The notes beneath the pieces were generated by a model that ran no database searches, was not told the origin of the DNA, and was given only the letters and a program-made list of their open reading frames with translations. A DNA stretch of 64,000 bases from Pseudorhizobium tarimense (GTDB lineage: Bacteria > Pseudomonadota > Alphaproteobacteria > Rhizobiales > Rhizobiaceae). Position 1 is the stretch's first letter. Each line of letters begins with the position of its first letter. Positions 1-64,000 of this stretch are shown piece by piece. The stretch is from NCBI RefSeq assembly GCF_022968135.1, contig NZ_JALJRA010000019.1:1-64000 (forward strand), written 5' to 3'. A program made the translations under genes and the position numbers.

Positions 1-151
1 TTCCGACAGCCTGAAGCGAACCTGCCAACGCTATTCAAACCAAAACCGCCCCTCCTGCATGCCGCTTAACCCCAGTATAATTACCGCTCTCACAGTGATC
101 GGCATCGGATTTCACTACCGCGCGTCCAGTCATCTAAGAGCGGGGCTCGGC

Positions 152-490
152 TTACCTACGGATTATTACCCCGTCGTTATCTGTTCTTCCGGAGCCCGGC
201 CAGTTAGATCCGCTGTAGTCTCTGTCAATACGATTTGGACGGTTATCTATGTGGGGGCGGACTTGGTGACGGTCACGGTCTCTCCCTCTGTCGCGCCTCC
301 AGTCGTGGTGGCGGTCTCGATCCCGGTCGGCGCTGCGCCTGTAAGCTGGCCGGTCATAGCGATCATAACGGTCGTAACGGTCATAATCCCGATATCCGCT
401 GTAGTATGTGCCGCTTTCGCTGACGCAACTAGTGAGGGCAAGGCAAGCGAATCCGATTGCAGCGGCAACGCTGAAAGGTCTTAGTTTCAT
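152..490 (-). CDS. Small Arg/Asp/Tyr-rich lipoprotein
   Basis: A 112-residue protein of unknown function, probably anchored in the outer or inner membrane. The N-terminus is a lipoprotein signal peptide: a hydrophobic stretch at about residues 8-19 is followed by a lipobox LTSC with the acylated Cys at about residue 22. The mature part is low-complexity and highly charged, with repeated DRYDRY and DRDRD patterns, so it is likely disordered or RNA/metal/cell-wall interacting (inference). The ATG at 490 was chosen because GGAGGATCC lies just upstream. A longer reading frame to 865 adds a tail with no signal sequence. Similar short RD-rich proteins are common hypothetical proteins in rhizobia. 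I do not recognise a named family. Confidence 0.7.
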   Translation of the reverse strand: MKLRPFSVAAAIGFACLALTSCVSESGTYYSGYRDYDRYDRYDRYDRPAYRRSADRDRDRHHDWRRDRGRDRDRHQVRPHIDNRPNRIDRDYSGSNWPGSGRTDNDGVIIRR

Positions 491-938
491 TGGATCCTCC
501 TGGTGCCTTAAGATAAGCCGTAACCCTGAGACCGTGGGAAAGTTCCGCATGACCACCCTCTCGGAACGTGAAGCCGCACGTGGTGCGTTGCTCACGAGCC
601 GCGAGCTTCCCGAAGATCGGGAATGATCCTCCCCCACCGTGCCCCGCCGGTTGGCGTGGTAGGCGGTAATGACATCGGAGTGATTGCGTCTTCGACGCTT
701 CCGTCCGCCGAGCCGTTCCTGTTCTTTATGCCCGGTGGCCCATAAGCTGTTGGACCAGATCGTTAGGAGAAAAGCAGCTACATCTTGAGCGCCTTCGACC
801 GATAGGCTGAGATTCATTCGGCACTTTAACCGCGAGGATGCGGTCGCTTCGGTCCAGCTTGGCATTAACGGGTCTTCCTCGCTTTATGTGGTTAGCCTCG
901 TCAGACCGCATTTTCGATTTGTCGGTTGGCACTTAACC
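491..938. other. Intergenic region with degenerate IS-end copy
   Basis: No convincing gene. The stretch at about 862-895 is an imperfect copy of the left end of the adjacent ISL3-like element (932-966), and a 'cagatcgttag' motif near 755 recurs at 964. This looks like debris of an earlier related insertion, or of an end duplication. Confidence 0.4.
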
Positions 939-2713
939 GGGGTCTGCCTCACTTTGTGTGGTTAACAGATCGTTAGCAGGCACTTCGCTATTGGCGGGCA
1001 TGAGAACAAAATCAAAATGGTCGCCCGGTCCGGGCATTAAGGTGAAAAGCGTTGTCTCCAACGGTGATGGTGATTGGGTCGTGTCTGCTTGCGGACCATC
1101 CTCGGGTATTTGCCCGAATTGCAGGAAACAGAGCGGAGTCGGCACGGCTGGTCGTACCGCAGTCTTCAGGACCTGCCAATCTAAGGCAAGGAAGTCACAG
1201 TATGGCTTCGGTTGAGCCGCTGGCGTTGCATATATCGGCAGTGCAACGACGAACATTCTCGGACCCGATCCCGAATATTGCCTCGCCCTACGCCCGCAGG
1301 ACAGCGAGGGTCACAAAGATAGTGGCCCTGCTGGTCACGGCACAGGCGGACGTCCGGGAGAGCGCTTGATGAACCAGCTCGGGATGCCGGTCAGCGACGA
1401 CACCATCCTTCGGCACTTGAAGCAGAGTGCTTCATGGGCCGACGACGAACCGCCTGCACGGATCATTGGCATTGATGACTGGAGTTGGAGGAAATCGTGG
1501 CGCTACGGCACGATCATCGTTGATCTTGAGCGCCGAAAGGTCTTGGACATTCTCGAGGACCGGAGCGTGGCGAGCGTTGCACAATGGTTGAAGCGGCATC
1601 CCGCCATTGAGGTGGTCAGTCGAGATCGATGCGGGCTGTACGCGCAGGCTGCTCGCGAAGGTGCCCCTCAAGCATCTCAGGTGGCGGACCGCTTCCATCT
1701 CTTCCAGAATCTGCGTCTTGCTATCGAGGAACAGATGAGCCTCTCTGGACGAGCTACAGGCAGGGCACTGCTGCCAGACGACGTCATTGAAATTGATCAT
1801 TACGATCGAGCTTCGCATGAGCAGGCGCCTGAAACTCCTTGGCGCAATCAGCTTCGACGGACACATAGGCAGTCCCGGAAGGAGGTGTTCGAGACGGTGC
1901 ACGCCTTGAGCAAAGAAGGCCTGACCTGCTCGGAGATTGCGCGTCGCACGGGATACGGCCGTCGCAGCATCGCGAAGTGGCTGACGTTTGAAACGCCACC
2001 CGACCGACGCAGGGGAGCGTTGCAGCCGACATCTCCCCTGTACTTCGAAGCCTTTCTCACCCAATGCTGGAAGGACGGCAACCGCCGTGGGCGGCACCTT
2101 TTCATGACATCAAGTACCGCGGGTACACCGGCAGCTTTTCCAATCTTGAACGTCTTCTGGCAACCTGGCGCCGCGCCGAGAGGCCGGAAGCGGATACGGA
2201 TAACAATGATGCGGCGCCGGCTCGGATTGGCCTCGCCGACAGCAAGTATCACGACGCGCCTGTGCGTGATCCGCACACTGGTCACTTCATCTCACCGGTT
2301 GTCGCCGCTGCTCTTTGTATCAAGCCGCGCGGGACGCTGACCGTCAATCAAGAGCGGAAAGTGGACGCCCTTAAACAGGGCTCCCAGACGTTCGCCACCT
2401 TGCGCAGCTTCTCCATGCGGTTTAGCGGAATATTTCATAGCCGAAAGTCGGCAAGGCTCGAAGAATGGATTGATGATGCCATTCGTTCTGGCCTAGTTTC
2501 CCTGGCCCGTTTTGCCCGCGTCCTTCGCCGCGATGTCGACGCCGTCTGTAAACGCATCGACATGCCCTGGAGCAATGGCCAGGCGGAAGGTCAGATCAAC
2601 CGACTAAAGACGATCAAACGCTCAATGTACGGTCGAGCGGGTGCAGAGCTTCTCTGAGCACGGATGATGCCGATCAAAATCGGCTGATCTCCAGACAAAG
2701 TGAGGCAGACCCC
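939..2713 (+). mobile_element. Decayed ISL3-family insertion sequence
   Basis: The element is bounded by perfect 18-bp inverted repeats, GGGGTCTGCCTCACTTTG at 939-956 and its complement at 2696-2713. Similarity continues outward through ttaacc/ggttaa and inward for a few more bases. It contains one transposase reading frame, broken several times. No clean direct target duplication was seen: the flanks are acttaacc and ggttaact, which are inverted rather than direct. About 1.78 kb is a usual size for ISL3 elements. The family was assigned from the transposase; the element looks immobile without help in trans. Confidence 0.75.
1000..2657 (+). pseudogene. ISL3-family transposase, multiply frameshifted
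   Basis: The product would be a DDE transposase with an N-terminal zinc finger. Fragments in order are: GICPNC zinc-finger part (frame 1, to about 1145); SLQDLPI-stop-GKEVTVW (frame 3, with a TAA where Gln is expected); SPYARRTARVTKI (frame 2, about 1280); GMPVSDDTILRHL, the catalytic GIDDWSWRK, VADRFHL and the HTH-like SEIARRTGYG (frame 1, 1366-2070); and DIKYRGYTGSFSNLERLLATW to KRSMYGRAGAELL (frame 3, to 2657). The final TGA also seems to replace an Arg codon. At least three frame changes and two nonsense changes make it clearly dead. Confidence 0.85.
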
Positions 2714-2880
2714 GGTTAACTGCAAAGCGACATAGGGTGCGATCAAGCTTGGTCGCCGGTTCGTATCCGCTCAAGAGCGAGGTAAAGAGAAAGCTTTGCG
2801 GATGCGTGCATTGATGAAAGCTTGCTCCTCTTGTGAGTCGTTCTGAAATCCGGTCCACAGGTTTATGAAGTCGCTCTAAA

Positions 2881-3579
2881 TCACGTATAGTTGGAATACA
2901 GGGCATTTGCACGCGAGAGGTGACGTTGCATGGCAGCTCCCGCTGCCTCGGCATCATTGTTGCGAATAGCATCCAGAATGAGCTTGTGCTCCTCGATAGT
3001 TACTTGTTCCGCGCCTTTTACAACCACCATGTCCTGCTTGAATCGAGTCAGCCAGACAAGCATGCCCGACACCGCGGCGGCTATAAGGGAATTGCTGCTG
3101 ATGCCGGCGAGGATCTCGTGGAAGCGCATATCGGCTGCCACGAAAGCTGCAGAATCACCCTGCCGGGCTTGCATGTCTTTTATGCACTCATCAAGGAAAC
3201 GAATGTCGTTGGCTGTTGCGCTCGCTGCGGCCATTCGCGCAAGTCCCACCTCGATCATGATCCGGGCCGACTTGAGATCTTCAAGGCCTTTTGGGTTGTC
3301 GGCCAGGAGCATGATCATGGCGGCAGAGATCTGATCGATGATCGCCTCGGGTGTTGGCTTTACGACGCGAGCACGCTCACCGTGCGAAATGCGGATCAAC
3401 CCCATCTGCTGTAACGTGAGCATGGCCTCGCGGATGGAAGGACGTCCCACGCCGATCATCGCCATCAACTCCCGCTCGGAGGGGAGCTGTGATCCCGGCG
3501 GGAATTCCTTCGAGGCAATCGTCTCAATGAGGCGATCCAGTACGGACTGATACAGTTTCTTTTTCTGAATGGGTTCCAT
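2881..3579 (-). CDS. GntR-family (FCD) regulator of the apiose locus
   Basis: A 232-residue transcription factor. An N-terminal winged helix (about residues 8-75, with PSERELMAMIGVGRPSIREAM typical of GntR) is followed by an all-helical FCD ligand-binding domain (about 95-222) with the metal/ligand His pattern (RFHEILA, EEHKLILDAI). Length is normal for the FadR/FCD subgroup. It lies 99 bp downstream of oiaK on the same strand, at the end of the oiaX-oiaK unit. It is therefore a likely local regulator that senses an apiose-derived acid or phosphate (inference). A promoter of its own may lie in 3580-3678. Confidence 0.85.
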   Translation of the reverse strand: MEPIQKKKLYQSVLDRLIETIASKEFPPGSQLPSERELMAMIGVGRPSIREAMLTLQQMGLIRISHGERARVVKPTPEAIIDQISAAMIMLLADNPKGLEDLKSARIMIEVGLARMAAASATANDIRFLDECIKDMQARQGDSAAFVAADMRFHEILAGISSNSLIAAAVSGMLVWLTRFKQDMVVVKGAEQVTIEEHKLILDAIRNNDAEAAGAAMQRHLSRANALYSNYT

Positions 3580-3678
3580 TACGGCTCCGGGCGGCGGATC
3601 AGCGGCATGATCGGGTCATCATCACCAGTGACCCAGAGGGTCTGTAACTATCAAATTGCAAGGCTGTGCGTCGACGGC

Positions 3679-5064
3679 TTATCTCAGCATGCCGTCCACG
3701 CCACCGCCGGTCCTCACCCAGCTGAAGAAATCGACTGTACCCATCTGCCCGCCTTTGAGAGCGAGCTGCAGTCCGTCAATTTGCGGATCCTCGGAGCGGG
3801 CTACGGTGATGGAGGCGCCGGGCACGGTCGGCGCGAGTGCTTCAAGCGCCGTCACCCCCAGTTCCCGTGCTGCATGCCCAGACGTATCGCCGCCCGAGAT
3901 CACTGCTCTTCGTAAGCCGCTCCGAGTCACAACACTGTGGAGGATCCGGCCCAGAGCCTGGCCAATGTTGCGATTTGCGTCGGCTGCAGCCGTGGCGCTG
4001 TCAGCGAGCCAAGTGCGGAACCGATCTACGGCCGGATCGTCAGGTCCCCGCGCCGTCGCAAGCAGCACATCCTGCCCGCGCGAAAGCGCTTCCAGCATCT
4101 CGGTCACTACCGCCTCTTCCGCAGCGGATGCATGACTGCTCGCAAGATGACGTGGGTCGCCCTCGATCAAATGGAACCCCCTTGCGGCTGCATCGGCGAT
4201 CTGCTGCGCCGTCACTGGCGACACGGAAGCGGAAACCACCGCAATGGGACCCACATCTCCGGCCGACGGCCGCGGAGCAATCGGCGGTATCAAGCCTTCA
4301 GCGCGCCAATGGGCAACGAGCGCATATTCGATCCCCTGCGAGCCAAAGCACATCATGTCGGTGTTGCGTCGCTGCCAAAGGATGCGCCCGATTTCACGTT
4401 GGTCGGCTTCAGAAACGCTGTCCATAGCAATACAAGCTCGACCCCTGCGTTCGGCTGCGGCGAGAACCGCATCTGCCTGTCCCTGGTGCAGTTGATCAAG
4501 CCTTAGCGTTTCGATCGGCAGCCGGGTCTGCCGGGCAAGGTGTTGTGCAACATCAGCCTCGTCCATTGGCGTCACCGGGTGGCGCGCCATGACGGGGTGG
4601 CGATCCAGCCGAAACACGCCATTGGGGGCCGCGGCAAAGAGGGAGCCGAAGGCCTGAAAGCGTTTCAAGGGGATTGCCGCGGGGTAAATTGGCATCAGCC
4701 TTGTCCCCAGTGTGGCGACCGCAATCTCCATAGCAGCGCCGATTGAGCCAATGTCTGGTGCTGAATCGAGGGTCGAGCAGATCTTGTAGTGAAGAAGCGG
4801 CGCGCCTGTCTTGCGCAAAGCAGCAAACAGGCCGGGGAGCTCTGCCTGCATCCAGTGTGGGCTTTCAGAGCGGGCAGTCCCTGCGATGCCGATCCCACGC
4901 ATCTGCCCAAAACGGGTGACCTGCTCGGGGGAGGGCGGCTCGAGAAAAAGAACGGAAGGCAAGCCCGCAAAACTCAGGACTTCCATTACCGCAGCGGCGC
5001 CCGTGAAATCGTCGCCATACCAAGCAATCAGTGGGCCCGGCGGCAATTGGTCGACCTTCGTCAT
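3679..5064 (-). CDS. oiaK: 3-oxo-isoapionate kinase (four-carbon acid sugar kinase family)
   Basis: A cytosolic ATP-dependent sugar-acid kinase of the DUF1537/OtnK family, 461 residues, normal length. The N-terminal domain opens with WYGDDFTGAA (about residues 15-24), where the Asp pair binds the sugar acid. The C-terminal nucleotide-binding domain has SGGDTSG (390-396) and KGGQMG (437-442). The OiaK assignment comes from context: a RuBisCO-like protein overlaps its start by 4 bp (ATGA), and ApnL, ApdH and ApnO homologues are divergent. In the known oxidative apiose route OiaK phosphorylates 3-oxo-isoapionate at C4. Another four-carbon acid kinase (OtnK, DenK, LtnK) cannot be excluded from sequence alone. 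Confidence 0.75.
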   Translation of the reverse strand: MTKVDQLPPGPLIAWYGDDFTGAAAVMEVLSFAGLPSVLFLEPPSPEQVTRFGQMRGIGIAGTARSESPHWMQAELPGLFAALRKTGAPLLHYKICSTLDSAPDIGSIGAAMEIAVATLGTRLMPIYPAAIPLKRFQAFGSLFAAAPNGVFRLDRHPVMARHPVTPMDEADVAQHLARQTRLPIETLRLDQLHQGQADAVLAAAERRGRACIAMDSVSEADQREIGRILWQRRNTDMMCFGSQGIEYALVAHWRAEGLIPPIAPRPSAGDVGPIAVVSASVSPVTAQQIADAAARGFHLIEGDPRHLASSHASAAEEAVVTEMLEALSRGQDVLLATARGPDDPAVDRFRTWLADSATAAADANRNIGQALGRILHSVVTRSGLRRAVISGGDTSGHAARELGVTALEALAPTVPGASITVARSEDPQIDGLQLALKGGQMGTVDFFSWVRTGGGVDGMLR

Positions 5065-6314
5065 TTGTCGAATGCCTTCAAGGCGACGGCCAGCTCGGGA
5101 TGGTCAAGGGCATAGTCAGCAGCCGGGATGCCCGCCATGGCAGCGCCCCACGCCTGCCGAAGTCCCGCGACCCCTGCGGCAGGGCCGCCGGGATGAGCGA
5201 TGATGCCTCCGCCCGCTGCATGGATCAGATCCGCGCTGCCAAGGGCACGATAGGTATCGTGTGCCTGATGGACCGTCTGGCCGGAGGAGAAGACTGGCAT
5301 TGCCACACATGGCTTGCTGTCGAACATCGGCTTCAGACATTCGCGTGCTGACGCAATGACGCTATCATCGGGTTCTGCAAATTTGTTGCGCAGGCCGTTG
5401 CAGTGCATGTGGTCGACCCCCGCCAGGCGCCAAAACTTCTGCCAGGCGATATAGGACCATCCCAGCATCGGCGCGCGGCTCAGATAGCCCCAACCGTTAC
5501 GATGGCCGTGGATCGGCAACTGGCTGTGACGCGCCAGACCCAGTAGCCCCGATAAGCCTACCGAATTCAGGCTTGCCATGACGCAGGTGCCGCCCTCCGC
5601 GAGAACGAGATCGTGCCGGCGCCGCATCTGATCGACCTCACCAGTCAGGTTAAAGGCGAACATCGCCTTCCGGCCTGTTCGTTGTGAATGGGATCGGATG
5701 ACCTGCATCACGGCCCGGACCCGCTCGTCAAAGGGGCAGTACCATCCATCCGCCTGCAATTCGTCGTCCTTGATGAAGTCGATCCCCGCGTCTAAAAGCT
5801 CCGCCACGGCCGCCGCGGTTTCGGCAGCTGATAGCCCCACGCTTGGCTTGATAATCGTGCCGATCAGCGGCCCTGCATCCACGCCAGCCAGGCTGCGCGT
5901 GCCGGAAACGCCAAATTTGGGCCCGTCATAGGCGGAGGCGAAAGCCTCCGGCAGCCGGATGTCGAGGATCCGCAGGCCTGAGAATTGTTTCAGCTCGAAG
6001 AGATTGCCGGAGACGGTGGCCATCAGACCGACAAGATCTGTGCCGACGTTGTCGAGCGGCCATGACAGGGTGACGCGGGCACGACGGCATGCCGTACCGG
6101 ACGCTGCAGATGATCCCGGAAGGCTGGGGGAAGGGACCGCTTCCAGGAGCTCCAATGCCTCAACGCGCGCTGCCGAGCGTGCCTTCAGTTCCGCCGTTTC
6201 CCCGGGTACGGGTGCAAAAGTGCCTGACGATTGTTCGCCGGCCATCACTTCGGCGGCCCTTGCTGGCTCCCCCGGTGTCTCTATCAGGTAATCGGCTTCG
6301 ATGCGCCCCAGCAT
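5061..6314 (-). CDS. oiaX: RuBisCO-like protein acting on 3-oxo-isoapionate-4-phosphate (OiaX/OiaT type)
   Basis: A type IV RuBisCO-like protein, 417 residues from the ATG at 6314; GGAGG sits 5 nt upstream of it. Frames starting at 6317 or 6326 (TTG) are worse spaced. The C-terminal TIM barrel keeps GTIIKPSVGLS (Lys about 156) and GIDFIKDDE (Lys about 182, Asp 184, Glu 185), the carbamylated Lys and Mg ligands. The loop-6 Gly-Lys of true RuBisCO is replaced by a VFSSGQTVHQA segment, so CO2 fixation is not expected. In apiose catabolism such proteins either decarboxylate 3-oxo-isoapionate-4-phosphate (OiaX) or cleave it hydrolytically (OiaT). The sequence alone does not tell these apart. First gene of oiaX-oiaK-gntR. 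Confidence 0.7.
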   Translation of the reverse strand: MLGRIEADYLIETPGEPARAAEVMAGEQSSGTFAPVPGETAELKARSAARVEALELLEAVPSPSLPGSSAASGTACRRARVTLSWPLDNVGTDLVGLMATVSGNLFELKQFSGLRILDIRLPEAFASAYDGPKFGVSGTRSLAGVDAGPLIGTIIKPSVGLSAAETAAAVAELLDAGIDFIKDDELQADGWYCPFDERVRAVMQVIRSHSQRTGRKAMFAFNLTGEVDQMRRRHDLVLAEGGTCVMASLNSVGLSGLLGLARHSQLPIHGHRNGWGYLSRAPMLGWSYIAWQKFWRLAGVDHMHCNGLRNKFAEPDDSVIASARECLKPMFDSKPCVAMPVFSSGQTVHQAHDTYRALGSADLIHAAGGGIIAHPGGPAAGVAGLRQAWGAAMAGIPAADYALDHPELAVALKAFDK

Positions 6315-6506
6315 CATGTCCTCCAATCGTTCGGTTCCTTAGGTCATTATACCAGTGCGTGGCGCCCATCAAGCGGATCGTCCGCAGGAAGGTCGCTGAA
6401 GCAGCATCTATGGGTGTATAGGCGATTTGCAGCGGTGCCTGTCATTGGTGTTGACGATCAACTGATATGATGAGTATATGAGGTTGAGCGGCCGGGGAGG
6501 GTGCCA

Positions 6507-8174
6507 GTGCGGTCAAGGACGACAGCGGGATCCGTAATGGATGAGGGCGTGCAAGCAGTGGCTGACGCCATGGGCTCTGACATCCTTAGATATGGCAAGC
6601 TTCAGGCCGCCGCTGTCGCCGGCGAACTGCGCTGCCTCACTTTTGATGGCGTCGAAATCCTGCGCGGGTTGAATGCGCTCCTGCGTGATGAAAACTGGGG
6701 TGTAGTTGAAACGGAGGTGGTGCTGGAGGAGGCGATCGGCCATTCCTATCGACGCCGGTTCAGGGGCAAGGACGCACCCGTGGAGGGCAGCTTCAGGGTC
6801 GAAATGACCGACGAGCGCGAGCTGCGGGCGCATTTCTCATTGGAGGCGCGTGAGGCGGTCTTCCTCAATCGCGCCGGTTTTACGCTTCTGCATCCGATCA
6901 AGGGGTTGGCGGGAAGCCGCCTCAACCTTCGCCATCCGGGGGGTGGATCAACTCAGACGGCTTTCCCTCTCAACGTCGCCGCGGCTCAGCCTGCGTTCAA
7001 CATCGCCGGAATGGAGCACGCCATCGGCGCTCTGTCCGTGGATGTTCAGTTCGAAGGCGACGTATTCGAGATGGAGGATCAGCGCAATTGGTCAGACGCA
7101 TCATTCAAGACCTATTGCCGACCACTGGCGCTGCCGCGTCCTTTCGTGCTTGAGCGCGGCCAATCTGTCGACCAGTCCATCGTCATCCGCATTTCCGGTG
7201 AGGTTGCCAAGGTTGAAGCGTCTCCGCGCACCGAGGCTGAGCGCGTTCGGCTGCCGCAAGTGCTATTAGCGCATGATGCAGGATCGCTGCCGGTCAGCAC
7301 GGCTGCGCCGCTTCTGTTGCGGGTCTTCTCCGAGACCACGGAAGATGACTTCGCCAGAATCGAAGGCTTGCCAGTCGGCGGCGTCGAAGTGGTCTTCGAT
7401 GCGATTTCCGACCTGCAGGCGACCGTCTCGCGCCTGATCGAACACTATCCGCAACTTGATCGGCTGACGGCGCTGCCGCGGCTCTACCTGAAGAGCTATC
7501 AACCTGAGGGGCCATGGCCTGAGGGGCCGAGACCATCCGACGCTTTGCCCGTCCTGCGTAGGCTCCTGCCAGGGGTTGCCTTGGGCGGGGGGAGCCTTAC
7601 CCATTTCACGGAAGCCAATCGCTGCGCGCCTGCCAGTGATGCGGACTTCATCACCTTCGGCAATAGTGCCATTGTTCACGCAGCTGATGATTGCTCCGTC
7701 ACCCAGACGCTAGAGGCCTTGCCCGACATTTTCACCTCGGCGGCAGCGCTCCTACCGGCCAAGCCGCTTCATCTGGGGCTCTTCTCCATCGCCATGCGGT
7801 CCAATCCTTATGGCGATGGGCTAGCGGCCAATCCTCAAGGCCGGTACATGACGATGACCAATGCGGATCCGCGGCAGGAGACAGAATATGCGGCGGCCTA
7901 TGCAGCTGCAGTCCTCGCGCTCGCCGCTAAGGCAGGTTGTGCAAGCATTGCGCTGGCAATGACTTCGGGACCGCTCGCAGCGGCCGGGCCACTTGCCAGC
8001 TTCCTGCAATTCGCTCAGCAAAGTGCCGGCGCCATGGCGGATGTCATCGTCGAGCCCGACAAATGGAGCCTCATGACCGAGCGGGGCGGGTATAGCGTCA
8101 CTGCTGATGCAAGGGGCAGTCTCAGTCTCGTCTACCATTTTGTTGAAGACGCTAGTGTGGACGATGGTCAATGA
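6507..8174 (+). CDS. apnL: D-apionate lactonase
   Basis: A cytosolic protein of about 555 residues that resembles ApnL, which hydrolyses D-apionolactone to D-apionate. Supporting features are the LRYGKLQAAAVAGEL / FDGVEILRGL opening, FTLLHPIKGLAG, the HPGGGSTQTAFP segment and a long C-terminal half of TIM-barrel character. There is no signal peptide. The GTG at 6507 follows GGGGAGG by 6 nt; GTG 6501 is too close, and ATG 6537 is an alternative. It is divergent from oiaX and overlaps apdH by 4 bp, so the two are probably co-translated. The function rests on recognition of the family plus neighbours. I see no catalytic motif I can name with certainty. Confidence 0.65.
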   Translation: MRSRTTAGSVMDEGVQAVADAMGSDILRYGKLQAAAVAGELRCLTFDGVEILRGLNALLRDENWGVVETEVVLEEAIGHSYRRRFRGKDAPVEGSFRVEMTDERELRAHFSLEAREAVFLNRAGFTLLHPIKGLAGSRLNLRHPGGGSTQTAFPLNVAAAQPAFNIAGMEHAIGALSVDVQFEGDVFEMEDQRNWSDASFKTYCRPLALPRPFVLERGQSVDQSIVIRISGEVAKVEASPRTEAERVRLPQVLLAHDAGSLPVSTAAPLLLRVFSETTEDDFARIEGLPVGGVEVVFDAISDLQATVSRLIEHYPQLDRLTALPRLYLKSYQPEGPWPEGPRPSDALPVLRRLLPGVALGGGSLTHFTEANRCAPASDADFITFGNSAIVHAADDCSVTQTLEALPDIFTSAAALLPAKPLHLGLFSIAMRSNPYGDGLAANPQGRYMTMTNADPRQETEYAAAYAAAVLALAAKAGCASIALAMTSGPLAAAGPLASFLQFAQQSAGAMADVIVEPDKWSLMTERGGYSVTADARGSLSLVYHFVEDASVDDGQ

Positions 8175-9217
8175 CGCGCCGCGGTGTTCTCATCGGCTGC
8201 GGGTTCTTCGCACGCAACCATATGCTGGCCTGGCGCGACCTTCCGGACGTCACAATTGTCGCTGTGTGCGATCTCGATCCCGCCAAGGCTGCGGCGTTCG
8301 CAGAGGAGTTCGGTGCCGGGGCATATGGCAACGCGGCCCAGATGCTCAAGGAGGTCCGCCCCGACTTCGCCGATATCGCCACGACCGTGAGTTCTCATCG
8401 GAGCTTGGTCGAGCTGGCAGCCGGCCATGGCTGCGCCGTTATCTGCCAGAAGCCGTTCGCAGAAAACCTGATCGATGCGCAGGCCATGGTCGACGCGTGC
8501 ACACGCGCGGGCGTGGACTTGCTCATCCATGAGAACTTTCGCTGGCAGGCACCAATCCGTCGCATCGCCGAGCTTATCAATCGTGGTGCCATCGGCCAGC
8601 CGCAGTTCCTGCGACTGAACTTCCGCCATGCCTTCGATATTTATGCCAATCAGCCGTATCTGGCGCAAGTTGAGGATCTGGCGCTGTCGGATGTCGGGCT
8701 GCATCTATTCGACGTTGCACGTCGACTGTTTGGTGAGGTGACCCGCATCAGTTGCGAGACCCAGCGCCTCAATCCAAACGTCACGGGCCAGGACGCATTT
8801 CTGGCACAGATGCGTCATGCCAGCGGGGCTGTTGCCAGTGTCGAATGCAGCTTCTTCAGCCATTATGCACCCGACAGGTTCGTGCAGACACTTGCGCTGG
8901 CCGAGGGCGACGAAGGCTCCATCGAGCTTGAAGATGGCTACCGCCTAAGGCTGCACCGCCAGGGTAAATGTCTGGAGGAGGTGGTGGAGCCGCCGATCCC
9001 ATCTTGGGGTGCACGGCCCTGGAACCTCGTGCAGGACTCCGTCATCGCGTTTCAACAACATGTTCTTGATGTGCTGGCGGGACGTACGAAGGCGCAACCG
9101 TCCGGCGCCGACAATCTGGAAACTCTGAAGCTCACTTTCGCGGCCGTGCAGTCCGCCAGAAACGGTGGGCGGCAAGTGAAGCTCACTGCCAGCGGGGAGG
9201 AAACGCCGGTAGCCTGA
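8171..9217 (+). CDS. apdH: D-apiose dehydrogenase (Gfo/Idh/MocA family)
   Basis: A 348-residue NAD(P)-dependent oxidoreductase. The Rossmann domain starts with IGCGFFA (residues 8-14) and an acidic VCDLD that favours NAD. CQKPFAEN (Lys 94-Pro 95) is the family's catalytic Lys-Pro motif, and the C-terminal alpha/beta domain carries the DVGLHLFD dyad region. Predicted reaction: D-apiose to D-apionolactone, feeding ApnL, whose gene it overlaps by 4 bp. The Gfo/Idh/MocA fold is certain from sequence. The substrate is inferred from the adjacent apionate lactonase, kinase and RuBisCO-like genes. Confidence 0.7.
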   Translation: MTRRGVLIGCGFFARNHMLAWRDLPDVTIVAVCDLDPAKAAAFAEEFGAGAYGNAAQMLKEVRPDFADIATTVSSHRSLVELAAGHGCAVICQKPFAENLIDAQAMVDACTRAGVDLLIHENFRWQAPIRRIAELINRGAIGQPQFLRLNFRHAFDIYANQPYLAQVEDLALSDVGLHLFDVARRLFGEVTRISCETQRLNPNVTGQDAFLAQMRHASGAVASVECSFFSHYAPDRFVQTLALAEGDEGSIELEDGYRLRLHRQGKCLEEVVEPPIPSWGARPWNLVQDSVIAFQQHVLDVLAGRTKAQPSGADNLETLKLTFAAVQSARNGGRQVKLTASGEETPVA

Positions 9218-9299
9218 TCAGCCTTGCGGAAGGATAAAAGGGCCACCCTCCGCAGGGGCCATCTCGGCCCAATTAACAGTATCTATTGGAGGAGAATAC

Positions 9300-10304
9300 A
9301 TGAAACGTTTTAGACAAATCAGCTTCGGTCTTGCTCTTGCGGCCTCGACCGTCGGTTTCGGCTCTACGGCCAGTGCGGCCAATATCTGCTTTGCGTTCCA
9401 GGATCTGGAAACGGAATTTTGGGTGGCAAGTCACAAGGCAATTGTGGAGACCCTCACTGAGATGGGTCACAGCGTCATCGAGCGCAATGCGACCGAAGAT
9501 GTCAACCGACAGCTGGAGCAGGTGCGTGACTGCGTCGCTCAAGGCGTCGACGGCATCATCCTCATTCCGCAGGACGGTGAGAGCGCTGTGACCATCGTCA
9601 AGGAGGCGACGTCGAATGACGTGCCCATCGTCGTGTTCAATCGGCCGCCGGCCAACAATGATAATGGCGTGATCGTTGTCGCCGACAATGCTGCCATTGC
9701 CGAAACGGCTGCAGGGTTCGTGCTGGAGCAGGCAATTGCCGCAGCGCCGTCGGATGCAAAGCTTCATGCAGTGGTGATCGTCGGTGACCTGGGCGATACC
9801 AACGCCATCCAGCGCAAGAAGGGCTTCGAGGCAGCAGTTGCCAAGTTCCCGGAGCGGTTCGATGTGACGGAAGTCGCCTCCGACTGGGACGCGGCGACCG
9901 CCCTTGCCAATCTGGAGGCCGCGGTCACGGCCAAGCCGAAGATCGACGCCATGTTCACCTCGTCTGATTTCCTTTTCCCCACCATCCGCTCGGTACTGGA
10001 GCCGCGTGGCATGTGGAAGAAGAGTGGCGAAGAAGGCCATATCCCGCTGGCCGGTCTGGATGGTGATGCGACGGCGTGCAAGCTCATCAAGGAAGGCTAT
10101 GTCGACGCAACCGGGGTCCAGGATCTGTATTTCGAGGCCGAGGCTTCCGTGAATGCCATTGTTAAGGCGATCGAGGCCGGCGAAACAGATCCGAACGAAG
10201 TGATCGCCGACCCTGGCTTTGCCTTGACGACTGCCAATCTCGCTGAACGCGAGATGGATATGTGGGGCTGCAAGTTGCTTGCAGAAGGCTTCCTCGACAA
10301 TTGA
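9300..10304 (+). CDS. Sugar ABC transporter substrate-binding protein (apiose uptake, predicted)
   Basis: A 334-residue periplasmic binding protein of the ribose/xylose type (Peripla_BP_4). A Sec signal peptide (KRFRQ, then the hydrophobic LALAASTVGF, cleavage after TASA near residue 26) precedes two Rossmann-like lobes. AFQDLETEFWVASH and QGVDGIILIPQD are typical of sugar binders, and aromatic residues Phe/Trp at about 36-40 could stack on a pentose. A strong GGAGGAG precedes the ATG at 9300. It is followed by a permease, a duplicated ATPase and a second permease, so this is a complete importer. Apiose as ligand is an inference from the locus. Confidence 0.85.
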   Translation: MKRFRQISFGLALAASTVGFGSTASAANICFAFQDLETEFWVASHKAIVETLTEMGHSVIERNATEDVNRQLEQVRDCVAQGVDGIILIPQDGESAVTIVKEATSNDVPIVVFNRPPANNDNGVIVVADNAAIAETAAGFVLEQAIAAAPSDAKLHAVVIVGDLGDTNAIQRKKGFEAAVAKFPERFDVTEVASDWDAATALANLEAAVTAKPKIDAMFTSSDFLFPTIRSVLEPRGMWKKSGEEGHIPLAGLDGDATACKLIKEGYVDATGVQDLYFEAEASVNAIVKAIEAGETDPNEVIADPGFALTTANLAEREMDMWGCKLLAEGFLDN

Positions 10305-10372
10305 TCTGCTGACAAACGCCATGGGACCCAGCTGGCGATGCCCGGCCGGGTCCAACGGCGAAAAGGTATACT

Positions 10373-11500
10373 ATGTCTTCATCACCGGTGCCGAGGAGAG
10401 AACTGAAGGACAAGGCGGTTGATTTGCTGCTCTCCGACCAGTTCGTTCTTTATCTCTCCATCTTCTACGTGCTGCTCTTGGCGCCATTTTTGCCGATGCT
10501 GGTCACACCGGCCAATTTGGTGAATGTCCTGTCCAATATGTGGCCGCTGCTCATCGTTGCGATTGGCCAGACCTTCGTGCTTGCGATCGGAGGCATTGAT
10601 CTGAGCCAAGGGGCAGCCATTGCGTTGACCTCCGTCCTTGGAGCGGTGCTGATCACGGGTGCTGCAGATCCGGCGACCTTTGCCAACACGCCAATCTGGG
10701 GGTGGCTGCTCACAGATGCCGGAGGGCCGCTCGCAGGAGTGGACCACGGTGTGGTCCTGGCAATCGCCGCCATGCTTGTCGCTGCCGTGGTCATCGGCCT
10801 TATCAATGGAATGGCGGTTGCCATGTTTGCGATGCCGGCCTTCATCGTGACGCTGGTGGCGATGATGATCTTCTCGGCCTTTGCACTCTGGCTCACGCAA
10901 TCGGGCAATGTGGCAAACCTGCCAGACGATTTTATTCGTCTCGGCCGTGGCGATATCGTCTCTGTCTATTTCGGTGCCAAGGAAGAGGCCAAGATAGCCC
11001 GACGCGCTATCTATTCTCTTGTCACCTATCCCATGGTCATCGCCATGTGCGTCGCACTGGCGGCGCACATGCTCCTCAATCGGACGGTGTTTGGCAGCCA
11101 GGTGCTGGCCATCGGGATGAACCGCAAGGCCGCCGAAATTTCCGGTGTGCGCGTCAGGCGCATCATCATTGCTGTGTTCGTGCTCTCGGCGGTTTGCGCG
11201 ATGATCGGCGGGCTGTTGTTTGCCGCCCGCCTTGAAGCCGGGCGACCTACGCTAGGTGGTGGCTCCTTCCTTCTGGATGTCATTGGCGCTGCGGTGATTG
11301 GCGGAACGAGCCTGTTCGGTGGCAAGGCAAAGGTCATCTGGACCTTCTTTGGCGTCATGTTCTACGTCATCATGGCAAGTTCGCTCTCGGCGATGAACCT
11401 TTCGGCCTTCCAGATCGACATGGTCAAAGGCGGCATCATCCTATGCGCGGCCTTGCTCGATGTTTTGCGCACACGGCTAAAGCGGGAGCGGGTACGATGA
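10373..11500 (+). CDS. Sugar ABC transporter permease 1 (RbsC/BPD_transp_2 family)
   Basis: An inner-membrane permease of 375 residues with about 9-10 hydrophobic segments and the family signature at IGMNRKAAEISGVRVRRI. It keeps the GGIDLSQGA segment typical of RbsC-like proteins. A hydrophilic insert of about 60 residues between membrane segments (about 180-240) makes it longer than the partner permease at 12993. The stop overlaps the start of the ATPase gene (ATGA at 11497-11500). Two different permeases in one sugar transporter suggest a heterodimeric channel. Confidence 0.85.
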   Translation: MSSSPVPRRELKDKAVDLLLSDQFVLYLSIFYVLLLAPFLPMLVTPANLVNVLSNMWPLLIVAIGQTFVLAIGGIDLSQGAAIALTSVLGAVLITGAADPATFANTPIWGWLLTDAGGPLAGVDHGVVLAIAAMLVAAVVIGLINGMAVAMFAMPAFIVTLVAMMIFSAFALWLTQSGNVANLPDDFIRLGRGDIVSVYFGAKEEAKIARRAIYSLVTYPMVIAMCVALAAHMLLNRTVFGSQVLAIGMNRKAAEISGVRVRRIIIAVFVLSAVCAMIGGLLFAARLEAGRPTLGGGSFLLDVIGAAVIGGTSLFGGKAKVIWTFFGVMFYVIMASSLSAMNLSAFQIDMVKGGIILCAALLDVLRTRLKRERVR

Positions 11501-12996
11501 CGGACCTTCTGTCTCTCCAAGGCCTGTCAAAATCCTGGTTCGGGATCCCGGCCAACCGCGATGTCAGCTTTAGTGTCCGCGAAGCCTCAGTGCTCGGCAT
11601 CATCGGCCAGAACGGCGCGGGCAAATCGACGCTGATGAACATGATCGGGGGCGTCGTGAAGCCGACCTCAGGTCATATGTTGTGGCGTGGTCTGCCCTAT
11701 GAGCCGGCAGGAGCCGCTGACGCAACGCGCATCGGCATTGCCTTCATTCACCAGGAGCTCAACCTCTTCACCAATCTTTCGGTGGCGGAGAACCTCTACA
11801 TTGATGGCTTTCCGAGGCGTATGGGCCTCATTGACTGGAAGCGGATCAACGAGCGAAGTCGGCAAGTCCTCTCTCGCCTCTCTTTGGATTTCGACCCTTC
11901 TGTCGAAGTTGGACGACTGTCACCGGGCGAGCGACAACTGGTGGAGATCGCCCGGGCGCTCCACAACGAGGCGAGCCTCCTGATTTTTGATGAACCCACC
12001 ACGTCGCTGACGCCGCGTGAAACGGAGCGGCTGTTTGCCACAATCGAGAACCTGAAAAGCCAAGGCTGCACGATCATCTACATCTCGCACATATTGTCGG
12101 ACGTGCAGCGGCTTTGTGATGACATCGTCGTGTTGCGCGACGGCGAACTCGTCTCGAAGGGAACGATCACCGAGTTTCCGATCCCGCTGATGATCCGGAG
12201 TATGATTGGTCGCGACATGGGCGGAATGTTCCCGCCGCGCAGCAATCAGCCGCAAGGGGCAACAGTGTTGGAGGCGCGTGGACTCACTCAGCCAGGCGTG
12301 ATCGAGGATGTCGACCTTACCGTGCATGAGGGGGAAATCCTCGGTCTCTTTGGACTGATGGGCGCCGGCCGATCAGAGCTGGCGCGGGTTCTCTTTGGTC
12401 TCGACAAATGCGCAAAAGGCACAATCAGCCTCAAGGGGCGACCGCTTGAGGGGCCGGTTCGGGCGCACATTGAGGCCGGGATGGCGTTCGTGACCGAAAA
12501 TCGGCGTGAAGAAGGGCTCATGATGGATGCAAGCGTTGCCGAAAACTTGACGCTTGCGTCACTGGCCGCCTTTGGCCGCGGGCCTTTTGCACTGATCGAC
12601 CGCGATCGCGTCGCGGAGCGAACTGAACGAATGCGCGAAGAGCTCAACATCAAGGCCAGCGACATCCACAGCCAGCCCGCCAAGGCTCTTTCCGGTGGCA
12701 ATCAGCAGAAGGTCGTGATCGGCAAATGGCAACTGCGCGATCCCGATCTGTTCATCCTCGATGAGCCCACCCGGGGTGTGGATGTCGGCGCCAAATACGA
12801 AATCTACAGCCTGATCGACCAGATCGCTGCTCGAGGGGGTGGCATCATGATGATTTCGTCAGAACTTGAGGAATTGATGGGAATGGCGGATCGGATTGTC
12901 GTGATGAACCGCGGAGAAATCAAAGGACAGGTCCTGCGTCAAGATTTCGATCGCGAGCGTATCCTCGCACTTGCATTTGGAGAGATCGCAGAATGA
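11497..12996 (+). CDS. Sugar ABC transporter ATP-binding protein (RbsA/MglA type)
   Basis: A 499-residue protein with two fused nucleotide-binding domains. The first has Walker A GQNGAGKST, signature LSPGERQLVE and Walker B LLIFDEPTTS. The second has a degenerate P-loop GLMGAGRSE and signature LSGGNQQKV with LFILDEPTRGVD. This asymmetry is normal for CUT2-class sugar importers. The ATG at 11497 was chosen because it overlaps the upstream permease stop and gives the usual MTDLLSLQGLSKSW opening; a longer frame from 11443 is only overlap. The stop overlaps the next permease by 4 bp. Confidence 0.9.
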   Translation: MTDLLSLQGLSKSWFGIPANRDVSFSVREASVLGIIGQNGAGKSTLMNMIGGVVKPTSGHMLWRGLPYEPAGAADATRIGIAFIHQELNLFTNLSVAENLYIDGFPRRMGLIDWKRINERSRQVLSRLSLDFDPSVEVGRLSPGERQLVEIARALHNEASLLIFDEPTTSLTPRETERLFATIENLKSQGCTIIYISHILSDVQRLCDDIVVLRDGELVSKGTITEFPIPLMIRSMIGRDMGGMFPPRSNQPQGATVLEARGLTQPGVIEDVDLTVHEGEILGLFGLMGAGRSELARVLFGLDKCAKGTISLKGRPLEGPVRAHIEAGMAFVTENRREEGLMMDASVAENLTLASLAAFGRGPFALIDRDRVAERTERMREELNIKASDIHSQPAKALSGGNQQKVVIGKWQLRDPDLFILDEPTRGVDVGAKYEIYSLIDQIAARGGGIMMISSELEELMGMADRIVVMNRGEIKGQVLRQDFDRERILALAFGEIAE

Positions 12997-13982
12997 AGCG
13001 GATCATGAAAAGACTGGTCGGCTTCACGCTCAGCCATTCGACTGCCGTGTTCTTTGTGCTGATCCTTTTGTGGTTTGGAGTTCAGGCACCACAATTCCTG
13101 CAGCCAGAGAGCCTCGCCAACATCATTAAGCAATCATCCTTCATCGGCATCGCGGCACTTGGGATGACCGTCGTGTTGATCACGGGGGGCATCGATCTTT
13201 CGGTCGGGTCGGTGATGTTCCTCGCGCCGCTGATTGCCGGCATGGCAATGCGTTCCTTCGGGCTCCCGGTTGAGGCTGGTTTCGTCGTGGCCATGGTCGT
13301 CGGCGCGGGGCTTGGCGGTCTCAATGCCTTCTTCATCGTCGTGCTTCGGGTCGTACCCTTCATCGTCACCCTTGCGAGCCTCTTTGTCTTCCGAGGCTTC
13401 GGGACCTGGCTCACCAGTTCGACCCAGTTCGATTTTCCCGAGCGCATGCGGACGTTCGGATTGTCGAACGTGTTGGGGATTCCCACGCCGATCCTTGTCT
13501 TCGCCGTCACCGCCGTGGCCATTCACATCATGTTGCGTCACACAGGCGCCGGTCGTCAGATCTATGCCTTTGGCAATGATCGCGAGGCAGCGCGCAAAGC
13601 CGGTTTGGCGGTTGAGCTGATTGAAGCCAGGGCTTACATCATCTCCTCGGTGTGCGCGGCGATCTCAGGCTTCGTGATGATCTCGCAGATCGGTCGCCTC
13701 GATGTGGGGTTCGGGCAGGGTCGCGAGTTCGATGTCATTGCAGCGGCGGTTTTGGGTGGAGCGAGCCTTTTCGGGGGTGTCGGCACTGCGCTCGGCGCTG
13801 TTGCTGGGGCAACGTTGATCCAGACCGCCAAACTCGGCCTCGTCTTCACGGGGGTCAACCTTTACATGCAGCCGATCATCCTGGGAACGGTCATTTTCGC
13901 GGCCATGGTCGCCGACGGAATACGGGGCCGGCGGCTGCGAGACAAACTCGCGCGGACAATTCGCCCTCTAGGATCGTCGTGA
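12993..13982 (+). CDS. Sugar ABC transporter permease 2 (RbsC family)
   Basis: An inner-membrane permease of 329 residues with the conserved TGGIDLSVGSV loop and the coupling signature FGNDREAARKAGLAVELIEARAY. The C-terminal GGASLFGGVGTALGA loop is typical of the family. Its start overlaps the ATPase stop (ATGA). It forms the second half of the transmembrane channel with the 10373 permease. The following 169 bp up to apnO contain no other gene. Confidence 0.88.
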   Translation: MKRIMKRLVGFTLSHSTAVFFVLILLWFGVQAPQFLQPESLANIIKQSSFIGIAALGMTVVLITGGIDLSVGSVMFLAPLIAGMAMRSFGLPVEAGFVVAMVVGAGLGGLNAFFIVVLRVVPFIVTLASLFVFRGFGTWLTSSTQFDFPERMRTFGLSNVLGIPTPILVFAVTAVAIHIMLRHTGAGRQIYAFGNDREAARKAGLAVELIEARAYIISSVCAAISGFVMISQIGRLDVGFGQGREFDVIAAAVLGGASLFGGVGTALGAVAGATLIQTAKLGLVFTGVNLYMQPIILGTVIFAAMVADGIRGRRLRDKLARTIRPLGSS

Positions 13983-14151
13983 GGTGAACCTGACATGGAA
14001 CACGTCAAACCGCCATAGCGGCAGGTCCGCCAACAACAGAATGATGCCGGATCAACTGTCTCCTGCCAGTGCAACAGCGCGACGGCAATCAAGGTCCTGC
14101 GTCTGCATGAGCATCAAGCGTCGTCGCAAAATGCAACGGAAAGGAAAACCA

Positions 14152-14994
14152 ATGACCAATATCGCCCTGCTTGGAGCTGGCGGGAAGATGGGCGTGCGCC
14201 TGTCAAAGAACCTGAAGCAGTCCCCCTTTACAGTTTCGCACGTTGAGATTTCAGACGAAGGACGTCGTCGGCTGCGCGAGGAAGTGGGCGTCGAAACCGT
14301 GGATCAAAATACGGCTTTGGCGGGCGCCGATGCCGTCATTCTGGCCGTGCCGGATCGCCTCATCGGGAAGATCTCCCACGCCATCGTCGATCATCTGAAA
14401 CCGGGTGCCGCGGTGATCGTGCTTGATGCGGCTGCCCCTTATGCGGGGGAGATGCCGGAGCGCGCGGATATAACCTATTTCTGTACCCATCCATGCCATC
14501 CCGCTTTGTTCGATTTCACGCCTGACGTAGATGCCCAGAAGGACTTCTTTGGTGGCATCAGCGGCCCTCAAGGAATCGTCTGCGCATTAATCCAAGGACC
14601 CGAGGAGCACTATCTGCTGTGCGAGGAGATTGCCCGCACGATATATGCGCCCGTTACTCGTGCCTATCGCTGCTCGCTGGAGAGCATTGCCATCCTCGAA
14701 CCAGCTCTATCAGAGACAGTGGGCGCAACTTTGGCGCTTGCCCTTCGCGATGCGACTGATCGGGCCGTTTCAATGGGTGTTCCTGCTGATGCGGCGCGTG
14801 ACTTCATGCTTGGTCACCTGAAGATCGAACTCGGGATAGCCTTTGAAGCCTTTCCGGAGGGAAAATTTTCAGACGGGGCTCTTCACGCCATCCGCCAGGC
14901 TCGCCCGCTGATTTTCAGGGATGACTGGCTTGACCGCATCTTTTCCCTTGCGGCTGTAAAGCAGTCGGTGAGGGACATCTGCAATCCGCAGTGA
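14152..14994 (+). CDS. apnO: D-apionate oxidoisomerase
   Basis: A 280-residue NAD-dependent enzyme. The N-terminal Rossmann domain (LGAGGKMG, residues 7-14) is followed by an all-helical C-terminal domain of the 6-phosphogluconate/3-hydroxyacid dehydrogenase class. HPCHPALFD and AVPDRLIGKI fit the ApnO family, which oxidises D-apionate with migration of the carboxylate to give 3-oxo-isoapionate, the substrate of OiaK. The start at ATG 14152 has GGAAAGGAAAA upstream; a longer frame from 13984 has no support. Last gene of the apnL-apdH-transporter-apnO run. The fold is confident, the exact reaction inferred. Confidence 0.7.
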   Translation: MTNIALLGAGGKMGVRLSKNLKQSPFTVSHVEISDEGRRRLREEVGVETVDQNTALAGADAVILAVPDRLIGKISHAIVDHLKPGAAVIVLDAAAPYAGEMPERADITYFCTHPCHPALFDFTPDVDAQKDFFGGISGPQGIVCALIQGPEEHYLLCEEIARTIYAPVTRAYRCSLESIAILEPALSETVGATLALALRDATDRAVSMGVPADAARDFMLGHLKIELGIAFEAFPEGKFSDGALHAIRQARPLIFRDDWLDRIFSLAAVKQSVRDICNPQ

Positions 14995-15335
14995 AAGCGC
15001 TCCAAGGGTTGACGTTCGCTGCCTGCAGACAGTCGATCCTCGAGATGACGGGTCAGCCAGAAACGGTCAGCCGCCGAGGATGAAAAGTCGGCTGCTGGGT
15101 CGTCTCTCCCCGACAACCCTTCCGGGTGCACCTGATGCCCGGGAGGATCAGAAAAGCGCATGCTTCGGGCCGACTGTAAACATCAGCAGCTCTGCTGCGA
15201 TGCCCGCTCTTCCCTTTGAGCGTGGTACAGCTGACCCTTGGCTGTTGGTCGGTCGGTCTAGGAAAGCCCATCTCGATGAAGTATCAGAGCATTGGTTTCT
15301 CAGCGACGGATGTCGAAGGTTCATATCCTCTCACA
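14995..15335. other. Gene-free convergent spacer
   Basis: About 340 bases between apnO (plus) and the siderophore operon (minus). Only short weak hairpins such as the cccggg pair near 15124-15140 were seen. No RNA gene or small gene could be supported. Confidence 0.4.
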
Positions 15336-16391
15336 TCAGGATTTTTGTCTCCGCCAGTAGGCGACCGCGCTGTATTGGTTGCGCTGCAGATTGAGCTCCT
15401 CCCGGACGAGGTGCCGAATGGTTAGATAATCGCTGAACTCGCACCCGGCCCAAATGAACGGCAGTTCATCTTTGCGCCGACTCGTAGCTTCATTAAGGAC
15501 TTCAGCCAAGGCACCAGTGGCTCCCTCTGGTCGCTCGCACCGGTAGAGGTAGTGCACCTCTACATTGTCAGTTTCCGGGAACTGGTAGTGGTCCTCCACG
15601 CTCTCGACTTCTGCAAAGACCTTCGCTCTTGACGTAGCGGGCAGCGCTTCGGCGATGCGTGCCATCGCAGGAAGAGCGGTTTCATCCCCTAACAGAAGGA
15701 TCGACTTGGCGTTCGGGATTTCGTTGCCGCCAGGTGCAAAAATGCCAATGACGTCGCCGCAACGGGCTTGTTCGGCAAATGCGGTGCCGGGCGCAGCGAT
15801 ATCGCCGGAATCGTGCAAGACAAAGTCTACCTCGACTTCTCCAGTTTGAGCGTCGATGCTGCGAAGCGTGTAGACGCGAGCCACCAAGGCGTCTTCGCCG
15901 TCGGGCCAGATAATTCGGCCGTCCGCCGCAATTGTCGGCCACCGGGGATGTCTTCCCTTCGGAGGGAACAGAAGCCTCACATGAAGGCCACCCGCCGCGA
16001 AATCTGCAAACCTCTCGCCGCGGAATCGGATACGCTTCATCTTGCGTGTGACCAGGCGCGAGGACAGGACTTCGATGGTCTGAAAGAACGGCGGCCTGGA
16101 GGCGTCAGCGTCTGCACCCTCCCAAACGAGCTTGTGGCTGCTGCCAAGGGGATGGCTTGACCAGTGCTCGGCCACAGCCATCTTTACGTAGGAAAGCCGG
16201 ATCGCATCCTCTGCCTGTGCTGTGATGGCAATCTGCGCCGGCAAAAGTGCCAGCTCCGCCTTCCCATACCGCAGGCGCACGACATGCCTGCCGTCCTTGG
16301 AGGAGACATGGGCATATTCACGGAAGCCCCGCAACAGCCCCTCCAATGCCAGTGGCGCGTCGATGTCGGAGAGGACCGCTTTAGACTTCAT
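15336..16391 (-). CDS. Siderophore-interacting protein with N-terminal DUF2218 domain
   Basis: A cytosolic flavin reductase-like protein of 351 residues that probably reduces ferric siderophore to release iron. Residues about 1-95 form a DUF2218-like domain ([14 protein letters not shown]). Residues about 105-230 are the FAD-binding SIP domain (RVYTLRSID is the flavin site), and 240-350 the NADPH-binding SIP C-terminus ([17 protein letters not shown], then PFIWAGCE). The ATG at 16391 has AAGGAGG upstream and overlaps the MFS stop by 4 bp. It is last of the receptor-MFS-SIP operon and so coregulated with iron uptake. Confidence 0.88.
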
Positions 16392-17608
16392 GCCTGCCTC
16401 CTTAACAGCAGATAAATGGGAGCGGCTACCGCAACGCAGAGCGTGCTCGCCCCACCGAAGATGCTGACATAGCCGAAGTGCTCCGCAATCAATCCAGTAC
16501 CCAAACCGCCTACAATGCTCACGAGACCGTCCATGCACTGAAACACGGTGAAGTCGACCCCTGCCTGGCGGGGGTCCGACCAGTCCATGAACTGAGCATA
16601 GAGCGCGACAAAGCCAATCGACATTATGCCGGAGGAACTGGCCACCGCAGTTGCAAGAATCGCTGCAGGCGGAAGCATCCCTCCTTGACCGACATAAGCG
16701 AGCAAGAGCAGCAGAAGTGCTTGAACAACCAGCGAACCCGCCATGACCGCACCGGAGCCGAAAGCCCGAACCAAGGCACCGCCAACGAGCGCTCCCGCCA
16801 AACCGATGAACATGCTGCCTGTGCCGTTCAGGATCCCGATGGTCGCAAGATCAAATCCTTGGTCAATGAGGAACGCTCCCAGCATTGACAGCCCCCACTT
16901 ATGCGCCGCGACGAAGAGCGCCGTCGTCACTAGGCCGCGGCGTATCTCCGGCCGCTTCACAGTTGTAACAAGTGAGGGGACGTGGACGCGCTGCGCCACA
17001 ACTTCTCGCGCCGCCGGCCCTAGCGAGAAGGGCAGGCTGAGTAAGAGGATCATGACAGCCATTCCGAAGCAGGCCGACTGCCAGCCAATCCCATTGACGA
17101 GGACAAGAAACAAACCTGCACCAATGGCTGAGCCGAGATAGGAGCCGCCGACCTGGGCAGCATTCCCCCAACCGTGATGCCGCTTTGCAAGCTGTTCGAC
17201 TGCATAGCCGTCGCAAGCGATGTCGACGGTTGAGGCCACCAATGCGACAAACGCCAAAACGCATATGACAGGAAGAAGCTGCGCGGGCTCAAGCAGCCCG
17301 ACTATTGCGATGCCCGCGGCAGCGATCAGACTGCCGGTGAGCACGATGATGTTAGACCGGTTGCGCCCGATCGAAGGCAGCCGAAATCTCTCGACCTGCG
17401 GAGACCATAAGAACTTCAGCGCCCATGGCAGGACCGTGAGGTAAAGAAGACCGATCTGATCGAGCGGCAAACCTTGGGCTCTCAGGACGGCCGGAAGCCC
17501 CAGCATGGTCAGTCCGCCGATCACACTCTGCGCCACGTAGACTCCGCCGATGACGAAGAAGATCGTTATCGGCGAAGGGAGGTGCGGGCTTGCTCCCGTG
17601 GTCGCCAT
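16388..17608 (-). CDS. MFS permease for siderophore uptake (RhtX/FptX-like)
   Basis: An inner-membrane protein of 406 residues with about 12 hydrophobic segments and the AmpG/RhtX-like motif [15 protein letters not shown] after helix 2. RhtX/FptX proteins import intact siderophore across the cytoplasmic membrane as a single polypeptide instead of an ABC transporter. This fits the absence of any ferric ABC genes here. The start shares one base with the receptor stop (TGATG) and the stop overlaps the reductase start, so the three genes are translationally coupled. Confidence 0.82.
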
Positions 17609-19731
17609 CAGAAGCGGTATCGCATGCTGGCGATGACCTTGCGCCCTTCATCAAAGTAGCAGAAGCCGGTGGTGCACACCTGGTTGATCTCGTCCAGGAG
17701 GTTGGTCGCGTTCACCTGCAGCTTTACGCCTTCCATTTCTGGGGTGATCTTCCCAAGATCATAGCGAATGGCAGCGTCGACGAAGGTACGAGCGCCATTT
17801 TCGAGCACCGGCGTGTGGACGTTGTCCCCGAAACTTGAGCCAACATAGCGAACACCGGCACCGACGCCCAATCCCTCCAAAGCTCCTGTCTGGACCTCAT
17901 AGTCCGCCCACAGCGAGAACATGTGGTAGGGGCTGGAGTTATGCTGGTTCCCCACCGTCTCCGGTGTAAGCTTGGTGATCTCCACGTCATTGTACGAGTA
18001 GCCACCGGTCAAGCTCAGCCCATTGTCGAGCGTGGCGGTGATCTCCAATTCCACGCCGCGCGACCTTAGGTCGAGTTGGCGCAGAAGATTGACCCCCGAA
18101 GACGTCTCGTAGACCGACGCATTCTCTTGGTCGATGTTAAAGAAGGCGGTGGAGATCAGGACGTTGTGATCCGGGATCTCATACTTCAGTCCAATCTCAT
18201 ACTGCGTTCCACGCGTCGGCTCCGCTTGAGAGGCACCTGAGCCAAAACTGAGGATGACGCCTGGGTTGGCTACATAGGATGTGCCATAGCTCACATAGGG
18301 CATGATGTTCCAAGGCGTAACATAGCCGACGGATGCGCGGCCGGTCGTTTCGCTGTCGTCACGGGAATAGGCGGTTCCACCAGGCGTGTATTCGCTTGAG
18401 TGCCAATCATGGCGCAGGCCCATCCCAATGCGCCAGGCGTCGATCTCTATCTGGTCCTGGATGTATAGGCCGATAGAGCTCTGCCTCTGCTTTTCGTAGT
18501 AAGTGAGCGTGGGCACATAGGTGTAGGTGTCCGTGAAGAGATCGGGACCGCTGCCCTGGCGCGCCTCGTACTCCATGAAGCTGTAGTCGATCCCACCAAT
18601 CAGCCTGTGCCGCGCGTTGCCTGTGTCGAACTCGGTCTCGAGATAGGTGTCGGCTGCGACACCACGGTTGTCCTCGAGGCTGAGGCCAGGGAAATCCTCA
18701 AACACCCACTCCTGCCTGTTGGACAGTTCCGAGTAGCGCAGCTTGTGGTGGAGGGTCAGGTGATCGCCGAGCGCATGCTCCAGTTCATAGCCAATCCGCC
18801 ACTGCTCCTGATCAAAATCGTTGAAGCGAGCATCGCCGCCATAGACGGGTGTTGCGCCGATCGATGTTCCGCCGGGGCCATAGTTGTTGATGTAACCCCA
18901 CGTGCCGCCGGTCGTGGAATCCATATATTCCCCGAGGAGGGTGAATGTTGTGCCGTCGTCAGGCTGCCAGGTGAGTGCCGGCACGATCATCAGCCGGTCG
19001 TCCTTGATGGCCTCGATCTCATTGCGGCCATCGCGGACCACACCTGTGAGCCGATAGAGCAGTACGCCGTCATCGGTGACCGGTCCCGAAAAGTCGAAAG
19101 CCGCCTGCTTGCGACCATATGAGCCGTATTGCAGCTCCACTTCCCGCAGTTGCTCCTCGGTGGGTCGCTTGGAAATGATATCAACAATGCCACCCGAACT
19201 GCTCGCGCCGTAGATAGAGGCTGCGGGCCCCCGCAGAACGGTCAGCGCTTCGACGCCGTAAGGTTCGATCCGGAAGAGGCCGTTCGGACTGCTGATCTGG
19301 CGCAAGCCGTCACGAAACACACCGGTATAGGTGAGATCGATGCCGCGTATCTTGAACGAATCGAAACGCGGCTCGGCGCCGAACTGGCCGCCGCGAACTC
19401 CGGGGATATAACTGATCGCCTCAGTGACGTTCTGGGGCTGCCGGTCATCGAGTTGCTTTCGGCTGACGATGGAAACGGGTTGGGCTGTCTCGGCAACAGG
19501 AGTGCTCGTCTTGGTGGCCGTTCGCGCGGATTTCGCTACGTACCCTTCCGTCTCAGCAACACCTTTCACGCCGTCACCGCTTCCAGTGATAACGATGGGT
19601 TCTAATGTTGTCGCACTTCCAGTTGCGGTTTCGCTCGCGGCCTGTCCGTAGGCCGTTGTCGCGAGCGTCAGGCTACACATGATAAGCGCGCCACTGCGCA
19701 GCAAGCTTACCCTAAATCTCCCCAGTCCCAT
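17608..19731 (-). CDS. TonB-dependent siderophore receptor
   Basis: An outer-membrane beta-barrel receptor, 707 residues from ATG 19731. It has a signal peptide ([22 protein letters not shown]), then a plug domain with [20 protein letters not shown] and [20 protein letters not shown]. The 22-strand barrel ends in the aromatic C-terminus MRYRF. Length matches the ferrichrome/hydroxamate receptor class. The start was chosen for GAGAGGG 6-7 nt upstream. A TTG frame from 19767 would place the N-terminus inside a large inverted repeat and before the signal peptide. First gene of the iron operon. The siderophore is unknown. Confidence 0.9.
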
Positions 19732-19737
19732 ATCAAC

Positions 19738-19796
19738 CCTCTCGGCTAACGACAAAACATGATTCAAAAGATCATGTTTTGTCGTTAGCCGAGAGG
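19738..19796 (-). promoter_or_regulatory. Perfect 26-bp inverted repeat containing an IRO-like box
   Basis: Arms 19738-19763 and 19771-19796 are exact complements separated by the 7-nt loop tcaaaag. The centre, TGATTCAAAAGATCA at 19760-19774, fits the RirA iron-responsive operator pattern TGA-N9-TCA. On the transcript side the Shine-Dalgarno GAGAGGG (19737-19743) lies in the base of the potential stem. So the element could act as an operator, as an RNA hairpin that hides the start of the receptor gene, or as both. Confidence 0.7.
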
Positions 19797-20210
19797 AAGT
19801 TCCCGAGTCAAGAAATACGGTGTGCAGTTATCACTTTGGTGGGAGGTGCTCGCGCTGTTGCCAAAAGGTTAGCTTTCGCCGGATTAGACACACCCCAGTC
19901 GCAGCTTAGGATTGTCGTTGGCCGCCCAACGTCATAAACCAGACCAAGTTCAAGGCTTGAAAGCAGGATCTATCAATCGAGAGTATCCATAGCCAGGGTC
20001 GTCGGTTCGGATCCCTTCAAGGCGGAGGCTACGACAGCTTCACCCGAAAACAGGTCATCGTGAGCGGCACCCGTTGCCAAGGCCTGAAGAATAACAATGC
20101 TGGAACCGCTACTCCACGACGGGGTGCGGGATCGAACCCATTCAACTGCAAAACGATCATTGGATGCCGGGATTCTCTGCGCGAGGTCGCGCCAGATCGA
20201 CCTATTTGAA
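19797..20210. other. Spacer with possible gene scrap
   Basis: No complete gene. On the minus strand, 19973 to about 20110 could encode a C-terminal scrap ending VVASALKGSEPTTL. A 22-base stretch at 20003-20024 recurs with two mismatches at 30681-30702, where it would read NALKGCEP. Both could be remnants of one gene family that I do not recognise. Confidence 0.3.
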
Positions 20211-20507
20211 TTAGTCGCCGAACAGGATGGCGCCATAGTCCGTGGCACCATGCAGGATATGTATGATGACCACCTTCTCAGATTCAACGCGGTAGAAGAT
20301 CAGGTAGTTGCCATGAACTCGCCGACGGATACCATGGTGCTCGAACCGGGGGACGAAGGCGAAGCTGTTTGGAGCATCGAGGAGACGCTCGCACTTGCTC
20401 CGCAACTCTCGGACGAATGACAGGGCGCGTTGAGGATCGTCTTGAGCGATATAATCGGCGATCTGCTCAAGGTCGTTTTCCGCCTCACTGGAAAACTCAA
20501 GGATCAT
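20211..20507 (-). CDS. parE: ParE/RelE-superfamily toxin
   Basis: A 98-residue toxin of the ParE type, expected to poison DNA gyrase when free. FSSEAENDLEQIADYIAQDDPQRA is the usual helical hairpin opening (residues 5-28), followed by the strands RRVHGNYLIFYRVE and VVIIHILHGATDY. Its start overlaps the antitoxin stop by 4 bp (ATGA), the standard antitoxin-first arrangement. Assignment to ParE rather than RelE follows from the ParD-like partner. Confidence 0.88.
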   Translation of the reverse strand: MILEFSSEAENDLEQIADYIAQDDPQRALSFVRELRSKCERLLDAPNSFAFVPRFEHHGIRRRVHGNYLIFYRVESEKVVIIHILHGATDYGAILFGD

Positions 20508-20770
20508 GCAGATTTTTCGGCCTTTTCCGCCATCGCACGGTATTTGGCGTCGAGACGATCGAATACATCGCGCGCCGGCTTCGTCCGTCCAGCGTCCGCA
20601 TCTGCAATGCCGCGCATGATGGAAGCATCCAGCGCGACAAGCCGGGTCTCGCGGTCCTGGACCAGTCGCACACCTTCACGTAGGACTTCGCTTTTGGAGC
20701 CATAGCGACCTGTATCGACGAGTTGCTGGATATAGCTTTCGAGCTGCTTTCCTAGATCGGCGCTGATCAT
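20504..20770 (-). CDS. parD: ParD-type ribbon-helix-helix antitoxin
   Basis: An 88-residue antitoxin and autorepressor. The N-terminal RHH (ISADLGKQLESYIQQLVDTGRYGSKSEVLREGVRL in pieces over residues 2-36) is followed by a charged, disordered toxin-binding tail (DRLDAKYRAMAEKAEKS). The ATG at 20770 has GGAGG 5 nt upstream; in-frame starts at 20782 and 20827 are less likely. An IS256-family element inserted 75 bp upstream, so the native promoter may be shortened or replaced. Confidence 0.87.
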   Translation of the reverse strand: MISADLGKQLESYIQQLVDTGRYGSKSEVLREGVRLVQDRETRLVALDASIMRGIADADAGRTKPARDVFDRLDAKYRAMAEKAEKSA

Positions 20771-21746
20771 GCGGTCCTCCATCTGATGTGATAGGGACAA
20801 GATAGGTTTTTTATTAACTATTATCAACAGCGATCATGCACTCCGATAGCGTCCGCGAAGCTGGTGTAATTTCGGGGGCGATTTTCGTGGAGAAAGCGGT
20901 TGAGATTTCTCTTTGGTTTTCCGCGAGACGTCAGGTGGGCACCGGGTCCGTCGGAGAAGGTGGAGTTGCGAGACTTCAACCTGACCGAAAGGACGACCCG
21001 ATGACCGACGACAGATTACCTCTTGCCGAGCTTGCCGCGAAGAGTGGCGATCCGGATTTTCTTCGATTGATTGCCGAAAGCGTGCTGCAAATGATCATGG
21101 AGGCCGATGTTGACGGCCTGATCGGAGCTGGACGCTACGAGCGTGGCGAAAGCCGCCAGACCTGGCGCAATGGTTATCGTGACCGGACGCTCGACACGCG
21201 GCTCGGCACCTTGAACCTGAAGATCCCGAAGATGCGCTCCGGCAGCTATTTTCCCGGCTTTCTGGAGCCGAGGAAGACAGTGGAGAAAGCGCTGGTGGCC
21301 GTCATTCAAGAGGCCTGGATCAATGGTGTATCGACCCGCAAGGTCGATGAACTGGTGCAGGCCATGGGGATGACCGGTATCTCCAAATCCTCCGTTTCCA
21401 AGCTGTGCAAGGATATCGACGAGCGTGTGAACGCCTTTCTCAGACGTCCTCTTTCCGGCGCCTGGCCGTATCTCTGGCTGGATGCGACCTATCTGAAGAT
21501 GCGCGAAGGCGGACGCATCGTTTCGGTCGCGGCAATAATCGCGGTGGCTGTCGACACGGACGGCAAGCGGGAAATCGTCGGCCTGCATATCGGCCCTTCC
21601 GAAGCCGAACCGTTCTGGACGAGCTTCCTGCGTGATCTGGTGCGCCGAGGGCTGACCGGCGTCAAGCTCGTCATCTCCGATGCTCATCAGGGATTGAAGG
21701 CCGCCATCACCCGTGTGCTCGGCGCGACATGGCAGAGATGCCGGGT

Positions 21747-23251
21747 GGGGCTGTTGAAGAAGTCGCCGATGGCTGATCAGGCAGCACCTCGCGCGTTAAT
21801 GAACGTCTGCGGGAGTAGAATGCGGCTGAAAGCGTTCCTCAGCTCGCAAATGGTTGCCTGGGGTGAAGCCACGAGCAAGAACAGTCGCAAAAAGGCTACC
21901 GCGAGCCGCTTCAGGTTGATGGCGGCGGCCGTGAGGTAGGATTGGATCTTCATGTTGGAGAGTCCGCGCCGAACGGCGCGGGCGAGTCCGTGCCAGCTCT
22001 TCGCCTCGCCATGGAACCCCTCTGAGCGCCAGCGATGCCGCTGGTACAGACGCCGGTCTTCCTCGGTCCATTTCTCACGGCGTCTTCGGGCTCGCAGGAG
22101 CGCCGGGTAATCGTCCCCTACAACGACGGCCTTGTTTGCCCGCCCCTTCGAGAGGCACAGCCTTGCCAGACCGCATCCCCGGCAGTCCGCTGCCTTGGAA
22201 TAGAAGAACCGACCGTGCTTGACCGGTCGGGTCGGTCTGAGGGTCTTTCCACGCGGGCACTTTAGGGTGTCGTTCTTTGCGTCGTAGCGAAATCGGCGCA
22301 TCGGCACTGGGCTGCGGATCGGCTCCGCCTTCGTTGGGATGACGGCGCTGATGCCCCGCCGCTCGAACCCGCCGAAGACCCTCGCATAGGCATAGCCTGC
22401 ATCGGCCGTGACGATCTCGACATCTACGCCCGTGGTCTCAATGGTCGCGTCGATGCGCTCGATGATGACCTGGCCTTCGTTGATTTCGCCGGTGGTTACC
22501 TCGACGTCGAGAACCACGCCACAGACGTCATCGACGACGGCGTGCTGCTTGAAGGAGGGTTCGAGCCGACGGTTGCGCCCGCTCGTCGCCATCGTCGCAT
22601 CGGGATCGGTGACGCAGACCTTCTTGAACTTCCCAGTCTTGCGGCTATCGCGTTCAGCGACGGAAGCATCTTCGTTCGCTTCGGCAACCGCCTCAACGTG
22701 GCGCACCGCAAGGCTTTCCCAGCTCACATCCGCGCGAATGAGTGAGGCATCGACATGCACCACGTCCCCCTTCGCGATCTTTGCTGCGATGCAGGCCTCC
22801 ACCGTGCGTTCGAAAATCCTTCGAAAGCGCTCCACCCCCCGTCTCTGCCGTATCCGCGTCAGAAAGGAATGATCAGGCAGTGCCTCGTGCAGGCCATAGC
22901 CAATAAACCACCTGATCCCGAGGTTGACCTGTGCCTCCCGCATCAGGCGACGATCGTGAACGATCCCGAGCAGGAAGCCCGCAAGCATTAGCCGGACGGC
23001 GACCTCCGGATCGATCCCAGGTCGTCCGTTATGCTCACAGTAGAGATCCGAAACCTCTGCCCTGAGCCACGTGAGGTCGAGGACACGATCCACTTTGGCG
23101 AGAATGTAGTCGTCGGGGATGAGCTGTCGAAGCGAACCCGTCATGAACAGCTCGAGCTGACCGCGTTCCTTATGTCCCAACATCCCGGTGCACCCAGAGA
23201 ATCAATCCAAAATGAATCGAATCACGTGAGGCTGACTTCTTCAACAGCCCC
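21747..23251 (-). mobile_element. IS1182-family insertion sequence, apparently intact
   Basis: A 1505-bp element with perfect 18-bp terminal inverted repeats GGGGCTGTTGAAGAAGTC (21747-21764 and complement 23234-23251). It is flanked by a 5-bp direct repeat CGGGT (21742-21746 and 23252-23256). Deleting the element plus one repeat restores the IS256 reading frame exactly (CRV-HAMRNAL). It is therefore a younger insertion into the IS256 copy. Confidence 0.9.
21777..23183 (-). CDS. IS1182-family transposase
   Basis: A 468-residue DDE transposase, intact. The N-terminal DUF772-like domain (PDDYILAKVDRVLDLTWLR, RPGIDPEVAVRLMLAGFLLGI) is followed by the catalytic domain: VHVDASLIRADVSWESL carries the first Asp, VTADAGYAYARVFGGF the second. 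The C-terminal region (RWRSEGFHGEAKSWHGLARA) holds the Glu. A Cys cluster DCRGCGLARLC suggests a zinc knuckle. ATG start at 23183. The opposite orientation to the host IS256 transposase confirms that it is a separate element. Confidence 0.9.
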   Translation of the reverse strand: MLGHKERGQLELFMTGSLRQLIPDDYILAKVDRVLDLTWLRAEVSDLYCEHNGRPGIDPEVAVRLMLAGFLLGIVHDRRLMREAQVNLGIRWFIGYGLHEALPDHSFLTRIRQRRGVERFRRIFERTVEACIAAKIAKGDVVHVDASLIRADVSWESLAVRHVEAVAEANEDASVAERDSRKTGKFKKVCVTDPDATMATSGRNRRLEPSFKQHAVVDDVCGVVLDVEVTTGEINEGQVIIERIDATIETTGVDVEIVTADAGYAYARVFGGFERRGISAVIPTKAEPIRSPVPMRRFRYDAKNDTLKCPRGKTLRPTRPVKHGRFFYSKAADCRGCGLARLCLSKGRANKAVVVGDDYPALLRARRRREKWTEEDRRLYQRHRWRSEGFHGEAKSWHGLARAVRRGLSNMKIQSYLTAAAINLKRLAVAFLRLFLLVASPQATICELRNAFSRILLPQTFINARGAA

Positions 23252-23960
23252 CGGGTTCACGCCATGCGCAATGCACTTGCCTATGTGCCCAAAGGTCAGC
23301 ACACCATGGTGGCAGCTGCGGTCCGCCAAGCCTTCATCCAGCCGGACCATGACGGAGCCGTTCAGACCTGACGGCATGTCGCCGACCAACTCCGCGTCAG
23401 ATGGCCGAAGCTTGGGACATTCATGGACGATGCAGAGGCTGACGTGCTCGCCTATATGGGCTTCCCGTCCCAGCATCGCACCAAGCTCCACAGCACGAAC
23501 CCTCTGGAGCGCTTGAACAAGGAAGTGAAACGCCGCGCTGATGTCGTCGGCATCTTTCCCAACGAGGACAGCATTGTCCGGCTGATCGGAGCGGTGCTCC
23601 TCGAAGCCAACGACGAATGGCAGCTTCAGCACCGCTACATGCAGATCGAGGGTATGGCAGAGCTCAACACACCAACAATCGAGGAGGAAAAGCCCCTTCA
23701 GATTACACCGAAAGCCGCCTGATCATGACGGCCCGGTCCCACGCCCCAAATTACACCAACTTGACGGACACTATCTGCTCTCCCCCGCTGCGGGCGGGTG
23801 GATGCCCTTCGGATACAACATAAAAGGTGGCGGCAACTGCTGGGTCATCGATCCGATTCCTATCAAGAGCGAGGCTATGACCGCGTTGCGCCCGCGAAGC
23901 GGTCATGGAACTGTCGTGCCTCCACGATATGGGCTTGCTCTAAATTTGCGGACAGATGAA

Positions 23961-24476
23961 ATGATAGAGACAGAACGTCTGCTTTTGCGCCAGCCCTCTG
24001 GCTCTGATTTTGCTGCCTGGGCCACTTTCCTGTCAGATGCCGAAGCCACTAGGTTCATTGGTGGCAGCCGCGATACTGCTGAGGCGTGGAGAAACCTTTG
24101 CCTTTTTGCGGGGGCATGGAGCGTTCAGGGGTACAGCAACTTCTCCGTGATCGAGAAGGCAACAGGTCGCTGGGTGGGGCGAGCGGGCGCTTGGTCTCCT
24201 CCAGATTGGCCTGGCCAGGAGATCGGCTGGGCATTCAGTCGGGAAGTCTGGGGACGAGGGTATGCTACAGAGGCGGCCACGAGATGCCTGAAATGGGCTT
24301 TCGAAGAACTTGGATGGGCAGAGGCAGTGCACGTCATCCATCCTGAAAACTTTGCATCCATCGCCGTTGCAACTAAGCTCGGCGCGGTTCCCCGAGAGAC
24401 AGGGACTGCCGAGAACTACAGGCTCTACGTCAGTACTAAAGAAGCCTTTGCTCTAAAATTTGTGACAGCGGTATAG
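23961..24476 (+). CDS. GNAT-family N-acetyltransferase (RimJ/RimL-like)
   Basis: A 171-residue acyl-CoA N-acyltransferase. It opens MIETERLLLRQPSGSDFAAWA, typical of RimJ/RimL-type enzymes. The acetyl-CoA loop is EVWGRGYATEAATRCLKWAF (about residues 93-112) and HPENFASIAVATKLGAV is the C-terminal motif. The ATG at 23961 was chosen by homology of the opening. An upstream in-frame ATG at 23877 would add 28 residues of no obvious character. The substrate is unknown. It lies just outside the IS256 end and is not clearly in an operon. Confidence 0.8.
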   Translation: MIETERLLLRQPSGSDFAAWATFLSDAEATRFIGGSRDTAEAWRNLCLFAGAWSVQGYSNFSVIEKATGRWVGRAGAWSPPDWPGQEIGWAFSREVWGRGYATEAATRCLKWAFEELGWAEAVHVIHPENFASIAVATKLGAVPRETGTAENYRLYVSTKEAFALKFVTAV

Positions 24477-24626
24477 GCGAACAGCGCCTCCATCGGGTCG
24501 TCGCGGACCTGAATGCCGCTTCGCGCCTAGTACCGGACGTGCGCCCACGCTTCGGTGAAGACCTATCTCGTTGGGGACATTCGCCTTTGGATTGTCTCGA
24601 CTGCCAGCAACGTAGTACGATTGCGT

Positions 24627-26008
24627 ATGGCAAACACGGCAGAAATTCCGCAACCGATCACATCGCTTACACCATCCGGCAACGGCCATCGTTTCGTCGT
24701 ATATGGCGATGCTTGTTCCGGCGTTCCCGATGCGCCACACGAAGCCAATTTGAAAGGGTGAATCACGTCATCCAGAGGTTGGACCCACAGCCACAGTTCA
24801 TCCTTTTCACCGGAGATGAGGTCGCCGGGTATACGCAGGACCCAAATGAATTGCGAGCGCAATGGCGCTATTGGCTTGATGTGGAGATGCGATGGGTGGC
24901 TGAACGCGCCATTCCCATATGGCACGCGACCAGCAACCACACCACCTACGACCGCATGAGCGAGGATATCTTCGCGGAAGCCCTCTGCCATTTGCCGCGA
25001 AACGGAGCGCCAGGGCAAGAAGGACTGTCCTACTGGCTCCGCCTCGATGACCTGCTTTTAGTTTTCGTTCACACCCTCTGCACTGACCTCGGGGGCGAAG
25101 GCTATGTCGAAACAAGCTGGCTGAGAGAGGTGCTTCGACAGAACAAGGACGCCAAGCACAAGATAGTCGTAGGCCATCATCCTGTGTTCTCAGTCAACGG
25201 TTTTTCCGGAGCTTATGGGCGTGACGTCGGGCCTGAATGCGGCCCGACCTTTTGGGACACATTGGTAGAGGCGGGCGTACTCGCATACTTCTGTAGTCAC
25301 ATCCTCGCTTTTGACGTCCAAGTTCATCGAGGCGTGCTTCAAGTTTGCACTGCAGGAGCAGGAACTGGACACCGAATGCCTGAAGGCATCGAGTATCTCC
25401 ATTGCGTGCAAGCGGCCCTTGATGACAACGGCCTCCGCTACCAAGTTCTTGATACCGACGGCGTCGCGCGCGAGGGCTTATCCTGGCCCATTTCTCTCCC
25501 GCCCGCAGAAAACTGGCGCGCTCTTCCCCCTGGCAGACATCCAGCACCTTCCGACATTTTGGCTACTGCTGGTCGCCCCATCATCCTGAGGTTTTCTGGA
25601 ACTGCGGCAACAGACGGCATTGGCACCGAGCAGACCCTGCTTACTGCTTTCGATGAGGGATCGAGGTCGAAGCTATGGATCGGCTTCCGAGGCGCTGCCC
25701 AGAGACTCACCGTATTGATGGCTCCGGACAAAGGCCGTTCGCCATTTTACGGACTCGGTCCCTCGGTCCCCGCGGGAAGGCCTTTCGAGTTCACGATCGT
25801 CATTCATCCTGGCATGGGTCCCGGAGGCATTCTTGTTCGAGAAGGCGATGAAAGTCTGTGGTCCTCGATGAGTACGACTTCGCCCTGGGGGGCCGAGCGC
25901 TTGCGGTGGCCCTCAACGTTCGGCATCGGCTTTGCACAACAAGGTAAGGATGACCGCCCGTTCCGCGGTTGGCTTAACCGGTGTTCTCTTGCCGTTTGCG
26001 GCACATAA
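24627..26008 (+). pseudogene. Metallophosphoesterase-like protein, frameshifted near the N-terminus
   Basis: A calcineurin-like phosphoesterase of about 460 residues. MANTAEIPQPIT starts at 24627 (frame 3) and reads RFVVYGDACSGVPDAPHEANL. At about 24755 a single-base loss in a T run shifts the continuation (ERVNHVIQRLDPQPQFILFTGDEVAGY) to frame 2, open to 26008. Metal motifs are atypical: GDACSG for GDxH, SNHTTYD for GNHD, VVGHHPVF kept, CSHILAFD for GHxH. A C-terminal domain (after about residue 330) ends in FRGWLNRCSL, as in LamG/concanavalin-type domains. It is broken, or carries a sequencing error. Confidence 0.7.
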
Positions 26009-26391
26009 ATTTTCTGCGTTATTTTCTCCGCTGTGCACCGCGAGGCGTCTTCCGCCTTGCGCCACAAGCGGTCATGAGACAGGCAACTTGGATAGACTGA
26101 TTCGGACCAATTGGAGGAGCGAATACCCTCGGTGATGGCTTCGAAGATATGTGCGTGGAGCAGATCGAACGAATGGGTTCATAGAAGATTATCTCATCCC
26201 GCAGAACGTTGTTCACCCAGGCGATGGACTACCAAATCGTTTCCCTCCTTTGGTCATTTTTAATAGAGTCCGGCTAAATTAGCGTTTGGAGATGAACGCA
26301 GCCGGTTGCAGCCTTCGTTGAAGAACAGCCAGTTCGTTCACCCTCTACGCTGGCCGAAGATCGCCTTCGGCCTTTTCTCTGGGGGACATGT
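26009..26391. other. Leader region upstream of chemoreceptor
   Basis: 383 bases without a supported protein gene. The segment is AT-richer than its neighbours near 26245-26280 and ends in an intrinsic-terminator-like hairpin at 26352-26376, directly before the chemoreceptor start. A short leader RNA from a promoter near 26250-26280 is possible. Confidence 0.4.
26352..26376 (+). terminator. Intrinsic terminator-like hairpin in the chemoreceptor leader
   Basis: The stem GGCCGAAG (26352-26359) pairs with CTTCGGCC (26365-26372) across a 5-nt loop and is followed by TTTT. It ends only about 16 nt before the ATG at 26392. It could terminate a small leader RNA or attenuate the downstream gene. Confidence 0.6.
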
Positions 26392-28296
26392 ATGAAATCC
26401 TTGAAAGCATTCGGCGTCGTAGGGCGTCTGGCAGCAGGCTTTGCCTTCCTGCTCATATTGATGGTCGGTCTGACGATTTACTCGACCAGGCAAGTCTCCA
26501 AGATTGACCAGGACCTCGCAGTTATAAACGACGTCAACAGCGTTAAGCAGCGATACGCGATCAACTACCGCGGCAGCGTCCACGATCGTGCGATCGCCAT
26601 TAGGGATGTCACACTGGTGACCTCCGAAGAAGAACGCCGCGCAGCAGTCACGCTCATTGATCAGCTAGCTGCCACCTACGCCGAAAACGAGAAGAAGATG
26701 TCGGACATCATGGCCTCGGGGGGAGCCGCGGAGGAGACAGTCATTCTTGCGGAGATCGCCGCGATCCAGTCCAAGACCAATCCTTTGGTTGCCGAAATCA
26801 TCGAACTTCAAGAGAACGGCAATAGTGAAGTGGCTCGCAACGTTTTGCTTGAGCAGGCGCGTCCGCTTTTCGTTGACTGGCTCGGCGCGATCAACAAATT
26901 CATCGATTATCAGGAAGCTCTGAATAAGTCGATTGGTTCAGAGGTACGCGAGGCGGCAAGTGGCTTCCGTTCCCTTGCCGTCACGGCACTGGGACTTGCT
27001 GTCGTTTTGGCCCTTGGTGTCGCCGCGCTCACGGGGCGTTCGATCGTTGCGCCACTCAGCAAACTGCAGGAATCTCTGAAGTCGATGGCAGGCGGTAACC
27101 TTCAAGGCGATCCTTCCCTAGAGCGTCGCCGCGACGAGATCGGGAAGCTGGCGAGGGCTGTCGCAGCGTTGCGTGATACCATTGCTGCAAAAGCACTTCA
27201 GGATGCCGATGACGAGGCACGAAGAGCGGCGCAGGAGCGCACGAGGATGGAGACGGAAGCGGTGCAGCGCCAATCGCTCGCGGATCAGACGGATGCGGCG
27301 GTCAGGCAGCTTGCGGATGCGCTTCAGGCTCTGGCGAGCGGTGACCTAACTCGTCGAATCACGACGCCTTTCATTCCATCGCTCGACCAGCTTCGCACCG
27401 ACTTCAACGACGCTGTCGAGAAGCTTAATGCTGCTATGCGAAACGTCGCCGAGAACGCCAATGCCATAGCGTCAGGTGCCCAGGAGATAAGGTCGGCGTC
27501 TGACGATCTTGCACGAAGGACGGAACAGCAGGCGGCGTCAGTCGAAGAAACCGCGGCGGCACTGGAGGAAATCACCACTACCGTGGCAGATTCTAGCAAT
27601 CGTGCGCAGGAAGCAGGTCAACTCGTGCGCCAGACCAAGGAGAATGCCGAACACTCGGGGCGGGTCGTTCGTAATGCAGTCGACGCGATGGGTAAGATCG
27701 AGGCCTCCGCTACCGAGATTGGCAACATCATCGGGGTGATCGACGAGATCGCCTTCCAGACGAACCTTCTTGCGCTGAATGCTGGTGTTGAAGCTGCACG
27801 TGCAGGCGAGGCCGGAAAGGGATTCGCTGTCGTCGCACAAGAAGTACGCGAACTGGCGCAACGCTCAGCCCAGGCCGCTAAGGAGATCAAAGCGCTAATC
27901 AACACGTCAAACGACCATGTGAAGAGTGGCGTGACCCTTGTTGGAGAGACCGGCAAGGCGCTCGAACAGATAGTTGTCCAGGTCCAGCAGGTAGATGGGA
28001 ACGTGGGCGCTATTGTAGAAGCGTCCAGGGAGCAGTCGCTGGGCCTAAAGGAGATCAACACCTCCGTTAATTCGATGGATCAGGGGACACAGCAGAACGC
28101 TGCCATGGTGGAACAGGCAACAGCGGCTGCGCACAAGCTCGCTTCCGAGGCGCAAGCATTGTTCCAGTTGCTCTCGCAGTTCAACATAGACGGCAAATCA
28201 TCCACGAGCGATACGCCTACGACCCTGAGGTCAGTCGCGTATAGCAAGCAACAGATCGCTCACCCAAGCATCCACAAGATCAGCTTGGTTGGCTAG
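26392..28296 (+). CDS. Methyl-accepting chemotaxis protein
   Basis: A 634-residue inner-membrane chemoreceptor. TM1 is at about residues 9-30. A periplasmic four-helix-bundle sensor follows (about 31-190), with the DxxxxRAIAIRD pattern of 4HB sensors. TM2 is at about 193-214 and HAMP starts at GRSIVAPLSKLQESL, with a second HAMP-like unit at about 300-360. The cytoplasmic hairpin tip reads EIAFQTNLLALNAGVEAARAGEAG (in parts, about 450-475), which contacts CheA/CheW. The C-terminal tail ends HKISLVG, with no classical CheR-binding pentapeptide. No che genes are nearby; the ligand is unknown. Confidence 0.93.
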   Translation: MKSLKAFGVVGRLAAGFAFLLILMVGLTIYSTRQVSKIDQDLAVINDVNSVKQRYAINYRGSVHDRAIAIRDVTLVTSEEERRAAVTLIDQLAATYAENEKKMSDIMASGGAAEETVILAEIAAIQSKTNPLVAEIIELQENGNSEVARNVLLEQARPLFVDWLGAINKFIDYQEALNKSIGSEVREAASGFRSLAVTALGLAVVLALGVAALTGRSIVAPLSKLQESLKSMAGGNLQGDPSLERRRDEIGKLARAVAALRDTIAAKALQDADDEARRAAQERTRMETEAVQRQSLADQTDAAVRQLADALQALASGDLTRRITTPFIPSLDQLRTDFNDAVEKLNAAMRNVAENANAIASGAQEIRSASDDLARRTEQQAASVEETAAALEEITTTVADSSNRAQEAGQLVRQTKENAEHSGRVVRNAVDAMGKIEASATEIGNIIGVIDEIAFQTNLLALNAGVEAARAGEAGKGFAVVAQEVRELAQRSAQAAKEIKALINTSNDHVKSGVTLVGETGKALEQIVVQVQQVDGNVGAIVEASREQSLGLKEINTSVNSMDQGTQQNAAMVEQATAAAHKLASEAQALFQLLSQFNIDGKSSTSDTPTTLRSVAYSKQQIAHPSIHKISLVG

Positions 28297-28314
28297 GTCC
28301 AGATACCTCAACCT

Positions 28315-28350
28315 GCTACTGCGCATCGCTATTGTAAGTTGCGCAGTAGC
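28315..28350 (+). terminator. Hairpin between convergent chemoreceptor and AbiE-type locus
   Basis: A perfect 11-bp inverted repeat, GCTACTGCGCA (28315-28325) and TGCGCAGTAGC (28340-28350), with a 14-nt loop. There is no clear T tract, so it may work as a bidirectional or factor-assisted terminator. Confidence 0.5.
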
Positions 28351-28562
28351 TCTAAGATAAGGCCCCCTGATTCACAGGTTGTGCGTTACCTCGCCATTGG
28401 GCGTATGTCTGCATTGGGCCCGACTCCGGACCAAAGAGGCAGGGCGGTTGGTTCGATTCTCATCAACTGCCATACCGTATGTGGCCCGAGTTTGCAGCCC
28501 GTCCGATTACTGTGATGAAGCACGAAGTTCGATGATTGGGGCCTGCGACAGCCGGACAACTT

Positions 28563-29414
28563 TCATCTGGTCAGCCCGAGCGCGGTCATCCAAGCGTGTA
28601 CCTGGCCGAAAGCATCAGTCTGCCACTGCTCCGGCGTGCGCTCGCCGATATGGGGCGTTCCCTCGACGAACTGGCGCACCCATACCGGTCCGATCATATC
28701 CTTTTTGCGAATTTCTCCGCGATTCCTATATAGCCTTCGAGGGCGTCATCGATGTCGAGCAGCGGACGACAGACCTCCGCAAGCGCCGTCGTAGTTGCGG
28801 ATACAATAGTATACGTCATAGGCGTCTTTGCGCTTGTGGCGGCGCATGAGTGCATGGCCCTTCATGGCAAGCAGCGCTGGTATCGAGGCGACGGCAATTT
28901 GCACTCGATTATGCCCACCGCCAGGCATCTCGCCTTCGATCGCCGTCAGCTGATGAAAGCGCACGGCGAGCTCCGCACCTGAAGCGCGCTGCACCGCGAA
29001 TTCCGACAAAAGAGGTGGTATGTTCTTCTCGATCTCAGCACCGCGCGGCATCAGGAAGTCGACAATGACGTCAACGGGCAGCCCCCCATCGGCCACGTTA
29101 ATTGTGCGAACCAGCTGGAACCGCCGGTGCTCCGCGCTCTGCGCGTAACCATGGCCCATGAGGGCTTCGACCAACCGCACATATTCGCCGTCGCCAAGCG
29201 CCTCCGCGTCCAGCGTCAGGTCAATGTCGATCGTGCCGACGTGCTGCATGTCGTCGGCTTCCAGAAGCAGCCACGGCACCGCTCCGCCGACAACGGCGAA
29301 TTTACTCTCGAAGCTCCCAAGGATCTGCCCGATCTCCATGAGCGCGGATTTGACTGCGTCGCTGACGCGGTCGGTGTAGTCGGCAGCGGACTGTGGATCA
29401 GGCGCTAATGCCAT
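28563..29414 (-). pseudogene. AbiEii-type nucleotidyltransferase toxin, frameshifted
   Basis: The toxin of a type IV toxin-antitoxin pair, about 283 residues if intact. The first 217 residues are in one frame: nucleotidyltransferase motif VVGGAVPW (41-48) plus DIDLTLD (63-69), and MKGHALMRRHKRKDAYDVYYCIRNY near 190-214. After NYDG a frame change at about 28780-28790 moves the sequence to EVCRPLLDIDDALEGYIGIAEKF. A second change in an A run at about 28700-28706 leads to IGPVWVRQFVEG and RTPEQWQTDAFGQVHAW, ending at 28563. The open frame alone would stop at 28746 with a nonsense tail. It overlaps the antitoxin gene by 10 bp. Confidence 0.8.
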
Positions 29415-30514
29415 TTTAGCAACTTTTCTCGCAGATGTTCAGCAGCCTCGCGCCCTCGATCATCGAGATGCGAAAGGTCAAGATAGGTGAGGACCGGTGA
29501 AGATACGGGTGGCGCTCCGGGAATCTTGACACGCTCCTTCAGAATGGCCGGATCATCCGGTTCGATGACTTCGACATTGGCGCCGCTCTTCGATGGCTTC
29601 AGCTTCAGCGCCTCGATCAGTTCCGGCATGACTACCGGGTCCGCATAAAGCGTCTTCATGCTGCCGCGCAAATATGGAGCGAGCCACTGCGCTGCCGAAA
29701 GACCACCAAGCATCGCGTGTCCTGCAATGTGGGGCCGGTCCAACGCTTCGCGAAGCGTCTCCTCCCACTGGCGCCCATGGAGGACACTGTACCAGAACGA
29801 CCGCTTACCACGGACCGGCTCGTAGGAGTCGCGCCAGGCATCTAGCAAGGCGTCCGGAGCGGTCAGGTGAAGGCCTTCATCATCGACCTTTGCCCACTCC
29901 CTATCGCGAAGTGCCGATCGGACATTGCTCACATGGCCGAGGCTGACTTCTGAGGCCCCGGCAAGATCATTGACCTTCCAGGCTCGGGTAGGATCGCGCA
30001 AAAGCGTGCGCAGTACCTGTCCCGCCTTCGGCGAGAACACGGCACGGTAGTTGCGCGCCGCCGGCTTCGGTTTCTCAGCTGTTTCCCGCTCGATATAGAC
30101 GCCGTCGAAGGCTATCCGGCAGTTGCCGGCAAGATCGAGCCAGCTCATTCCCGCCTCGGCGCAGATCTCGCGGGACTCGGGAGATAGCCACGAGGCCGCG
30201 ACGACGGGCACAACGACATCGGCATCCTCTTGGAGCCGATATCTCGCTATATAGGCATAGAGCTGATCAATCGCGCTTCGGACCTGACGCGGGTATGCTG
30301 GCTCTTTCACCTCGCAGACCAGCGTAACTGTACGGTCTGCCATTTTGACATGCGCGAGAACATCAGGGCGCGCCAGCGGCATATAGCGGCTGTTGCTCAT
30401 GTCCCAGTCGTTGTTGATTGACTCGACTTCAAGTGACGGAATCCGTTCTAGCTGCTGGCGCAGGGCGCCAGCTATCTCGTATTCAATCTCTTTCACTCGT
30501 CTGTAGGATTTCAT
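29405..30514 (-). CDS. AbiEi-type antitoxin/regulator with PD-(D/E)XK-like N-terminus
   Basis: A 369-residue partner of the AbiEii-type toxin. The N-terminal domain (about 1-110) carries RPD at 49-51 and CEVK at 67-70, then VRSAIDQLYAYI; together these resemble a PD-(D/E)XK nuclease core. A central winged helix follows (VLRTLLRDPTRAWKVNDLAGASEVSLGHVSNV in pieces, about 195-235) and a long C-terminal region matches AbiEi antitoxins. The ATG at 30514 sits inside a set of TTTCACT repeats that are likely autoregulatory operators. AbiEi is known to repress its own promoter; the nuclease-like motif is my observation and may be structural only. Confidence 0.75.
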   Translation of the reverse strand: MKSYRRVKEIEYEIAGALRQQLERIPSLEVESINNDWDMSNSRYMPLARPDVLAHVKMADRTVTLVCEVKEPAYPRQVRSAIDQLYAYIARYRLQEDADVVVPVVAASWLSPESREICAEAGMSWLDLAGNCRIAFDGVYIERETAEKPKPAARNYRAVFSPKAGQVLRTLLRDPTRAWKVNDLAGASEVSLGHVSNVRSALRDREWAKVDDEGLHLTAPDALLDAWRDSYEPVRGKRSFWYSVLHGRQWEETLREALDRPHIAGHAMLGGLSAAQWLAPYLRGSMKTLYADPVVMPELIEALKLKPSKSGANVEVIEPDDPAILKERVKIPGAPPVSSPVLTYLDLSHLDDRGREAAEHLREKLLKWH

Positions 30515-30608
30515 TGGCGAGTGAAATATGCTATTTCGGTGAAATTGACAACTGATTTCAGGATACCACACCATTTCACTGGATAGTGAAATTAGGAGTT
30601 TCAGTGAA
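30491..30608. promoter_or_regulatory. Operator-like TTTCACT repeats upstream of the AbiE-type locus
   Basis: TTTCACTCG (30491-30499) is inverted at CGAGTGAAA (30518-30526), spanning the start codon. ATTTCACT-ggat-AGTGAAAT (30573-30592) is a perfect palindrome. Variant half-sites TTTCGGTGAAA (30534-30544) and TTTCAGTGAA (30599-30608) lie in the same stretch. The spacing fits cooperative binding by the AbiEi-type regulator. Confidence 0.65.
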
Positions 30609-30926
30609 TTGCCGCGGCTGCTCGCCCCATGCTACGTAATAGCCAATGTGTCAAAGGCTTAGCTAAGTAGCGGACATACCAGCGGTTCGCATCCTTTCAA
30701 GGCGTTGCAGATAATAATACCACGCCTTTCGGGAGCGGCATTATCCAGCGCGGCCACTTGCGATCCGGCCACGGCACGCTTACGAGCTACAAAAACCGCA
30801 CAGCCTTCGCCGCAGTGCCGTCAGGTGTCCCAATGGAGTTTGCTGCTAATTGATGCCATGGTGTGAGTTCCTTTCCGATCACTTGCGTACCAGGCGCCTT
30901 CCTATGGGAGTAGCCGCCTCCCGCCC
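30609..30926 (-). other. Spacer with possible small gene remnant
   Basis: A minus-strand peptide could start at ATG 30858 (MASISSKLHWDT, with AAGGA upstream) but meets a stop after 12 codons. The reading beyond it (AVAGSQVAALDNAAPERRG, then NALKGCEP) looks coding and ends near 30661. A related 22-base stretch occurs at 20003-20024. It is treated as an unidentified gene remnant. Confidence 0.3.
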
Positions 30927-32063
30927 TCACTTGACGAAGAGCTGGCGCGGGAAATTGGTCAGCTTTTCGTAGCCGGTTCCGGTGATGGTTATCGTCTCCG
31001 ACATGCCGAAGCCGCGGGCGAGCACATAGGTATGGAAGGTCTGCCCGGGCTCGAAGGTCCAGCTGCTGCCGGCGGCGGCTTCTAGCGGCTCACCGCCGTT
31101 CGGTTGCAGCAGCAGGCCGACCGAATAGAAGGTCTTGTTGGTATAGGTTTCGCGTAGACCGGCGGAAAGAACGCCGTTGCGGTAGATGGCGTCGGGTACG
31201 CTGGCCGAGACACCGGGTTTCACCTCGCGCATCGCCATATCTTGGATGGCGATTAACTGCTCCACGACCTTGTAGTCGTCGTCCTGTACGGGTCCGACCC
31301 TGATAGGGCGCATGAAGCGGGCGTGGTAATGCTTGACGTTCGGGGTCGTCTCGATCTGGATAATGTCGCCTGCCTCCAGCACGCGATCGGAATAACCACC
31401 ATGCAGATGGAAGGCGCGCTCACCGGAGGACATGACGCCGGGACCCGGCAGGTCGGAGCCGGCACGGATCATCGCGGCACACACTTCGGCTGCCATTTCG
31501 CGCTCGGTGACGCCGACGCCGGCCGAGTCGATCGCGGCCTGCATGCCAGCTTCCGCAGCTCTTGCGGCGCGACGCTGATAGGCGATTTCGGCGGGTGACT
31601 TGATGAGGCGCATCTGCGGCGTCATCAGGCTCTCGTCCTGCCAGACGATGCCGGGGAGAGCGGATTTCAGGTATTCGTAGCGACCGGCCGACAGTGGCCA
31701 GGCGGAGAGCTCGATGCCGAGTCTGGCCGTCTTGCCGATGCGACTTTCGATGGCTCCGGCTGCCACCGCCATGCGGTCGTCGCTATCCGTCCACATCACC
31801 CGGTCGGAAAAGACGCAGGTGCTGTCGAGATAATATTCCTCGACGTCGCGGCAGAACATGGTCGGTTCGCCCTCGGCCGGGATGATGGCGAATTGCAGCG
31901 TGCCGTAGGCGCGGGTGAAATAGCCGGTCAGCCAGGTGACGGTTTCCGGCAGGAAGGCGACGAGGCCGTCGAGCTGCTTCCTCTTCAGTTCGGCCTGCAC
32001 GCGGGACAGGCGGGAGAGAAATTCTTCGCGTTCGAACCAGTAGGCAGGCGTTACCATCGTCAT
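30927..32063 (-). CDS. M24-fold hydrolase without metal ligands (creatinase/ectoine-hydrolase-like)
   Basis: A 378-residue pita-bread-fold protein. The N-terminal creatinase domain (about 1-150: RLSRVQAELKRKQLDGLVAF, then WLTGYFT) is followed by the M24 domain (about 160-378: RLIKSPAEIAYQRRAARAAEAG). The usual aminopeptidase-P pair of Asp ligands is absent: the region reads IIQIETTPNVKHYHARF, with Glu and His instead. It may thus be a metal-free C-N hydrolase like creatinase (inference). It follows the amidotransferase gene by 36 bp on the same strand. It is the most distant of three M24 paralogues in this island. Confidence 0.8.
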   Translation of the reverse strand: MTMVTPAYWFEREEFLSRLSRVQAELKRKQLDGLVAFLPETVTWLTGYFTRAYGTLQFAIIPAEGEPTMFCRDVEEYYLDSTCVFSDRVMWTDSDDRMAVAAGAIESRIGKTARLGIELSAWPLSAGRYEYLKSALPGIVWQDESLMTPQMRLIKSPAEIAYQRRAARAAEAGMQAAIDSAGVGVTEREMAAEVCAAMIRAGSDLPGPGVMSSGERAFHLHGGYSDRVLEAGDIIQIETTPNVKHYHARFMRPIRVGPVQDDDYKVVEQLIAIQDMAMREVKPGVSASVPDAIYRNGVLSAGLRETYTNKTFYSVGLLLQPNGGEPLEAAAGSSWTFEPGQTFHTYVLARGFGMSETITITGTGYEKLTNFPRQLFVK

Positions 32064-32099
32064 TCCTCGATCGGGTATTCTTGAAGCGGGTCCTTGGGA

Positions 32100-32801
32100 T
32101 CAGGCGTTCTGGACGAGTTCGGCAAAGCGGGTCAGCATGGTCTTTGCTTCGGAAGCTTCATGGGCCCGCGCCTTCAGGTCGTCGATATCGGCGCCGTCCT
32201 TTTCCATCCGCTCGCGGTTCTCCTCGAACCAGACGACAGCCTGGGCTTTGGTGACTTCCGGGTGGCCCTGAATGCCCCAGATATCCTTGTCCTTGTAGCG
32301 CCAGACCTGGTTCGGGCAGTCGTCGGAATAGGCGAGGACCGTCATGTCCGGATGGTCGGCCTTCACCTCGTCATTGTGCCAGACGAACATGTAGGCGTTG
32401 TCGACGATGTCGCGGCAGAGCTTGTCGGTCTTGGCCGCTTCCGTGAGCGGCAGGTCCTTGTAACCGATCTCGCAATACGAGCGGCGGAACACCTGGTCGC
32501 GACCGCACAGAGCCGAGCCGAGGATCTGGCTGCCGAAGCAGATGCCGAGCATCGGAATTTCCATCTCAGCCGCTTCGCGGATCAGATCGTGCTCGCGCAG
32601 GATGAAGGGCACGTCCTCGTAAGCGCCGTGCGGGCTGCCGGAGAAAAAGATGCCGTCATAACCGTTGAGCGAGGAGGGGAACTGGCCGTCATAGGCCCAG
32701 TAGCGATCGACCTGCAAGCCCCAGTTCTCGAACCGATCATCCAGTTTGGCAACCGACTGAAACTTGCGCCCGTTGCCGAGATAAAGAAGGCGTCCCGCCA
32801 T
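32100..32801 (-). CDS. Class-I glutamine amidotransferase-like protein
   Basis: A 233-residue GMP-synthase-like GATase-1 domain with the full triad: Cys 88 in GICFGSQ, His 180 and Glu 182 in GIQGHPEV. It stands alone, with no synthetase domain, so it is probably a gamma-glutamyl hydrolase or amide-processing enzyme, as in PuuD or YfeJ-type proteins. The ATG at 32801 has GGGGAATGAC upstream; the frame extends to 32912 but would run over a regulatory palindrome. First gene of a two-gene unit with the M24 hydrolase, divergent from pxpA. Confidence 0.82.
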   Translation of the reverse strand: MAGRLLYLGNGRKFQSVAKLDDRFENWGLQVDRYWAYDGQFPSSLNGYDGIFFSGSPHGAYEDVPFILREHDLIREAAEMEIPMLGICFGSQILGSALCGRDQVFRRSYCEIGYKDLPLTEAAKTDKLCRDIVDNAYMFVWHNDEVKADHPDMTVLAYSDDCPNQVWRYKDKDIWGIQGHPEVTKAQAVVWFEENRERMEKDGADIDDLKARAHEASEAKTMLTRFAELVQNA

Positions 32802-32833
32802 GTCATTCCCCGTTTTCGAAATCTGCGCACCAT

Positions 32834-32843
32834 TGGTATACCA
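32834..32843. promoter_or_regulatory. TGGTATACCA palindrome between amidotransferase and pxpA
   Basis: A perfect 10-bp palindrome 33 bp upstream of the amidotransferase start and 88 bp upstream of pxpA. The identical palindrome is at 38476-38485. The shape fits FCD-type GntR operators, so the regulator at 37710 probably binds both (inference). Confidence 0.6.
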
Positions 32844-32930
32844 GCGGTCTTTAAGCTGCAATCGGGAATTCGTGGCATTCTGCGGCGGGTCTGCTATGCA
32901 TCTGTCCGACATGCCGACAAGGGATCAAAC

Positions 32931-33695
32931 ATGCGCGTCGACCTCAATTCGGATCTCGGTGAAGGTTATGGCCCGTGGACGATGGGCGATGATGCCGCGA
33001 TGCTCGATATCGTCAGCACGGCCAATATCGCCTGCGGCTTCCATGCCGGCGATCCCGACATCATGCGTGCCACCGTCCGGCTGGCGAAGGAGCGCGGCGT
33101 CGCCTTCGGCGCCCACCCCGGCTACAACGATCTGATCGGTTTCGGCCGCCGGCGCGTGCCGGGTTTGAGCCTTGCAGAGATCGAATCGCTGGTCGCCTAT
33201 CAGGTGGGGGCGATGGCGGCGATCGCGGCACTGGAAGGCCATCCGATGACCCATGTAAAGACGCATGGCGCGCTCGGCAATGTCTCGGCGGATGACGATG
33301 CGACGGCGCTGGCCGTCGGCCGCGCAATCAAGGCCGTCGATCCGAAACTCGCCTTCATGGTGATGCCGGGTACGGCCACCGCGCGGGCTGCAGAGAAACT
33401 TGGCCTGACGCCGATCAACGAAATCTACGCCGACCGCACCTATGCCGACAGTTTCAACCTGTCGCCGCGCTCCGAACCCGGTTCGGTAATCCATGATCCG
33501 GACCTGCTCGTCGAACGCGTCATCTCCATGGTGTGGGAAGGATGCCTGACATCGACATCCGGCAAGCGGTTGGAAGTGCCGATCGGGTCGATCTGCGTAC
33601 ATGGCGATACGCCCGGCGCCGTCGCAATGGCGCGGCAGCTTCGTGCGGCCCTGGAAAAGGCCGGCTGGACGATCGGCTCGTCGGTGCATCCATAA
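32931..33695 (+). CDS. pxpA: 5-oxoprolinase subunit A (LamB/YcsF family)
   Basis: A 254-residue cytosolic subunit of the PxpABC complex that converts 5-oxoproline to glutamate with ATP. Family motifs are DLNSDLGEGYGPW at the start, NIACGFHAGDP, GAHPGYNDLIGFGRR, HVKTHGALGN and the C-terminal ICVHGDTPGAVAMA. The ATG at 32931 gives the canonical MRVDLNSDLGE start; the frame upstream to 32094 is an antisense shadow of the amidotransferase. It faces pxpC/pxpB convergently, which is unusual because the three genes are often together on one strand. Confidence 0.92.
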   Translation: MRVDLNSDLGEGYGPWTMGDDAAMLDIVSTANIACGFHAGDPDIMRATVRLAKERGVAFGAHPGYNDLIGFGRRRVPGLSLAEIESLVAYQVGAMAAIAALEGHPMTHVKTHGALGNVSADDDATALAVGRAIKAVDPKLAFMVMPGTATARAAEKLGLTPINEIYADRTYADSFNLSPRSEPGSVIHDPDLLVERVISMVWEGCLTSTSGKRLEVPIGSICVHGDTPGAVAMARQLRAALEKAGWTIGSSVHP

Positions 33696-33732
33696 GCGGG
33701 GAAGGCGCGATTGAGGTCGGACATTGTAGCGG

Positions 33733-34674
33733 TCAGCGCGTCTTGCGTAGGTCGCCAATCACGGCGGCAAGTCGCTGCTGGCTTCCAAGGAAAAGCTCCT
33801 CCGCCATGTCCGCTGAGATGGACCGGAACATAAAGCGGCTGCCGGCCGGCATCTGGGCAAGGCGCGTCAGGTCGGACGAGGTTACCGTCGCGATCTTCGG
33901 ATACCCGCCCGTCGTCTGGCCGTCGGCCGTGAGCACAATCAGCTTACCCGATCCTGGCACCTGGATTGAGCCGAGGACGGTTGCATCGGAGACGATGTCG
34001 TGACCCTTGAAGGCTTCCGTCTTGGGGCCGTCGAGCACCATAGCCATTCGGTCGCGCGACTGGGTGACGGTAAACGGCTTAGTCAGGAAGGCACGCCAGG
34101 CGTTCTCGTCGAAGTAATCGTCCTGTGGTCCGGGCACGATCTGGATCGGGCCGGATCGGCGCAGATACGGTGTGCCGAGCATGCGGGGCGAAAGGTCGGT
34201 CGGGGCGCCGATCGGCAGGGTATCGCCGGCCGCAAGCGCCCCGCCGTCCAGACCGCCGACGCCGGTTCTGAGATGGGTGGACCTGCTGCCGAGCACCGGC
34301 GCGATGGTTATGCCGCCGGAAATCGCGATGTAGCCCCATACCGAGCCCTGCATTTCGCCGACCGACAGAGTCTCTCCGACTCCGAGGACATGGCTTTCCC
34401 AAGTGGTTACCGGCTTGCCGTCGATCTCGACCGTACAAGCGCCGCCGGTAATGGCGACGAGAACATCCCGGTCTGCGGAAAAGCTGCCGCCCATCAGGGC
34501 AAATTCGATCGCGGCGGCTTCAGGATCGTTGCCGACCAATGCATTGCCGATGGCATGTGCGCCGCGGTCGACGGCGCCGGAGGTCGAGACGCCGCGGGAG
34601 CGATAGGCGTAGCGGCCGCCGTCCTGCACGGTCATCAGCGGGCCATGCTTGAGAATGGTAAGGAGAGCGGTCAT
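33733..34674 (-). CDS. pxpC: 5-oxoprolinase subunit C (biotin-dependent carboxylase/KipA family)
   Basis: A 313-residue protein of the AHS2/KipA family. It has the opening LTILKHGPLMTVQDGGRYAYRSRGVSTSGAVD, GNALVGNDPEAAAIEFALMGG and the C-terminal GGYPKIATVTSSDLTRLAQMPAG. It works with PxpB as the ATP-using kinase/hydrolase half of 5-oxoprolinase. Its start overlaps the pxpB stop by 4 bp (34671-34674), so B and C are translationally coupled, B first. Confidence 0.9.
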   Translation of the reverse strand: MTALLTILKHGPLMTVQDGGRYAYRSRGVSTSGAVDRGAHAIGNALVGNDPEAAAIEFALMGGSFSADRDVLVAITGGACTVEIDGKPVTTWESHVLGVGETLSVGEMQGSVWGYIAISGGITIAPVLGSRSTHLRTGVGGLDGGALAAGDTLPIGAPTDLSPRMLGTPYLRRSGPIQIVPGPQDDYFDENAWRAFLTKPFTVTQSRDRMAMVLDGPKTEAFKGHDIVSDATVLGSIQVPGSGKLIVLTADGQTTGGYPKIATVTSSDLTRLAQMPAGSRFMFRSISADMAEELFLGSQQRLAAVIGDLRKTR

Positions 34675-35420
34675 TCGGCGATCTCCTTTACTGCGGCAGT
34701 TCCGGCCGTAACCTTTGCGTCCAGTTCCTTTGCCTCATCGGCATCGATGCCGCGGAAACGGATTCTGTCGCCGGCCTTCACGAGGAAGGGTTCCGGCCGG
34801 GCGGCGTCGAACAGCCTGAACGGCGTGCGGCCGAGAAAGCGCCAGCCGCTCGGGCCGGGAACGGAATTGATGCTCGACTGCCGCCCGCCGATCCCGATCG
34901 CGCCGGCCTCGATCCGCTGACGCGGCACGGCAAGCCGCGGCGTATGCAGGATCTCCGGCAGGCCGCCGAGATAGGCGAAGCCGGGCGCGAAGCCGATCAT
35001 GTAGACGCGGTATTCGGCAGAAGCATGCATGGCGATAACTTCGGCCACGCTCATATTCTTCATCTTCGCCAGTTCATCGAGATCGGCCTGATGCTCGCCG
35101 CCGTAGAAGACCGGAAATTCCAGCAGCCGGCCTTTATGCCCAACGGCTCCGCCACGCGTCGCGAGCTGCATCAGTTCGTCGCCGAGGGCTGCGCCACGGA
35201 TCTTGCGCGGATCGTAGATCACCGTCAGCGAGCGATAGGTCGGGATGGTTTCGAGAACGCCGTCGACCGGCTCCGCGGCAAGCGAGGCATCGAGCGACAG
35301 GACTTCGAGGTTCGCCGTCTCGGTTATCGCATCGGAAAACTCAATGCCGATGGCGCGGTCGCCGCAGCGCAGGATACGGGGATAGGAAATCTCTTTGCCG
35401 GGCTGAGGCATGTGGGGCAT
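34671..35420 (-). CDS. pxpB: 5-oxoprolinase subunit B (KipI/AHS1 family)
   Basis: A 249-residue AHS1/KipI-family protein with YRSLTVIYDPRKIRGAAL, the conserved YMIGFAPGFAYLGGLPE and IGGRQSSINSVPGPSGWRFLGRTPFRLFD. Together with PxpC and the pxpA product it should form ATP-dependent 5-oxoprolinase. The ATG at 35420 is preferred; the frame also has GTG 35423 and ATG 35411, and none has a strong ribosome site. It lies 20 bp downstream of the D-2-hydroxyacid dehydrogenase gene, in the long minus-strand unit headed by gntR. Confidence 0.9.
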   Translation of the reverse strand: MPHMPQPGKEISYPRILRCGDRAIGIEFSDAITETANLEVLSLDASLAAEPVDGVLETIPTYRSLTVIYDPRKIRGAALGDELMQLATRGGAVGHKGRLLEFPVFYGGEHQADLDELAKMKNMSVAEVIAMHASAEYRVYMIGFAPGFAYLGGLPEILHTPRLAVPRQRIEAGAIGIGGRQSSINSVPGPSGWRFLGRTPFRLFDAARPEPFLVKAGDRIRFRGIDADEAKELDAKVTAGTAAVKEIAE

Positions 35421-35443
35421 CACTTCAATTTACCAAGTCGCGA

Positions 35444-36397
35444 TCAGGGCCCGGCTCCCGGAACTCGGCCGATGGCCTTGAGTTCGGCCAGCACCTTGCC
35501 GGCGATCTGAAGGCCGGTCTTCTCCAGTGCCTCATTCGTCGAGCCGCCGATGTGGGGAGTTAGCACAAGGTTCGGGCAGTCGAGTAGGGGATGGCCGGAA
35601 ATAATCGGCTCGACCGTCAGCACGTCAAGGCCGGCGCCGGCGATCATGCCATCCCTCAATGCCGTCGCAAGGGCATCTTCGTCGATCAGCGCGCCGCGGG
35701 CGGTGTTGATCAGAATGCCATTCGCTCCGATCAGGGCCAGCCGGCGAGCATCGATTACGGGTGTTGCCTGCGGAATGCCATGCAGAGAGACGATATCCGC
35801 CCATGCGCAGAGGCTGTCGAGATCGGGCGAGAAAAGGATGCCCTGCTCCGCCAGTTCCTCGGCCGGCGTGAAGCGGGAGACCGTAGCGACCTCCATACCG
35901 AAGGCCCTGGCGATGCCGGCGACCAGTTTCGCGATATGGCCGTAGCCAACCAGCCCGAGCCGCCGGCCGGAAAGTTCGAAGGTCCGGTGCTTCTGGCTGA
36001 ACAGATGATCGCCGCTGCGGGAAGCCTGATCGGCGGCAACCAGCGAGCGGGCGCAGGTCAGCATGAGGCCGATGGCAAGTTCGGCCACCGACTGGGCATT
36101 GGCGCCCGGCGTGTTGGCGAGAGGAATGTCGCGCGCGGCGAGCGATGCCTTGTGCACCTTGTCCGTACCGGTGCCATGCACGCCGACCATCCTGAGATCG
36201 GGCGCGGCCGCAATTTCCTCCTCGGAGAGGCCGTGATTGCGGGTGATCACCGCTCGGGCCGTGGCGAGATACGGCTCGAGGTGGGCAAAGGCGGTGGACG
36301 CGGCGACATGAACGACGAGCCCCGCATCTTCCAGCAGGCGGACCGCGCTTTGCGCGATCGGCTGGACGATCAGGCAGTCGCAACGAGGCGCGTCCAT
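35444..36397 (-). CDS. D-2-hydroxyacid dehydrogenase (PGDH-like)
   Basis: A 317-residue NAD-dependent enzyme of the 2-hydroxyacid dehydrogenase family. It shows the NAD motif GLVGYGHIAKLVAGIARAFG, the Arg motif NTARGALIDEDAL, Glu in GLDVLTVEP and the catalytic His in LTPHIGGST. Length is normal for a short PGDH/hydroxypyruvate reductase-type enzyme. It starts 2 bp after the M20 amidohydrolase stop (ATG 36397). It may reduce or oxidise a 2-oxo/2-hydroxy acid released by the pathway's hydrolases. The substrate is unknown. Confidence 0.85.
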   Translation of the reverse strand: MDAPRCDCLIVQPIAQSAVRLLEDAGLVVHVAASTAFAHLEPYLATARAVITRNHGLSEEEIAAAPDLRMVGVHGTGTDKVHKASLAARDIPLANTPGANAQSVAELAIGLMLTCARSLVAADQASRSGDHLFSQKHRTFELSGRRLGLVGYGHIAKLVAGIARAFGMEVATVSRFTPAEELAEQGILFSPDLDSLCAWADIVSLHGIPQATPVIDARRLALIGANGILINTARGALIDEDALATALRDGMIAGAGLDVLTVEPIISGHPLLDCPNLVLTPHIGGSTNEALEKTGLQIAGKVLAELKAIGRVPGAGP

Positions 36398-36399
36398 GG

Positions 36400-37713
36400 T
36401 CAGGCCTTCAAAGGCGGATCGAGGCACAGCGCCGAGACGAGGCGTGCGGCCTCGGCAAAGTCCGCGATATCCATGTGTTCGTCGGGATTATGGCTGCCAT
36501 TGGCATTGCGGATGAAGACCATGCCGGTCGGCACGCCGGCATCGGCGAATACCGCCGCATCATGGCCGGCGCCGCAGGCCATGGTCTCGGTCTCGATGCC
36601 CTGTTCCCTGGCGAAGTCCGACAGCGCCGTGACGATCGAGTCATCCATCTTCGCCGACTTGCTGTCGGTCAGGCGGCCGAGTTCGAATTTGACGCGGTGC
36701 TCGGCCTCGATGCGGGCGACGGTTTCGATCACGATCGCCTGCATGCGGGCCAGCGTCTGCGGCTCCTGGCTGCGGACATCCAGCGAGAAGCTGAGCTTGC
36801 CGGCGATCTTGCTGAAGGCGGCTTCGGAGGGATCGGTGGAGAACTGGCCGAAGGTGACGACGAGGTCGGCACCCTCCGCCTGCAGTCTGTCCCATGCCTT
36901 GTCGAGTTTAGTCACGAGTGCCGAGGCCGCGCGCACCGCGTCGCTGCGATATTCGCGCGGCGTGGCGCCGGAATGGGCATAGACGCCGATGCATTTCGCC
37001 TCGCGGTAGCGGAACGATCCGCGGATGCCGGTGACGATGCCGACCGGAATTTGTCTTTCGAGGAGAACCGGGCCCTGTTCGATATGCGGTTCGATGAACA
37101 TCGCTATATCGGCCGGGTCGAGATAGGATTTGCCGGAGCGGAGGAATTCCGTATCGCCGCCGGCGGCATCGATGGCGGCGCCAAGCGAGATTTGATCGGA
37201 GGATCGCTTGACCTGATCGAGTTCCTTGCCCGTCAGGCGCCCGAGCGCCGCGCGGCTGCCGACATAAGAGGCGCCGAACCAGGTGCTTTCCTCGGCGCGA
37301 ACCGCCATCACGGTGATGTCGCGCGGCGGGCGGATGCCGGCGCGGACATAACCGGAGACAACCGACAGGCCGATGAGCACGCCGGCAGCGCCGTCGAAAT
37401 TGCCGCCCATCGGCACGGAGTCGAGATGCGATCCGATGAAAATGCCGGGGCGCTTCTCGCGTCCCTTCATCCTCATGTAGAGATTGCAGCCCGGATCGGT
37501 CTTCACTTCGAGCCCGAGCTTGCGAGCCTCGCGACGCACCATGTCATGGGCGATCTGTTCACCGAGGCCATAGGAGGTGCGGGTGATGCCGCGGTTGGTT
37601 CCCGTGCGTCGCTTCAGCTCGTCGAAAAGACGTTCGGCCAGCTGGATATCCACCGGGGCCGAATCGCTGGTCGCGGACTGATCCATCCCGGCGCTTTCTG
37701 CCAAACCTGTCAT
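36400..37713 (-). CDS. M20-type amidohydrolase (N-carbamoyl-amino-acid/allantoate hydrolase family)
   Basis: A 437-residue binuclear metal amidase. Metal motifs are intact: GSHLDSVPMGGNFDGAAG (His, Asp), AVRAEES (Glu), FIEPHIEQGP (His) and GAGHDAAVFA near the C-terminus, with the lid-domain motif AHSGATP. The family hydrolyses N-carbamoyl amino acids, beta-ureidopropionate, allantoate or ureidoglycine. The ATG at 37713 overlaps the GntR stop by 4 bp; the frame extends further upstream without support. A role in opening a carbamoyl or amide intermediate fits the neighbouring 5-oxoprolinase genes (inference). Confidence 0.85.
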   Translation of the reverse strand: MTGLAESAGMDQSATSDSAPVDIQLAERLFDELKRRTGTNRGITRTSYGLGEQIAHDMVRREARKLGLEVKTDPGCNLYMRMKGREKRPGIFIGSHLDSVPMGGNFDGAAGVLIGLSVVSGYVRAGIRPPRDITVMAVRAEESTWFGASYVGSRAALGRLTGKELDQVKRSSDQISLGAAIDAAGGDTEFLRSGKSYLDPADIAMFIEPHIEQGPVLLERQIPVGIVTGIRGSFRYREAKCIGVYAHSGATPREYRSDAVRAASALVTKLDKAWDRLQAEGADLVVTFGQFSTDPSEAAFSKIAGKLSFSLDVRSQEPQTLARMQAIVIETVARIEAEHRVKFELGRLTDSKSAKMDDSIVTALSDFAREQGIETETMACGAGHDAAVFADAGVPTGMVFIRNANGSHNPDEHMDIADFAEAARLVSALCLDPPLKA

Positions 37714-38369
37714 GCGCGGGTCAGTCTCCCGATAATACTGTCTCTGACGTGGTCGAGGTGGAGGCGCATGGCCTGGGCCGCGTCCTCGCCGCGCCCCTCG
37801 CGCAACGCGCCGACAATGTCGAGATGCTCGCGGCAAGTCGTTTCGAACCGTTCCGGCATGCTTCTCAGGTCGAAGATCTGCGTCTGGCGGCGCAGGGTGC
37901 GGATGATCTGACCCAGTTGCGGGTTGCCGGCCGCATCGCCAATGCCGCCATGGAGGCGATCATCGACGTCGCGGACCGAACCGCGATCAGGCTTGCCTTC
38001 GCCGTCTTCAGGATTGCCGAGAAGGCTTTTCAGGTCCGCCTCGAGTTCGTCGAGTGCAGCAGTCGGCATGCGGCCGGCCGCCAGGCGTGCCGCTTCCGGC
38101 TCGAGCAGCTGGCGGATCTGCAGGGCATCCATGTAATCCTCGATGCGCATCTGCTTGACCTGTAGGCCACGGCTGCCCTGGCGGATCAGAAGGCCTTCGC
38201 CTTCAAGCATCAGGAGCGCATCGCGGATCGGCGTGCGCGACATGTTCAGCGTGTCGGCCAGGCGGCGCTCGGTCACCATTGCGCCCGGTTGCGCTGCACC
38301 GGAAAGGATCAGGTTCAATATCTGTTCGTAGGCCTGCAGCGCCAGCCGCTTATCGGTTTCAACCAGCAT
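37710..38369 (-). CDS. GntR-family (FCD) regulator of the amide-catabolism island
   Basis: A 219-residue repressor-type protein. A winged helix at about 8-75 (TERRLADTLNMSRTPIRDALLMLEGEGLL in parts) is followed by an FCD domain (LEPEAARLAAGRM to HLDHVRDSI). The FCD core looks slightly degenerate around residues 120-150, where RFH-type ligand residues would be expected (VDDRLHGGIGDAAGN). It heads the minus-strand operon gntR-M20-dehydrogenase-pxpBC and is divergent from the M24 and peptide-transport genes. The TGGTATACCA site at 38476 in the shared intergenic region is a likely target. Confidence 0.85.
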   Translation of the reverse strand: MLVETDKRLALQAYEQILNLILSGAAQPGAMVTERRLADTLNMSRTPIRDALLMLEGEGLLIRQGSRGLQVKQMRIEDYMDALQIRQLLEPEAARLAAGRMPTAALDELEADLKSLLGNPEDGEGKPDRGSVRDVDDRLHGGIGDAAGNPQLGQIIRTLRRQTQIFDLRSMPERFETTCREHLDIVGALREGRGEDAAQAMRLHLDHVRDSIIGRLTRA

Positions 38370-38475
38370 AAGTATCCTGTCCCTCCCGTGCGGAGACGGC
38401 TTCTAATAATTGTCTGGTGTCACACGCGATGCAGTTGTCACCAATCGGAATTTTTGTATTCCGCTGGTTGACGAG

Positions 38476-38485
38476 TGGTATACCA
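38476..38485. promoter_or_regulatory. TGGTATACCA palindrome between gntR and the M24/ABC operon
   Basis: A perfect 10-bp palindrome, identical to the one at 32834-32843. It lies in the 171-bp divergent region, about 106 bp upstream of the gntR start and 55 bp upstream of the M24 start. The position suits repression in both directions. Confidence 0.65.
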
Positions 38486-38540
38486 AAACGTAGTGTCATG
38501 CAACATCGAGCTTTGACGATCTTGTCGAAAGGCCCTTCGC

Positions 38541-39719
38541 GTGAGTGCAATGCCGCAACCGAACCTTCCTTTCTCCCGGGAAGAGCATCTGCAGCGTCAG
38601 GATAAGCTGCGGGCGGAACTTGCGGCGCGGGGCGTAGAGGCAATGCTCGTCTTTGCTCAGGAGAGCATGTACTGGCTGACCGGTTACGACACCGGGGGGT
38701 ATGTTTATTACCAGTGCCTGGTCGTTCCGACCGACGGTCGCCAGCCGGTTCTTCTGACCCGTCGCCCGGATTTCGTGCAGGCGAAGCAGACCAGCATCAT
38801 CGAAGATATCCGCATCTGGTGGGATGCCGAGGACGCCAACCCGGCCGCCGACCTCAAGATCATCCTCGATGAGCTCCGCCTCGGCGGCAAGAAGATTGCT
38901 ATCGAGCTCAATACCCATGGCCTGACCGGCTGGAACCTCTACCGCACCCAGCAGACGATCGGCGACTGGTGCCAGCTGGAAGATGACCGTCACCTGGTCC
39001 GCTGGCTGCGCGTCTGCAAGTCGCCGGCCGAAATCGAATATACCCGCAAGGCGGCCCGCATTCTCGACACGTCGCTGAATGCCGTCATTGCCGCTGCCAA
39101 GCCCGGCATTCTCGACAGCGATCTGAAGGCCGTCTACCTGACCTCGATCCTGGGGCAGGGCGCCGACATGCCGCCGAATGCGCCGTTATTCAATTCCGGT
39201 CCGCGGGCCGTCTACGGCCGCGGCGTTTCCGATCCGCGCCGGCTGGAGGAGCAGGACCAGATCCTCGTCGAATATCCGGTCGCCTACCGCCGCTACAACG
39301 TGAAGACCGAGTGGACTATCCTGTTCGGTCAGGCCTCCGATGCGCATCGCAAGATGTACGATGTCGGCATAGAGACGCTTCGCAAGATGACCGAGATCGC
39401 CCGCCCGGGCACGACGCTCGGCGAGATCTTCGACGTCTATGCCGACGGTCTCGACAAGGGCGGCTACAAGCGGGCCCGTTACGGCGCCACCGGCTACTCG
39501 GTGGGCTGCACCTTCGCGCCCACCAGCATGGACGTGCCGCCGATGATCTATTCCGGAAATCCGACCGTCTGCCAGCCGGGCATGACGCTGTTCTATCACG
39601 TGATGAACGGCGATGCCGATACCGGCCTGGCCATGGGCGTCGGCCATACGCTGCTCGTCACCGACGGTGTGCCGGAAGTGCTCACTGGCCTGCCGGACGA
39701 ACTGACGGTGATCCGCTGA
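38541..39719 (+). CDS. M24-fold hydrolase without metal ligands, copy A
   Basis: A 392-residue pita-bread-fold protein with a creatinase N-terminal domain (FAQESMYWLTGYDTGGYVY at about 38-56) and an M24 domain (VCKSPAEIEYTRKAARIL onward). Metal ligands of aminopeptidase P are missing: the region reads VEYPVAYRRYNVKTEWT (Glu 244, Asn 253, Glu 257), and no HGxG follows, only GYSVGCTFAPT. The GTG start at 38541 has GAAAGG 9 nt upstream; ATG 38550 is an alternative. It resembles the product of 46019 closely enough to be a paralogue. Ectoine hydrolase, creatinase and peptidase-like roles remain possible. Confidence 0.8.
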   Translation: MSAMPQPNLPFSREEHLQRQDKLRAELAARGVEAMLVFAQESMYWLTGYDTGGYVYYQCLVVPTDGRQPVLLTRRPDFVQAKQTSIIEDIRIWWDAEDANPAADLKIILDELRLGGKKIAIELNTHGLTGWNLYRTQQTIGDWCQLEDDRHLVRWLRVCKSPAEIEYTRKAARILDTSLNAVIAAAKPGILDSDLKAVYLTSILGQGADMPPNAPLFNSGPRAVYGRGVSDPRRLEEQDQILVEYPVAYRRYNVKTEWTILFGQASDAHRKMYDVGIETLRKMTEIARPGTTLGEIFDVYADGLDKGGYKRARYGATGYSVGCTFAPTSMDVPPMIYSGNPTVCQPGMTLFYHVMNGDADTGLAMGVGHTLLVTDGVPEVLTGLPDELTVIR

Positions 39720-39798
39720 CGAACACAAAATCCCGCCGGGAAAATCATAAAAATACTGCCGCCCGGCTCTCTGTCGAACAAACTTTTTAGAGGGCAAA

Positions 39799-41349
39799 AT
39801 GACAACTTTCATGATTTCCCGCCGCACCATGGTCATGGGCCTTGCTGCAACGGCACTTCTTCCCGGCATCAACATCACCGACGCGCTGGCGGCTGAAACG
39901 CCGAAGGCTGGCGGCACGCTGAAGATCAGCCACTCGACCCGCATCGCGACGCTTAATGTGCTCAACTGCTCCGGCCCGGCCGAATACCCGGTCGTCGACA
40001 TGCTCTATTCGGGTCTCACCCGCATGGGGCCGGACAACAAGCCGATGGCGGATCTCGCCGAACGTTGGGAAGGCAGCGAGGACGCCAAGACCTTCACCTT
40101 CTATCTGCGCCAGGGTATCGTCTTCCATGACGGCACGCCGTGCACGGCCGATGACGTCGTCGCCACTTTCCAGGCGATCCTCAATCCCGACATTCCGGCC
40201 GCTGCCCGCTCTGTCCTCAACATGATCGACAAGATCGAGGCAGTGGACCCGTCGACCGTCAAGTTCACGCTAAAGACGCCGTTCGCCGATCTGCCGATCT
40301 CGACGGCCCATGCCAATGCCCGCATCATCTCAAAGGCCGCTCTCTCCGGCCCGCGCGAAAAGCTCGACACGACGGCCAACGGCACCGGCCCGTTCAAGCT
40401 CGAAACCTATGACAGCGCCCGCTTGGTTCGCCTCGTCAAGAACGAGAACTATTTCATCAAGGGCAAGCCGCATCTCGACGCCGTCGAAATGATGCTGTTC
40501 CCTGATCTCGCCGCCGAAAGCGCCAACTTCCTCTCCGGCGCGGTCGATGTCATGCTCGTCGTCCAGCAGGCCGATTTCCAGCGCATCGCCGACGCGACTG
40601 GCATCACGGCGCAGCGCATCCCGTCCGGTCGTTTCGTCAACATCACCATGCGCCAGGACCAGAAGCCGTTCGATGACGTGCGCGTCCGTAAGGCGCTCGC
40701 CATGGCGGTCGATCGCGAAATGATGGTGGATCTCGTGCTTGAAGGCCTCGGCCGACCTGCCTACGACAATCTCGTCTCGCCGGAATTCCCCTATGCAATC
40801 GAGACGCCGCGGATCGCCTACGATCCGGAAGGCGCCAAGAAGCTGCTGGCCGAAGCCGGTTATCCGGATGGCATCAAGATCAAGCTCGTTGCGTCGAACC
40901 GCCCGGCCATCCGTGCCCAGGTGGCGATCGCGCTGAAGCAGATGGCGCTGCCTGCCGGCTTCGACATCGAAGTCGAGACCATGCCGCACGATACCTATCT
41001 CGCCAATGTGTGGATGAAGGGTCAGTTCTACATGGGCTATTGGGGCATGCAGGCCACCGAGGACGCGACGTTCAACCTGCTCTTGACCTCCAACGCGTCC
41101 TATGAGGACACGGCCTGGAAGAACGCCGACTTCGACAAACTCGTTTCCGATGCGCGTGCCACCGTCGATCCGGCCAAGCGCAAGGAGCTTTATGCCAAAG
41201 CTCAGCAGCTGCAGCTCGACGAGACGCCTTACATCGTGCCGATCTTCGAAGACATTCTGACCGCCAGCGGCAAGGGCGCGGAAGATTGGACGATCGCGCC
41301 GCTGTCGCGCTACTACTATATCGAAAACGTCTGGCTGAATAAGGCCTGA
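39799..41349 (+). CDS. Peptide-type ABC transporter substrate-binding protein (Tat-exported)
   Basis: A 516-residue SBP_bac_5-family periplasmic binding protein. The N-terminus FMISRRTMVMGLAATALLPG is a twin-arginine signal (SRRTMVMG), cleavage likely after ALAA near residue 33. Family features are KAGGTLKISHSTRIATLNV, LAERWEGSEDAKTFTFYLRQGIVFHDGTP and the C-terminal YAKAQQLQLDETPYIVPIF. It heads a five-gene transport/hydrolysis run with two permeases and a fused ATPase. Tat export suggests folding in the cytoplasm before secretion. The ligand is unknown; a peptide, opine or cyclic amide is plausible. Confidence 0.88.
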   Translation: MTTFMISRRTMVMGLAATALLPGINITDALAAETPKAGGTLKISHSTRIATLNVLNCSGPAEYPVVDMLYSGLTRMGPDNKPMADLAERWEGSEDAKTFTFYLRQGIVFHDGTPCTADDVVATFQAILNPDIPAAARSVLNMIDKIEAVDPSTVKFTLKTPFADLPISTAHANARIISKAALSGPREKLDTTANGTGPFKLETYDSARLVRLVKNENYFIKGKPHLDAVEMMLFPDLAAESANFLSGAVDVMLVVQQADFQRIADATGITAQRIPSGRFVNITMRQDQKPFDDVRVRKALAMAVDREMMVDLVLEGLGRPAYDNLVSPEFPYAIETPRIAYDPEGAKKLLAEAGYPDGIKIKLVASNRPAIRAQVAIALKQMALPAGFDIEVETMPHDTYLANVWMKGQFYMGYWGMQATEDATFNLLLTSNASYEDTAWKNADFDKLVSDARATVDPAKRKELYAKAQQLQLDETPYIVPIFEDILTASGKGAEDWTIAPLSRYYYIENVWLNKA

Positions 41350-41353
41350 TCGC

Positions 41354-42304
41354 ATGAGCTGGGGCTATCTTATCCGCCGCTTGCTGGCCGTTTTTATGGT
41401 GCTGGCGATCGTAACCTTCGCCGTGTTCGCAATCACGACGATGCTGCCGGGCAATGCAGCGATCATGATCCTGGGAGAATATGCCACCCCGGACGCGGTC
41501 GCGGCACTCGAAAAGCAGCTGCATCTGGATCAGTCCTGGTACATGCAATATTACAGCTGGGTCTCCGGTATTCTACATGGCGACTTCGGCACTTCGCTCC
41601 GCCTTTCCTTGCCGGTGACCCAGGTTGTCGGCGAGGCCTTCGCAAACTCTGCCCTGCTGGCGGCGACGGCCCTGGTCGTCGTCACCATCACGGCCATTCC
41701 GCTCGGTGCACTGGCCGCAATCAAGCGCGGCACGGCCATGGACCTTGGTCTCGGCCTGTTCAGCTATCTCGGCACGGCGCTGCCGGAATTTGTGACGGCG
41801 ACCCTGCTTCTGGTGTTCTTTGCGGCCCCGCAGCAGGGTATTTTCCCGGCAGGCGGCTTCGTCGCGCCGTGGGAAAGCCTCGCCGGTTTCGGCGCGCATG
41901 TGGTGCTTCCAGCCGCAACGCTCGGCCTTGTCCTGATGGCCCACATTTCCCGCCAGGTGCGGTCGGAAATGTCGGAAGTGCTGCATTCCGACTATATCCG
42001 CGCGGCACGGCTGAAGGGGTTGACCGAAAAGCGGGTCATCCGCCGGCATGCGTTGCCTAACTCGCTGGCACCTGCCGTTGCTGTCATCTCGCTCGATATC
42101 GGATATCTGCTCGGCGGCATCATCGTCGTCGAGGAGATCTTTGCCTGGCCGGGCCTTGGTCGCCTTCTGATCTACGCACTCGAAAACCGCGACCTTCCCG
42201 TCATCCAGGCCGTGACCCTGCTTCTCGCGACGGTCTATGCCCTGTCCAATCTCCTGTCGGACATCGTCATCGCTTTGCTCGATCCGAGGGTTCGCTATGC
42301 GTAA
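41354..42304 (+). CDS. Peptide-type ABC permease 1 (DppB-like)
   Basis: A 316-residue inner-membrane permease with six predicted helices. It has a DppB-style N-terminus (LIRRLLAVFMVLAIVTFAVF), the GNAAIMILGEYATPDAVAALEKQLHLDQ loop in parts, and the cytoplasmic coupling motif YIRAARLKGLTEKRVIRRHALPN. It starts 4 bp after the binding-protein stop and overlaps the second permease by 8 bp, so the transporter genes form one tight operon. Confidence 0.9.
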   Translation: MSWGYLIRRLLAVFMVLAIVTFAVFAITTMLPGNAAIMILGEYATPDAVAALEKQLHLDQSWYMQYYSWVSGILHGDFGTSLRLSLPVTQVVGEAFANSALLAATALVVVTITAIPLGALAAIKRGTAMDLGLGLFSYLGTALPEFVTATLLLVFFAAPQQGIFPAGGFVAPWESLAGFGAHVVLPAATLGLVLMAHISRQVRSEMSEVLHSDYIRAARLKGLTEKRVIRRHALPNSLAPAVAVISLDIGYLLGGIIVVEEIFAWPGLGRLLIYALENRDLPVIQAVTLLLATVYALSNLLSDIVIALLDPRVRYA

Positions 42305-43118
42305 TTTCTTCTCCACCCCCACCGCCATAGTCGGCACGGCGCTTCTTTCGGTCGTCTGCTTCGCGGCGATCTTCGGACCTTGGATCGCACCTTATGATCC
42401 GCAGGCCTTCGATCCGCTGAACCGCCTTCAGGGACCGTCGCCTGCGCATTGGTTCGGAACCGATCAGTTCGGCCGCGACCTCCTGTCCCGCATCCTGAAC
42501 GGCGCGCCTTCGACCGTCACTTTCGGCGTCGGCGCAACACTGATTGGCGTCGGTATCGGCTCGATAATTGGCGTCGTCGCCGGCGTTTCCGGCGGGTGGG
42601 CCGATTCCACCATCATGCGCATCCTCGACGGGTTGCTGGCCGTGCCTGACCTGCTGTTCACGCTGCTGATCGTCACCATCTTCGGCGGCGGCATGGAACA
42701 TGCCATGCTCGCCGTCGCCATTGCCTTTGCTCCCGGCATGGCCCGTATTGCGCGCAGCGCCGTTCTTTCGGTGCGCACCCGCGACTATGTGCGGGCGGCT
42801 GTCGCCCGCGGCGAATCCGGCTTCTATATCGTCGGCGCGGAAGTGCTGCCCAATGCGCTGAGCCCGATCGTCGTCGAAGCGACCATCCGCGTCTCCTTCG
42901 CCATCATGATCGGTGCGACGCTCGGCTTCCTCGGCCTCGGCGCCCAGCCGCCGAGCACGGAATGGGGCCTGATGGTGGCGGAAGCCCGCCAGTTCATGTT
43001 CCGCAATCCCTGGTGCGTCGCTGTTCCCGGTCTGTCGATCGCCATCGCCGCCCTCGGCTTCAATCTTTTCGGCGACGCCCTGCGTGACAGCCTCGACCCC
43101 AAGAGGAGCCACGGATGA
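42297..43118 (+). CDS. Peptide-type ABC permease 2 (DppC-like)
   Basis: A 273-residue inner-membrane permease. The N-terminal OppC-like segment PWIAPYDPQAFDPLNRLQGPSPAHWFGTDQFGRDLLSRI is recognisable in parts. Later come GVVAGVSGGWADSTIMRILDGLLAVP and the coupling motif YVRAAVARGESGFYIVGAEVLPN. The ATG at 42297 overlaps the end of permease 1. The stop overlaps the ATPase start (ATGA). It pairs with permease 1 to form the channel. Confidence 0.9.
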   Translation: MRNFFSTPTAIVGTALLSVVCFAAIFGPWIAPYDPQAFDPLNRLQGPSPAHWFGTDQFGRDLLSRILNGAPSTVTFGVGATLIGVGIGSIIGVVAGVSGGWADSTIMRILDGLLAVPDLLFTLLIVTIFGGGMEHAMLAVAIAFAPGMARIARSAVLSVRTRDYVRAAVARGESGFYIVGAEVLPNALSPIVVEATIRVSFAIMIGATLGFLGLGAQPPSTEWGLMVAEARQFMFRNPWCVAVPGLSIAIAALGFNLFGDALRDSLDPKRSHG

Positions 43119-44791
43119 CAGCGCAGACCTTGACCAAGGACGCTCCTATCGCCGCCGTCGAAAAGTCGGCCCTGTCGATCATTGACTATTCGCTGGCCTA
43201 CAAGACCGCCAACGGCCTTATTCCGGCCCTGCAGAACATCGACCTGACGATCCCGAAGGGCAAGACGGTCGGCCTCGTCGGCGAATCCGGTTCCGGCAAG
43301 TCGTCCATGGCCTGGTCGATCATGCGCTATCTGCCGTCGAATGCGGTCGAGACGGGTGGCGCCATTCGCCTCGCCGGCGAAGAACTCCTCGACTACACGC
43401 CGTATCAGATGATGGACATCCGCGGCCGCCGCATGTCGATGGTCTTCCAGGACCCTTCGACCTCGCTCAATCCGACGATCAAGCTCGGCGAGCAAATAGC
43501 CGAAGTGCTGATGCGCCATCGCGGCCTCACCAAGGCGCAGGCCTGGGCGGAGGCAGAAGCCGCACTTGGCCGCACCGGCATCACACGCCCGAAGGAAATG
43601 CTGCAGCGGTTTCCGCATGAGGCATCCGGCGGCGAAAAGCAGCGTGTGGTCATCGCCACCGCCTTTGCCTGCGAGCCCGAGCTGATCATCTTCGACGAGC
43701 CGACCACGGCGCTCGATATCCTGACCGCCCGGCAGATCCTCGACCTGTTCAATCAGCTGCGCGAGGAGACCAATGTCTCGGCGCTCTACATCTCGCACGA
43801 TCTCGGACTGGTTTCTCGCGTCGTCGATCGGGTGTCGGTTATCCACAAGGGTATCATCGTCGAGAGCGGGTCGGTGCAGGAGGTGTTTCGTCGTCCGAAG
43901 GCCGATTATACGCGCCAGCTGATCGGCGCGGTGCCGGACCCGGATCGCTGGGTCGGCGTGGATGCGCCGGGCGAGCCGAAGACGCTGCTCCGAATCGACA
44001 AGGTCGGCGTGCGCTACGGTGCGCCGACGAAACTCCAGGCGATGTTCTGGCCGACGGATGCCGAGACAGTGGGCTTCTGGGGCGCGAAGGATATCAGCAT
44101 CGATGTCCGCAAGGGTGAACTGCTCGGCGTCGTCGGCGAAAGCGGCTCCGGCAAGTCGACCATCGCCAAGGTGCTGGCCGGCCTTCAGGATTTCGAAGGC
44201 AAGCTCGATTTCGACGGCAAGGCGATCACGTCACGCAACGCGATCGACCGTGCCTATCGCCGCCGTGTCCAGATCGTCTTCCAGCATCCCGATGCCTCGC
44301 TCAATCCGCGCCACAGGATCGGCACGATCATCGCCCGGCCGCTGAAGCTCTACGGCATCGTGCCGAAGCATGAGATCAAGGCGCGCGTCGCCGAACTTCT
44401 GGAAATGGTGCGCCTGCCGGCAAGCTATGCCGACCGCCTGCCGCACCAGCTGTCCGGCGGCGAGAAGCAGCGCGTCGCGATCGCCCGCGCCTTTGCCGCC
44501 GAGCCGGAACTGGTCATCTGCGACGAGGTGACGGCCGCACTCGACGTCTCGGTGCAGGCGGCGGTCGCCGAGCTGCTGGTCAAACTGCAGAGAAATACGG
44601 GGGCGGCCTGCGTCTTCATCACCCACGACCTCAATCTGATCCGGCAGCTCGCCCACCGCATCGCGGTCATGCATCACGGCAAGCTGGTCGACTTCTTCGA
44701 CCGCGTCGATGCGCGCTCGGTGGACCGCGATCCCTATGCCAAGGCGTTGCTCGATGCCGTCCCGGTCCATGCCGGCGAGCCCGAAGCCTGA
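43115..44791 (+). CDS. Peptide-type ABC transporter, fused double ATPase (DppD-DppF)
   Basis: A 558-residue protein with two complete nucleotide-binding domains. Domain 1 has Walker A GESGSGKSS, signature ASGGEKQRV and Walker B IIFDEPTTALD. Domain 2 has GESGSGKST, LSGGEKQRV and VICDEVTAALD. In the second Walker B the usual Pro after Glu is Val. The fused form is common in alphaproteobacterial peptide importers. The 4-bp overlap with permease 2 ties it to the operon. It powers the importer from the cytoplasmic side. Confidence 0.92.
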   Translation: MTAQTLTKDAPIAAVEKSALSIIDYSLAYKTANGLIPALQNIDLTIPKGKTVGLVGESGSGKSSMAWSIMRYLPSNAVETGGAIRLAGEELLDYTPYQMMDIRGRRMSMVFQDPSTSLNPTIKLGEQIAEVLMRHRGLTKAQAWAEAEAALGRTGITRPKEMLQRFPHEASGGEKQRVVIATAFACEPELIIFDEPTTALDILTARQILDLFNQLREETNVSALYISHDLGLVSRVVDRVSVIHKGIIVESGSVQEVFRRPKADYTRQLIGAVPDPDRWVGVDAPGEPKTLLRIDKVGVRYGAPTKLQAMFWPTDAETVGFWGAKDISIDVRKGELLGVVGESGSGKSTIAKVLAGLQDFEGKLDFDGKAITSRNAIDRAYRRRVQIVFQHPDASLNPRHRIGTIIARPLKLYGIVPKHEIKARVAELLEMVRLPASYADRLPHQLSGGEKQRVAIARAFAAEPELVICDEVTAALDVSVQAAVAELLVKLQRNTGAACVFITHDLNLIRQLAHRIAVMHHGKLVDFFDRVDARSVDRDPYAKALLDAVPVHAGEPEA

Positions 44792-44801
44792 GGAACATCC
44801 T

Positions 44802-46022
44802 ATGACGAGTGTAACGGAACTGGTCGGCAAGGTGGATGAAAAGGCCTGCCTGGATATCCTCGCCGACATGGTGCGCCACAAGAGCTACTCGGAAACGCCC
44901 GGCGAGCGTGTGCTGGCCGAGCATATGGCGAATGTGATGCGGGGCATGGGGCTTGAGGTCGAGCTCCAGCCGGTCGTCGGCGAGCGGGTCAACGCGATCG
45001 GCATTTGGCGCGGCACGGGCGGCGGCAAAAGCGTGCTGTTCAACGGCCACCTCGACACCAATCCGGCGACCGAGGGTTGGACCGTCGATCCGTGGGGCAG
45101 CGTGGTGGACGACGAGTTCATCTACGGCATCGGCGTTTCTAACATGAAGGCCGGCGATGCCTCGTCGCTGTGCGCCGTCAAGACGCTGATCGACAACGGC
45201 ATCCGCCTCAAGGGCGATGTCATCCTGACTTATGTCATCGGCGAGCTGCAGGGCGGCATTGGTACACTGCAGGCGGTGCGCGCCGGCACGCGGGCCGACT
45301 ACTTCATCAATTCGGAACCGACCGATCTGCAGGCGATCACCATGCATGCGGCGGCCTTCACCTTCATCATCGAGCTGGAAGGCGTCACCCGGCATCTGTC
45401 CAAGCGCGAGGCTGCCGTCGATGCAATCCGCGCCGCCTGCGAGCTGATCCCCGAACTCGGCGACATGACTTTTTCCGACGCGCCAACCGCGGAGCACCGG
45501 TCGGTCAACCGCGTCCATGTCGGCGTCATGCATGGTGCGCTCGGACGCGACCTGCATGAATGGCGCCCGCCGCAGGTGGCCGATTTCGTCCGCCTCAAAG
45601 GCTCCGGCCGCTATGGACCGGGCCAGACGCGCGAAAATGCGCTGGCCGACATCCAGAAGGTGCTGGATGGGCTTTGTGAACGCCATCCCGGCATGAAGGC
45701 GAAGGTTTTTGCCGAGACGCGCAATGACCAGCCCACCATGCCGGCCTTCGCCGTCGACAAGGATGCCAGGATCGTTAAGTCGATCAACGCGGCTTACGAG
45801 GCCGTGCGCGGTGAAAAGCAGCCGACCGGCGCCATCGCGCCGCCGGCCTTCTTCGGTACCGATGCCGGGCATCTCTGGGCCGAGGGCGGCATGGAGGGCA
45901 TCGTCTGCGGCCCCGGCGGTCGTTACAACACCATGCCGGATGAGCGGGTCGATATCGTCGATTATCTCGACATGATCCGCATCTATCTGATCACTATGAC
46001 CGATATCTGCGAGATCGCATGA
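44802..46022 (+). CDS. M20-family (ArgE/DapE) deacylase-like protein with altered metal site
   Basis: A 406-residue cytosolic M20 protein. The first metal His-Asp pair is kept (NGHLDTNP, His 83, Asp 85). The bridging Asp of the family's SDMKGG motif is Asn 114 here (GVSNMKAGD), and the general base pair reads GELQGG rather than EExGG. The dimerisation/lid domain covers about residues 180-300, and a metal-ligand-like His occurs in GTDAGHLWAEGG. It could be mono-zinc, altered in reaction, or weakly active. The ATG at 44802 has GAGGA 7 nt upstream. The stop overlaps the next M24 gene by 4 bp. Confidence 0.8.
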   Translation: MTSVTELVGKVDEKACLDILADMVRHKSYSETPGERVLAEHMANVMRGMGLEVELQPVVGERVNAIGIWRGTGGGKSVLFNGHLDTNPATEGWTVDPWGSVVDDEFIYGIGVSNMKAGDASSLCAVKTLIDNGIRLKGDVILTYVIGELQGGIGTLQAVRAGTRADYFINSEPTDLQAITMHAAAFTFIIELEGVTRHLSKREAAVDAIRAACELIPELGDMTFSDAPTAEHRSVNRVHVGVMHGALGRDLHEWRPPQVADFVRLKGSGRYGPGQTRENALADIQKVLDGLCERHPGMKAKVFAETRNDQPTMPAFAVDKDARIVKSINAAYEAVRGEKQPTGAIAPPAFFGTDAGHLWAEGGMEGIVCGPGGRYNTMPDERVDIVDYLDMIRIYLITMTDICEIA

Positions 46023-47236
46023 CCCTTTACGTCCCCCAGGAATTTTCCGCCCGCACCCGCGGCGGCCGCGACGTTCTACTGAAATTCGAAGCAGCCGAGT
46101 TTGCCGGCCGGCTGGCCGCCACCCGCCGCCGCATGCGCGAACGGGGTCTCGATGCCTTGATCGTCTTCGCCCAGGAAAGCCACTATTGGCTGACGAGCTA
46201 CGACACCGCCGGCTACGTCTTCTTCCAGGCAGGCCTCGTGCTCGCGGACGATGGCAGTGATACCGTGCTGCTGACCCGCACGCCGGACCTGAGGCAAGCG
46301 AACGTCGCCTCGCTTTATGAGGAGGTTCGCGTCTGGCTAAACTCCGAGGATGCCAACCCTGCCAACGACCTGCGGGCCATCATGGCGGAGAAGGGCCTCG
46401 CCGGTAAAAAGGTCGGCGTCGAATATGCGACCTATGGCCTGACCGGCGCAAATGCCCGCATTGTCGACACGGCGTTGGACGGCTTCTGCGCCACCGAGGA
46501 TGCCTCCGACATCGTGCGCACCGGCCGGCTGGTAAAATCCGCCGCCGAGCTGCAGCATGTGCGGATGGCCGGCAAGCTTGCAGACGCTGCGGTGCGCGCG
46601 GCGATCGATGTGACCAAGCCCGGCATCCCGGACACCGTTCTTTCCGGTGCTGCGCTCACTTCGATGCTGGCCGGAGGCGGCGATATTCCCTCCGGCGGCC
46701 CGCTGGTCAATTCCGGCCCGCGCGCGCTCTACGGCCGCGGCATCGGCGGCCCGAGGCTGATCGAGGAGCAGGACCAGATCCTGCTCGAGCTCGCCGGCTC
46801 CCATTGTCGCTACCACGTCGTGATCGAGCATACGCTGGTGACCGGCAAGCCGGACCCGCGCCAGCTCTCCATGCTCTCCGTCGCCAAGGAAGCGCTCGAT
46901 CGGATCAAGGATGCCGCGAGGGCAGGGGCAGCACTTGGTACGTTGGACGATATCCACCGGAAGGTGCTCGACAACGCCGGCTTCGCCAAGGCGCGCTATG
47001 CAGCCTGCGGCTATGCGCTGGGTTGCACCTTCAAGCCAACCTGGATGGAAGTGCCGCCGATGATCTATTCCGGCAATCCCTTGATCATCACGCCGGGCAT
47101 GGTGTTCTTCGTCCACATCATGATCCCTGACGCCGAGACTGGACTGACCGCCGGCGTCGGCCAGACATTCGCGATCACCGAGAGCGGCGCTCCGGAAGTC
47201 TTCAGCGACCTTCCGGTCGAACTCTACTGCTGCTAA
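46019..47236 (+). CDS. M24-fold hydrolase without metal ligands, copy B
   Basis: A 405-residue paralogue of the 38541 product. Shared blocks include FAQESHYWLTSYDTAGYVFFQ, RVWLNSEDANPANDL, LVNSGPRALYGRG and EEQDQI. The ligand region reads ILLELAGSHCRYHVVIEHT, so again Glu and His replace the Asp pair, and PPMIYSGNPLIITPGMVFF replaces the C-terminal metal region. It overlaps the M20 gene stop by 4 bp. Two similar M24 enzymes in one operon suggest two related substrates, or a heteromeric enzyme (inference). Confidence 0.8.
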   Translation: MTLYVPQEFSARTRGGRDVLLKFEAAEFAGRLAATRRRMRERGLDALIVFAQESHYWLTSYDTAGYVFFQAGLVLADDGSDTVLLTRTPDLRQANVASLYEEVRVWLNSEDANPANDLRAIMAEKGLAGKKVGVEYATYGLTGANARIVDTALDGFCATEDASDIVRTGRLVKSAAELQHVRMAGKLADAAVRAAIDVTKPGIPDTVLSGAALTSMLAGGGDIPSGGPLVNSGPRALYGRGIGGPRLIEEQDQILLELAGSHCRYHVVIEHTLVTGKPDPRQLSMLSVAKEALDRIKDAARAGAALGTLDDIHRKVLDNAGFAKARYAACGYALGCTFKPTWMEVPPMIYSGNPLIITPGMVFFVHIMIPDAETGLTAGVGQTFAITESGAPEVFSDLPVELYCC

Positions 47237-47255
47237 ACTTAGAGGGCATGCCCCC

Positions 47256-48041
47256 ATGGATCTGAAACTGAACGGCAAGACGGCGCTGGTGTTCGGCGCC
47301 GGCGGTGGCTTGGGCGGAGCGATCGCCCGCTCGATGGCGGCTGAAGGCGCCAATGTCGTGGCCGCAGACATCGACGAGGTCGCGGCCTGCAAGACCGCCG
47401 ATGCCATTTCCGAAGTTGGCCAGAGCGCCGTCGCTCTGCAATGGGATATCGGCGATCTTTCCGTACTGGAAGCCCGGCTGGCGAAGGTTGCCTCGGTCTT
47501 CGGCCCGGCAGACATCCTCGTCAACAACACCGGCGGCCCGCCGCCGACGCCGGCCGTAGGGCAATCGGCAGAAACCTGGTCGAAGTATTTCGACAGCATG
47601 GTGCGCTCGGTGATCGCGGTGACCGATGCCGTACTGCCCGGCATGCGCGAGCGCGGCTGGGGCCGCGTCATCACCTCGACCTCGTCGGGTGTCGTCGCCC
47701 CCATCGCCAACCTCAGCATTTCCAACAGCCTGCGCATGGCGCTGGTCGGCTGGTCGAAAACGCTTGCTCGCGAAGTGGGACGTGACGGTATCACTACCAA
47801 TATCGTGTTGCCGGGCCGCATCGCCACCGGACGCATCCTGTTCCTCGACGAGCAGAAGGCCAAGCGCGAGAACCGCAGCGGCGAGGAGGTGTCTGCCGAT
47901 AGCACCGCTTCGATCCCGGTCGGACGATATGGCGAACCGCAGGAATATGGCGATATGGTCACCTTCCTCGCAAGCCCGCGCGCATCCTACATCACCGGCT
48001 CGGTCATCCGCATCGATGGCGGCCTGATCGCCAGCATCTGA
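47256..48041 (+). CDS. SDR-family oxidoreductase
   Basis: A 261-residue short-chain dehydrogenase. Cofactor motif VFGAGGGLGGAIARSMA (about 12-28), NNTGGPPP where NNAG is usual, and IDGGLIAS at the C-terminus. The catalytic region is atypical: STSSGVVAPIANLSISNSLRMALVGWSKTLA carries Asn where the Tyr of YxxxK is expected, with no Lys four residues on. This is the 3-oxoacyl-ACP-reductase-like 'SGVVxPIPNLxxSN' subgroup seen in other catabolic loci. It sits in the operon between M24 copy B and the DapA-like gene. Confidence 0.82.
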   Translation: MDLKLNGKTALVFGAGGGLGGAIARSMAAEGANVVAADIDEVAACKTADAISEVGQSAVALQWDIGDLSVLEARLAKVASVFGPADILVNNTGGPPPTPAVGQSAETWSKYFDSMVRSVIAVTDAVLPGMRERGWGRVITSTSSGVVAPIANLSISNSLRMALVGWSKTLAREVGRDGITTNIVLPGRIATGRILFLDEQKAKRENRSGEEVSADSTASIPVGRYGEPQEYGDMVTFLASPRASYITGSVIRIDGGLIASI

Positions 48042-48095
48042 ACGACAAGACCACCCGGCACACTGCCGGGAGAATTTTGCCCAGGAGGGGAAACC

Positions 48096-49022
48096 ATGAC
48101 TTTCTCGACACAATCGAAAGGCGTCTACGCCATTGCCGCCACCCCGTTCCACGACGACGGCACGATCGATTTCACCTCAGTCGACAAACTGACAGATTTC
48201 TACCAGGAGAGCGGCTGCACCGGCATCACCATCCTCGGCATCATGGGCGAGGCGCCGAAGCTGGAGCCGGATGAAAGCCGGGCGATCATCAAGCGGGTGG
48301 TCGAACGCGCAAAAGTGCCGGTCATCGTCGGCATCTCAGCTCCCGGCTTCGCCGCCATGCGCTCGCTTGCGAAAAGCTCGATGGACATGGGTGCTGCCGG
48401 CGTCATGGTCGCACCGACCCCTGCGCTCAGGACCGACGACCAGATCGTCAATTACTTCGCCAGCGCCGTCGAGGCGATCGGTGACGACGTGCCCTGGGTC
48501 TTGCAGGACTATCCGCTGACGCTCAACGTCGTCATCTCGCCGGGCGTGATCGCCAAAATCATCAGCGACCACCCGTCCTGCCTGATGCTAAAGCATGAGG
48601 ACTGGCCGGGTCTCGAAAAGATCTCGAAGCTCCGCGCCATGCAGAAGTCTGGCGAGCTTCGTGAGTTCTCGATCCTCTGCGGCAATGGCGGCATGTTCCT
48701 TGACTTTGAACCGGAGCGTGGCGCAGACGGCGCGATGACCGGCTACGGCTTCCCGGACATGCTGACCGAGCTCGTCAACCTTTCCGCAGCCGGCAAGCGC
48801 GACGAGGCGCACGACCTCTTCGATTCGCATCTGCCGCTGATCCGATATGAACAGCAGCTCGGTGTCGGCCTGGCCGTGCGCAAGCACGTGCTGAAACGCC
48901 GCGGCGTCATTGCCTCGGACGCCCAGCGCAAGCCGGCGCAGATGCCGACGCAGACAGCGCGCGCCGAGGTCGATTACCTACTGGAGCGTCTGGCAAAGCA
49001 CGACAAGCGCGCCGCCATCTGA
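48096..49022 (+). CDS. DapA-family lyase/aldolase
   Basis: A 308-residue TIM-barrel class-I aldolase/dehydratase. The substrate carboxylate loop is ILGIMGEAPKL (GTTGE in DapA), the catalytic Tyr is in VLQDYPLTLNV (about residue 135) and the Schiff-base Lys in LMLKHEDWPG (about 167). GSHxP and GGxCx features of true DapA are absent, so lysine biosynthesis is unlikely. It probably cleaves or dehydrates a 2-oxo acid made in the pathway. A strong CAGGAGGGG ribosome site precedes ATG 48096. Last gene of the operon, followed by a terminator hairpin. Confidence 0.85.
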   Translation: MTFSTQSKGVYAIAATPFHDDGTIDFTSVDKLTDFYQESGCTGITILGIMGEAPKLEPDESRAIIKRVVERAKVPVIVGISAPGFAAMRSLAKSSMDMGAAGVMVAPTPALRTDDQIVNYFASAVEAIGDDVPWVLQDYPLTLNVVISPGVIAKIISDHPSCLMLKHEDWPGLEKISKLRAMQKSGELREFSILCGNGGMFLDFEPERGADGAMTGYGFPDMLTELVNLSAAGKRDEAHDLFDSHLPLIRYEQQLGVGLAVRKHVLKRRGVIASDAQRKPAQMPTQTARAEVDYLLERLAKHDKRAAI

Positions 49023-49037
49023 GGCAATCGCCGAAAC

Positions 49038-49073
49038 CCGACGGTAACGGAGAAAATCACCCTTTACCGTCGG
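49038..49073. terminator. Hairpin after the DapA-like gene
   Basis: CCGACGGTAA (49038-49047) pairs perfectly with TTACCGTCGG (49064-49073) over a 16-nt loop. It lies between convergent units: the DapA-family operon and the vWA pseudogene, whose last codon is at 49078. Confidence 0.55.
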
Positions 49074-49077
49074 AATA

Positions 49078-49880
49078 CTACTTGTGGTCGACGCTGACCA
49101 ACGTTTCGAAGCCGGCGCGGTATCCGAAGAGTGCGATCCCCCGGGCATTGCAGGCGATGCCCAGGATGCGTCATAGGGAAAGCCGTCATAGGGAAAGCCG
49201 TCGGAGGGGTAGCCGTCCCGCGGAGCTTCTGGCCGAAAGCCGCGACGGCCTTAGCAAAGCGGACTTCTTGCGTTGCCGCACTGAAATCGGAAGTGGCATT
49301 GGCTTTGGTCACCGGCGTGGTGATGAACTTGCTGGTGCCGGCATCCCGCTGCTTGTAGCGGATATTAATGAAGGCGAGTTTGCCGGAGGGTGATGCAGAC
49401 GGCGCGGCTGATCGCGCCGAGTGGTAGCCAACCGGGTCGTTGAGCACGGCCTGATTGCCCTTCGGCGTCACCTCGTAGAACGCCGCCACGGTATAGCCGG
49501 AGCCGATATCGCCAGCATCGAGGCGGTCGTTGTTGAAATCCTCACGTTTGGGTGCCCGCGTCTCATATCCGATTAGGCGATCTTCTCCGGACTGAACTCG
49601 ACGTGAATCTTCACGTCCTAGGCGATCGAAAACAGTGCCGACCCGGCTTCATCCACCCGAGCCTTCGGGCTTCGACAAGCATGTCGATATGGGGCGCCGT
49701 ACCGTTGCCGTTCTGGGCAAGAATCTGCATCAGGATGTCGTTCAGATCGCCCAGGCCAAAGCCGAGCACCGAAAGATAGATCCCATTGCGGCGGCGGGCC
49801 TTGATCATCCGCTTCAGATCCTCGTTGCTGGACGGCCCGAGGTTGAAATCGCCATCGGCCGCCAAGCATTTGCACTGCGA
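49078..49880 (-). pseudogene. vWA-domain protein (YfbK-like), truncated and frameshifted
   Basis: Remains of a von Willebrand factor A protein. Readable pieces on the minus strand, in order: AADGDFNLGPSSNEDLKRMI and LSVLGFGLGDLNDILMQILAQNGNGTA (about 49870-49680); DVKIHVEFSPEKIA (about 49615-49575); LIGYETRAPKREDFNNDRLDAG (about 49570-49505); AAFYEVTPKGNQAVLNDP (49489 on); FAKAVAAFGQKLRG; and GYRAGFETLVSVDHK ending at 49078. They occupy different frames. The N-terminal half is absent. Three 15-bp near-repeats at 49170-49214 sit where frames diverge. Confidence 0.8.
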
Positions 49881-50071
49881 ACTTATGGATTTTCATTAGT
49901 TTAACGAGAACGAAGGGCAACGGAGCCAATAGACTGCGAAGGGAAGCGTGACCCGCGAGAACGATCAGGCCAACCACCATGAGAAAAGAGCCTGACCCAA
50001 ATGCCCGATTAGGGAAGCAGACATTCTGCAATTGATCGTCCATTGTATTGCAATCCGGCCTTCAGGTAATC

Positions 50072-50944
50072 TCAGACTAGACTTCTCTGAAATCTGTCGA
50101 GAAATACCCGAAGCTTGGGCAGGACCTGTCGCCGCGACGGGAATACGGCCCAAATCGCCAGATCGCGTGGTGAGACACCGTGGATGTGGACTGGTACAAG
50201 ACTGCCGTTGGCAAGCTCCTCCTTAACGTCCCAAGCCGAAAGTTGGGCAAGCCCCAAGCCCGATACGCAGGCCGACAGAAAACCATCGACACCGCTCGAA
50301 GAGAATCGGCAGCCCACACGAATCGAGCGCTCTTTCCCGTTCAAAAGGAACTGCCAATGGGTGAAGTTCGTGAACGTCAGGCATTCATGATGTTCGAGAT
50401 CGTCGATGGTCTCGGGTGTTCCATTTCTTTCGAGATAAGATGGCGCGGCATAGATCAGCTTGGGATTGTCCACGAGCCGCCGTGCGATCAGCCCAGAATC
50501 TTTCAGCGGCGCGATTCTGATAGCAAGATCGACCCCTGAGGCAACGATATCGACTATCGAATCATTGAGATCGAGGTCGATCTTCAGCCCAGGATTCTCG
50601 TGAAGCAGATCGCCGATGATCGGCATGATGCGCTTCCGCCCCAATGTCACAGGCGCTGTGACACGGAGCAATCCTGTTGCTCCTCCTTCACTTGGAGTAA
50701 GTGTCGCTCGCGCAGCTTCCTGAGTATCGATGATTTCGCAGGCAAACGGAAGAAAGGCCTCACCTTCCGGCGTCAGCGCCAAGGACCGTGACGTGCGGTG
50801 AAACAAGCGAACGCCCAGTTCCTCCTCAAGAGCCGCTAGTCGCCTCGTTGTGGACATGGGGGTTAGCTTGAGATGCTTGGCTGCTCCAGCCAGGCTGCCC
50901 GTGCGCGCCGCGCTCAGGAAAACTTCAAGCTCTTCGGAATCCAT
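50072..50944 (-). CDS. LysR-family transcriptional regulator
   Basis: A 290-residue regulator. An N-terminal HTH (LEVFLSAARTGSLAGAAKHLKLTPMSTTRRLAALEEELGVRLFHRTSR in parts, about 4-55) is followed by a LysR substrate-binding domain (about 88-288). The ATG at 50944 is preferred over GTG 50950. It is divergent from the flavin oxidoreductase at 51048, with a 103-bp shared region carrying an AACGATATACGTT palindrome, so it probably controls that gene and itself. The closest general type is the CrgA/AaeR-like subgroup. The inducer is unknown. Confidence 0.88.
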   Translation of the reverse strand: MDSEELEVFLSAARTGSLAGAAKHLKLTPMSTTRRLAALEEELGVRLFHRTSRSLALTPEGEAFLPFACEIIDTQEAARATLTPSEGGATGLLRVTAPVTLGRKRIMPIIGDLLHENPGLKIDLDLNDSIVDIVASGVDLAIRIAPLKDSGLIARRLVDNPKLIYAAPSYLERNGTPETIDDLEHHECLTFTNFTHWQFLLNGKERSIRVGCRFSSSGVDGFLSACVSGLGLAQLSAWDVKEELANGSLVPVHIHGVSPRDLAIWAVFPSRRQVLPKLRVFLDRFQRSLV

Positions 50945-51047
50945 CGACACCTAACGATATACGTTATCATGCATCACATTTCGCACGGATAGTAACAAAT
51001 ACCGCGAGCCACTACGTTTTGTCTATAGCAACCCTAACGAGGTCCTG

Positions 51048-52169
51048 ATGACGAACGATCCTCTTTTTAATCCCTTGAAGCTCGGAGCTCTTAATCTCTC
51101 ACATCGGGTAGTCATGGCTCCCCTGACCCGGATGCGGTCAATGCAGCCGGGCAATGTTCCTTATGATCTAAACGCGGAATACTACGGTCAGCGCGCCAGC
51201 GAAGGCGGCCTTCTGATCACCGAGGCCACTGACATCAATCCCCAGGCGCACGGATATAACTCGGTTCCTGGCATCTACACGCCGGAACAGATTGACGGCT
51301 GGAAGGGTGTGACGGCTGCGGTTCACGCCAAAGGCGGGATGATTGTGAACCAGATTTGGCACGTTGGTCGTGTGTCCCATACCTCACTTCAGCCCGAAGG
51401 GGCGTTACCTGTGTCCCCTTCTGCAATCGCAGCCCCGGGCGAAATCTTCACCTCCGAAGGCCAGTCTGTTCCCTTCGAAACACCGCGTGCACTGGAACTG
51501 GCAGAGATTGAGGCTATTAAGGTTGACTTCGTTCAGGCCGCAATGAACGCCCGCTCGGCAGGATTTGATGGTGTCGAAATCCATGGCGCGAACGGCTATC
51601 TGATAGACCAGTTTCTGAACGACGGTAGCAACAAGCGCACTGACCATTATGGCGGTCCACTGGAGAACCGCGCTAGGTTCCTTTTCGAAGTCGTTGACGC
51701 GGTTGGAGCGACGATCGGTAGCGAGAGGATCGGCGTTCGACTATCGCCATGGTCAAACATCCTCGGTATGACGGACAGCGATGGGGTCCGACTCTGGGAA
51801 TACGTTATCCGGGAACTTGGCAAGCGCGGCATTGCCTATCTCCACCTGATTGAACCGCGCGCAGACTTCACAGACGATGAGAAGCCGCTCAACATGGATG
51901 CCCCGGACGTGGCCTATCTCTTCAAGAAGGCATTCGGTGGTCCAATCATCTCGGCGGGCGGTTTCCAGCCGGAAACGGCACGCGCGGCAGTCTTGGCGGG
52001 AAATTCCGATGCGATCGCCTTCGGCCGCCCGTTCATCGCCAATCCGGACCTGCCGGAACGGCTACGTCTCGAAGCGCCGTTGAACAAGCATATTCGTGCG
52101 ACATTCTACGGTGGCGGCGCTGAGGGTTACACGGACTATCCATACATGAGCCGCGCGGCCGCCGAATAG
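51048..52169 (+). CDS. Old Yellow Enzyme-family flavin oxidoreductase
   Basis: A 373-residue FMN-dependent ene-reductase that reduces activated C=C bonds or nitro compounds with NAD(P)H. OYE hallmarks: MAPLTRMRS, the substrate pair in FDGVEIHGANGYLIDQF, QIWHVGRVSH, TDHYGGPLENRARF and the FMN phosphate loop ISAGGF followed by AIAFGRPFIANPDLPERL. Length and order match NemA/XenB-type enzymes. GAGG precedes the ATG at 51048. It is divergently paired with a LysR gene, a usual arrangement for electrophile-induced OYE genes. Confidence 0.92.
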   Translation: MTNDPLFNPLKLGALNLSHRVVMAPLTRMRSMQPGNVPYDLNAEYYGQRASEGGLLITEATDINPQAHGYNSVPGIYTPEQIDGWKGVTAAVHAKGGMIVNQIWHVGRVSHTSLQPEGALPVSPSAIAAPGEIFTSEGQSVPFETPRALELAEIEAIKVDFVQAAMNARSAGFDGVEIHGANGYLIDQFLNDGSNKRTDHYGGPLENRARFLFEVVDAVGATIGSERIGVRLSPWSNILGMTDSDGVRLWEYVIRELGKRGIAYLHLIEPRADFTDDEKPLNMDAPDVAYLFKKAFGGPIISAGGFQPETARAAVLAGNSDAIAFGRPFIANPDLPERLRLEAPLNKHIRATFYGGGAEGYTDYPYMSRAAAE

Positions 52170-52301
52170 GCTTTCGGGTAGACAATATGCCCACCGGCAC
52201 ACCAGGCGCGTGAAGGTGGGCATGTCTTCCGACCGAAGCTCGTAGACGACCGCCTCGGGCCGGGAGCGGCCCCATCCGGAGCGGCACTTGTTGCCCTTGA
52301 T

Positions 52302-52388
52302 TTTACTGAGTTCCAGCGAGACGAAAATTGCTCCAAGATCATTGGGGGTAGCGGTCTGTGCTTGAGTTTGATCTGCTGTCATCGGCAT
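52302..52388 (-). mobile_element. IS110-family transposase 5' remnant
   Basis: GGAGG precedes ATG 52388, and the first about 28 residues (PNDLGAIFVSLELS) match the start of IS110-type transposases. After LELS the reading continues KIKGNKCRSGWGRSRPEAV, which does not fit that family, so the element is cut at about 52302. The rest of 52170-52506 shows no other supported gene. Confidence 0.5.
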
Positions 52389-52506
52389 GATTGGCCTCCA
52401 GAGCGTTTTCTAGCGACCTCACTCTGCCACGGTGCCGGCCGCTACTCACCCCTGATGGGATCTCAAGAGCAAGAATGACTAGGTTTGATGCGCCGACAAA
52501 TACATT

Positions 52507-52553
52507 CGTAACGACACCATCGTTACGGCTCTTGTAACGATGGTGTCGTTACG
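52507..52553. promoter_or_regulatory. Double-palindrome operator of the tacAT module
   Basis: The arms at 52507-52526 and 52534-52553 are perfect 20-bp inverted repeats around a 7-nt spacer. Each arm is itself a palindrome GTAACGA-N5-TCGTTAC, giving four GTAACGA half-sites. They end 30 bp before the tacA start. This suits binding of two or more RHH antitoxin dimers. Confidence 0.75.
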
Positions 52554-52583
52554 CTACATAGCGTTAGCACACAGGAGTTGCCC

Positions 52584-53374
<791 letters not shown>

Positions 53375-53774
53375 ACGCTATCGTCGAGCGTCGTCCAGGT
53401 GGGAAGAGCAGGTCGAGAGCGCAAAGAGCCGACATTCGCTTGAAAGCTCGGTGAACCGCCGATGCCTCGCAGCGGCGACGCTTGATCCAAAGGTCGGCGC
53501 GATCTGTCATGCGTCAGTGAAAACTTAATGAAGGCGCCGGCTTATGAATTCCGAATAGCAGGTCACAGGTTCATATCTCATCAAGGCGAAGACGCTGATC
53601 AGGCATGCCGTCCGCACCACCGACGGCTTGCGCCCGACAACCGGCAGCCCGATGTTTAACGTGCTTTGGTATGTTCCCAAACCAGCTCATGCCTTTCGCA
53701 CTCGCAGTTGAGCCAGAGCGCAAGTGCCAGCGCGATACAAGTCACTCAAGCTCGTGTGGCCGGCGGACCTGCTG
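53375..53774. other. Gene-free spacer
   Basis: About 400 bases between tacT and the TehA remnant. Short minus-strand frames exist (53490 down to 53284), but none has family features or a ribosome site. No hairpin or repeat stands out. Confidence 0.4.
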
Positions 53775-54146
53775 TTAGCAGTTGTCCCTTTGTCGCAAAC
53801 GAATTGTTGCCATAGCAATGATCAGCACGGCTAAATTGGCAAAGATGAAGAGCACAGGTGCAAGAACGGTGGTAGCGCCGTGATCGCCTTTGACAGCCAG
53901 TATCGTGCTGGCGGCGGCCAGTGCAGTCGAGCCGAAGGTGAAGGCCCAGAACGATGGTGAGAAACCTTTTTCCATAATCCACGGTAGCATCCGCACGAGC
54001 AAGATCGCCTGCAGCATCGCATAGCCGAGCAACGCGTGCGCGAAGATGTCTGTAAGCCCGCCGCCGACGGAAAGGTAGGCAACAGCGCCAACGGCTGGAG
54101 GTGCTAGTTGGATACCAAGTGTGGCACGGACACTTGCTGGCATCAT
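53775..54146 (-). pseudogene. TehA/SLAC1-family transporter, C-terminal remnant
   Basis: 123 codons that match only the last third of a TehA-type dicarboxylate/tellurite-resistance channel (normally about 320-340 residues). Visible: LGIQLAPPAVGAVAYLSVGGG, HALLGYAMLQAILLVRMLPWI and FSPSFWAFTFGSTALAAAS, then a final membrane helix LFIFANLAVLIIAMATI. Sequence upstream (54147-54317) does not continue the family in any frame, so the 5' end is deleted. Confidence 0.75.
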
Positions 54147-54317
54147 CTGTCCAGAATATAGGCGACGTCGTCTTCGTGTTGGACTGCCTGACGCGGATAC
54201 CGATTGTCGCGAACATCCGCTCGAGTTCTGTGCTCAGTCAGGTCAAATATACGACGCCGCTACCGACATGACATCTGCGGTAGCGCCGTTTTCTGACCTT
54301 GATGCAAGAGACGCGGA

Positions 54318-55550
54318 TTAGGTTCCGTTCCGCTTCCAGATCACGTTCAGAGCCAAGGCGATCAATTCCATCACTGCGGCCGCCGCACCAATCATCCAGA
54401 CATCACCCGCCGCGATGATCCCGGCGCCGATGGCGCTGCCTATGGAAAAGCCGAGATACATGGTGGATGTGTTGAGGGAAAGCGCGACCGAAGCCTGACT
54501 CTGGCCACCCGCGACGAGCAAACGGGCCATCTGGGCCGGAAAGAAGGACCAGACGCTGAAGCCCCATCCCGCGACGGCGAGAAGTGCCAGAAAAGCGGCA
54601 GCCTTGCCCGGCAGTGCCGGGGTTACCGCCAGAGCTGCGAAGGAGAGGGCGAGCACGACAAGTGAGAGGCTCGCAACCTTGAGCGATCCGAACCGGTCGT
54701 TGAATGCGCCCCCAGTGAAAACGCCGAGTGCCGCGAATATGCCCCAGAGCGTGACTGTTGCCGCAATGCCCCTGTCGGCGAAGCCCAGTGTCTGGGAGAG
54801 ATAAGGGGCGATATAGGGATAGGCCGTGTAGGCGCCCATCGACCAGAACAGTGTCACCGAGAGGAGTTTCAGAACGGGAGCCTGGCGGATGACGCCGATA
54901 CGGTCAGCAATGCTTACGATGGCCATATGCGCACCGGCATTGCGTCCAACGCCTGTCAGGATGCCGATAATCGCGACAGCCCCCATCGCGGCAACCATGA
55001 GGAATGTCGAGCGCCAACCGAATGCATGACCGATGATCGAACCAAGCGGCAGGCCAAGTGCAATCGCAATTGTCATGCCGCCGCTGACGATGGCAAGCGC
55101 ACGCCCCCGTTTTTCTGTCGGTACAATCATGCCGGCAAGAGCATTGGCGTTCGGCGCATAGAGACCGGCGGCGACAGCCATTAGGATACGAGCAAACATC
55201 AGCGTGCCGAACCCGGGCGCGAAAGCCGCAATCAGATTGCCGACTGTGAATATCGTCATGGCAAGCAGCAATGTGTCCCGCCGGCGCAGCCCGCCGGTAA
55301 TGACCGTTGCGATAGGAGAGCTGAGCGCTAGCACGAGGGTAAAGACAACGACAAGCATGGCCGTCTCGGAAAGGCTCATGCCCAGATCGGCAGCGATGGT
55401 CGGCAACAGGGGGGCTATCATAAAACCCTCGGTACCGATTGCGAAAGTACCGAGTGCCAGGAACCATGCCGGCAGCATGGATGGCTCGGGCTGCCCCAAA
55501 TGCTCGCCCTTCAAGGGAATGGCGGATTTCAGATCATGTTTCTGCAGCAT
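54318..55550 (-). CDS. MFS efflux transporter (AraJ/YdhP-like DHA1 family)
   Basis: A 410-residue inner-membrane exporter with 12 predicted helices. The opening PAWFLALGTFAIGTEGFMIAPLLPTIAADLGMSLSETA (in parts) and the motif GGLRRRDTLLLAMTIFTVGN are characteristic of the sugar/drug efflux DHA1 group, with MIVPTEKRGRALAIVSGG after helix 4. The ATG at 55550 has a near-perfect GGAGGTTTAC upstream. It lies 58 bp downstream of the SDR gene at 55609, probably in one operon with it. The substrate is unknown. Confidence 0.88.
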   Translation of the reverse strand: MLQKHDLKSAIPLKGEHLGQPEPSMLPAWFLALGTFAIGTEGFMIAPLLPTIAADLGMSLSETAMLVVVFTLVLALSSPIATVITGGLRRRDTLLLAMTIFTVGNLIAAFAPGFGTLMFARILMAVAAGLYAPNANALAGMIVPTEKRGRALAIVSGGMTIAIALGLPLGSIIGHAFGWRSTFLMVAAMGAVAIIGILTGVGRNAGAHMAIVSIADRIGVIRQAPVLKLLSVTLFWSMGAYTAYPYIAPYLSQTLGFADRGIAATVTLWGIFAALGVFTGGAFNDRFGSLKVASLSLVVLALSFAALAVTPALPGKAAAFLALLAVAGWGFSVWSFFPAQMARLLVAGGQSQASVALSLNTSTMYLGFSIGSAIGAGIIAAGDVWMIGAAAAVMELIALALNVIWKRNGT

Positions 55551-55608
55551 GTAAACCTCCACCAAATGCCCGGCTGCCTTGCGGGCAACCGGGTGACGGC
55601 CTGCCCTG

Positions 55609-56367
55609 TCAGACGGGGATCGGGTTGGCAGCGAGAGACCCGTTGAAGGCGTTGAAGAGCGCGTGCTCCCCGCTGCCCGGATTGTCGCGGATGGCCTTGA
55701 TTTCCTCGACATAGATTTCTTCCGATTCCGTGCCGAGGCCCTTCATGGTCTTCTCGATGAAGATGTCGAGCGGCATGGCGCGAGGATCGCCGCTCTTCTT
55801 GACGAGGTCGGTATCGACCCACGGCGGCGCGATTTCCTGGACGCGGACATTGGTGCCGCGCAGCTGGAAGCGTTGCGATAGCGCATAAGAATGCAGCGCT
55901 GCCTTGCTGGCGGAGTAGACAGCGGTGGAGGCCAGCGGAAGGTAGGCCAGAACGGACGTGTTGTGAATGATCGTGGCCTTCGGCTGAGCCTTGAGATGAT
56001 CGATCAAGGCCGAGGTCAGGCGGATCGGTCCGAGCAGATTTGTGTCAATGATGCGGCGCGACTGGTCGTCGTCGATCCTTGCGCTCGCATCGTCAAAGGG
56101 CATGATGCCGGCATTGTTGATCAGTACGTTCAGCGACGGGTAGTTCTCGATCAGCCGGGCTGCCACGCGTTCGATATCGGCAGGATCAGCGATGTCGAGC
56201 TCGATGCCCTCCATCCCCGGATTGGCAGCGGTGACCTCGTCAAGAAGTGCCTTGCGTCGCCCGGCAATGATGACCTTGTTGCCGAGCTGGTGAAAACGCT
56301 CTGCCAGGGCGCGGCCAATGCCGGACGTTCCGCCGGTGATGAAGATCGTGTTGTTCGTGAGTTGCAT
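55609..56367 (-). CDS. DltE-like SDR oxidoreductase
   Basis: A 252-residue short-chain dehydrogenase: cofactor loop FITGGTSGIGRALAERF, NADP-type basic residues GRRKALLDE, NNAGIMPFDD, and catalytic YSASKAAL with Ser in HNTSVLAYL. This is the DltE-like group that often accompanies HxlR or MarR regulators in rhizobia. The ATG at 56367 has AAGGAGAG upstream. The intergenic region toward the HxlR gene (56368-56488) holds an ACATGTAAAC motif also found before the HxlR gene. Probably first gene of a two-gene unit with the MFS exporter. Confidence 0.88.
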   Translation of the reverse strand: MQLTNNTIFITGGTSGIGRALAERFHQLGNKVIIAGRRKALLDEVTAANPGMEGIELDIADPADIERVAARLIENYPSLNVLINNAGIMPFDDASARIDDDQSRRIIDTNLLGPIRLTSALIDHLKAQPKATIIHNTSVLAYLPLASTAVYSASKAALHSYALSQRFQLRGTNVRVQEIAPPWVDTDLVKKSGDPRAMPLDIFIEKTMKGLGTESEEIYVEEIKAIRDNPGSGEHALFNAFNGSLAANPIPV

Positions 56368-56448
56368 GGGGTCTCTCCTTCTGGTCATGCGGCCAACGAC
56401 CGCGCTTCGATGGAGAGATCATGCCGCATCCCGCCGGCGACTGAAATG

Positions 56449-56458
56449 ACATGTAAAC
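56449..56458. promoter_or_regulatory. Putative HxlR-type binding motif, copy 1
   Basis: ACATGTAAAC lies 82 bp upstream of the SDR start. A one-mismatch copy (ACGTGTAAAC, 56930-56939) lies in the HxlR/MDR divergent promoter. Shared regulation is inferred. Confidence 0.35.
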
Positions 56459-56488
56459 GTCAATTTCGGACGCAGCTACTTTCGTCAT

Positions 56489-56908
56489 TCATAAGGGCGC
56501 TCGGGCATCTGTTTGTTCGGTGCGGGTCTCAGCAGCAGCCGACTCCCGCGGATCAAGGCCACGCGGCTTGCCGTACAGGCTGATATTGGCGTCACCCCAG
56601 TGTTTGAGTGCGAGCAGGATCGGCTCCATGCTACGGCCAAGCTCAGAGAGACTATATTCCACCTTTGGCGGTACCTGAGCATAGACCTTACGCTCTATCA
56701 GTCCATCGTCTTCGAGCTCACGCAACTGGTTGGTCAGCATGCGCGGCGTCACGTTGGCGATATGTTTCCGCAGCTCGTTGAACCGCAACGTTCCTGACAG
56801 CAGGTGAAAGAGCACAACAGATTTCCATTTACCGTCGATGAGGCCGATGGCGGCTTCTACCGAACAGCCGGGAGAACAATCGAAGCGAGAATGGCGGGCT
56901 TTGGCCAT
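56489..56908 (-). CDS. HxlR-family transcriptional regulator
   Basis: A 139-residue winged-helix regulator. The conserved N-terminal Cys in FDCSPGCSVEAAIGLIDGKWKSVVLFHL (in parts, Cys about 11 and 15) could sense aldehydes, quinones or oxidants, as in YodB/HypR-type members. LRFNELRKHIANVTPRMLTNQLRELEDDGL is the recognition region. It is divergent from the quinone-reductase-like gene at 57028, and the SDR-MFS pair lies downstream. It is the likely regulator of both. The intergenic region has repeats GTATACTTT (56913) and GTAAACTTT (56934) 21 bp apart. Confidence 0.88.
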   Translation of the reverse strand: MAKARHSRFDCSPGCSVEAAIGLIDGKWKSVVLFHLLSGTLRFNELRKHIANVTPRMLTNQLRELEDDGLIERKVYAQVPPKVEYSLSELGRSMEPILLALKHWGDANISLYGKPRGLDPRESAAAETRTEQTDARAPL

Positions 56909-56929
56909 AACAGTATACTTTCCGACACT

Positions 56930-56939
56930 ACGTGTAAAC
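56930..56939. promoter_or_regulatory. Putative HxlR-type binding motif, copy 2
   Basis: ACGTGTAAAC in the 119-bp divergent region between the HxlR and MDR genes, within a pair of GTAnACTTT direct repeats spaced two helical turns apart. Confidence 0.35.
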
Positions 56940-57027
56940 TTTGTGCGTATTGCGTCTCAATGATAATAGCTCATTTTAGCTCCACATCAATCGACAAGGA
57001 AGTCGATCATCATCGAAGGAGCAGATC

Positions 57028-58047
57028 ATGAAGGCCATTGGTTACAGGACGCCCGGCGCAATCGAACGCGAAGACGCGCTGCAGGACATTGAGCTTCCCC
57101 GGCCGGTTCCGACGGGCCGGGACATCCTCGTCGAGGTGAAGGCTATCTCGGTCAACCCGGTCGATACGAAAGTTCGCAAGGGCGCCAGTCCGGAAGCCGG
57201 ACAGTGGAAGGTGCTTGGCTGGGATGCGGTCGGTACTGTTGTGGAAGCCGGACCCGCAGCGAAGGACTTCAAGATTGGCGATGAGGTGTTTTACGCCGGC
57301 TCTCTAATCCGCCCCGGAGCCAACAGCCAGTTTCATCTTGTCGACGAACGCATCGTTGGCTTGAAGCCGAAGACACTCTCCGACGCCGAGGCGGCAGCCT
57401 TGCCTTTGACAGCCATCACGGCCTGGGAAATGCTGTTTGATCGACTGGATATCGGCACGCGCGTGCCGGGTGTAGCAAATGCCATCGTCATCATTGGCGG
57501 CGCTGGCGGGGTCGGCTCGATTGCCATCCAGCTCGTGCGAGCGTTGACCGATGTCACCGTCATTGCCACAGCCTCCCGGCCGGAAACGCAAAACTGGGTG
57601 AAGACGCTTGGTGCCCATCACGTGATCAATCATTCCAAGCCGATCGCGGAACAGGTGGCAGCTCTCGGCATCGGCGCGCCAGCCTTTGTCTTCTCGACGA
57701 CGGAAACCCATCGCCATCTGAAGGAAATCATCGAACTCATCGCGCCGCAGGGCCGTTTCGGATTGATCGATGATCCGGACAACCTCGATGTGCTTGGCTT
57801 CAAGCGCAAGGCAGTTTCCATCCATTGGGAGCTGATGTTTACGCGCTCGATCTTCGAGACCGCCGACATGGCCGAGCAGGGTAGGCTGCTGAACGAGGTG
57901 TCTCGTCTCACCGACGAGGGCAATATCCGGACCACCGTGACCGAAGTTTTGTCGCCGATCAACGCCGCCAATCTGCGCAAGGCCCATGCCGGCCTCGAAA
58001 GCGGTAGGACGAAGGGCAAGGTGGTGCTTGAAGGGTTTACCACCTGA
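57028..58047 (+). CDS. Zinc-independent MDR alcohol dehydrogenase/quinone reductase
   Basis: A 339-residue medium-chain reductase of the QOR-like group. GroES-like N-terminal domain (ISVNPVDTKVRKGASPEAGQ, WDAVGTVVEAG), NADP-binding VIIGGAGGVGSIAIQLVRAL, then THRHLKEIIELIAPQGRFGLID. There is no structural-zinc Cys cluster. It belongs to the 'zinc-binding alcohol dehydrogenase family' often induced by quinones. GAAGGAG precedes ATG 57028. Probably heads an operon with the monooxygenase (58141) and SDR (58490). Confidence 0.9.
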   Translation: MKAIGYRTPGAIEREDALQDIELPRPVPTGRDILVEVKAISVNPVDTKVRKGASPEAGQWKVLGWDAVGTVVEAGPAAKDFKIGDEVFYAGSLIRPGANSQFHLVDERIVGLKPKTLSDAEAAALPLTAITAWEMLFDRLDIGTRVPGVANAIVIIGGAGGVGSIAIQLVRALTDVTVIATASRPETQNWVKTLGAHHVINHSKPIAEQVAALGIGAPAFVFSTTETHRHLKEIIELIAPQGRFGLIDDPDNLDVLGFKRKAVSIHWELMFTRSIFETADMAEQGRLLNEVSRLTDEGNIRTTVTEVLSPINAANLRKAHAGLESGRTKGKVVLEGFTT

Positions 58048-58140
58048 GGCAGCCAGGTTCGAGGCAGTGAAGGTGCGACGCAGCTTTCCGCCTCTTCCAT
58101 TTCCAGCAAGTTTCTTTCTTTGAACGAAAGGATGACTGTC

Positions 58141-58449
58141 ATGAGTGTGCCACTCACTGACCAAATTGAACTCGTTGCGTTCTTGAAGGCGAAGCCGGAA
58201 AAGCGCGCAGCCCTTTTTGACGCATTGGCTGCCATAGTGCCGGAAGTCCGCAAGGAAGACGGATGCCTGCGATACGACCTGCACGTCGAGCGCGATGATC
58301 CGGACATGGCGGTTATGCTGGAAAGCTGGCGGGATGATGCCGCTCTCAATGCCCATGCCGCCGGCGCACCGTTCGAGTCGCTTGCCGAGCGTCTGGATGA
58401 CTTGCTTGCCGAACCGCTGCGTTTGCATCGACTGCAGCGACTGGCCTGA
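58141..58449 (+). CDS. Antibiotic biosynthesis monooxygenase-domain protein (YgiN-like)
   Basis: A 102-residue ABM-fold protein, a small ferredoxin-like dimer: IELVAFLKAKPEKRAALFDALAAIVPEVRKEDGCLRYDLHVERDD (in parts), then FVMLESWRDDAALNAHA-like VMLESWRDDAAL. Related YgiN acts as a quinol monooxygenase, consistent with the quinone-reductase-like gene upstream. The ATG at 58141 was chosen because GAAAGGA lies 8 nt upstream; ATG 58132 overlaps that site. Confidence 0.85.
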   Translation: MSVPLTDQIELVAFLKAKPEKRAALFDALAAIVPEVRKEDGCLRYDLHVERDDPDMAVMLESWRDDAALNAHAAGAPFESLAERLDDLLAEPLRLHRLQRLA

Positions 58450-58489
58450 CATCGCGAACGTCTTCAATTTCCCATAGAAAGGAAGAGCC

Positions 58490-59202
58490 ATGAGCTCGCT
58501 CAATCACCTTCGCGTTCTCATCGTCGGCGGCAGTTCGGGTATTGGCTTTGCCGTTGCCGAGGCGGCCGTTGCAGCCGACGCTCATGTCACCATTGCCTCC
58601 CGCTCTGAGGATAAACTGGTGACCGCCGCCCAGCAGTTGGGTCCCGGAACCGAGACCGCAGTGCTGGATACGGCGGATGAGGCGGCGCTTGAGAGCTTCT
58701 TCGCCTCACACGACGTTTTCGATCACGTGGTGGTCTCCGCAGCACAAACGCCAACCGGTCCTTTGCGCAAGCTTGCTCTCCATGACGCAAAATCGGCAAT
58801 GGAGAGCAAATTCTGGGGCGCCTATCGAGCTGCCCGTGCTGCCGGTATTGCGGAGGGGGCTCGCTGACCTTTATCTCTGGCTTCCTGAGTGAGCGGCCGT
58901 CCGCTTCCTCCGTTCTCCAGGGGGCGATCAACGCAGCGCTTGAAGGTCTGGCGCGCGGTCTTGCCCTTGAATTCTCCCCGGTGTGCGTCAACACCGTCTC
59001 ACCCGGACTGATCAACACGCCGCTGTGGTCGAGCTTGGACGACAAAACAAGGGCGGCGATGTTCAACCGCTTGTCGGAAAACCTCCCGGCAAAGATCGTC
59101 GGTAAGCCTGAGCATATCGCAAATGCGGTTACGTTCCTTATGAGGACGCCATTCGCGACCGGCTCCAATGTCCGGGTGGATGGCGGCGGCGCGATCGCCT
59201 GA
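58490..59202 (+). pseudogene. SDR-family oxidoreductase with a single-base frameshift
   Basis: An SDR of about 237 residues in two frames. Part 1 (58490 to about 58857): LIVGGSSGIGFAVAEAAVAA and VVVSAAQTPTGPL. Part 2 (about 58858-59202): LTFISGFLSERPSASSVLQGAINAALEGLARGLALEF, VNTVSPGLINTPLWSSL, and GSNVRVDGGGAIA. Around 58855-58860 the sequence reads gag-ggg-gct-cgc-TGA, where one extra base (gag-ggc-ggc-tcg-ctg) would join IAEGGSLTF. The rest is well preserved, so this may be a recent mutation or an error in a G run. Confidence 0.85.
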
Positions 59203-59227
59203 ACCTTACGCCGACACAGACTAAGGT

Positions 59228-59256
59228 GGGGGATGGCCGGCTCCGGCCATTCCCCC
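59228..59256. terminator. Strong GC hairpin between convergent SDR genes
   Basis: GGGGGATGGCCGG (59228-59240) pairs with CCGGCCATTCCCCC (59243-59256) with a 2-nt loop and one bulged T. It lies between the frameshifted SDR (plus) and the SDR at 59279 (minus). Read on the minus strand there is no T tract, so a bidirectional role is assumed from position. Confidence 0.65.
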
Positions 59257-59278
59257 AAAAGTGTCTTCAAAAGGAGGC

Positions 59279-60076
59279 TTAGCCGTGCGTGGTATACCTG
59301 TCTGCCGGGCGCGCACTGGACAGATGCGGCAACATGGTAGCCCGCGCATCCTCCCAGCGATCCCACTCGGAGGCTTCCATGAGGGAGGGGATGGTGGCGA
59401 ATTCGCCGCGATCAAGGCCTATGAGCGCTGCATCGACGAGATCCGCAGCCGACATCACCCACTCTGGCGGGAGGTTGCTTGCTGGAAGCCCGGCAATGTC
59501 CCAAAACTCGGTTCCCGTTGCGCCAGGAAGCACAACCTGAACAGTGATCCCTGTCTCGTGCAGTTCCTTGCGAAGCGACTGACTGAAGGCCAGCAGGAAG
59601 GACTTGGTGCCGCCATAGACGCCGTTCAAGATTTCTGGTCCGATCGCCACAATGGAGGAGATGTTGACAACGGTACCCTTGCCGCGCTGCCTGAAGAGCG
59701 GGACGATGGCATAGGTGAGACGCATCGGCGCCGTGACATTGATGGCCACCATGGCCTGCATCTCGGAAACGTCGGCAGTCGCCAAAGGCGCGGCACTTCC
59801 GAAACCTGCATTGTTGACGAGATGCGTGATGGTGTCGTCCTGCGCAATGACCCTTTCCACAGCCGCCAAGCCGTCTTCCGTGCCAAGATTCGCAGCCAAG
59901 GTCCGGACGGAAACGCCATAACGCTGCGTCAGGGCGTTGGCGACATCCGTCAGCCGGGCGAGATTGCGCGCCACCAGAATGAGATCGTGGCCGCGGCGGG
60001 CAAAGCGATCGGCATAGACGGCGCCGATTCCGGATGATGCGCCCGTAATCAGAACGGTTCCGTTGGTGTTGCTCAT
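59279..60076 (-). CDS. SDR-family oxidoreductase
   Basis: A 265-residue classical SDR: LITGASSGIGAVYADRFARRG, NADP-type ARN, HLVNNAGFGSAAPLATADV, VNISSIVAIGPEILNGVYGGTKSFLLAFSQSL (in parts; Ser, Tyr and Lys present). The C-terminus is TEFWDIAGLPASNLP. The ATG at 60076 has AAGGAG upstream. It is divergent from the GlxA-type regulator at 60199, which likely controls it. The substrate is unknown. Confidence 0.9.
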   Translation of the reverse strand: MSNTNGTVLITGASSGIGAVYADRFARRGHDLILVARNLARLTDVANALTQRYGVSVRTLAANLGTEDGLAAVERVIAQDDTITHLVNNAGFGSAAPLATADVSEMQAMVAINVTAPMRLTYAIVPLFRQRGKGTVVNISSIVAIGPEILNGVYGGTKSFLLAFSQSLRKELHETGITVQVVLPGATGTEFWDIAGLPASNLPPEWVMSAADLVDAALIGLDRGEFATIPSLMEASEWDRWEDARATMLPHLSSARPADRYTTHG

Positions 60077-60198
60077 AGTTGGCTCCTTCAAGGATGGATG
60101 GGGACGGGCAGTCCCGTGCTTCGATGAAATGAGATTAACTATGGACGTCCATGGCTGGAACGATATAGAAACAGCAAAAAGAGACAAAGGAGGCGGGC

Positions 60199-61161
60199 AT
60201 GCGCCACATTGGCTTCATTATGGAGGATGGGTTCCAGGTGATGGGGATGGCGGCCTTGACCGCCTTTGAATTTGCTAATGAGACCCTCGGCAGTGAGGTG
60301 TATCGCCTGACTGTCATGTCGGAGAAGGGCGGGCCGATCCGCTCGTCGCTTGGCATTTGTATCGAGACGCATCCGCTTGCAGATTTTCCGGATACGCTGA
60401 TGGTCGTCGGGGAGTTGCTGCCGAAACCCGTCTCTCCCGTGTTGAGGGACTATATCGCCCGTGCGGGTCGTGAAAGCCGCAGGGTGGCCGGTGTCTGCAC
60501 CGGCGCGTTTCTTCTGGCCGAGGCCGGCCTTCTAGATGAAAAAAGCGCAACCACCCACTGGGCTCACGCGCGCAGCCTGCAGGAGCGGTTTCCCAGCGTT
60601 AACGTCGATGACGATCGCATCTTCATCCAGGACGGCTCGATCTGGACGTCAGCAGGCATGAGTTCTGCTATTGATCTGACGCTGGCACTGATCGAAGACG
60701 ATCATGGTGCCGACCTCTCGCGGTCTATCGCCCGCAAGCTGGTGGTGTATCACCGGCGGCCTGGAGGGCAGTCGCAATTTTCCGCGCTTCTCGAACTGGA
60801 ACCGCGTTCGGACCGGGTGCGGCGTGCTCTCGTCTATGCCAAGGAGCATCTGCGCAACCCACTGACGGTGGAAGAACTGGCGGAAGCCGCAAGTCTCAGC
60901 CCACGCCAGTTCAGCCGCATCTTCCGCGAAGAGACAGGGCAATCCCCCGCCAAGGCGGTGGAGCGGCTCCGGCTGGAGGCGGCGAAGGCCATGCTGGAAG
61001 ATGGGCGCCACCCGCTCGACATTGTTGCTCGCGATACCGGCTTTGCCGACCGCGACCGGATGCGCCGCGCCTTTCTGCGCTTTTTCGGCCAGCCGCCACA
61101 AAGTCTGCGCCGCAGTCTGAAGCTGATCGAAGGTGTCGAGGATGAGGATCTTGTAGCTTGA
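60199..61161 (+). CDS. GlxA-family AraC-type regulator with DJ-1/PfpI domain
   Basis: A 320-residue regulator. Residues about 1-175 are a DJ-1/PfpI-like amidotransferase fold with the nucleophile elbow GVCTGAFLLAEAGLLD (Cys present) and TTHWAHARSL. Residues about 215-312 are a double-HTH AraC domain (LTVEELAEAASLSPRQFSRIFREETGQSPAKAVERLR in parts, then IVARDTGFADRDRMRRAFLRFFGQPP). GGAGG precedes ATG 60199. It probably senses an electrophile or metabolite and regulates the divergent SDR and the downstream hydrolase genes. Confidence 0.92.
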   Translation: MRHIGFIMEDGFQVMGMAALTAFEFANETLGSEVYRLTVMSEKGGPIRSSLGICIETHPLADFPDTLMVVGELLPKPVSPVLRDYIARAGRESRRVAGVCTGAFLLAEAGLLDEKSATTHWAHARSLQERFPSVNVDDDRIFIQDGSIWTSAGMSSAIDLTLALIEDDHGADLSRSIARKLVVYHRRPGGQSQFSALLELEPRSDRVRRALVYAKEHLRNPLTVEELAEAASLSPRQFSRIFREETGQSPAKAVERLRLEAAKAMLEDGRHPLDIVARDTGFADRDRMRRAFLRFFGQPPQSLRRSLKLIEGVEDEDLVA

Positions 61162-61173
61162 CTACCCATGTCC

Positions 61174-61199
61174 TGAAATGACGTTTCTCCATCATTTCA
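61174..61199. repeat. Inverted repeat after the GlxA-type gene
   Basis: TGAAATGA (61174-61181) and TCATTTCA (61192-61199) with a 10-nt loop. It lies 68 bp upstream of the alpha/beta hydrolase, so it may be a weak terminator or an operator. Confidence 0.4.
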
Positions 61200-61266
61200 G
61201 ACACTCCCTTTCGATCGTATCTTCCTTTCACCAACAAGCCCACGAGGTTGATGAAAGGAAACAGAC

Positions 61267-62085
61267 ATGAACCACCCGACGCAGATCGACCGGATTGAGA
61301 GCAGTCATGGCCGGCCCGCTATTCGGCTCGATGGTCCGGACGGAGGTGTTCCGCTTCTTCTCCTGCAGCGCTTTCGCGGCACCATCGATGATTGGGATCC
61401 GGCCTTTATCGCGGCAGTGTTCCGTGACCGCCGTGTTATCCGCTTCGATAGTGCCGGCATCGGTCGTTCGCAAGGCACTGTGCCGCACACGATTGGGGGC
61501 ATGGCGGCGGTTGCGGCCGAAGTAGTCTCGCTGTTGGGCCTGTCTCAGGTCGATCTGCTGGGTTGGTCGCTTGGTGCGGTCGTTGCCCAGCAGTTCGCGC
61601 TCGACTTTCCCCATCTGATCCGCCGCCTGATCGTTGCGGGCTCGAGCCCAGGGCCTGTCGCCGACGGCCCGCAGCAGCATCCGCGGGTACCGCAGGTAAT
61701 GACAAAGAGCGAGAATGATGAAGATGATTTTCTCTTCCTGTTCTATCCCCCAAGCGAATGCGCCACTGCGGAGGGTCGAGCCTCGCTCGCCCGTATCAAG
61801 TCGCAAGCTGACCGCGGGCCGGCAACATCGGCGCCGGCGCTGATGGCACAGGTGAAGGCGATCCCAGCCTGGTCAGGCGTCCTGCATCGGGACGGCGAAT
61901 TGCGACTGCCGATGTTGGTCGCCAACGGCGCGCTTGATGTGATGATCCCGGCCTATCGCTCTTATGTGCTTGCACAGCAGGCACCCGATGCCAAGCTCAT
62001 ACTGTATCCGGGTGCTGGTCACGCTTTCCTCTTCCAGGACATCGAGGGCTTTGCCCGCGATATCGAGCAGTTTCTCGAAGGCTGA
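61267..62085 (+). CDS. Alpha/beta hydrolase
   Basis: A 272-residue cytosolic alpha/beta hydrolase. Nucleophile elbow GWSLGAVVAQQF (Ser near residue 101), acid in NGALDVMIPAYRS and His in YPGAGHAFLFQD. The oxyanion region is LLLQRFRGTIDDWDP, with QRFRG where HGxG-type motifs usually read 'LxHG'. This QRFRGT subgroup often sits beside CMD/AhpD genes. GAAAGGAAA precedes ATG 61267. The next gene follows 69 bp later on the same strand. Confidence 0.88.
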   Translation: MNHPTQIDRIESSHGRPAIRLDGPDGGVPLLLLQRFRGTIDDWDPAFIAAVFRDRRVIRFDSAGIGRSQGTVPHTIGGMAAVAAEVVSLLGLSQVDLLGWSLGAVVAQQFALDFPHLIRRLIVAGSSPGPVADGPQQHPRVPQVMTKSENDEDDFLFLFYPPSECATAEGRASLARIKSQADRGPATSAPALMAQVKAIPAWSGVLHRDGELRLPMLVANGALDVMIPAYRSYVLAQQAPDAKLILYPGAGHAFLFQDIEGFARDIEQFLEG

Positions 62086-62154
62086 TCCGGCAGCAACCGG
62101 ACGCCGAATCCTCAACCTCATCAACTGACCAAAAATGGCCCAAGGAGAATGATC

Positions 62155-62691
62155 ATGTCTGCTATTGCCACTCTGTCTGATGACGAAGTCACACCACATG
62201 TTGCCGAGGTTTTTGCCGGAGAAAAGGCATCCATGGGAAAGGTGCCCAACCTCTTCCGCGTTCTCGCGCATGCTCCGGCCGCGCTGGATGTTTATACCGG
62301 CAGCAAGCGCTTTTTGCATGATGGCGTGCTAAGCCCGCAGGCGCAGGAGCAGATTGCCATTGCGGTCGCCGCTGCCAATGGCTGTGATTACTGCCTTGCC
62401 GCTCATACCGGTGCTGCCCGCGCCGTCGGTGTTTCGGCAGAAGACCGCGCCTCAGCACAGAGCGGCCGCACGTCCGATGCGAAGATCCAGGCTGTCCTTG
62501 ATCTGGCACTTGCCGTCAACGCGACGCATGGGCAAGCCTCGGCTCCGGCCCTGGAGACGGCCCGCTCCTACGGTTTGTCGGATGCGGAAATCCTGGAAAC
62601 AGTGGCGCATGTCGCAATCAATATCCTGACCAACAGCGTCAACAACATCGTTGGCACGACGCTCGATTTCCCGAAGGTCGAGCGCGTTTGA
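62155..62691 (+). CDS. Carboxymuconolactone decarboxylase-family (AhpD-like) protein
   Basis: A 178-residue CMD-fold protein. The redox/catalytic motif is NGCDYCLAAHTGAAR, CxxC followed by His as in AhpD-type peroxidase adaptors. VPNLFRVLAHAPAALDVY precedes it. Such proteins reduce peroxides or support peroxiredoxins. The ATG at 62155 is 7 nt from AAGGAG; ATG 62149 is too close. Last gene of the hydrolase-CMD unit, followed by a good terminator. Confidence 0.88.
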   Translation: MSAIATLSDDEVTPHVAEVFAGEKASMGKVPNLFRVLAHAPAALDVYTGSKRFLHDGVLSPQAQEQIAIAVAAANGCDYCLAAHTGAARAVGVSAEDRASAQSGRTSDAKIQAVLDLALAVNATHGQASAPALETARSYGLSDAEILETVAHVAINILTNSVNNIVGTTLDFPKVERV

Positions 62692-62713
62692 ACACAGTGG
62701 AGGCGAGGCAGAT

Positions 62714-62741
62714 GGGGGGCCGGATAGCGACCCCCCCTTTT
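62714..62741 (+). terminator. Rho-independent terminator
   Basis: Six G (62714-62719) pair with a run of seven C (62731-62737) over an 11-12-nt loop, followed by TTTT. It lies 23 bp after the AhpD-like gene stop. Confidence 0.75.
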
Positions 62742-63045
62742 ACTATCGCGGCTTACCGTAAGTCTCGTCAAAAAACCCGTCACACCAGTGGTAAGACTTT
62801 TCGAGATCAAGGGAATTGAATATCTTCTTGCAGTGCGAATTAGGGGGTCGACGCTTCGGTTCTGTTCAAGAGCAGTGAAGTCGTGCAATTTAGATTGATA
62901 GGTCGCAGGCGCCTTCCATCTGCCCCCGGGTCACGGATCGTGGTGAACAGGATACGGCAGGAGAGGACTATGAGTGTGCGAACCAAAGGCACTTGACGCC
63001 CGGTCGGATATATTTACTAAGTAAGAAAACTAAGGATGTGGTGTC
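62742..63045. other. Promoter region of the ROK gene
   Basis: About 300 bases without a gene. The part at 63005-63035 is AT-rich (atatatttactaagtaagaa) and probably holds the promoter and operator of the ROK gene. Nothing else is recognisable. Confidence 0.4.
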
Positions 63046-64000
63046 GTGGCAAACGGAAGCGGAGAGGTACTGACCGGGCTGCGGAACGAAGGGGCTATGT
63101 CTCGCGCTGAGCTCGCGCGTGTCACCGGAATATCGTCTGCAGGTGTGACCAAAATCACCGCCCAATTGATGAAAGAGGGTCTTCTCAGGGAGCGTCAGCT
63201 TCTGGGTATTGCAAGCGTCGGGCGCCCTCCGATCACGGTAGAGATTTGCACGGATGCGAGGTGGGTTCTAGGGATCCATCTCGGAGCCGGTGAGGTTCAT
63301 GTTGGGCTGTCGGATCTGGCACTCAATCTTGCTGGCACCCGCAGCATGACCTTTGATCTTGGCGAGCCGGTTGACAGCTTGATTGCTCGTGTCTCCAATC
63401 TCGCACGCGATGTCCTGAACGATAGCAAGGTCGCGCGAAGGGCCATTCTTGGCGCAGGTGTCGGAATTCCGGGAAGCGTCGACCCAGCCCGAAGAGTGAA
63501 TGCCCATTCTGTCCTGACGGGATGGCGCGGTATCGCGTTTGCCGACGCCTTTGAGGATGCCCTCGATCTTCCGGTCGTGCTTGAGCACAACGCGACCGCG
63601 ATGGCCATGGCCGAAGCCTGCTATGGAAGCGGGCGTGCCGCTGACAGCATTCTTTACTTACTTCTTGGCAAGGGCATCGGTGCCGGTTTCGTACAGACGA
63701 ACGGAATCGAGCGGCGCAATGCCGTCGAGATCGGGCATGTGGTGGTGGAGCCAGGAGGCGGCCCCTGTCGTTGCGGCGGCCGTGGCTGCTTGGAACCCTT
63801 CTTCTCCGAGGAGCCGCTCCGCGATGCTGCTGGTGATCCAGATCTGCCCCGTGCGGCGCTGCTCGGTGCTGCGATGCGTTCTGCCAAATGGCCTAAACTC
63901 TACGAGTATTTCCTGCAGGCGCTATCTACGGCGGTGACCCTTCTGGGCCCAGAGCGTATCGTCCTTGGCGGCGATTTCAGTCATGCACCGGACGTGTTCC
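63046..64000 (+). CDS. ROK-family transcriptional regulator (runs off the window end)
   Basis: At least 318 residues; the 3' end is outside the window. The N-terminal MarR-like HTH (GAMSRAELARVTGISSAGVTKITAQLMKEGLL in parts, about 19-50) is followed by a ROK sugar-kinase-like domain: GIHLGAGEVHVGLSDL, GAGVGIPGSVDP, EHNATAMAMAE, LLGKGIGAGFV, and the zinc motif CRCGGRGCLEP. The GTG at 63046 has AAGGA 9 nt upstream and follows an in-frame TAA at 63031. NagC/XylR-type ROK proteins repress sugar genes. The likely target lies beyond the window. Confidence 0.88.
   Translation, partial: MANGSGEVLTGLRNEGAMSRAELARVTGISSAGVTKITAQLMKEGLLRERQLLGIASVGRPPITVEICTDARWVLGIHLGAGEVHVGLSDLALNLAGTRSMTFDLGEPVDSLIARVSNLARDVLNDSKVARRAILGAGVGIPGSVDPARRVNAHSVLTGWRGIAFADAFEDALDLPVVLEHNATAMAMAEACYGSGRAADSILYLLLGKGIGAGFVQTNGIERRNAVEIGHVVVEPGGGPCRCGGRGCLEPFFSEEPLRDAAGDPDLPRAALLGAAMRSAKWPKLYEYFLQALSTAVTLLGPERIVLGGDFSHAPDVF

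Follow-up and report, generated by a model that had tools for sequence, protein, structure and literature searches.

The window analysed here, the first 64,000 nucleotides of contig NZ_JALJRA010000019.1 of Pseudorhizobium tarimense, contains an 18-kb island (30927-49022) of hydrolase, 5-oxoprolinase, dehydrogenase, lyase and importer genes accompanied by a single GntR regulator gene, which raises the question of whether these genes together degrade one compound and, if so, by what kind of chemistry. We have examined the island by HMM searches and an ORF check, and both the gene set and the borders proposed in a sequence-only reading were upheld, amounting to 17 genes. The families named there were also recovered, namely three Creatinase_N plus Peptidase_M24 proteins, two M20 proteins, a class-I GATase, PxpB and PxpC, a 2-hydroxyacid dehydrogenase, an SDR, a DHDPS-family (DapA-like) protein, an FCD-type GntR regulator and a Dpp-type transporter composed of a solute-binding protein (SBP), DppB, DppC and a fused DppDF ATPase. 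The 5-oxoprolinase is present with all three subunits, but pxpA had been placed on the minus strand, where the ORF at 32925-33758 matches nothing in HMM searches, whereas PxpA is encoded on the opposite strand. Because pxpA is inverted, the two divergent operons described before give way to four predicted transcription units, which are M24b to DapA, gntR-M20car-HADH-pxpBC, pxpA, and GATase-M24a; the M20car and gntR ORFs overlap by 4 bp. The features are the following:

30927..32063, minus strand: M24a, DoeA/creatinase-like M24 protein, 378 aa (Pfam M24 and Creatinase_N)
32100..32801, minus strand: class-I GATase, probable gamma-glutamyl or amide hydrolase (PF00117)
32834..32843, no strand: operator-like palindrome TGGTATACCA in the GATase/pxpA divergent promoter (motif search)
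32931..33695, plus strand: pxpA, 5-oxoprolinase subunit A (NF003814, PF03746)
33733..34674, minus strand: pxpC, 5-oxoprolinase subunit C-like (PF02626; TIGR00724 over cut-off)
34671..35423, minus strand: pxpB, 5-oxoprolinase subunit B (PF02682; TIGR00370 over cut-off)
35444..36397, minus strand: HADH, 2-hydroxyacid dehydrogenase, PGDH-like (PF02826/PF00389)
36400..37713, minus strand: M20car, M20 hydantoinase/carbamoylase-family amidase (TIGR01879 over cut-off)
37710..38369, minus strand: gntR, GntR-FCD regulator (PF00392 and PF07729)
38476..38485, no strand: operator-like palindrome TGGTATACCA in the gntR/M24b divergent promoter (core GGTATACC)
38541..39719, plus strand: M24b, DoeA/creatinase-like (HMM; DoeA E 1.8e-32)
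39799..41349, plus strand: SBP, solute-binding protein family 5 (PF00496)
41354..42304, plus strand: DppB-type permease (HMM)
42297..43118, plus strand: DppC-type permease (HMM)
43115..44791, plus strand: fused DppD-DppF ATPase (two ABC_tran stretches)
44802..46022, plus strand: M20, ArgE/DapE-like hydrolase (PF01546)
46019..47236, plus strand: M24c, DoeA/creatinase-like (45% identical to M24b)
47256..48041, plus strand: SDR oxidoreductase (PF13561)
48096..49022, plus strand: DapA-family lyase, relative of 3dz1 (PF00701)

The two divergent promoters carry the same palindrome. Exact TGGTATACCA occurs three times in the 4.86 Mb genome, twice in these promoters and once inside a 905-aa coding ORF, which is taken as chance; the reversed control pattern has one occurrence per strand in the same genome. 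The core GGTATACC lies upstream of M24b in all 24 clusters that have gntR and M24b, and upstream of pxpA in 20 of 22 loci. It agrees with the TKGT/ACMA palindrome published for the FadR subfamily (PMC4494728), and this palindrome is found in the putative regulated promoters. We regard TGGTATACCA as a putative operator of the FadR/GntR kind. Since it is common to both divergent promoters, the inverted pxpA and the GATase-M24a pair would belong to the regulon and the four units are predicted to be co-induced.

Neighbourhood data, which the sequence-only reading had itself named as a possible refutation, indicate that the genes do travel together. The cluster recurs in 23 further loci from the genus, family and order of the window, two of them plasmid-borne; the resulting 24 clusters are not independent, 13 being from one genus and 6 from another. 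M24b is 72-98% identical across the further loci and the other island genes are less similar, PxpB/PxpC of locus L153 reaching only 33-34%. None of the window's flank ORFs (37, of at least 130 aa and picked by GC3) is shared with 21 stretches, drawn from 17 genomes or records and each reaching only a few kb past the cluster, and the sole matches are 26-27% ABC ATPase cross-matches in 4 of these stretches. The GC content of the cluster is 63.2%, versus 58.5-58.8%, and all kept dN/dS ratios of island genes fall between 0.03 and 0.25, the table excluding M20car against L187 as an ORF-picking artefact; in the ortholog set some GATase and two M24a ORFs start too early. Judged from these comparisons of sequence, the island is a heritable, horizontally scattered unit and no chance assembly, and the co-occurrence supports the earlier view that the amide/C-N hydrolases and a dedicated importer make up a single co-regulated catabolic unit.

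The nature of this chemistry is best approached through the three M24 proteins, whose best solved sequence relatives are DoeA/EutD (6twj, 6twk, 6yo9), with E values of 1.9e-24 for M24a (6twk) and 1.8e-32 for M24b. In M24a, Glu238 aligns with DoeA Glu255, which we take to be the covalent nucleophile, and Tyr313 stands at the prolidase His position. Indeed, all 74 M24a-c sequences have Glu at the Glu255 position and, as in DoeA/EutD, Tyr in place of the metal-binding His of prolidase. Using what we take to be the prolidase ligand numbering (D209, D220, H280, E313, E327), D209 is Glu in 74/74; D220 is Arg in M24a (25/25), Lys in M24b (24/24) and Val (18) or Cys (7) in the 25 M24c; E313 is Glu in 29/74, mostly M24a (21/25), at a position where the alignment is uncertain; and E327 is Glu only in M24a (25/25). 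At least three of the five ligands of the prolidase type (D, D, H, E, E) are altered, so that a reading of the M24 proteins as ordinary metallopeptidases finds no support, and these three genes of a family annotated as Xaa-Pro peptidase probably do not encode peptidases. The predicted structure of M24b (pLDDT 81) has EutD/DoeA as best fold match, although at 24-25% identity; prolidases likewise match the model well, and creatinases (1chm, 1kp0, 7yto), which share the fold and hydrolyse C-N bonds, reach TMq 0.84-0.86 at only 18-20% identity. By their sequences, the three proteins are of the DoeA/creatinase-like kind. They miss the DoeA equivalog cut-offs of NCBIfam (163, 160 and 189 bits versus 575; 116, 148 and 121 bits versus 613), and the scan of island proteins for a DoeB/EutE partner gave no AstE/AspA-type Pfam match; an ectoine pathway was rejected on these grounds. 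A creatinine pathway was also rejected, the island scans giving no creatininase or sarcosine oxidase match.

The remaining hydrolases combine conserved family features with changes at individual sites. The best solved relative of the GATase is gamma-glutamyl peptidase 1 (9k7i, E 1.7e-16), a class-I GATase with the same Cys-His-Glu, although the similarity is limited to about 160 residues and 64 bits; the triad is intact in all 23 readable sequences among 26 holders, those of L186, L160 and L153 being set aside as ORF-pick fragments. M20car is a member of the hydantoinase/carbamoylase family (TIGR01879, 262.2 bits over 204), closest to the N-carbamoyl-L-amino acid hydrolase 3n5f (E 3.2e-43), and keeps the metal-ligand motifs in 25/25 sequences; it differs from 3n5f in that an Asn just ahead of a conserved Arg, presumably the N-carbamoylase substrate-site residue, is replaced by Ser in 25/25. 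The ArgE/DapE-like M20 protein has Asn at the Asp position of GxxDMK in 12/12 sequences, whereas the aligned DapE and ArgE rows have Asp. HADH scores 202 bits with TIGR01327, under the cut-off of 454. The DapA-family lyase has a strong, near full-length match (E 1.6e-137) to 3dz1, presumably from Rhodopseudomonas, and keeps the family Lys (Lys166, 21/21); 3dz1 is named by family only, as dihydrodipicolinate synthase, while the island lyase is joined to a cluster. Its relatives are common where the island is lacking, and among its best 80 related loci 75 are without the plus-strand operon in the surrounding stretch. Relatives outside the island often lie beside an SDR and an RraA-like ORF.

As for the 5-oxoprolinase, PxpA (NF003814 subfamily model, 349.6 bits over 226) and PxpB (TIGR00370, 181.3 bits over 145.55) exceed their curated cut-offs, and the genome holds another such set, the island pxpA being a second copy. 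Narrower PxpA equivalog models are reached by neither copy. The PxpC equivalog cut-off of 500 does not discriminate, because it is missed by the island protein (224.5 bits) and by that of the other set (181.4 bits) alike; as the latter scores lower on the same model, the notion of a more deviant island PxpC was dropped. The island set resembles known PxpABC in its three protein types and differs in the inverted pxpA behind a palindrome and in that it was not seen in some clusters. In respect to the importer, the SBP does not decide between an opine and a peptide binder, since its solved relatives AgaA (6hlx, 2.7e-50) and YliB (1uqw, 7.3e-49; which we take to be a synonym of GsiB) are almost tied. 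Its top-scoring NCBIfam match is GsiB, but the GsiABCD equivalog scores are not reached (198.3 bits versus 594 for GsiB, 429.5 versus 1077 for GsiA), and a glutathione pathway was accordingly rejected.

Whether one compound is treated depends on how the cluster holds together. M24b, M24c, GATase and M24a occur jointly in 22 of the 24 clusters, while the stretches examined showed no PxpA in 3 of them, no PxpC in 7, no HADH in 8 and no M20 in 12, so that no single full route is conserved. In this comparison the island splits into GATase-M24a(-DapA), or module A, and M24b-importer-M24c-M20car, or module B, with PxpABC, HADH, M20, SDR and DapA variable. In genus g177, pxpA and DapA look separately recruited, with 49-52% and 52-53% identity to the window versus about 81% for M24a; g177 pxpA still lies downstream of the palindrome. 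A distinct scenario would be two pathways under one regulator, GATase-M24a-DapA and M24b-Dpp importer-M24c-M20car-HADH-PxpBC treating two co-occurring environmental compounds. Module A indeed stands by itself in Roseomonas p546-2, next to genes annotated as another ABC importer, HADH-like and RraA, and in G993, next to an SBP_bac_8-type SBP and DapA, and in Terrarubrum the cluster holds module B but lacks GATase and M24a; the palindrome is absent from both module-A loci, L164 and L172, the contig of the latter stopping just short of the GATase. These separate occurrences make the earlier claim of one compound only likely. We nevertheless find two pathways rather improbable in view of the joint occurrence noted above, the recurrence of GGTATACC in both promoters of most clusters, and G628, where M24b directly adjoins GATase-M24a without importer or M24c.

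Three further readings draw on known chemistries. In one of them, gamma-glutamyl peptides or glutathione conjugates would be scavenged by Gsi/Dpp-like import, a gamma-glutamyl peptidase GATase, M24/M20 peptidases and PxpABC acting on the 5-oxoproline. This would fit the closest relative of the GATase, the GsiB match, and the gamma-glutamyltranspeptidase genes lying close to the cluster in G628 and, in G552, close to an M24 homologue, but is unlikely given the altered M24 ligands and the low GsiB score, and it makes the carbamoylase-family protein and the DapA lyase superfluous. Hydantoin or ureide breakdown, in which PxpABC or an M24 protein opens a cyclic ureide and M20car hydrolyses an N-carbamoyl amino acid, meets a similarly low expectation: the TIGR01879 score, the OPLAH-type hydantoinase/oxoprolinase that G398 carries close to an M24b-like gene, and the allophanate hydrolase and AtzE adjoining the Terrarubrum cluster speak for it, while the invariant Ser of M20car speaks against it and GATase and M24a are left unexplained. 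Least probable is that the island degrades a lactam opine resembling agropinic acid, with PxpABC opening a pyroglutamyl lactam and the dehydrogenases and lyase taking the sugar-derived part. AgaA, for which we assume a link to agropinic acid and to the opening of its lactam, is the best solved SBP relative, and the hosts are rhizobial with plasmid-borne cluster copies; against this, YliB matches almost equally, three DoeA-like M24 proteins and the carbamoylase-family protein are left without a role, and some cluster holders lie outside the window's family.

The reading that we favour, at a probability of roughly 0.55, is that the island constitutes one GntR/FCD-controlled catabolic regulon for an imported small compound that is rich in nitrogen and contains several C-N bonds of the amide or amidine type. 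The Dpp-type transporter would bring the compound into the cell, where M24b and M24c, perhaps paired, would use covalent Glu catalysis to open a bond of the amide, lactam or cyclic-amidine type; M20car, plus M20 where present, might take off a carbamoyl or acyl group, the GATase a gamma-glutamyl group or carboxamide, and M24a would cut the remainder after the GATase step. The glutamyl part could then pass via PxpABC through 5-oxoproline to glutamate, and the other part would be a 2-oxo/2-hydroxy acid for HADH, SDR and the DapA-family lyase; the order of the steps is a guess. The flow through 5-oxoproline, already proposed from the sequence, is favoured by the operator-like palindrome before pxpA, but it is not universal, since three clusters showed no pxpA. 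More tentatively, as a possibility we would not yet bet on, this may be an undescribed pathway in which three metal-free DoeA/creatinase-type M24 hydrolases, M24b and M24c possibly forming a heteromer, act in series on a natural product of soil and sea, either a cyclic amidine or a lactam, so that central metabolism receives 5-oxoproline and a 2-oxo acid. In agreement with the earlier statement that no described pathway has this gene set, none matching was found in the titles and abstract starts of open-licence PubMed Central papers, a scope that makes the absence weak evidence. Such a scattered cluster, equipped with a dedicated importer and regulator and with an operator-like palindrome, offers a handle for new C-N hydrolase chemistry and for the compound on which it acts.

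The block at 30927-49022 is a real, probably co-regulated and mosaic catabolic cluster of 17 genes. The sequence-only reading had delimited it correctly, and the gene families it had named, PxpA included, were borne out by HMM scans of the island proteins. Its proposal that the genes together degrade one N-acyl, cyclic-amide or opine-like compound is partly right; we infer the steps that would follow import. The genes are arranged as follows.

Minus strand: gntR, M20car (hydantoinase/carbamoylase-family amidase), HADH (2-hydroxyacid dehydrogenase), pxpB, pxpC
32931-33695, plus strand: pxpA
Minus strand: GATase, M24a (DoeA/creatinase-like)
Plus strand: M24b, the importer genes SBP, DppB, DppC and DppDF, M20 (ArgE/DapE-like hydrolase), M24c, SDR, DapA

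The minus-strand ORF covering the pxpA bases gave no match in the HMM scans. The gntR/M20car and pxpB/pxpC pairs overlap by 4 bp, which suggests that translation is coupled at both junctions. Directly adjoining the island, at 28746-30574 on the minus strand, lies an AbiEii-like nucleotidyltransferase and AbiEi-like gene pair of toxin-antitoxin type.

A palindrome is common to the gntR/M24b intergenic regions and fits the TKGT/ACMA boxes of the FadR subfamily (PMC4494728). The exact pattern TGGTATACCA occurs twice in the window, in the GATase/pxpA promoter (32834) and in the gntR/M24b promoter (38476); allowing one mismatch gives 3 matches against 0.34 expected, and none of 100 shuffles reached at least 3. 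The whole genome holds 3 exact sites, the third inside a 905-aa ORF, as compared with a single occurrence on each strand when the pattern is reversed as a control. In the window and 31 further stretches, many of them close relatives so that the counts are not independent, GGTATACC stands upstream of M24b in 24/24 clusters and upstream of pxpA in 20 of the 22 pxpA-bearing loci, and 47 of the 48 sites listed precede cluster genes. The exceptions for pxpA are L101, with no site around pxpA-GATase even at up to two mismatches, and L103, with sites before HADH and before GATase; L102 also has a site before GATase. No GGTATACC site was found in L164 and L172, two loci with GATase-M24a alone. Since the palindrome is shared, one regulon with this predicted operator likely takes in GATase and M24a as well as the inverted pxpA.

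After removal of duplicate genomes, gntR and M24b were found together at 24 loci, the window included.

Loci, other than the window, that hold gntR and M24b together
Same genus as the window: L181-L190, L192, L193 (n=12; L193 corresponds by length and gene position to plasmid pHM3 of Rhizobium sp. SSA_523)
Same family: L100-L102
Genus g177, of another family: L150, L152, L160, L161, L198 with left extensions, and L154 (n=6)
A third family: L153
Terrarubrum plasmid: L165

The spread is patchy, as seen in draws of genomes (the window's genome is included in the counts of 14, 4, 8, 2 and 1). M24c occurs at E ≤ 1e-120 (≥86% identity) in 14/57 genomes of the genus; M24b at E ≤ 1e-100 in 7/297 of the family, 4 at ≥72%, and at E ≤ 1e-85 in 41/397 of the order, 8 at ≥72%; GATase at E ≤ 1e-50 in 2/385 of the class; and M24a at E ≤ 1e-80 in 1/398 of the phylum, the window's genome itself. 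Of at least 562 DapA relatives in genome contigs the 80 best were compared; the plus-strand operon is present in L009, L011, L012, L013 and L015, and the other 75 loci have DapA without it within the stretches examined. A partial copy, L191, keeps the importer, M24c and DapA; M24b, gntR, M20car, GATase, M24a and the pxp genes were not found in its stretch, and it is excluded from the 24-locus counts. In L150 (genome G640), an ORF at 13678-14715, read by eye as resembling a tyrosine recombinase, adjoins the cluster, and in L165 genes for AtzE, DUF4089, allophanate hydrolase, HpxZ and an isochorismatase-family hydrolase (21364-27479) adjoin the Terrarubrum copy.

Within the stretches examined, gntR, M24b and M20car are present in all 24 clusters, the importer and M24c in 23 (missing in L154), and GATase and M24a in 23 (missing in L165). 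The remaining genes are less constant: pxpA 21, pxpC 17, pxpB 16 (a 17th, in L153, was found at 33% in a separate earlier comparison), HADH 16 and M20 12; DapA (at least 19) and SDR (at least 11) are lower bounds because some stretches stop near the cluster. Separable modules are also seen: Roseomonas p546-2 and genome G993 carry GATase, SBP and M24a with HADH/RraA or DapA, and in Terrarubrum the M24b half is present, GATase and M24a being absent. In genus g177, PxpA (49-52%) and DapA (52-53%) have low identity to the window proteins as against about 81% for M24a, suggesting that these two functions were recruited independently there. An RraA-like ORF (read from sequence; RraA is annotated in Roseomonas p546-2) lies just upstream of DapA in 5 of 7 listed island-free loci with a DapA relative, and 4 of these 5 also have an SDR; this SDR, RraA-like and DapA set is found in several Rhizobiales (L010, L026, L032 and L041, ~8500-10930).

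DoeA is the closest solved relative of each M24 protein; M24b and M24c are 45% identical, and both are 24-26% identical to M24a. Across 74 aligned sequences (25 M24a, 24 M24b, 25 M24c), the DoeA Glu255 position is Glu in 74/74 and the prolidase H280 position is Tyr in 74/74. At the D220 position all 25 M24a have Arg and all 24 M24b have Lys, and M24c proteins carry either Val or Cys. E313 aligns with Glu in 29/74, in a poorly aligned region, and E327 is retained in M24a only, so that M24a would keep up to two of the five prolidase metal ligands. For the predicted M24b structure (mean pLDDT 81.2) the best match is EutD/DoeA; creatinase reaches TMq 0.84-0.86. Since prolidases also score high, the fold by itself does not separate M24b from peptidases, and it is the residues that discriminate. 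In L156 (10162-16330) an M24b-like gene (45%) lies one gene from an OPLAH-type hydantoinase/oxoprolinase on the opposite strand; DoeA-like M24s thus turn up again close to a lactam-opening enzyme, here an unrelated one. In L157 and L167, a 40-44% homologue directly adjoining pgeF (annotated in Rhizobium leguminosarum, read from sequence in G459) is an uncharacterised M24 of another kind.

GATase, nearest to gamma-glutamyl peptidase 1, has Cys-His-Glu intact in all 23 readable sequences (26 holders, 3 set aside as fragments). M20car keeps its metal-ligand motifs in 25/25, but has Ser in 25/25 where carbamoylase 3n5f has Asn. In M20, Asn replaces Asp of the GxxDMK motif in 12/12, as in 5-nitroanthranilate aminohydrolase. 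The DapA family Lys is intact in 21/21, and the Tyr is Phe in 6/21. A second PxpA is encoded elsewhere in the genome, with fused PxpBC and a gene that reads as biotin-carboxylase-like.

ORFs flanking the island in the window were found in 0/21 stretches (17 genomes or records), barring weak ABC-ATPase cross matches, and the island GC (0.632) is above that of its two flanks (0.588 and 0.585). For those genes that L187, L184 and L189 also carry, dN/dS against these loci is 0.03-0.25 after exclusion of one artefact row, and the cluster is therefore under purifying selection. From the patchy spread, the GC and the plasmid copies, we infer that it has been horizontally scattered.
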